A stretch of DNA of 64,000 bases from Thysanoteuthis rhombus (lineage: Eukaryota; Mollusca; Cephalopoda; Oegopsida; Thysanoteuthidae), in NCBI GenBank assembly GCA_963457665.1, contig OY735224.1, positions 53,609,429 to 53,673,428 of the forward strand. Direction: 5' to 3'. The position numbers and the translations under genes were made by a program. Positions within the stretch are counted from its first letter, which is position 1. Every line of letters begins with the position of its first letter. The notes beneath the pieces are model-generated. The model was not told where the DNA came from and ran no database searches. It was given only the letters and a program-made list of their open reading frames with translations. Of the stretch, positions 1 through 64,000 are shown in pieces.

Positions 1-3000
1 ATTGGCTATTTCCATCAAATTGGGCTGAGACGAAAAATACATCAAATCGACCCGATCCAATGGTACCGTTGCAATCAGCACGTCAAACTACGCCAGAAAA
101 AGCCATAAAATCGATAGGTAAAAATGACATTCAAAAGACCATTTTTGATGGCTCCCTTATGGAAGTGCCTTCTCGACCAATAGCGGCTTTTCCCATCATA
201 TTGGGCTGAGTCAAAAAATACATCAAATCCACCCGATCCAATGGTACCGTTGCAATCAGCACGTCAAACTACGCCAGAAAAAGCCATAAAATCGATAGGT
301 AAAAATGACCTTCAAAAGACCATTTTTGATGGCTCCCTTATGGAAGTGCCTTCTCGACCAATAGCGGCTTTTTCCATCAAATTGGGCTGAGTCGAAAAAT
401 ACATCAAATCCACCCGATCCAATGGTACCGTTGCAATCAGCACGTCAAACTACGCCAGAAAAAGCCATAAAATCAATAGGTAAAAATGACATTCAAAAGA
501 CCATTTTTGATGGCTCCCTTATGGAAGTGCCTTCTCGACCAATAGCGGCTTTTTCCATCAAATTGGGCTGAGTTGAAAAATACATCAAATCCACCCGATC
601 CAATGGTACCGTTGCAATCAGCACGTCAAACTACGCCAGAAAAAGCCATGAAATCGATATGTAAAAATGACATTAAAAAGACCATTTTTGATGGATCCCT
701 TATGGAAGTGCCTTCTCGACCAATAGCGGCTTTTTCCATCTAATTAGGCTGAGTCGAAAAATACATCAAATCCACCCAATCTAATGGTACCGTTGCAATC
801 AGCAGGTCAAAATACGCCAGAAAAAGCCATGAAATCGATAGGTAAAAATGACATTCAAAAGACCATTTTTGATGGCTCCCTTATGGAAGTGCCTTCTCGA
901 CCAATAGCGGCTTTCTCCATCAAATTGGGCTGAGTCGAAAAATACATCAAATCCACCCGATCCAATGGTACCGTTGCAATCAGCACGGCAAACTACGCCA
1001 GAAAAAGCCAGAAAATCGATAGGTAAAAATGACATTCAAAAGACCATTTTTGACGTCTTACTGATGTGTGCGGTAAAAAAGCATTTTAAGTCAAAATTGG
1101 CTATTTCCATCAAATTGGGCTGAGTCGAAAAATACATCAAATCCACCCGATCCGATGGTACCGTTGCAATCAGCACGTCAAACTACGCCAGAAAAAGACA
1201 TAAAATCGATAGGTAAAAATGACATTCAAAAGACCATTTTTGATGGCTCCCTCATGGAAGTGCCTTCTCGACCAATAGCGGCTTTTTCCATCAAATTGGG
1301 CTGAGTCGAAAAATACATCAAATCCACCCGATCCAATGGTACCGTTGCAATCAGCACGTAAAACTACGCCAGAAAAAGCCATAAAATCGATAGGTAAAAA
1401 TGACCTTCAAAAGACCATTTTTGATGGCTCCCTTATGGAATTGCCTTCTCGACCAATTGCGGCTTTTTCCATCAAATTGTGCTGGGTCAAAAATACATCA
1501 AATCCACCCGATCCAATGGTACCGTTGCAATCAGCACGTCAAACTACGCCAGAAAAAGCCATAAAATCGATAGGTAAAAATGACATTCAAAAGACCATTT
1601 TTGATGGCTCCCTTATGGAAGTGCCTTCTCGACCAATAGCGGCTTTTTCCATCAAATTGGGCTGAGTCGAAAAATACATCAAACCCACCCGATCCAATGG
1701 TACCGTTGCAATCAGCACGTCAAACTACGCCAGAAAAAAGCCATAAAATCGATAGGTAAAAATGACATTCAAAAGACCATTTTTGATTGCTCCCTTATGG
1801 AAGTGCCTTCTCGACCAATTGCGGCTTTTTCCATCAAATTTGGCTGAATCGAAAAATACATCAAATCCACCCGATCCAATGGTACCGTTGCAATCAGCAC
1901 GTCAAACTACGCCAGAAAAAGCCATAAAATCGATAGGTACAAATGACATTCAAGAGACCATTTTTGACGGCTTACTGATGTGTGCAGTAAAAATGCATTT
2001 TCGGTCAAAATTGGCTATTCCCATCAAATTGGGCTGAGTCAAAAATACATCAAATCCACCCGATCCAATGGTACCGTTGCAATCAGCACGTCAAACTACG
2101 CCAGAAAAAGCCATAAAATTGATAGGTAAAAATGACATTCAAAAGACCATTTTTGATGGCTCATTTATGGAAGTGCCTTCTCAACCAATAGCGGCTTTTT
2201 CCATCAAATTGGGCTGAGTCGAAAAATACATCAAATCCACCCGATCCAATGGTACCGTTGCAATCAGCACGTCAAACTACGCCAGAAAAAGCCATAAAAT
2301 CGATAGGTAAAAATGACACTCAAAAGACCGTTTTTGATGGCTCCCTTATGGAAGTGCCTTCTCGAACAATAGCAGCTTTTTCCATCAAATTGGGCTGAGT
2401 CGAAAAATACATCAAATCCACCCGATCCAATGGTACCGTTGCAATCAGCACGTCAAACTACAGCAGAAAAAGCCATAAAATCGATAGGTAAAAATGACAT
2501 TCAAAAGACCATTTTTGATGGGTCCCTTATGGAAGTGCCTTCTCGACCAATAGCAGCTTTTTCCATCAAATTGGGCTGAGTCGAAAAATACATCAAATCC
2601 ACCCGATCCAATGGTACCGTTGCAATCAGCACGTCAAACTACGCCAGAAAAAGCCATGAAATCGATAGGTAAAAATGACATTCAAAAGACCATTTTTGAT
2701 GGATCCCTTATGGAAGTGCCTTCTCGACCAATAACGGCTTTTTCCATCTAATTAGGCTGAGTCAAAAAATACATCAAATCCACCCAATCCAATGGTACCG
2801 TTGCAATCAGCAGGTCAAAACACGCCAGAAAAAGCCATAAAATCGATAGGTAAAAATGACATTCAAAAGACCATTTTTGATGGCTCCCTTATGGAAGTGC
2901 CTTCCTGACCAATGGCGGCTTTCTCCATCAAATTGGGCTGAGTCGAAAAATACATCAAATCCACCCAATCCAATGGTACCGTTGCAATCAGCACGGCAAA

Positions 3001-6000
3001 CTACGCCAGAAAAAGCCAGAAAATCGATAGGTAAAAATGACATTCAAAAGACCATTTTTGACGTCTTACTGATGTGTGCGGTAAAAAAGCATTTTAAGTC
3101 AAAATTGGCTATTTCCATCAAATTGGGCTGAGTCGAAAAATACATCAAATCCACCCGATCCGATGGTACCGTTGCAATCAGCACGTCAAACTACGCCAGA
3201 AAAAGACATAAAATCGATAGGTAAAAATGACATTCAAAAGACCATTTTTGATAGCTCCCTTATGGAAGTGCCTTCTCGACCAATAGCGGCTTTTTCCATC
3301 AAATTGGGCTGAGTCGAAAAATACATCAAATCCACCCGATCCAATGGTACCGTTGCAATCAGCACGTCAAACTACGCCAGAAAAAGCCATAAAATCGATA
3401 GGTAAAAATGACATTCAAAAGACCATTTTTGATGGCTCCCTTATGGAAGTGCCTTCTCAACCAATAGCGGCTTTTTCCATCAAATTGGGCTGAGTCGAAA
3501 AATACATCAAATCCACCCGATCCAATGGTACCTTGCAATCAGCACGTCAAACTACGCTAGAAAAAGCCATAAAATCGATAGGTAAAAATGACATTCAAAA
3601 GACCGTTTTTGATAGCTCCTTTATGGAAGTGCCTTCTCGACCAATAGCGGCTTTTTCCATCAAATTGGGCTGAGTCGAAAAATACATCAAATCCACCCGA
3701 TCCAATGGTACCGTTGCAATCAGCACGTCAAACTACGCCAGAAAAAGCCATAAAATCGATAGGTAAAAATGACCTTCAAAAGACCATTTTTGATGGCTCC
3801 CTTATGGAAGTCCCTTCTCGACCAATTGCGGCTTTTTCCATCAAATTGGGCTGGGTCAAAAATACATCAAATCCACCCGATCCAATGGTACCGTTGCAAT
3901 CAGCACGTCAAACTACGCCAGAAAAAGCCCTAAAATCCATAGGTAAAAATGACATTCAAAAGACCATTTTTGATGGCTCCCTTATGGAAGTGCCTTCTCG
4001 ACCAATAGCGGCTTTTTCCATCAAATTGGGCTGAGTCGAAAAATACATCAAACCCACCCGATCCAATGGTACCGTTGCATTCAGCACGTCAAACTACGCC
4101 AGAAAAAAGCCTTAAAATTGATAGGTAAAAATGACATTCAAAAGATCATTTTTGATGGCTCCCTTATGGAAGTGCCTTCTCGACCAATAGCAGCTTTTTC
4201 CATCAAATTGGGCTGAGTTGAAAAATACATCAAATCCATCCGATCCAATGGTACTGTTGCAATCAGCACGTCAAACTACGCCAGAAAAAGCCATAAAATC
4301 GATAGGTAAAAATGACATTCAAAAGACCATTTTTGACAGCTTACTGATGTGTGCGGTAAAAATGCATTTTCGGTCAAAATTGGCTATTCCCATCAAATTG
4401 GGCTGAGTCGAAAAATACATCAAATCCACCCGATCCAATGGTACCGTTGCAATCAGCACGTCAAACTACGCCAGAAAATGCCATAAAATCGATAGGTAAA
4501 AATGACATTCAAAAGACCATTTTTGATGGCTCCCTTATGGAAGTGCCTTCTCAACCAATAGCGGCTTTTTCCATCAAATTGGGCTGAGTCGAAAAATACA
4601 TCAAATCCACCCGATCCAATGGTACCTTGCAATCAGCACGTCAAACTACGCCAGAAAAAGCCATAAAATCGATAGGTAAAAATGACATTCAAAAGACCGT
4701 TTTTGATGGCTCCCTTATGGAAGTGCCTTCTCGACCAATAGCAGCTTTTTCCATCAAATTGGGCTGAGCCGAAAAATACATCAAATCCACCCGATCCAAT
4801 GGTACCGTTGCAATCAGCACGTCAAACTACGCCAGAAAAAGCCATAAAATCAATAGGTAAAAATGACATTCAAAAGACCATTTTTAATGACTCCCTTATG
4901 GAAGTGCCTTCTCGACCAATAGCGGCTTTTTCCATCACAATGGGCTGAGTCGGAAAATACATCAAATCAGCCTGATCCAATGGTACCGTTGCAATCAGCA
5001 CGTCAAACTACGCCAGAAAAAGCCATAAAATCGATAGGTAAAAATGACATCCAAAAGACCATTTTTGATGGCTCCCTTTATGGGAGTGCCTTCTCGACCA
5101 ATAGCGGCTTTTTCCATCAAATTGGGCTGAGTCGAAAAATACATCAAATCCACCCGATCCAATGGTACCGTTGCAATCAGCACGTCAAACTACGCCAGGA
5201 AAAGCCATAAAATCGATAGGTAAAAATGACATTCAAAAGACCATTTTTGACGGCTTACTGATGTGTGCGGTAAAAATGCAATTTCAATCAAAATTGGCTA
5301 TTTCCATCAAATTGGGCTGAGTCGAAAAATACATCAAATCCAGCCGATCCAATGGTACCGTTGCAATCAGCACGTCAAACTACGCCAGAAAAAGCCAGAA
5401 AATCGATAGGTAAAAATGACATTCAAAAGACCATTTTTGATGGCTCCCTTATGGAAGTGTCTTCTCGACCAATAGCGGCTTTTTCCATCAAATTGGGCTG
5501 AGTCTAAAAATACATCAAATCCACCCGATCCAATGGTACCGTTGCAATCAGCACGTCAAACTAGGCCAGAAAAAGCCATAAAATCGATAGGTAAAAATGA
5601 CATTCAAAAGACCATTTTTGATGGCTCCCTTATGGAAGTGCCTTCTCGACCAATAGCGGCTTTTTCCATCAAATTGGGCTGAGTCAAAAATACATCAAAT
5701 CCACCCGATCCAATGGTACCGTTGCAATCAGAACGTCAAACTAGGCCAGAAAAAGCCATAAAATCGATAGGTAAAAATGACATTCAAAAGACCATTTTTG
5801 ATGGCTCCCTTATGGAAGTGCCTTCTTGACCAATAGCGGCTTTTTCCATCAAATTGGGCTGAGTCGAAAAATACATCAAATCCACCCGATCCAATGGTAC
5901 CGTTGCAATCAGCACGTCAAACTACGCCCGAAAAAGCCATAAAATCGATAGGTAAAAATGACATTCAAAAGACCATTTTTGATGGCTCTCTTATGGAAGT

Positions 6001-9000
6001 GCCTTCTTGACCAATAGCGGCTTTTTCCATCAAATTGGGCTGAGTCGAAAAATACATCAAATCCACCCGATCCAATGGTACCGTTGCAATCAGCACGTCA
6101 AACTAGGCCAGAAAAAACCATAAAATCGATAGGTAAAAATGACATTCAAAAGACCATTTTTGATGGCTCCCTTATGGAAGTGCCTTCTCGACCAATAGCG
6201 GCTTTTTCCATCAAATTGGGCTGAGTCAAAAATACATCAAATCCACCCGATCCAATGGTACCGTTGCAATCAGCACGTCAAACTACGCCCGAAAAAGCCA
6301 TAAAATCGATAGGTAAAAATGACATTCAAAAGACCATTTTTGATGGCTTACTGATTTGTGCGGTAAAAATGCATTTTCAGTCAAAATTGGCTATTTCCAT
6401 CAAATTGGGCTGTGTCGAAAAATACATCAAATCCACCCGATCCGATGGTACCGTTGCAATCAGCACGTCAAACTACGCCAGAAAAAGACATAAAATCGAT
6501 AGGTAAAAATGACATTCAAAAGACCATTTTTGATGGCTCCCTTATGGAAGTGCCTTCTCGACCAATATTGGCTTTTTCCATCAAATTGGGCTGAGTCGAA
6601 AAATACATCAAATCCAACCGATCCAATGGTACTGTTGCAATCAGCACGTCAAACTACACCAGAAAAAGCCATAAAATCGATAGGTAAAAATGACATTCAA
6701 AAGACCATTTTTGACGGCTTACTTATGTGTGCGGTAAAAATGCATTTTCACTCAAAATTGGCTATTTCCATCAAATTGGGCTGAGTTGAAAAATACATCA
6801 AATCCACCCGATCTAATGGTACCGTTGCAATCAGCACGTCAAACTACACCAGAAAAAGCCATAAAATCGATAGGTAAAAATGACCTTCAAAAGACCATTT
6901 TTGATGGCTCCCTTATGGAAGTGCCTTCTCGACCAATAGCGGCTTTTTCCATCAAATTTGGCTGAGTCGAAAAATACATCAAATCCACCCGATCCAATGG
7001 TACCGTTGCAATCAGCACGTCAAACTACGCCAGAAAAAGCCATAAAATCAATAGGTAAAAATGACATTCAAAAGACCATTTTTGATGGCTCCCTTATGGA
7101 AGTGCCTTCTCGACCAATAGCGGCCTTTTCCATCAAATTGGGCTGAGTCGAAAAATACATCAAATCCACCCGATCCAATGGTACTGTTGCAATCAGCACG
7201 TCAAACTACGCCAGAAAAAGCCATAAAATCGATAGGTAAAAATGACATTCAAAAGACCATTTTTGATGGATCCCTGATGGAAGTGCCTTCTCGACCAATA
7301 GCGGCTTTTTCCATCTAATTAGGCTGAGTCGAAAAATACATCAAATCCACCCAATCCAATGGTACCGTTGCAATCAGCAGGTCAAAATACGCCGGAAAAA
7401 GCCATAAAATCGATAGGTAAAAATGACATTCAAAAGACCATTTTTGATGGCTCCCTTATGGAAGTGCCTTCTCGACCAATAGCGGCTTTCTCCATCAAAT
7501 TGGGCTGAGTCAAAAAATACATCAAATCCACCCGATCCAATGGTACCGTTGCAATCAGCACGGCAAACTACGCCAGAAAAAGCCATAAATCGATCGGTAA
7601 AAATGACATTCAAAAGACCATTTTTGACGTCTTACTGATGTGTGCGGTAAAAATGCATTTTAAGTCAATATTGGCTATTTCCATCAAATTGGGCTGAGTC
7701 GAAAAATACATCAAATCCACCCAATCCAATGGTACTGTTGCAATCAGCACGTCAAACTACGCCAGAAAAAGCCATAAAATCGATAGGTAAAAATGACATT
7801 CAAAAGACCATTTTTGATGGCTCTCTTATGGAAGTGCCTTCTCGACCCATAGCGGCTTCTTCCATCAAATTGGGCTGAGTCGAAAAATACATCAAATCCA
7901 CCCGATCCAATGGTACCGTTGCAATCAGCACGTCAAACTACGCCAGGAAAAGCCATAAAATCGATAAGTAAAAATGACCTTCAAAAGACCATTTTTGATG
8001 GCTCCCTTATGGAAGTGCCTTCTCGACCAATAGCGGCTTTTTCCATCAAATTGGGCTGAGTCGAAAAATACATCAAATCCACCCGATCCAATGGTACCGT
8101 TGCAATCAGCACGTCAAACTACGCCAGAAAAAGACATAAAATCGGTAGGTAAAAATGACATTCAAATGACCATTTTTGATTGCTCTCTTATGGAATTGCC
8201 TTCTCGACCAATAGCGGTTTTTTCTATCAAATCGGGCTGAGTCGAAAAATACATCAAATCCACCCGATCCAATGGTACCGTTGCAATTAGCACGTCAAAC
8301 TACGCCAGAAAAAGCCATAAAATCGATAGGTAAAAATGACATTCAAAAGACCATTAAGATGGCTCCCTTATGGAAGTGCCTTCTCGACAAATAGCGGCTT
8401 TTTCCATCAAATTAGGCTGAGTTGAAAAATACATCAAATCCACCCAATCCAATGGTACTGTTGCAATCATGACGTCAAACTACACCAGAAAAAGCCATAA
8501 AATCAATAGGTAAAAATGACATTCAAAAGACAATTTTTGACGGCTTACTGATGTGTGCGGTAAAAATGCATTTTCGGTCAAAATTGGCTATTTCCATCAA
8601 ATTGGGCTGAGTCGAAAAATACATCAAATCCAACCGATCCAATGGTGCAGTTGCAATCAGCACGTCAAACTACGCCAGGAAAAGCCATAAAATCGATAGG
8701 TAAAAATGACATTCAAAAGACCATTTTGATGGCTCCCTCATGGAAGTGCCTTCTCGACCAATAGCGGCTTTTTCCATCAAATTGGGCTGAGTCGAAAAAT
8801 ACATCGAATCTACCCGATCCAATGGTACTGTTGCAATCAGCACGTCAAACTACGCCAGAAAAAGCCATAAAATCGATAGGTAAAAATGACATTCAAAAGA
8901 CCATTTTGATGGCTCCCTCATGGAAGTGCTTTCTCGACCAATAGCGGCTTTTTCCATCAAATTGGGCTGAGTCGAAAAATACATCAAATCCACCCGATCC

Positions 9001-10980
9001 AATGGTACCGTTGCAATCAGCACGTCAAACTACGCCAGAAAAAGCCATAAAATCGATAGGTAAAAATGACCTTCAAAAGACCATTTTTGATGGCTCCCTT
9101 ATGGAAGTGCCTTCTCGACATAGAGCGGCTTTTTCCATCAAATTGGGCGGAGTCGAAAAATACATCAAATCCACCCGATCCAATGGTACCGTTGCAATCA
9201 GCATGTCAAACTATGCCAGAAAAAGCCATAAAATCGATAGGTAAAAATGACATTCAAAAGACCATTTTTTATTGGCTCCCTTATGGAAGTGCCTTCTCGA
9301 CCAATAGCGGCTTTTTCCATCAAAATGGGCTGAGTCGAAAAATACATCAAATCCATCCAATCCAATGGTACCTTTGCAATCAGCACGTCAAACTACGCCA
9401 GAAAAGTCACAAAATTGATAGGTAAAAATGACATTCCAGAGACCATTTTTGAGGGCTTTCTGATGTCTGCGTTAAAAATGCATGTTCGGTCAAAATTGGC
9501 TATTTCCATCAAATTGGGCTGAGTCGAAAAATACATCAAATCCACCTGATCCAATGGTACCGTTGCAATCAGCACGTCAAACTTCGCCAGAAAATGCCAT
9601 AAAATCGATATGTAAAAATGACATTCAAAAGACCATTTTTGATGGCTCACATATGGAAATGCCTTCTCGACCAATATTGGCCTTTTCCATCTAATTGGGT
9701 TGAGTCGAAAAATACATCAAATCCACCCGATCCAATGGTACCGTTGCAATCAGCGCGTCAAAATACGCCAGAAAAAGCCATAAAATCGATAGGTAAAAAT
9801 GACTTCCAAAAGACCATTTTTGATGGCTCTCTTATGAAAGTGCCTTTTCGACCGATAGCGGCTTTTTCCATCAAATTGGGCTGAGTCAAAAATACATCAA
9901 ATCCACCTGATCAAATGGTACCGTTGCAATCAGCACGTCAAACTACGCCAGAAAAAGCCATAAAATCGATAGGTAAAAATGATATTCAAAAGACCATTTT
10001 TGATGGCTCCCTTATGGAAGTGCCTTCTCGACCAATACCGGCTTTTCCCATCAAATTCGGCTGAGTCGAAAAATACATCAAATCCACCCGATCCAATGGT
10101 ACCGTTGCAATCAGCACGTCAAACTACGCCAGAAAAAAACATAAAATCGATAGGTAAAAATGACATTCAAAAGACCATTTTTGATGGCTCCCTTATGGAA
10201 GTGCCCTCTCGACCAATAGCGGCTTTTTCCATCAAATTGGGCTGAGTCGAAAAATACATCAAATCTACCCGATCCAATGGTACCGTTGCAATCAGCACGT
10301 CAAACTACGCCAGAAAAAGCCATAAAATCGATAGGTAAAAATGACATTCAAAAGACCATTTTGATGGCTCCCTCATGGAAGTGCCTTCTCGACCAATAGC
10401 GGCTTTTTCCATCAAATTGGGCTGAGTCGAAAAATACATCAAATCCACCCGATCCAATGGTACCGTTGCAATCAGCATGTCAAAATATGCCAGAAAAAGC
10501 CATAAAATCGATAGGTAAAAATGACATTCAAAAGACCATTTTTGATGGCTCCCTTATGGAAGTGCCATCTCGACCAATAGCGGCTTTTTCCATCAAATTG
10601 GGCTGAGTCGAAAAATACATCAAATCCACCCGATCCAATGGTACCTTTGCAATCAGCACGTCAAACTACGCCAGAAAAAGCCACAAAATTGATAGGTAAA
10701 AATGACATTCCAGAGACCATTTTTGACGGCTTTCTGATGTCTGCGTTAAATATGCATGTTCGGTCAAAATTGGCTATTTCCATCAAATTGGGCTGAGTCG
10801 AAAAATACATCAAATCCACCCGATCCAATGGTACCTTTGCAATCAGCACGTCAAACTACGCCAGAAAAAGCCATAAAATCGATAGGTAAAAATGACATTC
10901 AAGAGACCATTTTTGACAGCTTACTGATCTGTGCAGTAAAAATGCATTTTCGGTCAAAATTGGCTATTTCCATCAAATTG
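1..10980 (+). repeat. Satellite sub-domain with regularly spaced type B monomers
   Basis: Type B units replace the 36-bp A cassette (cccttatggaagtgcc...) with a 45-bp one (tactgatgtgtgcggtaaaa, aatgcatttt, then ggtcaaaattggct). Cores lie near 1, 1053, 1966, 3059, 4334, 5249, 6343, 6712, 7626, 8538, 9450, 10,724 and 10,916. Intervals are mostly 912-915, 1,093-1,096 or 1,274 bp, that is one B per 5, 6 or 7 monomers. This is a loose higher-order repeat. The block around 0.6-2.6 kb reappears at 2.6-5.0 kb, at offset 2,008 and then 2,369 because two monomers were gained. Part of it occurs again near 7.3-7.7 kb. Confidence 0.85.
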
Positions 10981-13900
10981 GGCTGAGTCGAAAAATACAT
11001 TAAATCCACCCGATCCAATGGTACCGTTGCAATCAGCACGTCAAACTACGCCAGAAAAAGCCATAAAATCGATAGGTAAAAATGACATTCAAAAGACCAT
11101 TTTTGATAGTTCCCTTATGGAAGTGCCTTATCGACCAATAGCGGCTTTTTCCATCTAATTGGGCTGAGTCGAAAAATACATCAAATCCACCCGATCCAAT
11201 GGTACCGTTGCAATCAGCACGTCAAACTATGCCAGAAAAAGACATAAAATCGATAGGTAAAAATGACATTCAAAAGACCATTTTTTATTGGCTCCCTTAT
11301 GGAAGTGCCTTCTCGACCAATTGCGGCTTTTTCCATCAAATTGGGCTGGGTCAAAAATACATCAAATCCACCCGATCCAATGGTACCGTTGCAATCAGCA
11401 CGTCAAACTACGCCAGAAAAAGCCATAAAATCGATAGGTAAAAATGACATTCAATGACCATTTTTGATGGCTCCCTTATGGAAGTGCCTTCTCGACCAAT
11501 AGCGGCTTTTTCCATCAAATTGGGCTGAGTCGAAAAATACATCAAATCCACCCGATCCAATGGTACCGTTGCAATCAGCACGTCAAAATACGCCAGAAAA
11601 AGCCATAAAATCGATAGGTAAAAATGACTTCCAAAAGACCATTTTTTATTGGCTCCCTTATAGAAGTGACTTCTCGACCAATAGCAGCTTTTTCCATTAA
11701 ATTGGGCTGAATCGAAAAATACATCAAATCCACCCGATCCAATGGTACTGTTACAATCAGCACGTCAAACGACGCCAGAGAAAGCCATATAATCGATAGG
11801 TAAAAATGACATTCGAAAGACCATTTTTGATGGGTCCCTTATGGAAGTGCCTTCTAGACCAATAGCGGCTTTTTCCATCAAATTTGGTTAAGTTGTAAAA
11901 TACATCAAATCTACCCGATCCAATGGTATTGTTGCAATCAGCACGTCAAACTACGCCAGAAAAAGCCATAAAATCGATAGGTAAAAATGACATTCAAAAG
12001 ACCATTTTTGATGGCTCCCTTATGGAAGTGCTTCCTTGACCAATAGCGGCTTTTTCCATCAAATTGGGCTGAGTCGAAAAATACATCAAATCCACCCGAT
12101 CCAATGGTACCGTTGAAATCAGCATGTCAAACTGCGCCGGAAAAACCATAAAATCGATGGATAAAAATGACATTCAAAAGACCATTTTTTATTGGCTCCC
12201 TTATGGAAGTGACTTCTCGACCAATAGCAGCTTTTTCCATCAAATTGGGCTGAGTCGAAAAATACATCAAATCCACCCGATCCAATGGTACTGTTGCAAT
12301 CAGCACGTCAAACTACGCCAGAAAAAGACATAAAATCGATAGGTAAAAATGACATTCAAAAGACCATTTTTGATGGCTCCCTTATGGAAGTGCCTTCTCA
12401 ACCAATATTGGCTTTTTCCATCAAATTGGGCTGAGTCGAAAAATACATCAAATCCACCCAATCCAATGGTGCAGGATCAATCAGCACGTCAAACTACGCC
12501 AGAAAAAGCCATGAAATCGATAGGTAAAAATGACCTTCAAAAGACCATTTTTGATGGCTCCCTTATGGAAGTGCCTTCTCGACCAATAGCGGCTTTTTCC
12601 ATCAAATTGGGCTGAGTCAAAAAATACATCAAATCCACCCGATCCAATGGTGCCGTTGCAATCAGCACGTTAAACTACGCCAGAAAAAGCCATAAAATCG
12701 ATGGGTAAAAATGACATTCGAAAGACCATTTTTGATGGCTCCCTTATGGAAGTGCCTTCTCGATCAATAGCGGCTTTTCCCATCAAATTGGGCTGAGTCG
12801 AAAAATACATCAAATCCACCCGATCCAATGGTACCGTTGCAATCATTACGTCAAACTACGCCAGAAAAAGCCATAAAATCGATAGGTAAAAATGACATTC
12901 AAAAGACCATTTTTGATGGCTCCCTAATGGAAATGCCTTCTTGACCAATAGCGGCTTTTTCCATCAAATTGGGCTGAGTCGAAAAATACATCAAATCCAC
13001 CCGATCCAATGGTACCGTTGCAATCAGCACGTCAAACTACGCCAGAAAAAGCCATAAAATCGATAGGTAAAAATGACATTCAAAAGACCATTTTTGATGG
13101 CTCCCTTATGGAAGTGCCTTCTCGACCAATATTGGCTTTTTCCATCTGATTGGGCTGAGTCGAAAAATACATCAAATCCATCCAATCCAATGGTACCGTT
13201 GCAATCAGCACGTCAAACTACGCCAGAAAAAGCCATAAAATCGATAGGTAAAAATGACATTCAAAAGACCATTTTTGATGGCTCCCTTATGGAAGTGCCT
13301 TCTCGACCAATATTGGCTTTTTCCATCTAATTGGGCTGAGTTGGAAAATACATCAAATCCACCCGATCAAATGGTACCGTTGCAATCAGCACGTCAAAAT
13401 ACGCCAGAAAAAGCCATAAAATTGATAGGTAAAAATGACATTAAAAAGACCATTTTTGATGGCTCCCTTATGGAAGTGCCTTCTCGACTAATAGCGGCTT
13501 TTTCCATCAAATTGGGCTCATTCGAAAAATACATCAAATCCACCCGATCCAATGGTACCGTTGCAATCAGCACGTCAAACTACGCCAGAAAAAGCCATAA
13601 AATCGAATGGTAAAAATGACATTCAAAAGACCATTTTTGATGGCTCCCTTATGGAAGTGCCTTCTCGACCAATAGCGGCTTTTTCCATCAAATTGGGCTG
13701 AGTCGAAAAATACATCAAATCCACCCGATCCAATGGTACCGTTGCAATCAGCACATCAAATTACGCTAGAAAGAGCCATAAAATCGATAGGTAAAAATGA
13801 CATTCAAAAGACCATTTTTGATGGCTCCCTTATGGAAATGCCTTCTCGACCAATAGCGGCTTTTTCTATCAAATTCGGCTGAGTCGAAAAATACATCAAA

Positions 13901-14900
13901 TCCATCCGATCCAATAGTACCGTTGCAATCAGCACGTCAAACTGCGCCAGAAAAAGCTAAAAATTGATGGGTAAAAATGACATTCAAAAGACCATTTTGA
14001 TTGCTCCCTTATGGAAGTGCCTTCTCGACCAATATCGGCTTTTTCCATCAAAATCGGCTGAGTCGCAAAATACATCAAATCCACCCGATCCAATGGTACC
14101 GTTGCAATCAGCACGTCAAACTACGCCAGAAAAAGCCATAAAATCGATAGGTAAAAATGACATTCAAAAGACCATTTTTGATGGCTCCTTCATGGAAGTG
14201 CCTTCTCGACCAATATTGGTTTTTTCCATCTAATTGGGCTGAGTTGGAAAATACATCAAATCCACCCGATCCAATGGTACCGTTGCAATCAGCACGTCAA
14301 AATACGCCAGAAAAAGCCATAAAATCGATAGGTAAAAATGATATTAAAAACACCATTTTTGATGGCTCCCTTATGGAAGTGCTTTCTCGACTAATAGCGG
14401 CTTTCTCCATCAAATTGGGCTCATTCGAAAAATACATCAAATCCACCCGATCCAATGGTACCGTTGCAATCAGCACGTCAAACTACGCCAGAAAAAGCCA
14501 TAAAATCGAATGGTAAAAATGACATTCAAAAGACCATTTTTGATGGCTCCCTTATGGAAGTACCTTGTCGACCAATAGCGGCTTTTTCCATCAAATTGGG
14601 CTGAGTCGAAAAATACATCAAATCCACCCGATCCAATGGTACCGTTGCAATCAGCACATCAAACTGCGCCAGAAAAAGCTATAAAATCGATAGGTAAAAA
14701 TGACATTCAAAAGAACATTTTTTATTGGCTCCCTTATGGAAGTGCCTTCTCGACCAATAGCGGCTTTTTCCATCAAATTTGGCTGAGTCGAACAATAGAT
14801 CAAATCCATCCAATCCAATGGTACCGTTGCAATCAGCGTGTCAAACTACGCCAGAAAAAGCCATAAAATCGATAGGTAAAAATGACATTCAAAAGACCAT
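10980..14900 (+). repeat. Satellite stretch without type B monomers
   Basis: About 21 consecutive type A monomers lie between the B cores at 10,916 and 14,905. Many carry private variants, such as a Ctcattcgaaa change near 13,518 and 14,410, gaccaatattggc in place of gaccaatagcggc, and ttttttattggctccc near 11,280 and 12,185. The 13.93-14.52 kb piece is repeated at 22.31-22.90 kb (offset 8,381). No gene. Confidence 0.8.
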
Positions 14901-17900
14901 TTTTGACGGCTTACTGATGTGTGCGGTAAAAATGCATGTTCAGTCAAAATTGGCTATTTCCATCAAATTGGGCTGAGTCGAAAAATACATCAAATCCACC
15001 CAATCCAATGGTACGTTGCAATCAGCACGTCAAACTACGCCAGAAAAAGCCATAAAATCGATAGGTAAAAATGACATTCAAAAGACCATTTTTGATGGCT
15101 CTCTTATGGAAGTGCCTTCTTGACCAATAGCGGCTTTTTCCATCAAATTGGGCTGAGTCGAAAAATACATCAAATCCACCCGATCCAATGGTACCGTTGC
15201 AATCAGCACGTCAAACTACGCCAGAAAAAGGCCATAAAATCGATAGGTAAAAATGACATTAAAAAGACCATTTTTGATGGCTCCCTTATGGAAGTGCCTT
15301 CTCGACCAATAGCGGCTTTTTCCATCAAATTGGGCTGAGTCGAAAAATACATCAAATCCACCCGATCCAATGGTACCGTTGCAATCAGCACGTCAAACTA
15401 CGCCAGAAAAAGCCATAAAATCGATAGGTAGAAATGACATTCAAAAGACCATTTTTGATGGCTCCCTTATGGAAGTGCCTTCTCAACCAATAGCTGCTTT
15501 TTCCATCAAATTGGGCTGAGTCGGAAAATACATCAAATCCACCCGATCCAATGGTACCGTTGCAATCAGCACGTGAAACTACGCCAGAAAAAGCCATAAT
15601 ATCGATAGGTAAAAATGACATTCAAAAGACCATTTTTGATGGCTCCCTTATGGAAGTGCCTTCTCGACCAATATCGGCATTTTCCATCAAATTCGGATGA
15701 GTCGAAAAATACATCAAATCCATCCGATCCAATGGTACCGTTGCAATCAGCACGTCAAACTGCGCCAGGAAAAGCCATAAAATCGATAGGTAAAAATGAC
15801 ATTCAGAAGACCATTTTTGATGGCTCCCTTATGGAAGTGCCTTCTAAACCAATAGCAGCTTTTTCAATCAAATTGGGCTGAGTCAGAAAATACATCAAAT
15901 CCACCCGATCCAATGGTACCGTTGAAATCAGCACGTCAAACTGCGCCAGAAAAACCATAAAATCGATAGGTAAAAATGACATTCAAAAGACCATTTTTGA
16001 TGGCTCCCTTATGGAAGTGCCTTCTCGACCAATAGCAGCTTTTTCCATCGAAATGGGCTGAGTCGAAAAATAGATCAAATCCATCCAATCCAATAGTACC
16101 GTTGCAATCAGCACGTCAAACTACGCCAGAAGAAACCATAAAATCGATAGGTAAAAGGACATTCCAGAGACCATTTTTGACAGCTTACTGATGTGTGCAG
16201 TAAAAATGCATGTTCGGTCAAAATTGGCTACTTCCATCAAATTAGGCTGAGCCGAAAAATACATCAAATCCACCCGATCCAATGGTACCGTTTCAATCGA
16301 CATGTAAAACTACGCCAGAAAAAGCCATAAGATCGATAGGTAAAAATGACATTCAAAAGACCATTTTTGATTGCTGTCTTATGGAAATGCCTTCTCCACC
16401 AATATTGGCCATTTCCATCAAATTGGGCTGAGTCGAAAAATACATCAAATCCACCCGATCTAATGGTACCGTTGCAATCAGCACGTCAAACTACGCTAGA
16501 AAAACCCATAAAATCGATAGGTAAAAATGACATTCAAAAGACCATCTTTGATGGCTCCCTTATGGAAGTGCCTTCTCGACCAATAGCGGCTTTTTCCATC
16601 AAATTGGGCTGAGTTGAAAAATACATTAAATATACCTGATCAAATGGTGCCGTTGCAATCAGCACGTTAAACTACGCCAGAAAAAGCCATAAAATCGATG
16701 GGTAAAAGGACATTCCAGAGACCATTTTTGACAGCTTACTGATGTGTGCAGTAAAAATGCATGTTCGGTCAAAATTGGCTACTTCCATCAAATTAGGCTG
16801 AGCCGAAAATACATCAAATCCACCCGATCCAATGGTACCGTTTCAATCGACACGTAAAACTACGCCAGAAAAAGCCATAAGATCGATAGGTAAAAATGAC
16901 ATTCAAAAGACCATTTTTGATGGCTGTCTTATGGAAGTGCCTTCTCCACCAATATTGGCCATTTCCATCAAATTGGGCTGAGTCGAAAAATACATCAAAT
17001 CCACCCTATCTAATGGTACCGTTGCAATCAGCACGTCAAACTACGCTAGAAAAACCCATAAAATCGATGGGTAAAAATGACATTCAAAAGACCATTTTTG
17101 ATGGCTCCCTCATGGAAGTGCCTTCTCGACCAATAGCGGCTTTTCCCATCAAATTGGGCTGAGTCGAAAAATACATTAAATCCACCCGATCAAATGGTGC
17201 CGTTGCAATCAGCACGTTAAACTACGCCAGAAAAAGCCATAAAATCGATGGGTAAAAATGACATTCAAAAGACCATTTTTGATGGCTCCCTTATGGAAGT
17301 GCCTTCTCGACCAATAGCGGCTTTTTCCATCTAATTGGGCTGAGTCGAAAAATACATCAAATCTACCCGATCCAATGGTACCGTTGCAATCAGCATGTCA
17401 AACCACGCCAGAAAAAGCCATAAAATCGATAGGTAAAAATGACATTCAAAAGACCATTTTTGATGGCTCCCTCATGGAAGTGCCTTCTCGACCATTAGCA
17501 GCTATTTCCATCAAATTGGGCTGAGTCGACAAATACATCAAATCCACCCAATCCAATGGTACCGTTGCAATCAGCACGTCAAACTACGCCAGAAAAAGCC
17601 ATAAAATCGATAGGTAAAAATGACATTCAAAAGACCATTTTTGATGGCTCCCTTATGGAAGTGCCTGCTCGACCAATAGCGGCTTTTTCCATCAAATTGG
17701 GCTGAGTCGAAAAATACATCAAATCCACCCGATCCAATGGTACCGTTGCAATCAGCACGTCAAACTACGCCAGAAAAAGCCATAAAATCAATAGGTAAAA
17801 ATGACATTCAAAAGACCATTTTTGATGGCTCCCTTATGGAAGTGCCTTCTCGACCAATAGCGGCTTTTTCCATCAAATTGGGCTGAGTCGAAAAATACAT

Positions 17901-20400
17901 CAAATCCACCCGATCCAAGGGTACCGTTGCAATCAGCACGTCAAACTACGCCAGAAAAAGCCATAAAATCGATAGGTAAAAATGACATTTAAAAGACCAT
18001 TTTTGATGGCTCTCTTATGGAAGTGCCTTCTCGACCAATAGCGGCTTTTTCCATCAAATTGGGCTGAGTCGAAAAATACATCAAACCCACCCGATCCAAT
18101 GGTACCGTTGCAATCAGCACGTCAAAGTATGCTAGAAAAAGCCATAAAATCGATTGGTAAAAATGACATTCAAAAGACCATTTTTGATGGCTCCCTTATG
18201 GAAGTGCCTTGTCGACCAATAGCGGCTTTTTCCATCAAATTTGGCTGAGTCGAAAAATACATCAAATCCACCCGATCCAATGGTACCGTTGCAATCAGCA
18301 CGTCAAACTACGCCAGAAAAAGCCATAAAATCAATAGGTGAAAATGACATTCAAAAGACAATTTTTGACGGCTTACTGATGTGTGCGGTAGAAATGCATT
18401 TTCGGTCAATATTGACTTTTTCCATCAAATTGGGCTGAGTTGGAAAATACATCAAATCCACCCGATCCAATGGTACTGTTGCAATCAGCACGTCAAACTA
18501 CGCCAGGAAAATCCATAAAATCGATAGGTAAAAATGACATTCTAAAGACCATTTTTGATGGCTCTCTTATGGAATTGCCTTCTCGACCAATAGCGGCTTT
18601 TTCCATCAAATTGGGCTGAGTCGAAAAATACATCAAACCCACCCGATCCAATGGTACCGTGGCAATCAGCACGTCAAACTACGCCAGAAAAAGCCATAAA
18701 ATCGATAGGTAAAAATGACATTCAAAAGACCATTTTTGATGGCTCCCTTATGTAAGTGCTTTCTCGACCAATAGCGGCTTTTTCCATCAAATTGGGCGGA
18801 GTCGAAAAATACATCAAATCCACCCGATCCAATGGTACCGTTGCAATCAGCACGTCAAACTACGCCAGAAAAAGCCATAAAATCGATAGGTAAAAATGAC
18901 ATTCAAAAGACCATTTTTGATGGCTCCTTTATGGAAATGCCTTCTCGACCAATAGCGGCTTTTTCCATCAAATTGGGCTGAGTCGAAAAATACATCAAAT
19001 CCACCCGATCCAATGGTACCGTTGCAATCAGCACGTCAAACTACGCCAGAAAAAGCCATAAAATCAAAATGTGAAAATGTCATTCAAAACACCATTTTTG
19101 ATGGCTTACTGATGTGTGCGGTAGAAATGCATTTTCGGTCAATATTGACTTTTTCCATCAAATTGGGCTGAGTCGAAAAATACATCAAATCCACCCGATC
19201 CAATGGTACCGTTGCAATCAGCACGTCAAACTACGCCAGAAAAAGCCATAAAATCGATAGGTAAAAATGACATTCAAAAGACCATTTTTGATGGCTCCCT
19301 TATGGAAGTGCCTTCTCGACCAATAGCGGCTTTTTCCATCAAATTGGGCTGAGTCGAAAAATACATCAAATCCACCCGATCCAATGGTACCGTTGCAATC
19401 AGCACGTCAAACTACGCCAGAAAAAGCCAGAAAATTGATAGGTAAAAATGACATTCCAGAGACCATTTTTGATGGCTCTCTTATGGAATTGCCTTCTCGA
19501 CCAATAGCGGCTTTTTCCATCAAATTGGGCTGATGCGAAAAATACATCAAGCCCCCCGATCCAATGGTACCGTGGCAATCAGCACGTCAAACTACGCCAG
19601 AAAAAGCCATAAAATCGATAGGTAAAAATGACATTCAAAAGACCATTTTTGATGGCTCCCTTATGGAAGTACCTTCTCGACCAATAGCGGCTTTTTCCAT
19701 CAAAGTGGGCTGAGTCAAAAAATACATCAAATCCACCCGATCCAATGGTACCGTTGTAATCAGCACGTCAAACTACGCCAGAAAAAGCCATAAAATCGAT
19801 AGGTAAAAATGACATTCAAAAGACAATTTTTGATGGCTCCCTTATGGAAGTGCCTCCTCGACCAATAGCGGCTTTTTCCATCAAATTTGGCTGAGTCGAA
19901 AAATACATCAAACCCACCCGATCCAATGGTACCGTTGCAATCAGCACGTCAAACTACGCTAGAAAAAGCCATAAAATCGATAGGTAAAAATGACATTCAA
20001 AAGACCATTTTTGATGGCTCCCTTATGGAAGTGCCTTCTCGACCAATAGCGGCTTTTTCCATCAAATTGGGCTGAGTCGAAAAATACATCAAATCCACCC
20101 GATCCATTGGTACTGTTGCAATCAGCACGTCAAACTACGCCAGGAAAATCCATAAAATCGATAGGTAAAAATGACATTCTAAAGACCATTTTTGATGGCT
20201 CTCTTATGTAAGTGCCTTCTCGACCAATAGCGGCTTTTTCCATCAAATTGGGCTGAGTCGAAAAATACATCAAATCCACCCGATCCAATGGTACCGTTGC
20301 AATCAGCACGTCAAACTACGCCAGAAAAAGCCATAAAATCGATAGGTAAAAATGACATTCAAAAGACCATTTTTGATGGCTCCTTTATGGAAGTGCCTTC
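14600..20400 (+). repeat. Higher-order satellite duplication, copy 1
   Basis: A multi-monomer block whose private variants recur in the same order about 9.3-9.65 kb further on. Examples are the paired B units at 16,177 and 16,729, the gctgtcttatgg variant near 16,375, tgctcgacc near 17,667, ccaagggtacc near 17,917, and the B variant with aaaatcaaaatgtgaaaatg near 19,070. The offset is 9,477 up to ~16.9 kb, 9,296 after one monomer is lost in copy 2, and about 9,648 after monomers are gained there. Confidence 0.8.
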
Positions 20401-22200
20401 TCGACCAATAGCGGCTTTTTCCATCAAATTGGGCTGAGTCGAAAAATACATCAAATCCACCCGATCCAATGGTACCGTTGCAATCAGCACGTCAAACTAC
20501 GCCAGAAAAAGCCATAAAATCAAAATGTGAAATGTCATTCAAAACACCATTTTTGATGGCTTACTGATGTGTGCGGTAGAAATGCATTTTCGGTCAATAT
20601 TGACTTTTTCCATCAAATTGGGCTGAGTCGAAAAATACATCAAATCCACCCGATCCAATGGTACCGTTGCAATCAGCACGTCAAACTACGCCAGAAAAAG
20701 CCATAAAATCGATAGGTAAAAATGACATTCAAAAGACCATTTTTGATGGCTCCCTTATGGAAGTGCCTTCTCGACCAATAGCGGCTTTTTCCATCAAATT
20801 GGGCTGAGTCGAAAAATACATCAAATCCACCCGAACCAATGGTACCGTTGCAATCAGCACGTCAAACTACGCCAGAAAAAGCCATAAAATCGATAGGTAA
20901 AAATGACATTCAAAAGACCATTTTTGATGGCTCTCTTATGGAATTGCCTTCTCGACCAATAGCGGCTTTTTCCATCAAATTGGGCTGAGTCGAAAAATAC
21001 ATCAAACCCACCCGATCCAATGGTACCGTTGCAATCAGCACGTCAAACTACGCTAGAAAAAGCCATAAAATCGATAGGTAAAAATGACATTCAAAAGACC
21101 ATTTTTGATGGCTCCCTTATGGAAGTGCCTTCTCGACCAATAGCGGCTTTTTCCATCAAATTGGGCTGAGTCGAAAAATACATCAAATCCACCCAATCCA
21201 TTGGTACTGTTGCAATCAGCACGTCAAACTACGCCAGGAAAATCCATAAAATCGATAGGTAAAAATGACATTCTAAAGACCATTTTTGATGGCTCTCTTA
21301 TGGAATTGCCTTCTCGACCAATAGCAGCTTTTTCCATCAAATTGGGCTGAGTCGAAAAATACATCAAATCCACCCGATCCAATGGTACCGTTGCAATCAG
21401 CACGTCAAACTACGCCAGAAAAAGCCATAAAATCGATAGGTAAAAATGACATTCAAAAGACCATTTTTGATGGCTCCTTTATGGAAGTGCCTTCTCGACC
21501 AATAGCGGCTTTTTCCATCAAATTGGGCTGAGTCGAAAAATACATCAAATCCACCCGATCCAATGGTACCGTTGCAATCAGCACGTCAAACTACGCCAGA
21601 AAAAGCCATAAAATCAAAATGTGAAAATGTCATTCAAAACACCATTTTTGATGGCTTACTGATGTGTGCGGTAGAAATGCATTTTCGGTCAATATTGACT
21701 TTTTCCATCAAATTGAGCTGAGTCGAAAAATACATCAAATCCACCCGATCCAATGGTACCGTTGCAATCAGCACTTCAAACTACGCCAGAAAAAGCCATA
21801 AAATCGATAGGTAAAAATGACATTCAAAAGACCATTTTTGATGGCTCCCTTATGGAAGTGCCTTCTCGACCAATAGCGGCTTTTTCCATCAAATTGGGCC
21901 GAGTCGAAAAATACATCAAATCCACCCGATCCAATGGTACCGTTGCAATCAGCACGTCAAAGTATGCTAGAAAAAGCCATAAAATCGATAGGTAAAAATG
22001 ACATTCAAAAGACCATTTTTGATGGCTCTCTTATGGAATTGCCTTCTCGACCAATAGCGGCTTTTTCCATCAAATTGGGCTGATGCGAAAAATACATCAA
22101 GCCCCCCGATCCAATGGTACCGTGGCAATCAGCACGTCAAACTACGCCAGAAAAAGCCATAAAATCGATAGGTAAAAATGACATTCAAAAGACCATTTTT
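19050..22200 (+). repeat. Recently amplified satellite block with the aatgtgaaaatg B variant
   Basis: The same B variant (aaaatcaaaatgtgaaaatg, then aaacaccattttt and gtagaaatgcattttcgg) lies near 19,071, 20,521 and 21,614, and again near 28,714 and 31,073. Copies around it are almost identical, including the odd gatgcgaaaaatacatc/aagccccccgatcc monomer at about 19,531 and 22,081. The spacing is 8 and then 6 monomers, so local duplication is recent. Confidence 0.72.
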
Positions 22201-24299
22201 GATGGCTCCCTTATGGAAATGCCTCCTCGACCAATAGCGGCTTTTTCTATCAAATTTGGCTGAGTCGAAAAAGACATCAAATCCATCCGATCCAATGGTA
22301 CCGTTGCAATCAGCACGTCAAACTGCCCCAGAAAAAGCTATAAATTGATGGGTAAAAATGACATTCAAAAGACCATTTTGATTGCTCCCTTATGGAAGTG
22401 CCTTCTCGACCAATATCGGCTTTTTCCATCAAAATCGGCTGAGTCGCAAAATACATCAAATCCACCCGATCCAATGGTACCGTTGCAATCAGCACGTCAA
22501 ACTACGCCAGAAAAAGCCATAAAATCGATAGGTAAAAATGACATTCAAAAGACCATTTTTGATGGCTCCCTTATGGAAGTGCCTTCTCGACCAATATTGG
22601 CTTTTTCCATCTAATTGGGCTGAGTCGGAAAATACATCAAATCCACCCGATCCAATGGTACCGTTGCAATCAGCACGTCAAAATACGCCAGAAAAAGCCA
22701 TAAAATCGATAGGTAAAAATGATATTAAAAAGACCATTTTTGATGGCTCCCTTATGGAAGTGCCTTCTCGACTAATAGCGGCTTTCTCCATCAAATTGGG
22801 CTCATTCGAAAAATACATCAAATCCACCCGATCCAATGGTACCGTTGCAATCAGCACGTCAAACTACGCCAAAAAAAGCCATAAAATCGAATGGTAAAAA
22901 TGACATTCAAAAGACCATTTTTGATGGCTCCCTTATGGAAGTGCCTTGTCGACCAATAGCGGCTTTTTCCATCAAATTGGGCTGAGTCGAAAAATACATC
23001 AAATCCACCCGATCCAATGGTACCGTTGCAATCAGCACATCAAATTACGCTAGAAAAAGCCATAAAATCGATAGGTAAAAATGACATTCAAAAGACCATT
23101 TTTGATGGCTCCCTTATGGAAGTGCCCTCTCGACCAATAGCGGCTTTTCCCATCAAATTCGGCTGAGTCGAAAAATACATCAAATCCATCCGATCCAATA
23201 GTACCGTTGCAATCAGCACGTCAAACTGCGCCAGAAAAAGCTATAAAATCGATGGGTAAAAATGACATTCAAAAGACCATTTTTTATTGGCTCTCTTATG
23301 GAAGTGCCTTCTCGACCAATAGCGGCTTTTTCCATCAAATTTGGCTGAATCGAAAAATAGATCAAATCCATCCAATCCAATGGTACCGTTGCAATCAGCA
23401 CGTCAAACTACGCCAGAAAAAGCCATAAAATCGATAGGTAAAAATGACATTCAAGAGACCATTTTTGACGGCTTACTGATGTGTACGGTAAAAATACATG
23501 TTCGGTAAAAATTGGCTATTTCCATCAAATTGGGCTGAGTCGAAAAATACATCAAATCTCCCCGATCCAATGGTACCGTTGCAATCAGCACGTCAAACTA
23601 CGCCAGAAAAAGCCATAAAATCGATAGGTAAAAATGACATTCAAAAGACCATTTTTTATGGCTCTCTTATGGAAGTGCCTTCTTGACCAATAGCGGCTTT
23701 TTCCATCAAATTGGGCTGAGTCGAAAAATACATCAAATCCACCCGATCCAATGGTACCGTTGCAATCAGCACGTCAAACTACGCCAGAAAAAGCCATAAA
23801 ATCGATAGGTGAAAATGACATTCAAAAGACCATTTTTGATGGCTCCCTTATGGAAGTGCCTTCTCGACCAATATTGGCTTTTTCCATCTGATTGGGCTGA
23901 GTCAGAAAATACATCAAATCCACCCGATCCAATGGTACTGTTGCAATCAGCACGTCAAAATACGCCAGAAAAAGCCATAAAATCGATAGGTAAAAATGAC
24001 ATTCAAAAGACCATTTTTGACGGCTCCCTTATGGAAGTGCCTTCTCGACCAATAGCGGCTTTTTCCATCAAATTCGGCTGAGTCGAAAAAAACATCAAAT
24101 CCACCCGATCCAATGGTACCGTTGCAATCAGCACATCAAATTACGCTAGAAAAAGCCATAAAATCGATAGGTAAAAATGATATTCAAAAGACCATTTTTG
24201 ATGGCTCCCTTATGGAAGTGCCTTCTCGACCAATAGCGGCTTTTTCCATCAAATTCGGCTGAGTCGAAAAATACATCAAATCCACCCGTTCCAATGGTA

Positions 24300-27200
24300 C
24301 CGTTGCAATCAGCACGTCAAACTGCGCCAGAAAAAGCTATAAAATCAATAGGTAAAAATGACATTCAAAAGACCATTTTTTATTGGCTCCCTTATGGAAG
24401 TGCTTTCTCGACCAATAGCGGCCTTTTCCATCAAATTGGGCTGAGTCGAACAATAGATCAAATCCATCCAATCCAATGGTACCGTTGCAATCAGCGTGTC
24501 AAACTACGCCAGAAAAAGCCATAAAATCGATAGGTAAAATGACATTCAAAAGACCATTTTTGACGGCTTACTGATGTGTTCGGTAAAAATGCATGTTCAG
24601 TCAAAATTGGCTATTTCCATCAAATTGGGCTGAGTCGAAAAATACATCAAATCCACCCGATCCAATGGTACCGTTGCAATCAGCACGTCAAACTACGCCA
24701 GAAAAAGGCCATAAAATCGATAGGTAAAAATGACATTAAAAAGACCATATTTGATGGCTCCCTTATGGAAGTGCCTTCTCGACCAATAGCGGCTTTTTCC
24801 ATCAAATTGGGCTGAGTCGAAAAATACATCAAATCCACCCGATCCAATGGTACCGTTGCAATCAGCACGTCAAACTACGCCAGAAAAAGCCATAAAATCG
24901 ATAGGTAGAAATGACATTCAAAAGACCATTTTTGATGGCTCCCTTATGGAAGTGCCTTCTCAACCAATAGCTGCTTTTTCCATCAAATTGGGCTGAGTCG
25001 GAAAATACATCAAATCCACCCGATCCAATGGTACCGTTGCAATCAGCACGTGAAACTACGCCAGAAAAAGCCATAATATCGATGGGTAAAAATGACATTC
25101 AAAAGACCATTTTTGATGGCTCCCTTATGGAAGTGCCTTCTCGACCAATATCGGCTTTTTCCATCAAATTCGGCTGAGTCGAAAAATACATCAAATCCAT
25201 CCGATCCAATGGTACCGTTGCAATCAGCACGTCAAACTGCGCCAGGAAAAGCCATAAAATCAATAGGTAAAAATGACATTCAGAAGACCATTTTTGATGG
25301 CTCCCTTATGGAAGTGCCTTCTCAATCAATAGCAGCTTTTTCCATCAAATTGGGCTGAGTCAGAAAATACATCAAATCCACCCGATCCAATGGTACCGTT
25401 GCAATCAGCACGTCAAACTGCGCCAGAAAAACCATAAAATCGACAGGTAAAAATGACATTCAAAAGACCATTTTTGATGGCTCCCTTATGGAAGTGCCTT
25501 CTCGACCAATAGCAGCTTTTTCCATCAAATTGGGCTGAGTCGAAAAATAGATCAAATCCATCCAATCCAATAGTACCGTTGCAATCAGCACGTCAAACTA
25601 CGCCAGAAGAAACCATAAAATCGATAGGTAAAAGGACATTCCAGAGACCATTTTTGACAGCTTACTGATGTGTGCAGTAAAAATGCATGTTCGGTCAAAA
25701 TTGGCTACTCCCATCAAATTAGGCTGAGCCGAAAAATACATCAAATCCACCCGATCCAATGGTACCGTTTCAATCGACATGTAAAACTACGCCAGAAAAA
25801 GCCATAAGATCGATAGGTAAAAATGACATTCAAAAGACCATTTTTGATTGCTGTCTTATGGAAATGCCTTCTCCACCAATATTGGCCATTTCCATCAAAT
25901 TGGGCTGAGTCGAAAAATACATCAAATCCACCCGATCTAATGGTACCGTTGCAATCAGCACGTCAAACTACGCTAGAAAAACCCATAAAATCGATAGGTA
26001 AAAATGACATTCAAAAGACCATCTTTGATGGCTCCCTTATGGAAGTGCCTTCTCGACCAATAGCGGCTTTTTCCATCAAATTGGGCTGAGTCGAAAAATA
26101 CATTAAATATACCTGATCAAATGGTGCCGTTGCAATCAGCACGTTAAACTACGCCAGAAAAAGCCATAAAATCGATGGGTAAAAGGACATTCCAGAGACC
26201 ATTTTTGACAGCTTACTGATGTGTGCAGTAAAAATGCATGTTCGGTCAAAATTGGCTACTTCCATCAAATTAGGCTGAGCCGAAAATACATCAAATCCAC
26301 CCGATCCAATGGTACCGTTTCAATCGACACGTAAAACTACGCCAGAAAAAGCCATAAGATCGATAGGTAAAAATGACATTCAAAAGACCATTTTTGATGG
26401 CTCCCTCATGGAAGTGCCTTCTCGACCAATAGCGGCTTTTCCCATCAAATTGGGCTGAGTCGAAAAATACATTAAATCCACCCGATCAAATGGTGCCGTT
26501 GCAATCAGCACGTTAAACTACGCCAGAAAAAGCCATAAAATCGATGGGTAAAAATGACATTCAAAAGACAATTTTTGATGGCTCCCTTATGGAAGTGCCT
26601 TCTCGACCAATAGCGGCTTTTTCCATCTAATTGGGCTGAGTCGAAAAATACATCAAATCTACCCGATCCAATGGTACCGTTGCAATCAGCATGTCAAACC
26701 ACGCCAGAAAAAGCCATAAAATCGATAGGTAAAAATGACATTCAAAAGACCATGTTTGATGGCTCCCTCATGGAAGTGCCTTCTCGACCATTAGCAGCTA
26801 TTTCCATCAAATTGGGCTGAGTCGACAAATACATCAAATCCACCCGATCCAATGGTACCGTTGCAATCAGCACGTCAAACTACGCCAGAAAAAGCCATAA
26901 AATCGATAGGTAAAAATGACATTCAAAAGACCATTTTTGATGGCTCCCTTATGGAAGTGCCTGCTCGACCAATAGCGGCTTTTTCCATCAAATTGGGCTG
27001 AGTCGAAAAATACATCAAATCCACCCGATCCAATGGTACCGTTGCAATCAGCACGTCAAACTACGCCAGAAAAAGCCATAAAATCAATAGGTAAAAATGA
27101 CATTCAAAAGACCATTTTTGATGGCTCCTTCATGGAAGTGCCTCCTCGACCAATAGCGGCTTTTTCCATCTATTTGGGCTGAGTTGAAAAATACATCAAA

Positions 27201-30100
27201 TCCACCCGATCCAATGGTACCGTTGCAATCAGCACGTCAAACTACGCCAGAAAAAGCCATAAAATCGATTAGTAAAAATGACATTCAAAAGACCATTTTT
27301 GATGGCTCTCTTATGGAAGTGCCTTCTCGACCAATAGCGGCTTTTTCCATCTAATTGGGCTGAGTCGAAAAATACATCAAACCCACCCGATCCAATGGTA
27401 CCGTTGCAATCAGCACGTCAAACTACGCCAGAAAAAGCCATAAAATCGATAGGTAAAAATGACATTCAAAAGACAATTTTTGATGGCTCCCTTATGGAAG
27501 TGCCTTCTCGACTAATAGCGGCTTTTTCCATCAAATTGGGCTGAGTCGAAAAATACATCAAATCCACCCGATCCAAGGGTACCGTTGCAATCAGCACGTC
27601 AAACTACGCCAGAAAAAGCCATAAAATCGATAGGTAAAAATGACATTTAAAAGACCATTTTCGATGGCTCTCTTATGGAAGTGCCTTCTCGACCAATAGC
27701 GGCTTTTTCCATCAAATTGGGCTGAGTCGAAAAATACATCAAACCCACCCGATCCAATGGTACCGTTGCAATCAGCACGTCAAAGTATGCTAGAAAAAGC
27801 CATAAAATCGATTGGTAAAAATGACATTCAAAAGACCATTTTTGATGGCTCCTTTATGGAAGTGCCTTCTCGACCAATAGCGGCTTTTTCCATCAAATTG
27901 GGCTGAGTCGAAAAATACATCAAATCCACCCGATCCAAGGGTACCGTTGCAATCAGCACGTCAAACTACGCCAGAAAAAGCCATAAAATCGATAGGTAAA
28001 AATGACATTTAAAAGACCATTTTTGATGGCTCTCTTATGGAAGTGCCTTCTCGAACAATAGCGGCTTTTTCCATCAAATTGGGCTGAGTCGAAAAATACA
28101 TCAAACCCACCCGATCCAATGGTACCGTTGCAATCAGCACGTCAAACTACGCCAGAAAAAGCCATAAAATCGATAGGTAAAAATGACATTCAAAAGACAA
28201 TTTTTGATGGCTCCCTTATGGAAGTGCCTTCTCGACCAATAGCGGCTTTTTCCATCAAATTGGGCTGAGTCGAAAAATACATCAAATCCACCCGATCCAA
28301 GGGTACCGTTGCAATCAGCACGTCAAACTACGCCAGAAAAAGCCATAAAATCGATAGGTAAAAATGACATTTAAAAGACCATTTTTGATGGCTCTCTTAT
28401 GGAAGTGCCTTCTCGACCAATAGCGGCTTTTTCCATCAAATTGGGCTGAGTCGAAAAATACATCAAACCCACCCGATCCAATGGTACCGTTGCAATCAGC
28501 ACGTCAAAGTATGCTAGAAAAAGCCATAAAATCGATTGGTAAAAATGACATTCAAAAGACCATTTTTGATGGCTCCTTTATGGAAGTGCCTTCTCGACCA
28601 ATAGCGGCTTTTTCCATCAAATTGGGCTGAGTCGAAAAATACATCAAATCCACCCGATCCAATGGTACCGTTGCAATCAGCACGTCAAACTACGCCAGAA
28701 AAAGCCATAAAATCAAAATGTGAAAATGTCATTCAAAACACCATTTTTGATGGCTTACTGATGTGTGCGGTAGAAATGCATTTTCGGTCAATATTGACTT
28801 TTTCCATCAAATTGGGCTGAGTCGAAAAATACATCAAATCCACCCGATCCAATGGTACCGTTGCAATCAGCACGTCAAACTACGCCAGAAAAAGCCATAA
28901 AATCGATAGGTAAAAATGACATTCAAAAGACCATTTTTGATGGCTCCCTTATGGAAGTGCCTTCTCGACCAATAGCGGCTTTTTCCATCAAATTGGGCTG
29001 AGTCGAAAAATACATCAAATCCACCCGATCCAATGGTACCGTTGCAATCAGCACGTCAAACTACGCCAGAAAAAGCCAGAAAATTGATAGGTAAAAATGA
29101 CATTCAGAAGACCATTTTTGATGGCTCTCTTATGGAATTGCCTTCTCGACCAATAGCGGCTTTTTCCATCAAATTGGGCTGATGCTAAAAATACATCAAG
29201 CCCCCCGATCCAATGGTACCGTGGCAATCAGCACGTCAAACTACGCCAGAAAAAGCCATAAAATCGATAGGTAAAAATGACATTCAAAAGACCATTTTTG
29301 ATGGCTCCCTTATGGAAGTACCTTCTCGACCAATAGCGGCTTTTTCCATCAAAGTGGGCTGAGTCAAAAAATACATCAAATCCACCCGATCCAATGGTAC
29401 CGTTGTAATCAGCACGTCAAACTACGCCAGAAAAAGCCATAAAATCGATAGGTAAAAATGACATTCAAAAGACCATTTTTGATGGCTCCCTTATGGAAGT
29501 GCCTCCTCGACCAATAGCGGCTTTTTCCATCAAATTTGGCTGAGTCGAAAAATACATCAAACCCACCCGATCCAATGGTACCGTTGCAATCAGCACGTCA
29601 AACTACGCTAGAAAAAGCCATAAAATCGATAGGTAAAAATGACATTCAAAAGACCATTTTTGATGGCTCCCTTATGGAAGTGCCTTCTCGACCAATAGCG
29701 GCTTTTTCCATCAAATTGGGCTGAGTCGAAAAATACATCAAATCCACCCGATCCATTGGTACTGTTGCAATCAGCACGTCAAATTACGCCAGGAAAATCC
29801 ATAAAATCGATAGGTAAAAATGACATTCTAAAGACCATTTTTGATGGCTCTCTTATGGAATTGCCTTCTCGACCAATAGCGGCTTTTTCCATCAAATTGG
29901 GCTGAGTCGAAAAATACATCAAACCCACCCGATCCAATGGTACCGTGGCAATCAGCACGTCAAACTACGCCAGAAAAAGCCATAAAATCGATAGGTAAAA
30001 ATGACATTCAAAAGACCATTTTTGATGGCTCCCTTATGTAAGTGCCTTCTCGACCAATAGCGGCTTTTTCCATCAAATTGGGCTGAGTCGAAAAATACAT
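24300..30100 (+). repeat. Higher-order satellite duplication, copy 2
   Basis: The counterpart of the 14.6-20.4 kb block. Paired B units are at 25,655 and 26,205, and the gctgtcttatgg variant is near 25,850. One monomer present in copy 1 (around 16.9-17.1 kb) is missing here. Between 27.5 and 28.6 kb a four-monomer segment carrying ccaagggtacc has been duplicated locally (27,571 to 28,291, 720 bp). These gains and losses in whole monomers are the usual trace of unequal exchange. Confidence 0.78.
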
Positions 30101-31946
30101 CAAATCCACCCGATCCAATGGTACCGTTGCAATCAGCACGTCAAACTACGCCAGAAAAAGCCATAAAATCGATAGGTAAAAATGACATTCAAAAGACCAT
30201 TTTTGATGGCTCCTTTATGGAAGTGCCTTCTCGACCAATAGCGGCTTTTTCCATCAAATTGGGCTGAGTCGAAAAATACATCAAATCCACCCGATCCAAT
30301 GGTACCGTTGCAATCAGCACGTCAAACTACGCCAGAAAAAGCCATAAAATCGATAGGTAAAAATGACATTCAAAAGACCATTTTTGATGGCTCCCTTATG
30401 GAAGTGCTTTCTCGACCAATAGCGGCTTTTTCCATCAAATTGGGCTGAGTCGAAAAATACATCAAATCCACCCGATCCAAGGGTACCGTTGCAATCAGCA
30501 CGTCAAACTACGCCAGAAAAAGCCAGAAAATCGATAGGTAAAAATGACATTCAAAAGACCATTTTTGATGGCTCTCTTATGGAATTGCCTTCTCGACCAA
30601 TAGCGGCTTTTTCCATCAAATTGGGCTGATGCGAAAAATACATCAAGCCCCCCGATCCAATGGTACCGTGGCAATCAGCACGTCAAACTACGCCAGAAAA
30701 AGCCATAAAATCGATAGGTAAAAATGACATTCAAAAGACCATTTTTGATGGCTCCCTTATGGAAGTACCTTCTCGACCAATAGCGGCTTTTTCCATCAAA
30801 GTGGGCTGAGTCAAAAAATACATCAAATCCACCCGATCCAATGGTACCGTTGTAATCAGCACGTCAAACTACGCCAGAAAAAGCCATAAAATCGATAGGT
30901 AAAAATGACATTCAAAAGACCATTTTTGATGGCTCCTTTATGGAAGTGCCTTCTCGACCAATAGCGGCTTTTTCCATCAAATTGGGCTGATGCGAAAAAT
31001 ACATCAAGCCCCCCGATCCAATGGTACCGTTGCAATCAGCACGTCAAACTACGCCAGAAAAAGCCATAAAATCAAAATGTGAAAATGACATTCAAAAGAC
31101 CATTTTTGATGGCTTACTGATGTGTGCGGTAGAAATGCATTTTCGGTCAATATTGACTTTTTCCATCAAATTGGGCTGACTCGAAAAATACATCAAATCC
31201 ACCTGATCCAATGGTACCGTTGCAATCAGCACGTCAAACTACGCCAGAAAAAGCCAGAAAATCAATAGGTAAAAATGACATTCAAAAGACCATTTTTGAT
31301 GGCTCTCTTATGGAATTGCCTTCTCGACCAATAGCGGTTTTTTCCATCAAATTCGGCTGATGCGAAAAATACATCAAACCCACCCGATCCAATGGTACCG
31401 TGGCAATCAGCACGTCAAACTACGCCAGAAAAAGCCATAAAATCGATAGGTAAAAATGACATTCAAAAGACCATTTTTGATGGCTCCCTTATGGAAGTAC
31501 CTTCTCGACCAATAGCGGCTTTTTCCATCAAAGTGGGCTGAGTCAAAAAATACATCAAATCCACCCGATCGAATGGTACCGTTGTAATCAGCACGTCAAA
31601 CTACGCCAGAAAAAGCCATAAAATCGATAGGTAAAAATGACATTCAAAAGACCATTTTTGATGGCTCCCTTATGGAAGTGCCTCCTCGACCAATAGCGGC
31701 TTTTTCCATCAAATTGGGCTGAGTCGAAAAATACATCAAACCCACCCGATCCAATGGTACCGTGGCAATCAGCACGTCAAACTTCGCTAGAAAAAGCCAT
31801 AAAATCGATAGGTAAAAATGACATTCAAAAGACCATTTTTGATGGCTCCCTTATGGAAGTGCCTACTCGACCAATAGCGGCTTTTTCCATCAAATTGGGC
31901 TGAGTCGAAAAATACATCAAATCCACCCGATCCAATGGTACCGTTG

Positions 31947-32830
31947 AGAGTTGAGAGGAAATGAGTTGCGATTAGGGAGGGGGAGAGAGATAGATAGTGA
32001 TATACAGAAAGTGATCAAACCCATCATTTCTATTGTCTGTTTTCTCCAATTTTCATTTCACGCCCGCTGGTCATGTCCACTGACCACCTATCCATTCTTA
32101 TCGTGTTATTTCTATGCTTCAACCTTCTGTAACAAGTGATGAAATATTTTTCCATGAACATTATCTCTTTTTGAACGTAGACTCATAACAAAGTATAGAT
32201 TATTTAGCTTTCCTACATAAAATATCAAACATCGTTAAACTTGATAGACTGAAATTCGATTGAAAATTATTATTCAACTATTGAAACTGAAGGTAAGTTC
32301 TCTGCTTAAATTTGATTTTGTGTCCAATATTTTTAATTTCTAATTCAGCAGATATGGAATAGTGAGATTTATTTTTAATTCAATAAATACAATTTAATGT
32401 TATGGTATTGGATAGTTAAATAATTTCTCAAATCTTTAGAATTCTTCTACGCTTTGGAATCAGAATTTAAGATGTACAACTTCTTATGAGGAAAGAAAAT
32501 ACATGAATTCTTTGTATGGTATTCTTGATTATTGGAATAGAGTTTTTCTCTTTCTCTTTTAAAAACTCTCTGATGATGTCAGCTAAATACAATCTTTTAA
32601 TATATGATATTTTAATAAATGGGTCCTAATCAATCTAATCACTTTCAGTCTACACTCTTAACTTTAAGAAATTAATTTTGAATATTTGTATCTGAATAAT
32701 TACTACACCTCTCTCTGTGTTTCTATGCACTGCAATTATTCAACAGCTGACTATTGTATGAAGTTGATATTCATCAGATATATTAGAAAACACACGAGGT
32801 ATCCTTTAGTTAGAAGTTGTTCGGATCAGC
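31947..32830. other. AT-rich stretch next to the satellite junction, no gene seen
   Basis: It starts with a purine-rich run (agggagggggagagagatag). One strong donor-like site, gaaggtaagtt, lies at about 32,288-32,298 on +, but no open exon with a matching acceptor was found. The mirror is 53,722-54,605. The right copy has tgacgtca where this one has tgatgtca (32,577). Confidence 0.6.
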
Positions 32831-33253
32831 GGTTCTTGAGAAATCTAATAAAAATGAATATTTCTCTACAACTCTAATTACATGTCGGTTATTGAAGAGA
32901 AACATAAGCAAACTGACCACTATCTGAATCACCTAGTCTTTTGTAAATATATATATATACATTTGAATTAAAAATTTAGTTTTTGGACATCTTTTGTACG
33001 CATTTCACATGATTGAGAAGAAAATATTTTTCAAGTTAATTTCTATGTAATGTTTCAAATATATTTTTATAGATAACATGCACTAGATGTCAATATATAT
33101 TTCTGCTCAAGGGAAATAAATGATCTGAAATATTTTCATGATTCAAAGAAAAATTAAGTCAATCATCATTTCACATTTTTAAAAAATTGCTCAATCAATT
33201 TTTATTACAATAATGATTACAGATATGTATCAGTTTTTTTTCCTGCTTTCCAG

Positions 33254-33780
33254 ATTGACTAGCTATTCTTCATTCACTGGTGATAACAACCAAGAAACAT
33301 TTAGCTATATCAAAAGTCTAGATTTCAATTTTGATGATGAAGTCTGGGACTACATCTCTGACGATGCCAAAGACTTCATTGGTAATTTCCTCTTGAACAA
33401 CAAAGGGTAAATAGCAGAATTTTATCTGTCTGTACTAAATTTGCCTTTATTTATTCACCGTTTTTTAGTATCAGTGGTTGTACTTGATTGTAATAAATCA
33501 ATAATAAGTCCAATTTTTCATCATATCACGTGTGAAAATGTTTCATAGTATATTGGTACTATATTCCCAAATCTTGTTCAATGAATGCAATGTCGTACTA
33601 AGACTTGATTCAATTATCATTTATTTAATTATAATCAGATAGATAGGTATTTTCAAGATGCAATTTTGTGTTCTATACATCATAATTACAAATCAATTTT
33701 TTTGTTTTTTAGAAAGAATGACCATTGATGATGTGTTGGACCATCGTTTGTTAAATGTTAGTTATCTGCCTCTGTTTTAA
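33254..33780 (+). pseudogene. Titin/MLCK-family kinase C-lobe exons, left arm
   Basis: Exon one follows a good acceptor (ctgctttccag, ending 33,253) and reads LTSYSSFTGDNNQETF, then FNFDDEVWDYISDDAKDFIG. This matches the protein kinase C-lobe of the myosin light chain kinase/titin/twitchin family, where the usual text is LSGLSPF.GDN..ET and ISDDAKDFI. After a ~300-bp intron, exon two (33,713 on) reads RMTIDDVLDHRLLN, matching RMT..E.L.HPWL, then stops at 33,778. Signs of decay: SPF became SSF, HPWL became HRLL, and the obvious donor (33,407) and acceptor (ttttttag, 33,712) join out of frame. An AG four bases further restores the frame by dropping two residues. No N-lobe, HRD, DFG or APE exons were found, so this is a fragment of a muscle-type kinase gene and not a working enzyme. 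Confidence 0.8.
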
Positions 33781-33809
33781 TTTTTAATCAATTGAAGTAA
33801 ACAATACTT

Positions 33810-34556
33810 GGCAAAGTTTAACCTCTGAGTTGTCAAAAAAGGATTATTTGATAACGACTGATTTTCACACACTACTGGATGACGAGAAGTAAACATTTTT
33901 TTTTTTTTGGTACTTGATTTTTTTCTTAAAGTTGATTTTGTGCCAAACTCAAGCTTGATTTAACTTTTTTTATTATATTTTTTATACAAACATTTTTGTG
34001 ATGTTGAAAAAATTAAAAACATCCCAATCTCAAATTTTGATAGCCTAGAGTAGTTCAGAGAAGAGAGAAATCAATCAAAGAAATTTACAGTAAATTTCAA
34101 TTTTATTATTTCTCGACTATTTTGATACAATATAAACAATAGCTCATATATTTCAGAATGAATAACTATGAAATGTCTGTAATATTTCACAGATGAATTA
34201 TGATCTTATAAATAAGTGATCAAATAAATAAATTACATCTTATATTATTATAGTTCAAATTTCTTTATAATCTTGTAAATAATTAGATAAATAAATTATG
34301 ATATTACAGTACACATTGTTGCGGTACTCATATTTCATTATTATCTTGCGAATGATTAAATGGATATATCATGATCTAACAATTCACATATTTTTGTCTA
34401 TTCATTTTATTTAAATTCTGGAAACTCTTTTCCTAATGAAAATGATAATGTATGAAGAAAGGAATATGAGCTTATTTTCAGAACAATCCAGTGCTTTGTG
34501 AAAATCAGTCCTAATCTAGCAATCCATTTTTGACAGCCCAACGGTTAAACTTTGCC
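33810..34556. mobile_element. MITE-like element with 71-bp inverted repeats, left arm
   Basis: 33,810-33,880 (ggcaaagtttaacctctgag ... ctactggat) and 34,486-34,556 read on - (ggcaaagtttaaccgttggg ... cactggat) are inverted repeats of equal length at roughly 80% identity. Between them is AT-rich DNA without an open frame. The short length, lack of coding and terminal inverted repeats suggest a non-autonomous DNA transposon. No target duplication was identified. Confidence 0.5.
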
Positions 34557-35774
34557 CAATTTGCTTTAAGCACCAAGCTAAGCAAAGCTTGATTTGCACT
34601 CTCACCTCCTAAAACTGAGGCTTGGCTCTTTCTTCTGCAAGTCCAAAGTGGTTTGTTTCAATTCAGCTTTTCATGAATAAAATTGTATCCAGATCCTCAT
34701 AAACGTGGGGATTATTTTATTCAATATCTGAAGTACATTTCTTATTTCAAAAAATTGTGTCAAATTAATTTCATTAACAATTCCTCCATCTATTTTGAGC
34801 AAAATCATGCAAATATTAAGACAATGATGAGGATGCAAATATTTTTCATTTAAAATATAGGTGGATATGTTTTAAATTTATGAAAAATATTCAAGTCTGA
34901 GAGTTACCTATGCATTTATTTATTTAAGTACTTGATGATTTATACCTGACTAATGTAAAATAGTAGGTCATTGACATTAGAACTTTGGTACCAAATGAAT
35001 GTTTTCATTTCAATCCCTAATACCAAGATAGTATTACTGATTGATTATAACCAATAAAAATAATGCATAAATAAATAATAAAAATACATAAGCAAATCGA
35101 GCATATTGTATATGTTTTAAATATCAAAGTATCTTTTATAAAAGATAGCTTCCATTAAGCATATTTTAAATTGCAATTCTGGTAGCATATTTCTGCCTGA
35201 AATCAAAGTTTAGCACTAAAAACCTTGGTGTGGTTAAATTACTGATTACCACTATTTATATTATTTGCTTTATGCTTTTACTGACCATGCACTAATTTAT
35301 CCACTATTATGAAACAGCCACAAGAGCCAATGGATTTAAGTTATGTAATTACTTATGAACATATATTAGAAAGTATGCATTTACGGAAATATATGCTTGT
35401 GCTTTTATTGCATTTACACATGATTGAACAGATACATCATTAATAGTTATTTTCTTAAATATCTGATACACAAAGTAATTGTATATTTTTGAATGATGTC
35501 TCTGTATATAGTTTTAGACTTAGATAGAATTTCTTAACACTTTCCAAACCTATCATATTAGATATTCCCGTGCATTTTTGGAAGGAGAGCAGCCTGCCAT
35601 AGATTGTCATGTAAATGATTTTTGAATGAAATACCACCACTAGTAATCACTAAAGAGTAAAATCTAAGGGAGTTAAATCATAAAAATTACAAACTGCTTT
35701 TTTTTCTAATGGCCAACATAAAGCTAGCATTCTAGAGATTATTCACTACAGTGGCACTGAAAGAGGCAGAGCAT
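34557..35774. other. AT-rich non-coding stretch, left arm
   Basis: No open frame with coding character, tRNA or recognisable repeat was seen. It contains a short caagctaagcaaagcttg hairpin-like motif (34,572-34,590) and runs of ATAAATA. The mirror is 50,780-51,997. Confidence 0.5.
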
Positions 35775-35854
35775 GCTTATGTTTCCCTTCAATAACCGAC
35801 ATGTAAGTAGAGTTGTAGAGAAATATTTTTTTATTAGATTTCTCACGAACCAAA

Positions 35855-35873
35855 CTAACCCTAACCCTAACCC
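35855..35873 (-). repeat. Interstitial telomere-like motif, left arm
   Basis: ctaaccctaaccctaaccc, three CCCTAA units on + (TTAGGG on -), immediately outside the inverted repeat ending at 35,851. TTAGGG is the ancestral animal telomere repeat. The tract is too short to be a telomere; it could be an insertion scar or chance. Confidence 0.7.
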
Positions 35874-36879
35874 AGAAAGATGAGAACTGATTGCTGACTG
35901 TTTTAAAGCTTACATATAATTGAAATGTATTTTTGAGAATAAAGCTATTCTGAAATTATTAGAATAACAAGCTTTTGCAAAATAGTGTTTATTATACTAA
36001 GTAAACATCAAAATCTCTTTTGTTTTCAACGCCTTCATAACACAATACACATAGAATAAGACTACTGAAACGCTCATATACATGCATGCACCTGAAAGTA
36101 TATAATAATACATGGCAGAATACTGTACCAATATGAAATGGTCAAATTCAGAATGATAAAACAATGGAATAATATTTCATGAAAAGTGTAAAATTTATTT
36201 TGCAAAATCAGTGATGTGCCTTGTTTCCTTAAAAAATAAGGTGCATTTATAAACATGAATTCTTTCAGTCTACGTAGTTGAATAGTGTTCAGAAAATTAC
36301 CGTTGTAAATGTATGCATAGATTTCAAAGTTGTATTCAAAATAGTAGAACACTGAATATTGAATATTAGCATACCATTCAAAATTATTTTGTTAATGTTA
36401 CTTACTATGTCAGTTGAAGTTGAAGTGATAATAATATAAAAAGTTACAAAGAATCTATAATGAAATTATTCAATAAATAGAGACATGAATTTTCAATTTT
36501 GCTCTCATGTCTTTATCCTCAATTCTTTTCTTAAAACATTCTTTGATAAATCATTTAATTGGATTTTCTTCACTTTTTCTCCTCATCTCATTCGAGATCA
36601 TTTCATTGCTTTTACTTTTCTACCTTTTTTTATCTCTTGTGCATTTCTATGCATAAAATAGGAAATTCTGACTTTCTTTTCTTTATTTTTTTTCTATCAT
36701 TTAGTATATTTGATATGATTATATGATGATTTATGATTCTATCATGAAATTAACATCTTGCATTTGAAAAAAAAAACTGCTGTAAAACTGATTGTCATCT
36801 TCTTTATTTGTATTATCCTGGGAGAAGCTCAAAGAAATCTGGAAAAATTGAACTACCAACAGATAAACACAAAAACTAT
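35874..36879. other. AT-rich non-coding stretch, left arm
   Basis: No supported gene. A frame at 36,758-36,949 encodes a basic-then-hydrophobic start (KKKTAVKLIVIFFICIILG) like a signal peptide, but it has no ATG; its first codon is TTG and no in-frame ATG or clear acceptor lies upstream. The mirror is 49,675-50,680. Confidence 0.5.
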
Positions 36880-37182
36880 TTATATCGTAACAGAAACAAC
36901 AATGTTAATGAAGCTGGCAAAAGGCAGTAGTAATGTGTTTGGTATATGAAAGATAACTTTTTCTGACTTAGGGCTCGATCTTTCTTGATTGATAGCAATC
37001 GTATTCACATAATAACCTCCAACCTGTTCTTTGGCATTAAACACCGTAAGAGTCCGAGAGATATCAAAAATAACTCTCATTGTTTAAGTTAAAATCAAGA
37101 TAGCCCAGTACCCAGTGTCTTTTGCGTTGGAGGTCAGGGATTGCTCAAGCCCTGACCCGTCAGTGCATATGGAGGACGCTGT
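36880..37182 (-). pseudogene. Broken coding exon with one in-frame stop, left arm
   Basis: Mirror of 49,372-49,674; see that entry. The in-frame stop is at 37,084-37,086. The interval is visibly richer in G+C than the DNA around it, which supports former coding use. Confidence 0.5.
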
Positions 37183-37709
37183 CTGAAAAACAGGTTACCA
37201 TGAACTAAGCTCGGTCTCTGTAAAGTAGGGGTCGGTAAAGTGCTCAATCAATACCTGAGGTCCATTGAACTTTTTAGGTCAATCTTTGGCATTCGTATGA
37301 GAAATAAAAAATACATTTTGTTTGTTTTTTAATTCTCTACCTGAATAGAGTTTTTAACGGAGGTTTTGATCTGCAATGTATGTTTATCATAAACTGATCA
37401 CCGAGTTTGCGTCAACCAGAATTCAAGCATGTTTACTTCAATCTTTTATGTATATGGGCTTGGCACTGATTGGGTGGTGGTTAAATAGGAATAAACTCTA
37501 GACCAGGTTTAGGAATCCACAAAACAATTAAGTAATTGGTTCCACAAATGTTCTGTACTGTTCAAAATCACATCGTTCAAGGCCTCGTTACAATTTAATA
37601 TGCGTTTTCTTTTCAGCTTGTATCAAGTTATATCAATTTGTTCTGCAATACCTTAACCTCACTAAATCGATTCAGAGGCTAATTAAAGCCAGATTCACCA
37701 TTGACGGTA
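37183..37709. other. Non-coding stretch between broken exon and minisatellite, left arm
   Basis: AT-rich, no gene seen. The mirror is 48,845-49,371. Confidence 0.5.
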
Positions 37710-38846
37710 TCCCTGAATATATCTGGTGAATCTAGATTTTTCTAGATGTTTTTTTCTTGAATTTTAGATGTAAAAAACTAAGATGTAATATACCTGTACA
37801 TATCTGGTGAATCTACATGTTTCTAGATGTTTTCAATCGAATTTGAAATGTAAGTCTGCAAATGTATTTGGTAAAATATCCTTGTATATACCTGGTGAAT
37901 CTACATGTTTCTAGAAGTTTTTATTTATTGTATTTTAGGTGTAAGCCCAACAGATGAATTTGGTAAAATATCCTTGTATATACCTGGTGAATTTAGATGT
38001 TTTTAGAGGTTTTTCTATTGGATTTAGATGTAAGCATGCAAATGAATTTTGTAAAATATACCTATGTATACATGGAGAGTCTAGATGTTTTTAGATGTGA
38101 GCCTGCAAATGAATTTGGTGAAATATTCCCGTACACACCTGGTGAATCTAGATGTTTCTAGATGTTTTCAATTGAATTTTAGATGTCAGCCTACAAATGA
38201 ATTTGGCAAAATATCCTTGTATATACCTAGGGAATTTAGATGTTTTTAGATGTTTTTCTATTCAATCTTACATGTATGCATGCAAATGAATTTGGTAAAA
38301 TATACCTATGTATACCTGGTGAGTCTAGATGTTTTTAGATGTTTTTCTATTGGATTTTAGATGTAAGCGTGCAAATGAATTTGGTAAAATATCCTTGTAA
38401 ATACCTATTTAATCTAGATGTTTTTAGATGTTTTTCCATTGGATTTTAGATGTAAACGTGCAAATGAACTTGGTAAAATATCCCTGTATATACATGGTGA
38501 ATCTAAATGTTTCTAGATATTTTTCCATCAAATTTTAGATGCGAGCCTACGAACGAATTTGGCAAAATGGTCCTGTACATATCTGATAAATTTAGATGTT
38601 TTTTATATGTTTTTATTATGGATTTTAGATGTAAGCCTGCAAATGAATTCGGAAAGATATATCTGTATACATCTAGTGAATCTAGATGTTTCTGGATGTT
38701 TTTTATCATTATTGAATTTTAGATGTAAGCCTACGAATGAATTTGGTCAAATATCCCTGTATATACTTTGTGAATCTAGATGCTTTTAGATGTTTTTTCT
38801 AAATTAGATCTTAGATGTGAGCCTGTAAATGAATTTGGCAATACTG
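37710..38846 (+). repeat. ~90-bp minisatellite, about 12 units, left arm
   Basis: Units are built from gcaaatgaatttggtaaaat, atccttgtatatacctggtg, aatctagatgtttctagatg and ttttagatgtaagcctg. The aatgaatttgg anchor recurs near 37,861, 37,951, 38,038, 38,105, 38,194, 38,282, 38,372, 38,461, 38,550, 38,640, 38,732 and 38,828. Spacing is 88-92 bp, with one short 67-bp unit. Units are diverged, so expansion is not recent. The last unit ends in ttggcaatactg, which resembles the hAT-like end at 41,220. Short open frames across it are repeat shadows. Confidence 0.92.
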
Positions 38847-38921
38847 GCTTGGAGTAATTGGCTTCTCTTTTTACTCTATTTTTCTCTTTCTTTCTGTGCT
38901 TATTTGTGTCATTTTACTTAC

Positions 38922-39017
38922 TTGTATTTTCTCTGAAAAAAAACGAAACATATTTTTTCTCTTTCTCTCCGCGTGTTGATTGTCAGGAAGAGAATAAATT
39001 TTACCAACTGTTTTCTC
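38922..39017 (-). CDS. 96-nt exon-like block, left arm
   Basis: Mirror of 47,537-47,632; see that entry. Both splice sites are conserved here. Confidence 0.35.
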
Positions 39018-39137
39018 CTGGAATTGAATAAAAATGCAGAAATAACAACAACAAACTGAAATTTGTATTAAAATAGTTTTATTTGTATAAATTGGCACCA
39101 ATGGTGCGTTTAAGTATGCATATCCATGAAGTATGTA

Positions 39138-39298
39138 TACACGCCAACCAACACACACCGCACACGCACACGAACCCATGCATACTCCTTTACATTCACG
39201 CACACAAACACGCACACAATCACACATATGCACAAGCAGACATAACACGTACAACAACACACACACGCACACCCACAATCTCACACACAAGTATAGGG
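39138..39298. repeat. CA-rich simple sequence, left arm
   Basis: Degenerate (CA)n and ACACGCAC repeats. Long frames rich in His/Thr or Cys/Val in this interval are read-through of the simple repeat. The mirror is 47,256-47,416. Confidence 0.85.
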
Positions 39299-39387
39299 CG
39301 ACACCAAGCCGTGGTGTAATACAGAAGCTAGTCTCACCGACATATACTGAAGTGAGATCAAGCCCCACGGTGTCCCACAAGTGTGGC

Positions 39388-39456
39388 TCTATGCCTATGT
39401 GTGTATGTGTGTAAATGTGTGTGTTGTATGTATGTATGCGTGTATGTATGTATGTA

Positions 39457-39495
<39 letters not shown>

Positions 39496-39642
39496 CCACC
39501 CACCTACCTATCTCGGCCCGTTTTATAGATCCCTGTTCATATCTATTGTATATATGTATGTATGTATGCATGTATGTATCTCAGTCTGTTCACATCTATT
39601 TCTGATCATATCTATCTATCAATCTATCTAGCTGTCTGTTCA

Positions 39643-39678
<36 letters not shown>

Positions 39679-39785
39679 AGTGTCTGTGTTCACATCTATC
39701 TACCTAGCAACCTATCTACTTACCTAGCCACCCAGATACCTACCCAACCTACCTACCAATCTATCTACCAATCTAGCTACCTAGC
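39388..39785. repeat. Compound microsatellite (TG/TATG/TATC/CTAC), left arm
   Basis: In order: TG/TATG mixture, a pure (TG)16 tract at 39,461-39,492, (TATG)n near 39,550-39,580, (TATC)n near 39,643-39,678, then degenerate CTAC/CTAT units to 39,785. The (TG)16 against (AC)14 in the other arm is the 4-bp shift in arm symmetry. Confidence 0.92.
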
Positions 39786-40118
39786 GTTGGAATTGAACTC
39801 ACTACAGTATGATTGTCAATGAGACGAAGCTTGCTAACATTGTCCCATGGTGAAGCGTCGCTAACATCTATACATGTGCGTATAATTGTGTGTGTTTGTG
39901 CGCATGGAAGTACATGCGTGTGTGCTCATGCATATAAGATTTGTGTGTTTAGTGTACTTAGTGTGTGTGTGTGTGCGCATATACACATACTATGGATATA
40001 GTCTTAAAAGTCGAAAAAGTCGAAAAAGTGGGGAAAAAAGCGGAAAAAAAAACCCCGTCTGGGATGCATGAGTATGTCAGTGACCAATTGCTGGGCTGAC
40101 ATACAAGAGGCAAATATT
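39786..40118. other. Short non-coding stretch, left arm
   Basis: On - it contains gtgagttcaattccaacgc (mirror near 46,756-46,775), which loosely recalls a tRNA B box (GTTCRANNCC), so a SINE remnant is possible. A direct repeat aaagtcgaaaaagtcgaaaa lies near 40,008-40,030. No gene. The mirror is 46,440-46,772. Confidence 0.4.
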
Positions 40119-40327
40119 GCCGTTTTGGCCGCTTTGGCCGCTTTGGCCGTTTTGGCCGTTTTGCAACTAGACCTAGCTCCTTTTGGGTGCTAAATCGAGT
40201 TACGTTTTGTTGGCCGTTTTGCAACTAGACCTAGCTCCTTTTGGGTGCTAAATCGAGTTACGTTTTGTTGGCCGTTTTGCAACTAGACCTAGCTCCTTTT
40301 GGGTGCTAAATCGAGTTACGTTTTGTT
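40119..40327 (+). repeat. 9-bp and 58-bp tandem repeats, left arm
   Basis: Five 9-bp units (gccgttttg/gccgctttg) at 40,119-40,162 lead into three near-identical 58-bp units at 40,154, 40,212 and 40,270. Each unit has ggccgttttgcaactagacc, tagctccttttgggtgc and taaatcgagttacgttttg. Each starts with the same ggccgtttt as the 9-bp repeat, which suggests slippage began there. In the gene model below they fall in the 3' part of the transcript. Confidence 0.95.
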
Positions 40328-40389
40328 GCAAGGCATTGAACTTATGCATCCCTTGTCACAGGCTGGCTTCTTCATTTGGTGAAGATATT

Positions 40390-40723
40390 TCATTCTGCAA
40401 AAATAAAAGACAAGAAGAAATGTCAGAATAATGTTTGATCATCAAGGACAAAAACAAGAGAAAAAAGTTGAATCATTTTAAGCCATCAGTTCTCGATTCA
40501 AAATGGCGAAATTACAATGTTCATGGCCTCAAAGTTATGAAGCGAGGCAAAATATATTTAATTCATTTTAATAATTTAATAATTTGATTAGTCCGACACA
40601 GGAAAAAAGTAGATAATAGAGGTACTTACGATTTGTTTTCAAATCACTTGCTCTGCCTGAGATATTTTTTGCAGAACTTTTTTTGCATTTGAACCTGTTT
40701 GTCTTAGGTTCATTGTTCTGCAT
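40390..40723 (-). CDS. Small two-exon gene model, 32-residue basic peptide, left arm
   Basis: Mirror of 45,835-46,168. Exon one is 40,630-40,723; exon two starts at 40,394. ATG, donor, acceptor and stop are all conserved and no difference was seen. The two copies are transcribed divergently, away from the centre. Confidence 0.4.
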
Positions 40724-40770
40724 CAGTCTGGAAACACCAAATGAATCAAAGTAGTCCCGGAAACGGCTTG

Positions 40771-40799
40771 TATTTATAGACACATACCTGATGACGTCA
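40771..40799 (-). promoter_or_regulatory. CRE plus TATA core promoter, left arm
   Basis: Mirror of 45,759-45,787 with no difference: TATA at 40,771-40,778 and CRE at 40,792-40,799. The two promoters point away from the palindrome centre. Confidence 0.55.
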
Positions 40800-41156
40800 T
40801 CATGATGTCATAATTGAAGTCCCGTGATAATAACTTCTAATGTTTTGCTATAATAACTTCTAATGTCACGTGATAATATCTTCATTATGATGTCATAATG
40901 GATTTTGACGTATTTGTAATTTGAAAAAAAAAAAAAAAAACGAACCCAAAAATCAAGAAAAAAATCACAAATTACTAAAAAATTAAATGTAACTTCAATT
41001 TCAACATTTGTTTTTATTAAAATATTACTTAAAAATATTACCGTTGTTATCATTATCATTATTGTTTTTATCATCATCATTACCATTATTGATATTATTA
41101 GTATTTTTAAATGAATGAAAATACTATTTAATCAAAAACCGTCTAAAAAGTATTTT

Positions 41157-41220
41157 CTCTCATCTAGTGCAACCAAAAACATCCAAATCTAGATGATAAA
41201 CATCTAAATTGGCAACACTG
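41157..41220 (-). mobile_element. hAT-like terminal motif, left arm
   Basis: Read on - it begins cagtgttgccaatttagatg, then catctagatttggatg. A CAGTGTTGCCAA start followed by a short self-complementary stretch is a familiar end of non-autonomous hAT-type elements in animals. The matching other end was not found. The words tagatg and gatgttttt link it to the ~90-bp minisatellite. Confidence 0.4.
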
Positions 41221-41561
41221 AACAAGGAACATTACTCTTATTCTGGTCACTCAGAGACAGCCAATCGATGCTAGATATGTTAGTACAGCTAAATATGGTT
41301 TTAAGGTCAGTGAAAATCGGCAAATTCTTTTGATTCTTGTCTCTTATCCTCTTTCCCTCCCCTCCAGATATCGTTCGAGTTGTTTCTGGACTCTCAGAGA
41401 CCAGTGGACTTTCTTTCCCTAACATGGAATCAGCACTTCATTGTTAGTCATTCTGCTATTAGTAAGTTTTCTTTTCCAGGTTTCAATTTCCATACTGTGT
41501 GATGTCGCTAATAAACTCTCAGATACTTCCTTTTATGACCTTAATCTTGTCAACTCTTCAA
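41221..41561. other. Stretch between hAT-like end and LINE remnant, left arm
   Basis: No supported gene. An ATG frame of 73 codons (41,204-41,425 on -; 45,133-45,354 on +) is open, but it runs into the transposon end and has no recognisable domain or splice context. The mirror is 44,997-45,337. Confidence 0.4.
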
Positions 41562-41909
41562 AAACACTAGCTTACACTACTTCAGCAACATTATCATTAG
41601 TCTTTTAACGTCAGTCGTTGGCCACAGACCTTTCGTAGGATTTGCCACACTTTTCAATCATAGGCGTTGCAGAGCCAATACTTTCTAAATTTATCTAGTT
41701 CGTCTCTCCATTATATATTGCTATTTGAGTTTTCTAATTGCTTCTATGATGGCTCTGACTCCTGTTTTCTCTCTGATAAACTGTGATAACTTGTGGTCTG
41801 TCCATGTGGTTTTGGGTACAATTATTTCATGTGATCGTTGCATGGTTCTAAGTCTGTGGGTCAGTCTCTTGGTTAGGTTCTATATTTCAGCTCCATGTGG
41901 AAATTGTTC
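41562..41909 (-). pseudogene. LINE reverse transcriptase C-terminal remnant, left arm
   Basis: Mirror of 44,649-44,996, with the same stops. A 100-codon frame on the opposite strand (41,725-42,027) is only its shadow. Confidence 0.75.
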
Positions 41910-41912
41910 CAG

Positions 41913-42453
41913 GACTTATTTCAACAAGACAAAATTCTTTTCAGGAACTATTAGATGGGGGAAAAAAAAAGATCAGCGACCCATTTTGATTAAACAAAAT
42001 TCTTTATGGCCCCTCACTCACTTGTAAAAGCAATAAATAAATATATGAATATCTTTAGGCTGTAGCAAAGCACAGAAAAAAATAACTGATAGAATTATTA
42101 GAAATTGCAACATATCTATAATGTATATAACATTTTAAGGAGTTCTTTACGATTTTTTTTCTAAACTGGAATAACAAATACATAGTGAAAACTAAATTTG
42201 TCATTTAAAAAATGGCGAATTGCAGTGATAATCACCAGAAGGAATATTTTCTCTTTTGTGGAGGGGGAGAAAAAAACACATGTAATAAACCTTGAATAGT
42301 GCAGTAAATTCGTTCAAAAATCTATATACTGTTCAAAACTATACAGTTCAAGGTGATCATAATTCCTTACTTCTCTTTTTTAGCATACACTAAGCGAAAT
42401 TGATATACACAGCAATATACATAGTCATATTAATATGTACACCAATTCGTTAA
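41913..42453 (+). mobile_element. Dispersed repeat X, left arm
   Basis: About 540 bp, homologous to 43,021-43,572. It holds gacttatttcaacaagac, aattctttatggcccctcac and accttgaatagtgcag. In the arms the first ~30 bp of the element are missing, where the LINE remnant abuts. No open frame of its own; probably a non-autonomous DNA element. Confidence 0.7.
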
Positions 42454-42574
42454 GATTATTTGAAATAATGTGAGTATAATAAAAAACAGGTATTTTCAGA
42501 TTTAAATCAAAACGTTCGTCCCGAAGAGACGATATTCTTTATTATAAAACTCATATTATTTCCAATAATCTTTC
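42454..42574. repeat. Hairpin at the inner end of the left arm
   Basis: agattatttgaaataatgtg (42,454 on) and, read on -, agattattggaaataatatg (ending near 42,571) form ~35-bp imperfect inverted repeats around cgttcgtcccgaagagacg. Near-complete arm identity stops at the end of this hairpin. Confidence 0.75.
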
Positions 42575-42680
42575 AAATGATAATCATCTTGTCACTATTC
42601 GGAAATATTATGGGCTGTCAATTTGACCTTGAGCAAGATTGATCTTGGGAATGACTTTTGGCGCATTTTGGTATTTCTCA

Positions 42681-42812
42681 GAAATATAGAACCTAACCAA
42701 GAGACTGACCCACAGACTCAGAACCATGTAACGTTCACATCTGTCTGTGGCCAACGACTGACGTTAAAAGACTAATGATAATGTTGCTGAAGTAGTGTAA
42801 GCTAGTGTTTTC
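42681..42812 (+). pseudogene. LINE remnant with internal deletion, palindrome centre
   Basis: Matches 44,670-44,729 joined to 44,930-44,996 of the right arm (gaaatatagaacctaaccaa, then ctgtggccaacgactgacg). About 200 bp between them is missing. It starts exactly where the inner inverted homology stops (ggtatttctca). It is on the same strand as the right-arm copy and carries its own substitutions. Confidence 0.8.
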
Positions 42813-42990
42813 GATATAATTTCGATTTCTAATGAAAAAGAATGTGGCGCAATAACAATGATCTGGGCTTTAATGTTATGAATTCCGCCATAAGCTTCTA
42901 CTTCAAAAGAAAATATCCCCTCAATATTTCGTCGAGAAATTTAAACAGTTTTGAAAAATAAATGTCCATCAATTAGTCAGTCACTCAATG
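42813..42990. other. AT-rich centre segment, no feature seen
   Basis: No repeat partner or gene recognised, and it does not pair with the other side of the palindrome. It ends at the start of the X copy (ctcaatg|cagggct). Confidence 0.5.
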
Positions 42991-43572
42991 CAGGGCTACT
43001 CAACCTTTTTTTTCGTTTCAGAACTTATTTCAACAAGACAAAATTCTTTTCAGGAATTATTTGATGGGGAAAAGAAAAAAAAATTGTGATCCATTTTAAT
43101 TAAATAAAATTCTTTGTGGCCCATCACTCACTTGTAAAAGCAGTGGATAAATATATTGATATCTTTAGGCCCCAATCTAGCAGTAGCAAAACACAGAAAA
43201 AGATAACTGATAAAATTATTAGAAATTTCAACATATCTATAATGTATATATAATTTTAAGGACTTTATTACGATTTTTCCTCTAAACTGAAATAACAAAA
43301 CCTAATGAAAACTAAATTTATTATATAAAAAATGGCGAATAGCAGTGATAATCACCAGAAGGGATATTTATTTCTTATATTGAGGGAGAAAAAAATAAAA
43401 CTTATATACCTTGAATAGTGCAGTTAATTCGTTTCAAAATCTATATACTGTTCAAAACTAAACAGTTCAAGGTGATCATAATTCATTACTTCTCTTTTTC
43501 AGCATATACTAAGTTAAATTGATATACACAGCAATATGCATAGTCACATCAAATTGTACACCAATTTGTTAA
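42991..43572 (+). mobile_element. Dispersed repeat X, diverged copy in the palindrome centre
   Basis: Begins cagggctactcaacctttt, a start very like hAT terminal repeats (CAGGGNTNCTCAACC), and then follows the arm copy at roughly 85% identity for 550 bp with small indels. The reverse-complement end (gttgagtagccctg) was not found, so it may be truncated. It is direct to the left-arm copy and inverted to the right-arm one. Confidence 0.65.
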
Positions 43573-43876
43573 CTTTACCACACCGAAATCTACACTAATC
43601 AAAACTGCATAATTAAGGTATTCCTGCAACAATTTTGAAAGAGACCATTGGATGAGTTACGTGATAAAATATCCATAGATGTCGTCCGAGGGTTGAGGTA
43701 AAAAATACAACAGTTGTGATAGACGCCTTTGGAAGGCTGACGTAAGGAATGAACAAATGGGAATTTTGAGTCTAAATGTATTTCTAGATGAATGGCATGA
43801 AAATCTAATTATTTCTAGATACAATTGTATTTGTAAAATACATCCAATCTGCTCTCTGGCTTAGTAAGCGAGAGTC
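43573..43876. other. Centre segment, no gene
   Basis: AT-rich. The part at 43,770-43,850 has tctaaatgtatttctagatg and aattatttctagatac, words shared with the ~90-bp minisatellite and the hAT-like end, so it may be another decayed relative. Confidence 0.45.
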
Positions 43877-43983
43877 TGAGAAATACCAAAATGCGCCAAA
43901 AGTCAACTCCAAGGTCAGTCTTGGTCAAGGTCAAATTGACAGCCCATAATATTTCCAAATTGCGACAAGATGACTATCATTCG

Positions 43984-44104
43984 AAAGATTATTGGAAATA
44001 ATATGAGTTTTATAATAAAGAATATCGTCTCTTCGGGACGAACGTTTTGATTTAAATCTGAAAATACCTGTTTTTTTATTATACTCACATTATTTCAAAT
44101 AATC
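43984..44104. repeat. Hairpin at the inner end of the right arm
   Basis: Mirror of 42,454-42,574. Confidence 0.75.
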
Positions 44105-44645
44105 TTAACGAATTGGTGTACATATTAATATGACTATGTATATTGCTGTGTATATCAATTTCGCTTAGTGTATGCTAAAAAAGAGAAGTAAGGAATTATG
44201 ATCACCTTGAACTGTATAGTTTTGAACAGTATATAGATTTTTGAACGAATTTACTGCACTATTCAAGGTTTATTACATGTGTTTTTTTCTCCCCCTCCAC
44301 AAAAGAGAAAATATTCCTTCTGGTGATTATCACTGCAATTCGCCATTTTTTAAATGACAAATTTAGTTTTCACTATGTATTTGTTATTCCAGTTTAGAAA
44401 AAAAATCGTAAAGAACTCCTTAAAATGTTATATACATTATAGATATGTTGCAATTTCTAATAATTCTATCAGTTATTTTTTTCTGTGCTTTGCTACAGCC
44501 TAAAGATATTCATATATTTATTTATTGCTTTTACAAGTGAGTGAGGGGCCATAAAGAATTTTGTTTAATCAAAATGGGTCGCTGATCTTTTTTTTTCCCC
44601 CATCTAATAGTTCCTGAAAAGAATTTTGTCTTGTTGAAATAAGTC
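44105..44645 (-). mobile_element. Dispersed repeat X, right arm
   Basis: Mirror of 41,913-42,453; no difference seen. Confidence 0.7.
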
Positions 44646-44648
44646 CTG

Positions 44649-44996
44649 GAACAATTTCCACATGGAGCTGAAATATAGAACCTAACCAAGAGACTGACCC
44701 ACAGACTTAGAACCATGCAACGATCACATGAAATAATTGTACCCAAAACCACATGGACAGACCACAAGTTATCACAGTTTATCAGAGAGAAAACAGGAGT
44801 CAGAGCCATCATAGAAGCAATTAGAAAACTCAAATAGCAATATATAATGGAGAGACGAACTAGATAAATTTAGAAAGTATTGGCTCTGCAACGCCTATGA
44901 TTGAAAAGTGTGGCAAATCCTACGAAAGGTCTGTGGCCAACGACTGACGTTAAAAGACTAATGATAATGTTGCTGAAGTAGTGTAAGCTAGTGTTT
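44649..44996 (+). pseudogene. LINE reverse transcriptase C-terminal remnant, right arm
   Basis: One frame keeps the characteristic 3' text of LINE ORF2 proteins. FPHGAEI*NLTKRLTHR matches the usual TYGAETW.LTK..; RLRTMQRS matches RLRTTQRAMER; IREKTGVRAIIEAIRKLK* matches the R.RT.V.D.I..I.KLKW region; then TKGLWPTTDVKRL matches GRP..RW.DDVKRL. Five stops interrupt it, at 44,676, 44,835, 44,865, 44,871 and 44,898; the first two replace conserved Trp codons (tgg to tag). There is no frameshift over about 100 codons. The copy is 5'-truncated, as is usual for LINEs, and borders repeat X. It is dead. Confidence 0.75.
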
Positions 44997-45337
44997 TTGA
45001 AGAGTTGACAAGATTAAGGTCATAAAAGGAAGTATCTGAGAGTTTATTAGCGACATCACACAGTATGGAAATTGAAACCTGGAAAAGAAAACTTACTAAT
45101 AGCAGAATGACTAACAATGAAGTGCTGATTCCATGTTAGGGAAAGAAAGTCCACTGGTCTCTGAGAGTCCAGAAACAACTCGAACGATATCTGGAGGGGA
45201 GGGAAAGAGGATAAGAGACAAGAATCAAAAGAATTTGCCGATTTTCACTGACCTTAAAACCATATTTAGCTGTACTAACATATCTAGCATCGATTGGCTG
45301 TCTCTGAGTGACCAGAATAAGAGTAATGTTCCTTGTT
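44997..45337. other. Stretch between LINE remnant and hAT-like end, right arm
   Basis: Mirror of 41,221-41,561; no supported gene. Confidence 0.4.
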
Positions 45338-45401
45338 CAGTGTTGCCAATTTAGATGTTTATCATCTAGATTTGGATGTTTTTGGTTGCACTAGATGAGA
45401 G
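45338..45401 (+). mobile_element. hAT-like terminal motif, right arm
   Basis: Mirror of 41,157-41,220. Confidence 0.4.
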
Positions 45402-45758
45402 AAAATACTTTTTAGACGGTTTTTGATTAAATAGTATTTTCATTCATTTAAAAATACTAATAATATCAATAATGGTAATGATGATGATAAAAACAATAAT
45501 GATAATGATAACAACGGTAATATTTTTAAGTAATATTTTAATAAAAACAAATGTTGAAATTGAAGTTACATTTAATTTTTTAGTAATTTGTGATTTTTTT
45601 CTTGATTTTTGGGTTCGTTTTTTTTTTTTTTTTTCAAATTACAAATACGTCAAAATCCATTATGACATCATAATGAAGATATTATCACGTGACATTAGAA
45701 GTTATTATAGCAAAACATTAGAAGTTATTATCACGGGACTTCAATTATGACATCATGA

Positions 45759-45787
45759 TGACGTCATCAGGTATGTGTCTATAAATA
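45759..45787 (+). promoter_or_regulatory. CRE plus TATA core promoter, right arm
   Basis: A perfect cAMP-response element tgacgtca (45,759-45,766) lies 13 bp before a good TATA box, tataaata (45,780-45,787). An E-box tcacgtga is at 45,685-45,692, and two near-identical atgatgtcataat-type motifs lie further upstream (read on - in the left arm). The CRE-TATA distance is like that of compact animal promoters of germline genes driven by CREM/CREB. A start site would be expected near 45,810-45,815. This is a sequence match only. Confidence 0.55.
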
Positions 45788-45834
45788 CAAGCCGTTTCCG
45801 GGACTACTTTGATTCATTTGGTGTTTCCAGACTG

Positions 45835-46168
45835 ATGCAGAACAATGAACCTAAGACAAACAGGTTCAAATGCAAAAAAAGTTCTGCAAAAAATATCTCA
45901 GGCAGAGCAAGTGATTTGAAAACAAATCGTAAGTACCTCTATTATCTACTTTTTTCCTGTGTCGGACTAATCAAATTATTAAATTATTAAAATGAATTAA
46001 ATATATTTTGCCTCGCTTCATAACTTTGAGGCCATGAACATTGTAATTTCGCCATTTTGAATCGAGAACTGATGGCTTAAAATGATTCAACTTTTTTCTC
46101 TTGTTTTTGTCCTTGATGATCAAACATTATTCTGACATTTCTTCTTGTCTTTTATTTTTGCAGAATGA
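45835..46168 (+). CDS. Small two-exon gene model, 32-residue basic peptide, right arm
   Basis: The first ATG after the predicted start site (45,835) opens 31 codons that end at a perfect donor, aatc|gtaagt (45,929). A 235-bp intron closes with a strong pyrimidine tract and acceptor, tcttttatttttgcag (46,163). Joined, the frame gains one codon and stops at 46,166-46,168. The peptide begins MQNNEPKTNRFKCKKSSAK and has 6 Lys and 2 Arg against 2 acidic residues. I recognise no family. A different frame of exon two is also open (MKYLHQMKKPACDKGC...), so this could instead be a non-coding or differently phased transcript. An upstream ATG at 45,775 lies before the TATA box. Promoter, splice sites and short basic product recall protamine-like germline genes, but this is inference. 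Confidence 0.4.
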
Positions 46169-46230
46169 AATATCTTCACCAAATGAAGAAGCCAGCCTGT
46201 GACAAGGGATGCATAAGTTCAATGCCTTGC

Positions 46231-46439
46231 AACAAAACGTAACTCGATTTAGCACCCAAAAGGAGCTAGGTCTAGTTGCAAAACGGCCAACAAAACGTAA
46301 CTCGATTTAGCACCCAAAAGGAGCTAGGTCTAGTTGCAAAACGGCCAACAAAACGTAACTCGATTTAGCACCCAAAAGGAGCTAGGTCTAGTTGCAAAAC
46401 GGCCAAAACGGCCAAAGCGGCCAAAGCGGCCAAAACGGC
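46231..46439 (-). repeat. 9-bp and 58-bp tandem repeats, right arm
   Basis: Mirror of 40,119-40,327, with the same three units and no difference seen. They follow exon two of the small gene model. Confidence 0.95.
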
Positions 46440-46772
46440 AATATTTGCCTCTTGTATGTCAGCCCAGCAATTGGTCACTGACATACTCATGCATCCCAGA
46501 CGGGGTTTTTTTTTCCGCTTTTTTCCCCACTTTTTCGACTTTTTCGACTTTTAAGACTATATCCATAGTATGTGTATATGCGCACACACACACACACTAA
46601 GTACACTAAACACACAAATCTTATATGCATGAGCACACACGCATGTACTTCCATGCGCACAAACACACACAATTATACGCACATGTATAGATGTTAGCGA
46701 CGCTTCACCATGGGACAATGTTAGCAAGCTTCGTCTCATTGACAATCATACTGTAGTGAGTTCAATTCCAAC
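46440..46772. other. Short non-coding stretch, right arm
   Basis: Mirror of 39,786-40,118, with a weak tRNA-B-box-like motif near 46,756-46,775. Confidence 0.4.
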
Positions 46773-46879
46773 GCTAGGTAGCTAGATTGGTAGATAGATT
46801 GGTAGGTAGGTTGGGTAGGTATCTGGGTGGCTAGGTAAGTAGATAGGTTGCTAGGTAGATAGATGTGAACACAGACACT

Positions 46880-46915
<36 letters not shown>

Positions 46916-47062
46916 TGAACAGACAGCTAGATAGATTGATAGATAGATATGATCAGAAATAGATGTGAACAGACTGAGATACATACATGCATACATACAT
47001 ACATATATACAATAGATATGAACAGGGATCTATAAAACGGGCCGAGATAGGTAGGTGGGTGG

Positions 47063-47097
<35 letters not shown>

Positions 47098-47166
47098 TAC
47101 ATACATACATACACGCATACATACATACAACACACACATTTACACACATACACACATAGGCATAGA
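46773..47166. repeat. Compound microsatellite, right arm
   Basis: Mirror of 39,388-39,785, with (AC)14 at 47,065-47,092. Confidence 0.92.
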
Positions 47167-47255
47167 GCCACACTTGTGGGACACCGTGGGGCTTGATCTC
47201 ACTTCAGTATATGTCGGTGAGACTAGCTTCTGTATTACACCACGGCTTGGTGTCG

Positions 47256-47416
47256 CCCTATACTTGTGTGTGAGATTGTGGGTGTGCGTGTGTGTGTTGT
47301 TGTACGTGTTATGTCTGCTTGTGCATATGTGTGATTGTGTGCGTGTTTGTGTGCGTGAATGTAAAGGAGTATGCATGGGTTCGTGTGCGTGTGCGGTGTG
47401 TGTTGGTTGGCGTGTA
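47256..47416. repeat. TG-rich simple sequence, right arm
   Basis: Mirror of 39,138-39,298. It underlies most of a 170-codon frame on + that should not be taken as a gene. Confidence 0.85.
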
Positions 47417-47536
47417 TACATACTTCATGGATATGCATACTTAAACGCACCATTGGTGCCAATTTATACAAATAAAACTATTTTAATACAAATTTCAGTT
47501 TGTTGTTGTTATTTCTGCATTTTTATTCAATTCCAG

Positions 47537-47632
47537 GAGAAAACAGTTGGTAAAATTTATTCTCTTCCTGACAATCAACACGCGGAGAGAAAGAGAAAAA
47601 ATATGTTTCGTTTTTTTTCAGAGAAAATACAA
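47537..47632 (+). CDS. 96-nt exon-like block, right arm
   Basis: A strong acceptor (tttttattcaattccag, ending 47,536) and a strong donor (acaa|gtaagt, 47,633) enclose exactly 32 codons that are open in the zero-phase frame: EKTVGKIYSLPDNQ, then AERKRKNMFRFFSEKIQ. A second frame is open too, so the phase is uncertain. It lies on the same strand and 1.4 kb downstream of the CRE/TATA gene model, so it could be a later exon, but exon one and this block do not join in frame directly. The protein is not recognised. It may also be a chance exon in intronic DNA. Confidence 0.35.
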
Positions 47633-47707
47633 GTAAGTAAAATGACACAAATAAGCACAGAAAGAAAGAGAAAAATAGAGTAAAAAGAGAAGCCAATTAC
47701 TCCAAGC

Positions 47708-48844
47708 CAGTATTGCCAAATTCATTTACAGGCTCACATCTAAGATCTAATTTAGAAAAAACATCTAAAAGCATCTAGATTCACAAAGTATATACAGGGA
47801 TATTTGACCAAATTCATTCGTAGGCTTACATCTAAAATTCAATAATGATAAAAAACATCCAGAAACATCTAGATTCACTAGATGTATACAGATATATCTT
47901 TCCGAATTCATTTGCAGGCTTACATCTAAAATCCATAATAAAAACATATAAAAAACATCTAAATTTATCAGATATGTACAGGACCATTTTGCCAAATTCG
48001 TTCGTAGGCTCGTATCTAAAATTTGATGGAAAAATATCTAGAAACATTTAGATTCACCATGTATATACAGGGATATTTTACCAAGTTCATTTGCACGTTT
48101 ACATCTAAAATCCAATGGAAAAACATCTAAAAACATCTAGATTAAATAGGTATTTACAAGGATATTTTACCAAATTCATTTGCACGCTTACATCTAAAAT
48201 CCAATAGAAAAACATCTAAAAACATCTAGACTCACCAGGTATACATAGGTATATTTTACCAAATTCATTTGCATGCATACATGTAAGATTGAATAGAAAA
48301 ACATCTAAAAACATCTAAATTCCCTAGGTATATACAAGGATATTTTGCCAAATTCATTTGTAGGCTGACATCTAAAATTCAATTGAAAACATCTAGAAAC
48401 ATCTAGATTCACCAGGTGTGTACGGGAATATTTCACCAAATTCATTTGCAGGCTCACATCTAAAAACATCTAGACTCTCCATGTATACATAGGTATATTT
48501 TACAAAATTCATTTGCATGCTTACATCTAAATCCAATAGAAAAACCTCTAAAAACATCTAAATTCACCAGGTATATACAAGGATATTTTACCAAATTCAT
48601 CTGTTGGGCTTACACCTAAAATACAATAAATAAAAACTTCTAGAAACATGTAGATTCACCAGGTATATACAAGGATATTTTACCAAATACATTTGCAGAC
48701 TTACATTTCAAATTCGATTGAAAACATCTAGAAACATGTAGATTCACCAGATATGTACAGGTATATTACATCTTAGTTTTTTACATCTAAAATTCAAGAA
48801 AAAAACATCTAGAAAAATCTAGATTCACCAGATATATTCAGGGA
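47708..48844 (-). repeat. ~90-bp minisatellite, about 12 units, right arm
   Basis: Mirror of 37,710-38,846 with the same unit number and the same short unit. One substitution relative to the left arm was seen (cgtatc here, cgcatc on the left, at about 48,011-48,016, mirror of 38,527). Confidence 0.92.
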
Positions 48845-49371
48845 TACCGTCAATGGTGAATCTGGCTTTAATTAGCCTCTGAATCGATTTAGTGAGGTTA
48901 AGGTATTGCAGAACAAATTGATATAACTTGATACAAGCTGAAAAGAAAACGCATATTAAATTGTAACGAGGCCTTGAACGATGTGATTTTGAACAGTACA
49001 GAACATTTGTGGAACCAATTACTTAATTGTTTTGTGGATTCCTAAACCTGGTCTAGAGTTTATTCCTATTTAACCACCACCCAATCAGTGCCAAGCCCAT
49101 ATACATAAAAGATTGAAGTAAACATGCTTGAATTCTGGTTGACGCAAACTCGGTGATCAGTTTATGATAAACATACATTGCAGATCAAAACCTCCGTTAA
49201 AAACTCTATTCAGGTAGAGAATTAAAAAACAAACAAAATGTATTTTTTATTTCTCATACGAATGCCAAAGATTGACCTAAAAAGTTCAATGGACCTCAGG
49301 TATTGATTGAGCACTTTACCGACCCCTACTTTACAGAGACCGAGCTTAGTTCATGGTAACCTGTTTTTCAG
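48845..49371. other. Non-coding stretch upstream of the broken exon, right arm
   Basis: Mirror of 37,183-37,709. It ends in the pyrimidine tract and AG that open the broken exon. Confidence 0.5.
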
Positions 49372-49674
49372 ACAGCGTCCTCCATATGCACTGACGGGTC
49401 AGGGCTTGAGCAATCCCTGACCTCCAACGCAAAAGACACTGGGTACTGGGCTATCTTGATTTTAACTTAAACAATGAGAGTTATTTTTGATATCTCTCGG
49501 ACTCTTACGGTGTTTAATGCCAAAGAACAGGTTGGAGGTTATTATGTGAATACGATTGCTATCAATCAAGAAAGATCGAGCCCTAAGTCAGAAAAAGTTA
49601 TCTTTCATATACCAAACACATTACTACTGCCTTTTGCCAGCTTCATTAACATTGTTGTTTCTGTTACGATATAA
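49372..49674 (+). pseudogene. Broken coding exon with one in-frame stop, right arm
   Basis: A good acceptor (taacctgtttttcag, ending 49,371) opens a frame reading TASSICTDGSGLEQSLTSN, then DTGYWAILIL, one stop codon (taa, 49,468), then MRVIFDISRTLTVFNAKEQV and GGYYVNTIAI. The frame is otherwise open for about 100 codons, has mixed amino acid use, and the stop is a single interruption. The arrangement TDG...GYWAI...(V/I)..I....VFN faintly resembles extracellular discoidin-like (F5/8C) beta-sandwich domains of invertebrate lectins, but I would not assign a family on this. No clear donor was chosen. The left-arm copy has the same stop. Confidence 0.5.
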
Positions 49675-50680
49675 ATAGTTTTTGTGTTTATCTGTTGGTA
49701 GTTCAATTTTTCCAGATTTCTTTGAGCTTCTCCCAGGATAATACAAATAAAGAAGATGACAATCAGTTTTACAGCAGTTTTTTTTTTCAAATGCAAGATG
49801 TTAATTTCATGATAGAATCATAAATCATCATATAATCATATCAAATATACTAAATGATAGAAAAAAAATAAAGAAAAGAAAGTCAGAATTTCCTATTTTA
49901 TGCATAGAAATGCACAAGAGATAAAAAAAGGTAGAAAAGTAAAAGCAATGAAATGATCTCGAATGAGATGAGGAGAAAAAGTGAAGAAAATCCAATTAAA
50001 TGATTTATCAAAGAATGTTTTAAGAAAAGAATTGAGGATAAAGACATGAGAGCAAAATTGAAAATTCATGTCTCTATTTATTGAATAATTTCATTATAGA
50101 TTCTTTGTAACTTTTTATATTATTATCACTTCAACTTCAACTGACATAGTAAGTAACATTAACAAAATAATTTTGAATGGTATGCTAATATTCAATATTC
50201 AGTGTTCTACTATTTTGAATACAACTTTGAAATCTATGCATACATTTACAACGGTAATTTTCTGAACACTATTCAACTACGTAGACTGAAAGAATTCATG
50301 TTTATAAATGCACCTTATTTTTTAAGGAAACAAGGCACATCACTGATTTTGCAAAATAAATTTTACACTTTTCATGAAATATTATTCCATTGTTTTATCA
50401 TTCTGAATTTGACCATTTCATATTGGTACAGTATTCTGCCATGTATTATTATATACTTTCAGGTGCATGCATGTATATGAGCGTTTCAGTAGTCTTATTC
50501 TATGTGTATTGTGTTATGAAGGCGTTGAAAACAAAAGAGATTTTGATGTTTACTTAGTATAATAAACACTATTTTGCAAAAGCTTGTTATTCTAATAATT
50601 TCAGAATAGCTTTATTCTCAAAAATACATTTCAATTATATGTAAGCTTTAAAACAGTCAGCAATCAGTTCTCATCTTTCT
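49675..50680. other. AT-rich non-coding stretch, right arm
   Basis: Mirror of 35,874-36,879. A 92-codon frame at 50,202-50,480 starts with GTG and is rich in Ile, Phe and Tyr, as expected of AT-rich chance frames. Confidence 0.5.
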
Positions 50681-50699
50681 GGGTTAGGGTTAGGGTTAG
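50681..50699 (+). repeat. Interstitial telomere-like motif, right arm
   Basis: gggttagggttagggttag, the mirror of 35,855-35,873. Confidence 0.7.
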
Positions 50700-50779
50700 T
50701 TTGGTTCGTGAGAAATCTAATAAAAAAATATTTCTCTACAACTCTACTTACATGTCGGTTATTGAAGGGAAACATAAGC

Positions 50780-51997
50780 ATGCTCTGCCTCTTTCAGTGC
50801 CACTGTAGTGAATAATCTCTAGAATGCTAGCTTTATGTTGGCCATTAGAAAAAAAAGCAGTTTGTAATTTTTATGATTTAACTCCCTTAGATTTTACTCT
50901 TTAGTGATTACTAGTGGTGGTATTTCATTCAAAAATCATTTACATGACAATCTATGGCAGGCTGCTCTCCTTCCAAAAATGCACGGGAATATCTAATATG
51001 ATAGGTTTGGAAAGTGTTAAGAAATTCTATCTAAGTCTAAAACTATATACAGAGACATCATTCAAAAATATACAATTACTTTGTGTATCAGATATTTAAG
51101 AAAATAACTATTAATGATGTATCTGTTCAATCATGTGTAAATGCAATAAAAGCACAAGCATATATTTCCGTAAATGCATACTTTCTAATATATGTTCATA
51201 AGTAATTACATAACTTAAATCCATTGGCTCTTGTGGCTGTTTCATAATAGTGGATAAATTAGTGCATGGTCAGTAAAAGCATAAAGCAAATAATATAAAT
51301 AGTGGTAATCAGTAATTTAACCACACCAAGGTTTTTAGTGCTAAACTTTGATTTCAGGCAGAAATATGCTACCAGAATTGCAATTTAAAATATGCTTAAT
51401 GGAAGCTATCTTTTATAAAAGATACTTTGATATTTAAAACATATACAATATGCTCGATTTGCTTATGTATTTTTATTATTTATTTATGCATTATTTTTAT
51501 TGGTTATAATCAATCAGTAATACTATCTTGGTATTAGGGATTGAAATGAAAACATTCATTTGGTACCAAAGTTCTAATGTCAATGACCTACTATTTTACA
51601 TTAGTCAGGTATAAATCATCAAGTACTTAAATAAATAAATGCATAGGTAACTCTCAGACTTGAATATTTTTCATAAATTTAAAACATATCCACCTATATT
51701 TTAAATGAAAAATATTTGCATCCTCATCATTGTCTTAATATTTGCATGATTTTGCTCAAAATAGATGGAGGAATTGTTAATGAAATTAATTTGACACAAT
51801 TTTTTGAAATAAGAAATGTACTTCAGATATTGAATAAAATAATCCCCACGTTTATGAGGATCTGGATACAATTTTATTCATGAAAAGCTGAATTGAAACA
51901 AACCACTTTGGACTTGCAGAAGAAAGAGCCAAGCCTCAGTTTTAGGAGGTGAGAGTGCAAATCAAGCTTTGCTTAGCTTGGTGCTTAAAGCAAATTG
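50780..51997. other. AT-rich non-coding stretch, right arm
   Basis: Mirror of 34,557-35,774; nothing supported. Confidence 0.5.
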
Positions 51998-52743
51998 GGC
52001 AAAGTTTAACCGTTGGGCTGTCAAAAATGGATTGCTAGATTAGGACTGATTTTCACAAAGCACTGGATTGTTCTGAAAATAAGCTCATATTCCTTTCTTC
52101 ATACATTATCATTTTCATTAGGAAAAGAGTTTCCAGAATTTAAATAAAATGAATAGACAAAAATATGTGAATTGTTAGATCATGATATATCCATTTAATC
52201 ATTCGCAAGATAATAATGAAATATGAGTACCGCAACAATGTGTACTGTAATATCATAATTTATTTATCTAATTATTTACAAGATTATAAAGAAATTTGAA
52301 CTATAATAATATAAGATGTAATTTATTTATTTGATCACTTATTTATAAGATCATAATTCATCTGTGAAATATTACAGACATTTCATAGTTATTCATTCTG
52401 AAATATATGAGCTATTGTTTATATTGTATCAAAATAGTCGAGAAATAATAAAATTGAAATTTACTGTAAATTTCTTTGATTGATTTCTCTCTTCTCTGAA
52501 CTACTCTAGGCTATCAAAATTTGAGATTGGGATGTTTTTAATTTTTTCAACATCACAAAAATGTTTGTATAAAAAATATAATAAAAAAAGTTAAATCAAG
52601 CTTGAGTTTGGCACAAAATCAACTTTAAGAAAAAAATCAAGTACCAAAAAGGAAAAATGTTTACTTCTCGTCATCCAGTAGTGTGTGAAAATCAGTCGTT
52701 ATCAAATAATCCTTTTTTGACAACTCAGAGGTTAAACTTTTCC
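51998..52743. mobile_element. MITE-like element with 71-bp inverted repeats, right arm
   Basis: Mirror of 33,810-34,556, with inverted repeats at 51,998-52,068 and 52,673-52,743. The T-run present at 33,896-33,908 is broken by cc here. Confidence 0.5.
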
Positions 52744-52752
52744 AAGTATTGT

Positions 52753-53298
52753 TTACTTCAATTGATTAAAAATAAACAGAGGCAGATAACTAACATTTAA
52801 CAAACGATGGTCCAACACATCATCAATGGTCATTCTTTCTAAAAAACAAAAAAAATTGATTTGTAATTATGATGTATAGAACACAAAATTGCATCTTGAA
52901 AATACCTATCTATCTGATTATAATCAAATAAATGATAATTGAATCAAGTCTTAGTACGACATTGCATTCATTGAACAAGATTTGGGAATATAGTACCAAT
53001 ATACTATGAAACATTTTCACACGTGATATGATGGAAAATTGGACTTATTATTGATTTATTACAATCAAGTACAACCACTGATACTAAAAAACGGTGAATA
53101 AATAAAGGCAAATTTAGTACAGACAGATAAAATTCTGCTATTTACCCTTTGTTGTTCAAGAGGAAATTACCAATGAAGTCTTTGGCATCGTCAGAGATGT
53201 AGTCCCAGACTTCATCATCAAAATTGAAATCTAGACTTTTGATATAGCTAAATGTTTCTTGGTTGTTATCACCAGTGAATGAAGAATAGCTAGTCAAT
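52753..53298 (-). pseudogene. Titin/MLCK-family kinase C-lobe exons, right arm
   Basis: Mirror copy of 33,254-33,780. Exon one is 53,144-53,298, identical in protein sequence to the left copy. Exon two starts at 52,838. A 2-bp deletion near 52,775 removes the stop used on the left, so this frame runs on to a stop at 52,753. The same splice-phase defect is present, so it predates the arm duplication or was spread by conversion. Confidence 0.8.
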
Positions 53299-53721
53299 CT
53301 GGAAAGCAGGAAAAAAAACTGATACATATCTGTAATCATTATTGTAATAAAAATTGATTGAGCAATTTTTTAAAAATGTGAAATGATGATTGACTTAATT
53401 TTTCTTTGAATCATGAAAATATTTCAGATCATTTATTTCCCTTGAGCAGAAATATATATTGACATCTAGTGCATGTTATCTATAAAAATATATTTGAAAC
53501 ATTACATAGAAATTAACTTGAAAAATATTTTCTTCTCAATCATGTGAAATGCGTACAAAAGATGTCCAAAAACTAAATTTTTAATTCAAATGTATATATA
53601 TATATTTACAAAAGACTAGGTGATTCAGATAGTGGTCAGTTTGCTTATGTTTCTCTTCAATAACCGACATGTAATTAGAGTTGTAGAGAAATATTCATTT
53701 TTATTAGATTTCTCAAGAACC

Positions 53722-54605
53722 GCTGATCCGAACAACTTCTAACTAAAGGATACCTCGTGTGTTTTCTAATATATCTGATGAATATCAACTTCATACAATA
53801 GTCAGCTGTTGAATAATTGCAGTGCATAGAAACACAGAGAGAGGTGTAGTAATTATTCAGATACAAATATTCAAAATTAATTTCTTAAAGTTAAGAGTGT
53901 AGACTGAAAGTGATTAGATTGATTAGGACCCATTTATTAAAATATCATATATTAAAAGATTGTATTTAGCTGACGTCATCAGAGAGTTTTTAAAAGAGAA
54001 AGAGAAAAACTCTATTTCAATAATCAAGAATACCATACAAAGAATTCATGTATTTTCTTTCCTCATAAGAAGTTGTACATCTTAAATTCTGATTCCAAAG
54101 CGTAGAAGAATTCTAAAGATTTGAGAAATTATTTAACTATCCAATACCATAACATTAAATTGTATTTATTGAATTAAAAATAAATCTCACTATTCCATAT
54201 CTGCTGAATTAGAAATTAAAAATATTGGACACAAAATCAAATTTAAGCAGAGAACTTACCTTCAGTTTCAATAGTTGAATAATAATTTTCAATCGAATTT
54301 CAGTCTATCAAGTTTAACGATGTTTGATATTTTATGTAGGAAAGCTAAATAATCTATACTTTGTTATGAGTCTACGTTCAAAAAGAGATAATGTTCATGG
54401 AAAAATATTTCATCACTTGTTACAGAAGGTTGAAGCATAGAAATAACACGATAAGAATGGATAGGTGGTCAGTGGACATGACCAGCGGGCGTGAAATGAA
54501 AATTGAAGAAAACAGACAATAGAAATGATGGGTTTGATCACTTTCTGTATATCACTATCTATCTCTCTCCCCCTCCCTAATCGCAACTCATTTCCTCTCG
54601 ACTCT
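53722..54605. other. AT-rich stretch next to the right satellite junction
   Basis: Mirror of 31,947-32,830. It carries a tgacgtca at 53,971-53,978 that is tgatgtca in the left arm. No gene seen. Confidence 0.55.
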
Positions 54606-56100
54606 CAACGGTACCATTGGATCGGGTGGATTTGATGTATTTTTCGACTCAGCCCAATTTGATGGAAAAAGCCGCTATTGGTCGAGGAGGCACTTCCATA
54701 AGGGAACCATCAAAAATGGTGTTTTGAATGTCATTTTTACCTATCGATTTAATGGCTTTTTCTGGCGTAGTTTGACGTGCTGATTGCAACGGTACCATTG
54801 GATCGGGTGGATTTGATGTATTCTTCGAAGCAGCCCAATTTGATGGAAAAAGCTGCTATCGGTCAAAAAGGCACTTCCATAAGGGAGCCATCAAAAATGG
54901 TCTTTTGAAGGTCATTTTTACCTTTCGATTTTATGGCTTTTTCTGGCGTAGTTTGACGTGCTGATTGCAACGGTACCATTGGATCGGGTGGATTTGATGT
55001 ATTTTTCGACTCAGCCCAATTTGATGGAAAAAGCCGCTATTGGTCGAGAAGGCACTTCCATAAGGGAGCCATCAAAAATGGTCTTTTTAATGTCATTTTT
55101 ACCTATCGATTTTATGGCTTTTTCTGGCGTAGTTTGACGTGCTGATTGCAACGGTACCATTGGATCGGGTGGATTTGATGTATTTTTCGACTCAGCCCAA
55201 TTTGATGGAAAAAGCCGCTATTGGTCGAGAAGGCACTTCAATAGGGAGCCATCAAAAATGGTCTTTTGAATGTCATTTTTACCTATCGATTTTATGGCTT
55301 TTTCTGGCGTAGTTTGACGTGCTGATTACAACAGTACCATTGGATCGGGTGGATTTGATGTATTTTTCGACTCAGCCCAATTTAATGGAAAAAGCCGCTA
55401 TTGGTCGAGAAGGCACTTCCATAAGTGAGCCATCAAAAATGGTCTTTTGAATGTCATTTTTACCTATCGATTTTATGGCTTTTTCTGGCGTAGTTTGACG
55501 TGCTGATTGCAACGGTACCATTGGATCGGGTGGATTTGATGTATTTTTCGACTCAGCCCAATTTGATGGAAAAAGCCACTATTGGTCGAGAAGGCACTTC
55601 CATAAGGGAGCCATCAAAAATGGTCTTTTGAATGTCATTTTTACCTATCGATTTTATGGCTTTTTCTGGCGTAGTTTGACGTGCTGATTGCAACGGTACC
55701 ATTGGATCGGGTGGATTTGATGTATTTTTAGACTCAGCCCAATTTGATGGGAAAAGCCGCTATTGGTCGAGAAGGCACTTCCATAAGGGAGCCATCACCA
55801 ATGGTCTTTTGAATGTCATTTTTACCTATCGATTTTATGGCTTTTTCTGGCGTAGTTTGACGTGCTGATTGCAACGGTACCGTTGGATCGGGTGGATTTG
55901 ATGTATTTTTTCGATTCAGCCCAATTTGATGGAAAGAGCCACTATTGGTCGAGAAGGCACTTCCATAAAGGAGCCATCAAAAATGGTCTTTTGAATGTCA
56001 TTCTTACCTATCGATTTTATGGCTTTTTCTGGCGTAGTTTGACGTGCTGATTGCAACAGTACCATTGGATCGGGTGGATTTGATGTATTTTTCGATTCAG

Positions 56101-56360
56101 CCATATTTGATGGAAATAGCCAATATTGACCGAAAATGCATTTTTACTGCATACATAAGTGAGCCGTCAAAAATGGTCTTTTGAATGTAATTTTCACCTA
56201 TCGATTTTATGGCTTTTTCTGGCGTAGTTTGACATGCTGATTGCAACGGTACCATTGGATCAGGTGGATTTGATGTATTTTTCGATTCAGCCCAATTTTA
56301 TGGAAATAGCCAATTTTGACTGGAAATGCATTTTTACCGCACACATCAAAAGCCGTCAAA
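56101..56360 (-). repeat. Type B satellite monomers in the right array
   Basis: Two adjacent monomers carry the B cassette read on - (gccaatattgaccg, then aaatgcatttttactgc and atacataagtgagcc). They are the first B units met going right, eight to nine monomers from the core. On the left array the nearest B unit is only about five monomers away (31,109). The second unit (near 56,300) has an acacatcaaaagccg end that recurs near 57,975. Confidence 0.85.
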
Positions 56361-58003
56361 AATGGTCTATTGGATGTCATTTTTACCTATCGATTTCATG
56401 GCGTTTTCTGGCGTAGTTTGACGTGCTGATTGCAACGGTACCATTGGATCGGGTGGATTTGATGTATTTTTTCGATTCAGCCCAATTTGATGGAAAAAGC
56501 CGCTATTGGTCGAGAAGGCACTTCCATAAGGGAGCCATCAAAAATGGTCTTTCGAAGGTCATTTTTACCTATCGTTTTATGGCTTTTTCTGGCGTAGTTT
56601 GACGTACTGATTGCAACGGTACCATTGGATCGGGTAGATTTGATGTATTTTTCGACTCAGCCCAATTTGATGGAAAAAGCCGCTATTGGTCGAGAAGGCA
56701 CTTCCATAAGTGAGCCGTCAAAAATGGTCTTTTGAATGTCATTTTCACCTATCGATTTTATGGCTTTTTCTGGCATAGTTTGACGTGCTGATTGCAACGG
56801 TACCATTGGATCGGGTAGATTTGATGTATTTTTCGACTCAGCCCAATTTGATGGAAAAAGCCGCTATTGGTCGAGAAGGCACTTCCATAAGGGAGCCATC
56901 AAAAATGGTCTTTTGAATGTCATTTTTACCTATCGATTTTATGGCTTTTTCTGGCGTACTTTGACGTGCTGATTGCAACGGTACCATTGGATCGGGTGGA
57001 TTTGATGTATTTTTTGACTCAGCCCTATTTGATGGAAAAAGCCACTATTGGTCGAGAAGGCACTTCCATAAGGGAGCCATCAAAAATGGTCTTTGAAAGG
57101 TCATTTTTACCTATCGATTTTATGGCTTTTTCTGGCGTAGTTTGACGTGCTGATTGCAACGGTACCATTGGATAGGGTGGATTTGATGTATTTTTCGACT
57201 CAGCCCAATTTGATGGAAAAGGCCGCTATTGGTCGAGAAGGCACTTCCATAAGGGAGCCATCAAAAATGGTCTCTTGAATGTAATTTTTACCTATCGATT
57301 TTAAGGCTTTTTCTGGCGTAATTTGACGTGCTGATTGCAACGGTACAATTGGATCGGGTGGATTTGATGTATTCTTCAACTCAGCCCAATTTGATGGAAA
57401 GAGCCGCTATTGGTCGAGAAGGCACTTCCATAAGGGAGCCATCACCAATGGTCTTTTGAATGTCATTTTTACCTATCGATTTTATGGCTTTTTCTGGCGT
57501 AGTTTGACGTGCTGATTGCAATGGTACCATTGGATCGGGTGGATTTGATGTATTTTTTGACTCAGCCCAATTTGATGGAGACGGCCGCTATTGGTCGAGA
57601 AGGCACTTCCATAAGGGAGCCATCAAAAATGGTCTTTTGAATGTAATTTTTACCTATTGATTTTATGGCTTTTTCTGGCGTAGTTTGACGTGCTGATTGC
57701 AACGGTACCATTGGATCGGGTGGATTTGATGTTTTTATTTTTCGATTCAGCCCAATTTGATGGAAAAAGCCGCTATTGGTCGAGAAAGCACTTCCATAAG
57801 GGAGCCATCAAAAATGGTCTTTTGAACGTCATTTTTACTGATCGATTTTATGGCTTTTTCTGGCGTAGTTTGACGTGCTGATTGCAACGGTACCATTGGA
57901 TCGGGTGAATTTGATGTATTTATCGACTCAGCCCAATTTGATGGAAATAGCCAATTTTGACTGGAAATGCATTTTTACCGCACACATCAAAAGCCGTAAA
58001 AAT

Positions 58004-60715
58004 GGTCTATTGGATGTCATTTTTACCTATCGATTTCATGGCGTTTTCTGGCGTAGTTTGACGTGCTGATTGCAACGGTACCATTGGATCGGGTGGATTT
58101 GATGTATTTTTTCGATTCAGCCCAATTTGATGGAAAAAGCCGCTATTGGTCGAGAAGGCACTTCCATAAGGGAGCCATCAAAAATGGTCTTTCGTAGGTC
58201 ATTTTTACCTATCGTTTTATGGCTTTTTCTGGCGTAGTTTGACGTACTGATTGCAACGGTACCATTGGATCGGGTAGATTTGATGTATTTTTCGACTCAG
58301 CCCAATTTGATGGAAAAAGCCGCTATTGGTCGAGAAGGCACTTCCATAAGGGAGCCCTCAAAAATGGTCTTTTGAATGTCATTTTCACCTATCGATTTTA
58401 TGGCTTTTTCTGGCATAGTTTGACGTGCTGATTGCAACGGTACCATTAGATCGGGGGGATTTGATGTATTTTTCGACTCAGCCCAATTTGATGGACAAAG
58501 CCGCTATTGGTCGAAAAGGCACTTCCATAAGGGAGCCATCAAAAATGGTCTTTTGAATGTCATTTTTACCTATCGATTTTATGGCTTTTTCTGAGATAGT
58601 TTGACGTGCTGATTGCAACGGTACCATTGGATCGGGTTGATTTGATGTATTTTTCGACTCAGCCCAATTTGATGGAAAAAGCCGCTATTGGTTGAGAAGG
58701 CACTTCCATAAGGGAGCCATCAAAAATGGTCTTTTGAATGTCATTTTTACCTATCGATTTTATGGCTTTTTCTGGCGTAGTTTGACGTGCTGATTGCAAC
58801 GGTACCATTGGATAGGGTGGATTTGATGTATTTTTTGACTCAGCCCAATTTGATGGAAAAAGCCACTATTGGTCGAGAAGGCACTTCCATAAGGGAGCCA
58901 TCAAAAATGGTCTTTAAAAGGTCATTTTTACCTATCGATTTTATGGCTTTTTCTGGCGTAGTTTGACGTGCTGATTGCAACGGTACCATTGGATCGGGTG
59001 GATTTGATGTATTTTCCGATTCAGCCCAATTTGATGAAAATATCCGCTATTGGTCGAGAAGGCACTTCCAGCATATACATAAGTGAGCTGTCACAAATGG
59101 TCTTTTGAATGTAATTTTTACCTATCGATTTTATGGCTTTTTCTGGCGTACTTTGACGTGCTGATTGCAACGGTACCATTGGATCGGGTGGATTTGATGT
59201 ATTTTTCGACTCAGCCCAATTTGATGGAAAGAGCCGGTATTGGTCGAGAAGGCACTTCCATAAGGGAGCCATCACCAATGGTCTTTTGAATGTCATTTTT
59301 ACCTATCGATTTTATGGCTTTTTCTGGCGTAGTTTGACGTGCTGATTGCAATGGTACCATTAGATCGGGTGGATTTGATGTATTTTTTGACTCAGCCCAA
59401 TTTGATGGAAAAAGCCGCTATTGGTCGAGAAGGCACTTCCATAAGGGAGCCATCAAAAATGGTCTTTTGAATGTAATTTTTACCTATTGATTTTATGGCT
59501 TTTTCTGGCGTAGTTTGACGTGCTGATTGCAACGGTACCATTGGATCGGGTGGATTTGATGTATTTTTTCGATTCAGCCCAATTTGATGGAAAAAGCCGC
59601 TATTGGTCGAGAAGGCACTTCCATAAGGGAGCCAATAAAAAATGGTCTTTCGAAGGTCATTTTTACCTATCGTTTTATGGCTTTTTCTGGCGTAGTTTGA
59701 CGTACTGATTGCAACGGTACCATTGGATCGGGTAGATTTGATGTATTTTTCGACTCAGCCCAATTTGATGGAGAAAGCCGCTATTGGTCGAGAAGGCACT
59801 TCCATAAGAGAGCCATCAAAAATGGTCTTTCGAAGGTCATTTTTACCTATCGTTTTATGGCTTTTTCTGGCGTAGTTTGACGTACTGATTGCAACGGTAC
59901 CATTGGATCGGGTGGATTTGATGTATTTTTCGACTCAGCCCAATTTGATGGAAAAAGCCGCTATTGGTCGAGAAGGCACTTCCATAAGGGAGCCCTCAAA
60001 AATGGTCTTTTGAATGTCATTTTTACCTATCGATTTTATGGCTTTTTCTGGCATAGTTTGACGTGCTGATTGCAACGGTACCATTAGATCGGGGGGATTT
60101 GATGTATTTTTCGACTCAGCCCAATTTGATGGAAAAAGCCACTATTGGTCGAGGAGGCACTTCCAAAAGGGAGCCATCAAAAATGGTCTTTTGAATGTCA
60201 TTTTCACCTATCGATTTTATGGCTTTTTCTGAGATAGTTTGACGTGCTGATTGCAACGGTACCATTGGATCGGGTTGATTTGATGTATTTTTCGACTCAG
60301 CCCAATTTGATGGAAAAAGCCGCTATTGGTCGAGAAGGCACTTCCATAAGGGAGCCATCAAAAATGGTCTTTTGAATGTAATTTTTACCTATCGATTTTA
60401 TGGCTTTTTCTGGCGTAGTTTGACGTGCTGATTGCAACGGTACCATTAGATTGGGTGGATTTGATGTATTTTTCGACTCAGCCCAATTTGATGGAAAAAG
60501 AGACTATTGGTCGAGAAGGCACTTCCATGAGGGAGCCATCAAAAATGGTCTTTAAAAGGTCATTTTTACCAATCGATTTTATGGCTTTTTCTGGCGTAGT
60601 TTGACGTGCTGATTGCAACGGTACCATTGGATCGGGTGGATTTGATGTATTTTTCGACTCAGCCCAATTTGATGGAAAAGGCCGCTATTGGTCGAGAAGG
60701 CACTTCCATAAGGGA
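58004..60715 (-). repeat. Right-array 3,285-bp higher-order repeat, copy 1
   Basis: Eighteen monomers whose variants recur 3,285 bp later in the same order: ctttcgtagg at 58,190 and 61,475, the A/B chimera at 59,05x and 62,33x, gccaataaaaaatgg near 59,632 and 62,917, and aaaagagactattgg near 60,496 and 63,781. Agreement starts at ggtctattggatgtc (58,004/61,289). Confidence 0.85.
59030..59100 (-). repeat. Chimeric A/B satellite cassette
   Basis: This cassette starts as type A (ccgctattggtcgagaaggc) and ends as type B (gcatatacataagtgagctg), so the monomer is intermediate in structure. It is repeated at about 62,315-62,385 by the 3,285-bp duplication. It shows that the two cassette types can recombine internally. 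Confidence 0.75.
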
Positions 60716-61288
60716 GCCATCAAAAATAGTCTTTTGAATGTAATTTTTACCTATCGATTTTATGGCTTTTTCTGGCGTAATTTGACGTGCTGATTGCAAC
60801 GGTACCATTGGATTGGATTGATTTGATGTATTTTTCGACTCAGCCCAATTTGATGGAAAAAGCCGCTATTGGTCGAGAAGGCACTTCCATAAGGGAGCCA
60901 TCAAAAATGGTCTTTTGAATGTCATTTTTACCTATCGATTTTATGGCTTTTTCTGGCGTAGTTTGACGTGCTGATTGCAACGGTACCATTGGATCGGGTG
61001 GATTTGATGTATTTTTCTACTCAGCCCAATTTGATGGAAATAGCCAATATTGACCAAAAATGTATTTTTACTGCATACATAAGTGAGCCATCAAAAATGT
61101 TCTTTTGATTGTCATCTTTACCTATCGATTTTATGGCTTTTTCTGGCGTAGTTTGACGTGCTGATCGCAACAGTACCATTGGATCGGGTGGATTTGATGT
61201 ATTTTTTGATTCAGCCCAATTTGATGGAAATAGCCAATATTGACCAAAAATGCATCTTTGCTGTATACATATGTGAGCCGTCAAAAAT

Positions 61289-64000
61289 GGTCTATTGGAT
61301 GTCATTTTTACCTATCGATTTCATGGCGTTTTCTGGCGTAGTTTGACGTGCTGATTGCAACGGTACCATTGGATCGGGTGGATTCGATGTATTTTTTCGA
61401 TTCAGCCCAATTTGATGGAAAAAGCCGCTATTGGTCGAGAAGGCACTTCCATAAGGGAGCCATCAAAAATGGTCTTTCGTAGGTCATTTTTACCTATCGT
61501 TTTATGGCTTTTTCTGGCGTAGTTTGACGTACTGATTGCAACGGTACCATTGGATCGGGTAGATTTGATGTATTTTTCGACTCAGCCCAATTTGATGGAA
61601 AAAGCCGCTATTGGTCGAGAAGGCACTTCCATAAGGGAGCCCTCAAAAATGGTCTTTTGAATGTCATTTTCACCTATCGATTTTATGGCTTTTTCTGGCA
61701 TAGTTTGACGTGCTGATTGCAACGGTACCATTAGATCGGGGGGATTTGATGTATTTTTCGACTCAGCCCAATTTGATGGACAAAGCCGCTATTGGTCGAA
61801 AAGGCACTTCCATAAGGGAGCCATCAAAAATGGTCTTTTGAATGTCATTTTTACCTATCGATTTTATGGCTTTTTCTGAGATAGTTTGACGTGCTGATTG
61901 CAACGGTACCATTGGATTGGGTTGATTTGATGTATTTTTCGACTCAGCCCAATTTGATGGAAAAAGCCGCTATTGGTCGAGAAGGCACTTCCATAAGGGA
62001 GCCATCAAAAATGGTCTTTTGAATGTCATTTTTACCTATCGATTTTATGGCTTTTTCTGGCGTAGTTTGACGTGCTGATTGCAACGGTACCATTGGATAG
62101 GGTGGATTTGATGTATTTTTTGACTCAGCCCAATTTGATGGAAAAAGCCACTATTGGTCGAGAAGGCACTTCCATAAGGGAGCCATCAAAAATGGTCTTT
62201 AAAAGGTCATTTTTACCTATCGATTTTATGGCTTTTTCTGGCGTAGTTTGACGTGCTGATTGCAACGGTACCATTGGATCGGGTGGATTTGATGTATTTT
62301 CCGATTCAGCCCAATTTGATGAAAATATCCGCTATTGGTCGAGAAGGCACTTCCAGCATATACATAAGTGAGCTGTCACAAATGGTCTTTTGAATGTCAT
62401 TTTTACCTATCGATTTTATGGCTTTTTCTGGCGTAATTTGACGTGCTGATTGCAACGGTACCATTGGATCGGGTGGATTTGATGTATTTTTCGACTCAGC
62501 CCAATTTGATGGAAAGAGCCGGTATTGGTCGAGAAGGCACTTCCATAAGGGAGCCATCACCAATGGTCTTTTGAATGTCATTTTTACCTATCGATTTTAT
62601 GGCTTTTTCTGGCGTAGTTTGACGTGCTGATTGCAATGGTACCATTAGATCGGGTGGATTTGATGTATTTTTTGACTCAGCCCAATTTGATGGAAAAAGC
62701 CGCTATTGGTCGAGAAGGCACTTCCATAAGGGAGCCATCAAAAATGGTCTTTTGAATGTAATTTTTACCTATTGATTTTATGGCTTTTTCTGGCGTAGTT
62801 TGACGTGCTGATTGCAACGGTACCATTGGATCGGGTGGATTTGATGTATTTTTTCGATTCAGCCCAATTTGATGGAAAAAGCCGCTATTGGTCGAGAAGG
62901 CACTTCCATAAGGGAGCCAATAAAAAATGGTCTTTCGAAGGTCATTTTTACCTATCGTTTTATGGCTTTTTCTGGCGTAGTTTGACGTACTGATTGCAAC
63001 GGTACCATTGGATCGGGTAGATTTGATGTATTTTTCGACTCAGCCCAATTTGATGGAGAAATCCGCTATTGGTCGAGAAGGCACTTCCATAAGAGAGCCA
63101 TCAAAAATGGTCTTTCGAAGGTCATTTTTACCTATCGTTTTATGGCTTTTTCTGGCGTAGTTTGACGTACTGATTGCAACGGTACCATTGGATCGGGTAG
63201 ATTTGATGTATTTTTCGACTCAGCCCAATTTGATGGAAAAAGCCGCTATTGGTCGAGAAGGCACTTCCATAAGGGAGCCCTCAAAAATGGTCTTTTGAAT
63301 GTCATTTTTACCTATCGATTTTATGGCTTTTTCTGGCATAGTTTGACGTGCTGATTGCAACGGTACCATTAGATCGGGGGGATTTGATGTATTTTTCGAC
63401 TCAGCCCAATTTGATGGAAAAAGCCGCTATTGGTCGAGGAGGCACTTCCAAATGGGAGCCATCAAAAATGGTCTTTTGAATGTCATTTTTACCTATCGAT
63501 TTTATGGCTTTTTCTGAGATAGTTTGACGTGCTGATTGCAACGGTACCATTGGATCGGGTGGATTTGATGTATTTTTCGACTCAGCCCAATTTGATGGAA
63601 AAAGCCGCTATTGGTCGAGAAGGCACTTCCATAAGGGAGCCATCAAAAATGGTCTTTTGAATGTCATTTTTACCTATCGATTTTATGGCTTTTTCTGGCG
63701 TAGTTTGACGTGCTGATTGCAACGGTACCATTAGATTGGGTGGATTTGATGTATTTTTCGACTCAGCCCAATTTGATGGAAAAAGAGACTATTGGTCGAG
63801 AAGGCACTTCCATGAGGGAGCCATCAAAAATGGTCTTTAAAAGGTCATTTTTACCAATCGATTTTATGGCTTTTTCTGGCGTAGTTTGACGTGCTGATTG
63901 CAACGGTACCATTGGATCGGGTGGATTTGATGTATTTTTCGACTCAGCCCAATTTGATGGAAAAGGCCGCTATTGGTCGAGAAGGCACTTCCATAAGGGA
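61289..64000 (-). repeat. Right-array 3,285-bp higher-order repeat, copy 2 (cut by window end)
   Basis: Second copy of the 58,004-60,715 block. It differs by scattered single bases (for example gggttgattt at 60,274 against gggtggattt at 63,559). The window ends inside it, so its true length is unknown. Confidence 0.85.

What the first reader, a model, noticed from the sequence alone, without database searches (positions are those of the whole stretch)
31947..54605. A 22.7-kb near-perfect palindrome sits between two oppositely oriented satellite arrays
The whole window is an inverted repeat: satellite (+), arm, 1.4-kb centre, arm, satellite (-). Arms of 10.6 kb are almost identical and contain gene fragments and a possible gene. 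Known parallels are ampliconic palindromes of animal Y/W chromosomes and inverted duplications at isochromosome or B-chromosome breakpoints. Which of these applies, if any, is inference.
Basis: partly seen in the sequence, partly recalled or inferred. Interest (0 to 1): 0.88.

Follow-up and report, generated by a model that had tools for sequence, protein, structure and literature searches.

The report
Self-copying palindrome near squid chromosome end
Near one end of a squid chromosome, a block of repeated chromosome-end DNA sits as two mirror-image copies that appear to keep overwriting each other, so they stay almost identical; other copies of the block show the same pattern, which makes squid chromosome ends a test case for a process best known from sex chromosomes.

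Summary
The palindrome is real. Arms 31947-42682 and 43875-54605 are 99.72% identical around a 1,192-bp centre. The symmetry stops where the satellites begin: the flanking 181-bp arrays point in opposite directions but are not in register.

The window lies about 0.5 Mb from the end of a 54-Mb contig (C29) of a squid whose hemocyanin best matches Todarodes pacificus. The arms belong to a subtelomeric segmental duplication: 22 of 22 listed larger outer-arm hits on chromosome-sized contigs lie within 520 kb of an end, on 10 of them. Other copies also have inverted arms. In the six contigs where both arms could be compared, arms of one contig differ at 0-2 of 1,127 sites and arms of different contigs at 2-10; the true pairing is the unique best of 720. 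That is locus-by-locus gene conversion.

At C29 at least two exchanges completed the palindrome: both arms carry left-type outer sequence and end in one satellite junction not found elsewhere. Best explanation: recombination between pre-existing inverted repeats copied the left arm, with satellite, onto the other side; arm-to-arm conversion followed. A Y/W-specific, B-chromosome or isochromosome origin is not supported. No reads could be examined; the direction of some steps is inferred.

The parts
4..31946 (+). 181-bp satellite array, 175 copies, ending at the left arm inside a monomer
   Evidence: Tandem Repeats Finder; continues at least 10 kb further left (L029)
31947..42682 (+). Left palindrome arm: a piece of a subtelomeric segmental duplication
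   Evidence: 99.72% identical to the right arm; copies near other contig ends
42683..43874 (.). Centre (spacer), 1,192 bp; its part 42808-43874, with the right inner arm, is present at 98-100% in seven other contigs; contains a direct 85.6% copy (43015-43572) of arm stretch 41906-42453
43875..54605 (-). Right palindrome arm
   Evidence: in C43 and C6 the corresponding arm matches only to window position 48846
54606..64000 (-). 181-bp satellite array in inverse orientation, starting at the same monomer phase as the left junction; changes to a uniform 190-bp type at about 64.3-64.5 kb, just outside the window
34000..42486 (+). Homogenised core of the arm: 1 substitution and 2 indels against the right arm in 8.5 kb
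37708..38841 (+). About 88-89-bp tandem repeat in the left arm; part of it (37700-38675) is diagnostic: left and right types differ by 18-19% as aligned in C43 and C6, and both arms here are left type
47713..48846 (-). The same tandem repeat in the right arm, left type
33252..33407 (+). Twitchin-like protein kinase fragment (left copy)
   Evidence: window 33234-33407 matches PDB 1koa twitchin, E 2.6e-7; 50 genomic matches
53145..53300 (-). Twitchin-like protein kinase fragment (right copy)
   Evidence: G000:C29:53662573-53662728
35855..35873 (+). Short interstitial CCCTAA-type run in the arm
   Evidence: read

Best explanation
It is a subtelomeric segmental duplication (duplicon) of a squid whose copies carry an inner pair of inverted arms around a short spacer, and whose arms at each locus are kept alike by gene conversion. 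On C29 the pair was enlarged to a near-complete 22.7-kb palindrome. Shown: the arm belongs to a duplicon near many chromosome ends; inverted arms around the same spacer exist elsewhere; arms within a contig are more alike than arms of different contigs; both C29 arms are left type outside; both end in one satellite junction not found elsewhere in this genome. Inferred: a break on the right side was repaired through the pre-existing inverted repeat (single-strand annealing between sister chromatids, or fold-back and break-induced replication), copying the left arm, the junction and perhaps the roughly 9.8 kb of 181-bp satellite that now follows it, after which the end joined a 190-bp satellite array. 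Repeated arm-to-arm conversion then erased differences in the 8.5-kb core, but not at the edges or in the faster-changing satellites.
For: Location: C29:53609429-53673428 of 54156971; 22 of 22 listed larger outer-arm matches on chromosome-sized contigs within 520 kb of an end, on 10 of them (40 of 2,263 candidates scored); C6 reads telomere, satellite, duplicon. Pre-existing inverted pair: C43 3.9 kb and C6 3.5 kb of inverted arm at about 95% around about 2.5 kb. Concerted evolution: 0-2 within against 2-10 between contigs in 1,127 columns; correct pairing the unique best of 720; 12 of 12 arms nearest to their own partner; 14 of 18 variable columns have both arms agreeing in all six contigs, none separates L from R. 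In C43 and C6 the neighbouring tandem stretch differs 18-19% between L and R as aligned but only 0.5-0.7% between the two contigs, so the pair is older than its spread. C29 completion: both arms L type at 131 of 132 diagnostic sites in 37700-38700 (sites); the junction query matches whole at 2 of 75 places, both on C29 (40 of 489 candidates scored, next best stops 3 bases into the arm); in C43 and C6 the duplicon runs on past this point. Edge pattern: 9 of 10 substitutions in the outer 2.05 kb, p = 3e-6. Satellite type switch at about 64.3-64.5 kb. Inverted repeats with 1-kb spacers give inverted dimers in yeast (PMC6103520); human fold-back duplications have a single-copy spacer and inverted homology (PMC3907307).
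Against: No read-level evidence. The satellite next to the right arm is not in register with the left array, so a copied satellite must have been reshuffled, or came otherwise; it is no closer to the left array than to the C29 contig end. Both C29 arms also carry an inner stretch (41630-42486) that C43 and C6 have only on the right side, so a single left-to-right copying event is not enough; its direction is unresolved. Homogenisation is not complete everywhere: in C6 the two arms differ at 16 of 1,400 sites in 38676-40100, most of them below 38971. C29 ends in satellite without a telomere.
Confidence: 0.72

Rival explanations
1. Assembly artefact: reads of one arm were used twice, or polishing equalised the two arms, so that the near-perfect identity is not in the animal.
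For: No reads were available. The core has 1 substitution in 8.5 kb, and C29 ends without a telomere.
Against: The two arms differ where a duplicated contig would not (9 substitutions and 3 indels in the outer 2 kb, 11 substitutions in the inner 196 bp). Their satellites are different sequences. Inverted arms around the same centre occur in five other contigs of the six-contig test, with contig-specific variants on both arms. There are no gaps in the window.
Confidence: 0.12
2. One recent event only: the C29 palindrome was made in one step (sister-chromatid inverted dimer or fold-back) and there is no continuing conversion.
For: The junction, the left-type outer arm and the single spacer fit a one-step inverted duplication, as in PMC3907307 and PMC6103520.
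Against: Substitutions are strongly clustered at the edges (p = 3e-6), which a single age does not give. Other contigs show the same within-locus identity without the completed palindrome.
Confidence: 0.2
3. Ampliconic palindrome specific to a sex chromosome (or a B chromosome), selected to keep genes alive by arm-to-arm conversion.
For: Length and identity meet the palindrome definition used for ape sex chromosomes (PMC11168930), and arm conversion is seen.
Against: The duplicon is on 10 chromosome-sized contigs, and C29 is 54 Mb long. The only gene-like content found is a kinase fragment with 0-1 synonymous and up to 8 non-synonymous changes between six copies. Sex linkage of C29 itself was not tested.
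Confidence: 0.05
4. The full palindrome is the ancestral form and the copies at other chromosome ends are eroded derivatives.
For: An interstitial copy on C36 has two arms of at least 2.2 kb at 99.5%; direction of the inner stretch is unresolved.
Against: The satellite junction was found only on C29, while the duplicon runs on past that point in C43 and C6 and in a second tandem unit of C43. In the listed matches seven of seven other near-identical copies lack 42000-42807 on the left side.
Confidence: 0.1

Closest known systems
Subterminal heterochromatic caps with segmental-duplication spacers in chimpanzee, bonobo and gorilla (PMC12758386, passages read)
   Same: Satellite blocks at chromosome ends interrupted by duplicated spacer segments that occur on many non-homologous ends
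   Different: 181/190-bp satellite instead of the 32-bp ape satellite; here the duplicon is an inverted pair converting within each locus. In that paper's main text the terms 'inverted', 'palindrom' and 'gene conversion' occur 0 times
Ampliconic palindromes of mammalian X and Y chromosomes (PMC11168930, passages read)
   Same: Arms over 8 kb with at least 98% identity, a spacer, and arm-to-arm gene conversion
   Different: Subtelomeric and on many chromosomes; no evident functional gene; at C29 flanked by satellite on both sides
Fold-back inverted duplications of human chromosome ends (PMC3907307, passages read) and inverted dimers by annealing of inverted repeats in yeast (PMC6103520, abstract and passages read)
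   Same: Single-copy spacer between inverted copies; inverted homology flanking the spacer in the unrearranged copies
   Different: A feature of a reference assembly in which conversion has continued; the distal end is satellite in the assembly, no telomere seen
Palindromes formed after telomere loss in yeast (PMC4981268, abstract and start of introduction read)
   Same: Inverted duplication near a chromosome end
   Different: Experimental, in cells without telomere maintenance; no telomere crisis is shown here

Membership tests
Large palindrome as defined for ape sex chromosomes | Arms of at least 8 kb, identity at least 98%, spacer at most 500 kb (PMC11168930) | tested here: met
   10.73 kb, 99.72%, 1.19 kb
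Large palindrome as defined for ape sex chromosomes | Less than 80% repetitive content | not tested
   No repeat library for this genome; the arm itself is a multi-copy duplicon
Ampliconic palindrome of a sex chromosome | Arm-to-arm gene conversion | tested here: met
Ampliconic palindrome of a sex chromosome | Confined to a sex chromosome | tested here: inconclusive
   The duplicon is on 10 chromosome-sized contigs; whether C29 itself is sex-linked could not be tested
Ampliconic palindrome of a sex chromosome | Functional multicopy genes in the arms | tested here: inconclusive
   4 of 4 translations without a Pfam match; kinase fragment shows no purifying selection in 6 of 50 copies
Subterminal satellite cap with duplicated spacers | Satellite next to the telomere, interrupted by segmental duplications shared by non-homologous ends | tested here: met
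   C6: telomere 2501-4042, satellite 4051-7725, duplicon; C43 against C6 99.0% over 13.5 kb. Seen in full on this one end
Subterminal satellite cap with duplicated spacers | Heterochromatic and methylated satellite with less methylated spacers | not testable with these tools
   No methylation data
Fold-back or inverted-repeat-mediated inverted duplication | Single-copy spacer that is also present in unrearranged copies | tested here: met
   42808-43874 of the centre present, with the right inner arm, in 7 other contigs at 98-100%
Fold-back or inverted-repeat-mediated inverted duplication | Inverted homology flanking the spacer before the event | tested here: met
   C43 3.9 kb, C6 3.5 kb at about 95%
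Fold-back or inverted-repeat-mediated inverted duplication | Loss of the original distal sequence and new end | tested here: inconclusive
   The 19.4 kb read distal to the right arm (window to 64000 and L030) is all satellite, without the distal duplicon of C43 and C6; the true end of C29 is not assembled
Isochromosome or whole-arm inverted duplication | Mirror symmetry continuing along the arm | tested here: not met
   Symmetry stops at the satellites; right array turns into a different satellite type

The most novel reading that the evidence does not exclude
Squid subtelomeres carry a self-renewing palindrome system: an inverted-repeat duplicon that has spread over many chromosome ends, is homogenised locus by locus by arm-to-arm conversion, and now and then grows by inverted-repeat-mediated copying into the flanking satellite, thereby switching satellite orientation and helping to rebuild chromosome ends.
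Probability: 0.25. Interest if true: 0.75.

Novelty: new variant of a known kind. Interest (0 to 1): 0.5.

Why it matters
Arm-to-arm conversion of large palindromes is mostly discussed for sex chromosomes (my reading of the papers listed). Here the same signature appears in several copies of one subtelomeric duplicon in a mollusc, so conversion within loci and exchange between loci can be separated in one genome. It also gives a concrete case of how inverted repeats might turn satellite arrays round at chromosome ends.

Tried and rejected
Satellite register: tested monomer by monomer and rejected. In one search the random left-right control averaged 0.886 (SD 0.117), lowered by monomers that were cut wrongly; one search repeats the test with better cutting. 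The right array was also tested for special likeness to the left array and showed none over the other 181-bp block tested. RNA families over 31000-56000 at gathering thresholds: 0 matches. Pfam on four translations: 0 of 4. Functional kinase gene: 6 copies compared, 0-1 synonymous and up to 8 non-synonymous differences, so not supported, though only 3 of 50 genomic matches have a stop inside. C43's opposed satellite blocks (71-82 kb and 90-100 kb): no inverted repeat was found in the spacer between them, so opposed satellites do not always mean a palindrome. C12 and C241 were dropped from the six-contig test because only one arm was recovered from each locus. Literature: the searches showed no paper that I recognised as being about cephalopod subtelomeric palindromes; several listings were capped (for example 15 of 100, 10 of 245), and most listed papers were seen only as titles and abstract starts.

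Failures: one search had a syntax error, one search stopped on an empty set; one search replaced both.
Full report
OBSERVATION. Self-comparison of the non-satellite part gives one long inverted repeat: 31947-42682 against 54605-43875, 10,738 columns, 99.72% identity, 21 mismatches and 5 gap openings. The centre is 1,192 bp. A 181-bp satellite fills 4-31946 on the plus strand and 54606-64000 on the minus strand. Both arms meet the satellite at the same point of the monomer. The window has no N.

The satellite arrays are not mirror copies. From the junctions outwards, 50 mirror pairs of monomers are 0.915 alike on average (first ten 0.919); shifting the register by -10 to +23 monomers gives 0.913-0.922. 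An earlier, cruder test agrees. The right array is mixed 181/190 bp up to about 64.3-64.5 kb, then switches to uniform 189/190-bp monomers. The near block on the right is of the left array's type (mean best identity of 40 monomers 0.957-0.962) rather than of the adjoining 190-bp type (0.899), but it is equally close to the 181-bp block at the end of C29 (0.959).

WHERE IT IS. The window is G000:C29:53609429-53673428 in a genome of 2.73 Gb and 514 contigs. C29 is 54,156,971 bases long, so the palindrome lies about 0.5 Mb from its end. The contig lengths that I saw fall with contig number, from C1 94.6 Mb to C48 30.5 Mb, and C49 has 0.74 Mb; I treat C1-C48 as chromosomes. The organism is a squid or a close relative. 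A hemocyanin unit on C32 (L033) matches one unit of PDB 6r83 with 682 bits over 342 residues; the best unit of the next chain listed, 8trz, has 405 bits. 6r83 is Todarodes pacificus hemocyanin (PMC6503924, passages). Decapodiforms are given about 46 chromosomes (PMC12682272, passages). The species was not identified.

WHAT THE ARM IS. A search with the outer 2.5 kb of the arm scored 40 of 2,263 candidates and listed 90 matches. I kept the 45 of more than about 250 bases and dropped 45 shorter fragments. Of the 45, 22 lie on C1-C48, on 10 of them, and 22 of 22 are within 520 kb of an end; 23 lie on small contigs. C6 starts, after 2.5 kb of N, with a CCCTAA array (2501-4042), then a 190-bp relative of the satellite, then the duplicon. 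C43 and C6 share long stretches of this block, 13.5 kb at 99.0% among them. A 36-base telomere pattern has 13,360 forward and 11,291 reverse matches in the genome. The arm is therefore part of a subtelomeric segmental duplication. Against a strictly terminal location: the centre search also lists an interstitial copy on C36 (32.9 Mb of 48.8), one at 82% on C31, and weaker or shorter matches inside other contigs such as C33, C7, C42 and C16, which I take for dispersed repeats without having tested it.

THE INVERTED PAIR IS OLDER THAN THE C29 PALINDROME. Seven other contigs (C43, C451, C325, C241, C463, C6, C12) contain 42808 to about 44595, that is most of the centre plus right inner arm, at 98-100%. 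In C43 and C6 these are followed by the left arm, with 3.9 and 3.5 kb of inverted arm at about 95%. There the right arm matches only to window position 48846, and the left arm runs on, past the point where C29 has satellite, into other duplicon sequence.

ARMS CONVERT EACH OTHER, LOCUS BY LOCUS. Eight loci were returned; in six both arms are available over 40500-41629 (C29, C325, C43, C451, C463, C6; C12 and C241 gave one arm each and were dropped). In 1,127 columns the arms of one contig differ by 0, 0, 2, 1, 1 and 0; left and right arms of different contigs differ by 2-10, mean 6.0. The true pairing has the smallest sum of all 720 pairings, uniquely, and each of the 12 arms is nearest to its own partner. 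Of 18 variable columns, 14 show both arms agreeing in all six contigs, 4 have a change in one arm only, and none separates left arms from right arms. In C43 and C6 the neighbouring tandem stretch (37700-38675) differs 18-19% between left and right, as aligned, but only 0.5-0.7% between the two contigs: the pair existed before the block spread, and the adjoining stretch was equalised afterwards. Equalising is not complete everywhere: in 38676-40100 the arms of C43 differ at 0 of 1,414 sites, those of C6 at 16 of 1,400, most of them next to the tandem stretch. C36 adds an interstitial case: arms of at least 2.2 kb at 99.5%, about 2% from C29.

HOW C29 BECAME A FULL PALINDROME. At 131 of 132 diagnostic sites in 37700-38700 both C29 arms are left type; at the other both have a third base. 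So the outer right arm of C29 is a copy of a left arm. The 200-base satellite-arm junction is matched whole at 2 of 75 listed places, both on C29 (40 of 489 candidates scored; the next best match stops 3 bases into the arm). The junction was thus probably made once and then duplicated with the arm. Conversely, 41630-42486 is present in both C29 arms but only in the right arm of C43 and C6, and in the listed matches seven of seven other copies lack 42000-42807 on the left; at least two exchanges are needed, and the direction of this one is open. I infer that a break on the right side was repaired through the inverted repeat. In yeast, inverted repeats with a 1-kb spacer mainly give inverted dimers (PMC6103520, abstract and passages). 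In human inverted duplications, 21 of 21 sequenced junctions had a single-copy spacer, and inverted homology suggested fold-back (PMC3907307, passages). Telomere loss can also trigger palindromes in yeast (PMC4981268, abstract). The roughly 9.8-kb block of 181-bp satellite on the right may be the copied stretch, reshuffled since; this is inference.

AGE PATTERN. Of the 10 substitutions between 31947 and 42486, 9 are in the outer 2.05 kb (p = 3e-6 under uniformity). Of the 9, three are private to the left and five to the right arm against C43, C6 and C450, one is mixed. The 8.5-kb core has 1 substitution and 2 indels, one of them in a microsatellite. The innermost 196 bp differ at 11 sites, where the right arm equals C43. 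A converting core with freely diverging edges explains this; a single age does not.

GENE CONTENT. 33234-33407 encodes a twitchin-like kinase fragment (1koa, E 2.6e-7). The genome search listed 50 matches, 3 with a stop inside: by my count 21 lie within 520 kb of an end of a chromosome-sized contig (the left end, or an end whose position is known), 20 on small contigs, and 9 elsewhere or on contigs whose length I did not see. Between six copies there are 0-1 synonymous and up to 8 non-synonymous differences, so I take it as non-functional, with modest confidence. Rfam over 31000-56000 and Pfam on four translations gave nothing.

ARTEFACT. I could not look at reads. Against an artefact speak the different edges of the arms, the different satellites, and contig-specific variants on both arms elsewhere. 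Equalising by polishing cannot be excluded for the core.

COMPARISON. The setting is most like the ape subterminal caps, satellite with duplicated spacers shared between non-homologous ends (PMC12758386, passages); that main text does not contain 'inverted', 'palindrom' or 'gene conversion'. The behaviour is like sex-chromosome palindromes (PMC11168930, passages), without evidence of sex linkage. The likely origin is like fold-back or inverted-dimer events.

Noticed in passing
G000:C36:32886501-32891900 (L057): An interstitial copy, 16 Mb from the nearest end, is itself a palindrome with arms of at least 2.2 kb at 99.5%; perhaps a trace of an old end fusion or an insertion.
   Followed up: partly
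G000:C450:157480-172807: Inverted outer-arm copies on a small contig, without a listed match to the whole centre; a second, different inverted arrangement.
   Followed up: partly
window 33252-33407 and 50 listed genomic places: Twitchin-like kinase fragment amplified largely at chromosome ends and on small contigs, with more non-synonymous than synonymous changes in six copies.
   Followed up: partly
G000:C29:53.599-54.157 Mb and 0.54-1.07 Mb: Satellite near both ends of C29. On the right, the places seen alternate in orientation: plus, palindrome, minus, plus near 53.83 Mb, minus at the contig end.
   Followed up: no
G000:C25:56608286-56626269: Nine tyrosinase/hemocyanin-domain matches with the same score at about 2.18-kb spacing, suggesting a hemocyanin gene with a recently amplified unit.
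   Followed up: no
window 41558-41629 and 42743-42814: A 72-bp inverted repeat; part of the stretch between its copies (42487-42742) lies in inverted orientation at the corresponding place of C43 and C6.
   Followed up: partly
C43:71726-100000 (L016-L018): Two satellite blocks in opposite orientation around a 7.8-kb spacer in which no inverted repeat was found.
   Followed up: partly
G000 C1-C48: Apparently 48 chromosome-sized contigs, against about 46 chromosomes given for squids and cuttlefish in PMC12682272.
   Followed up: no
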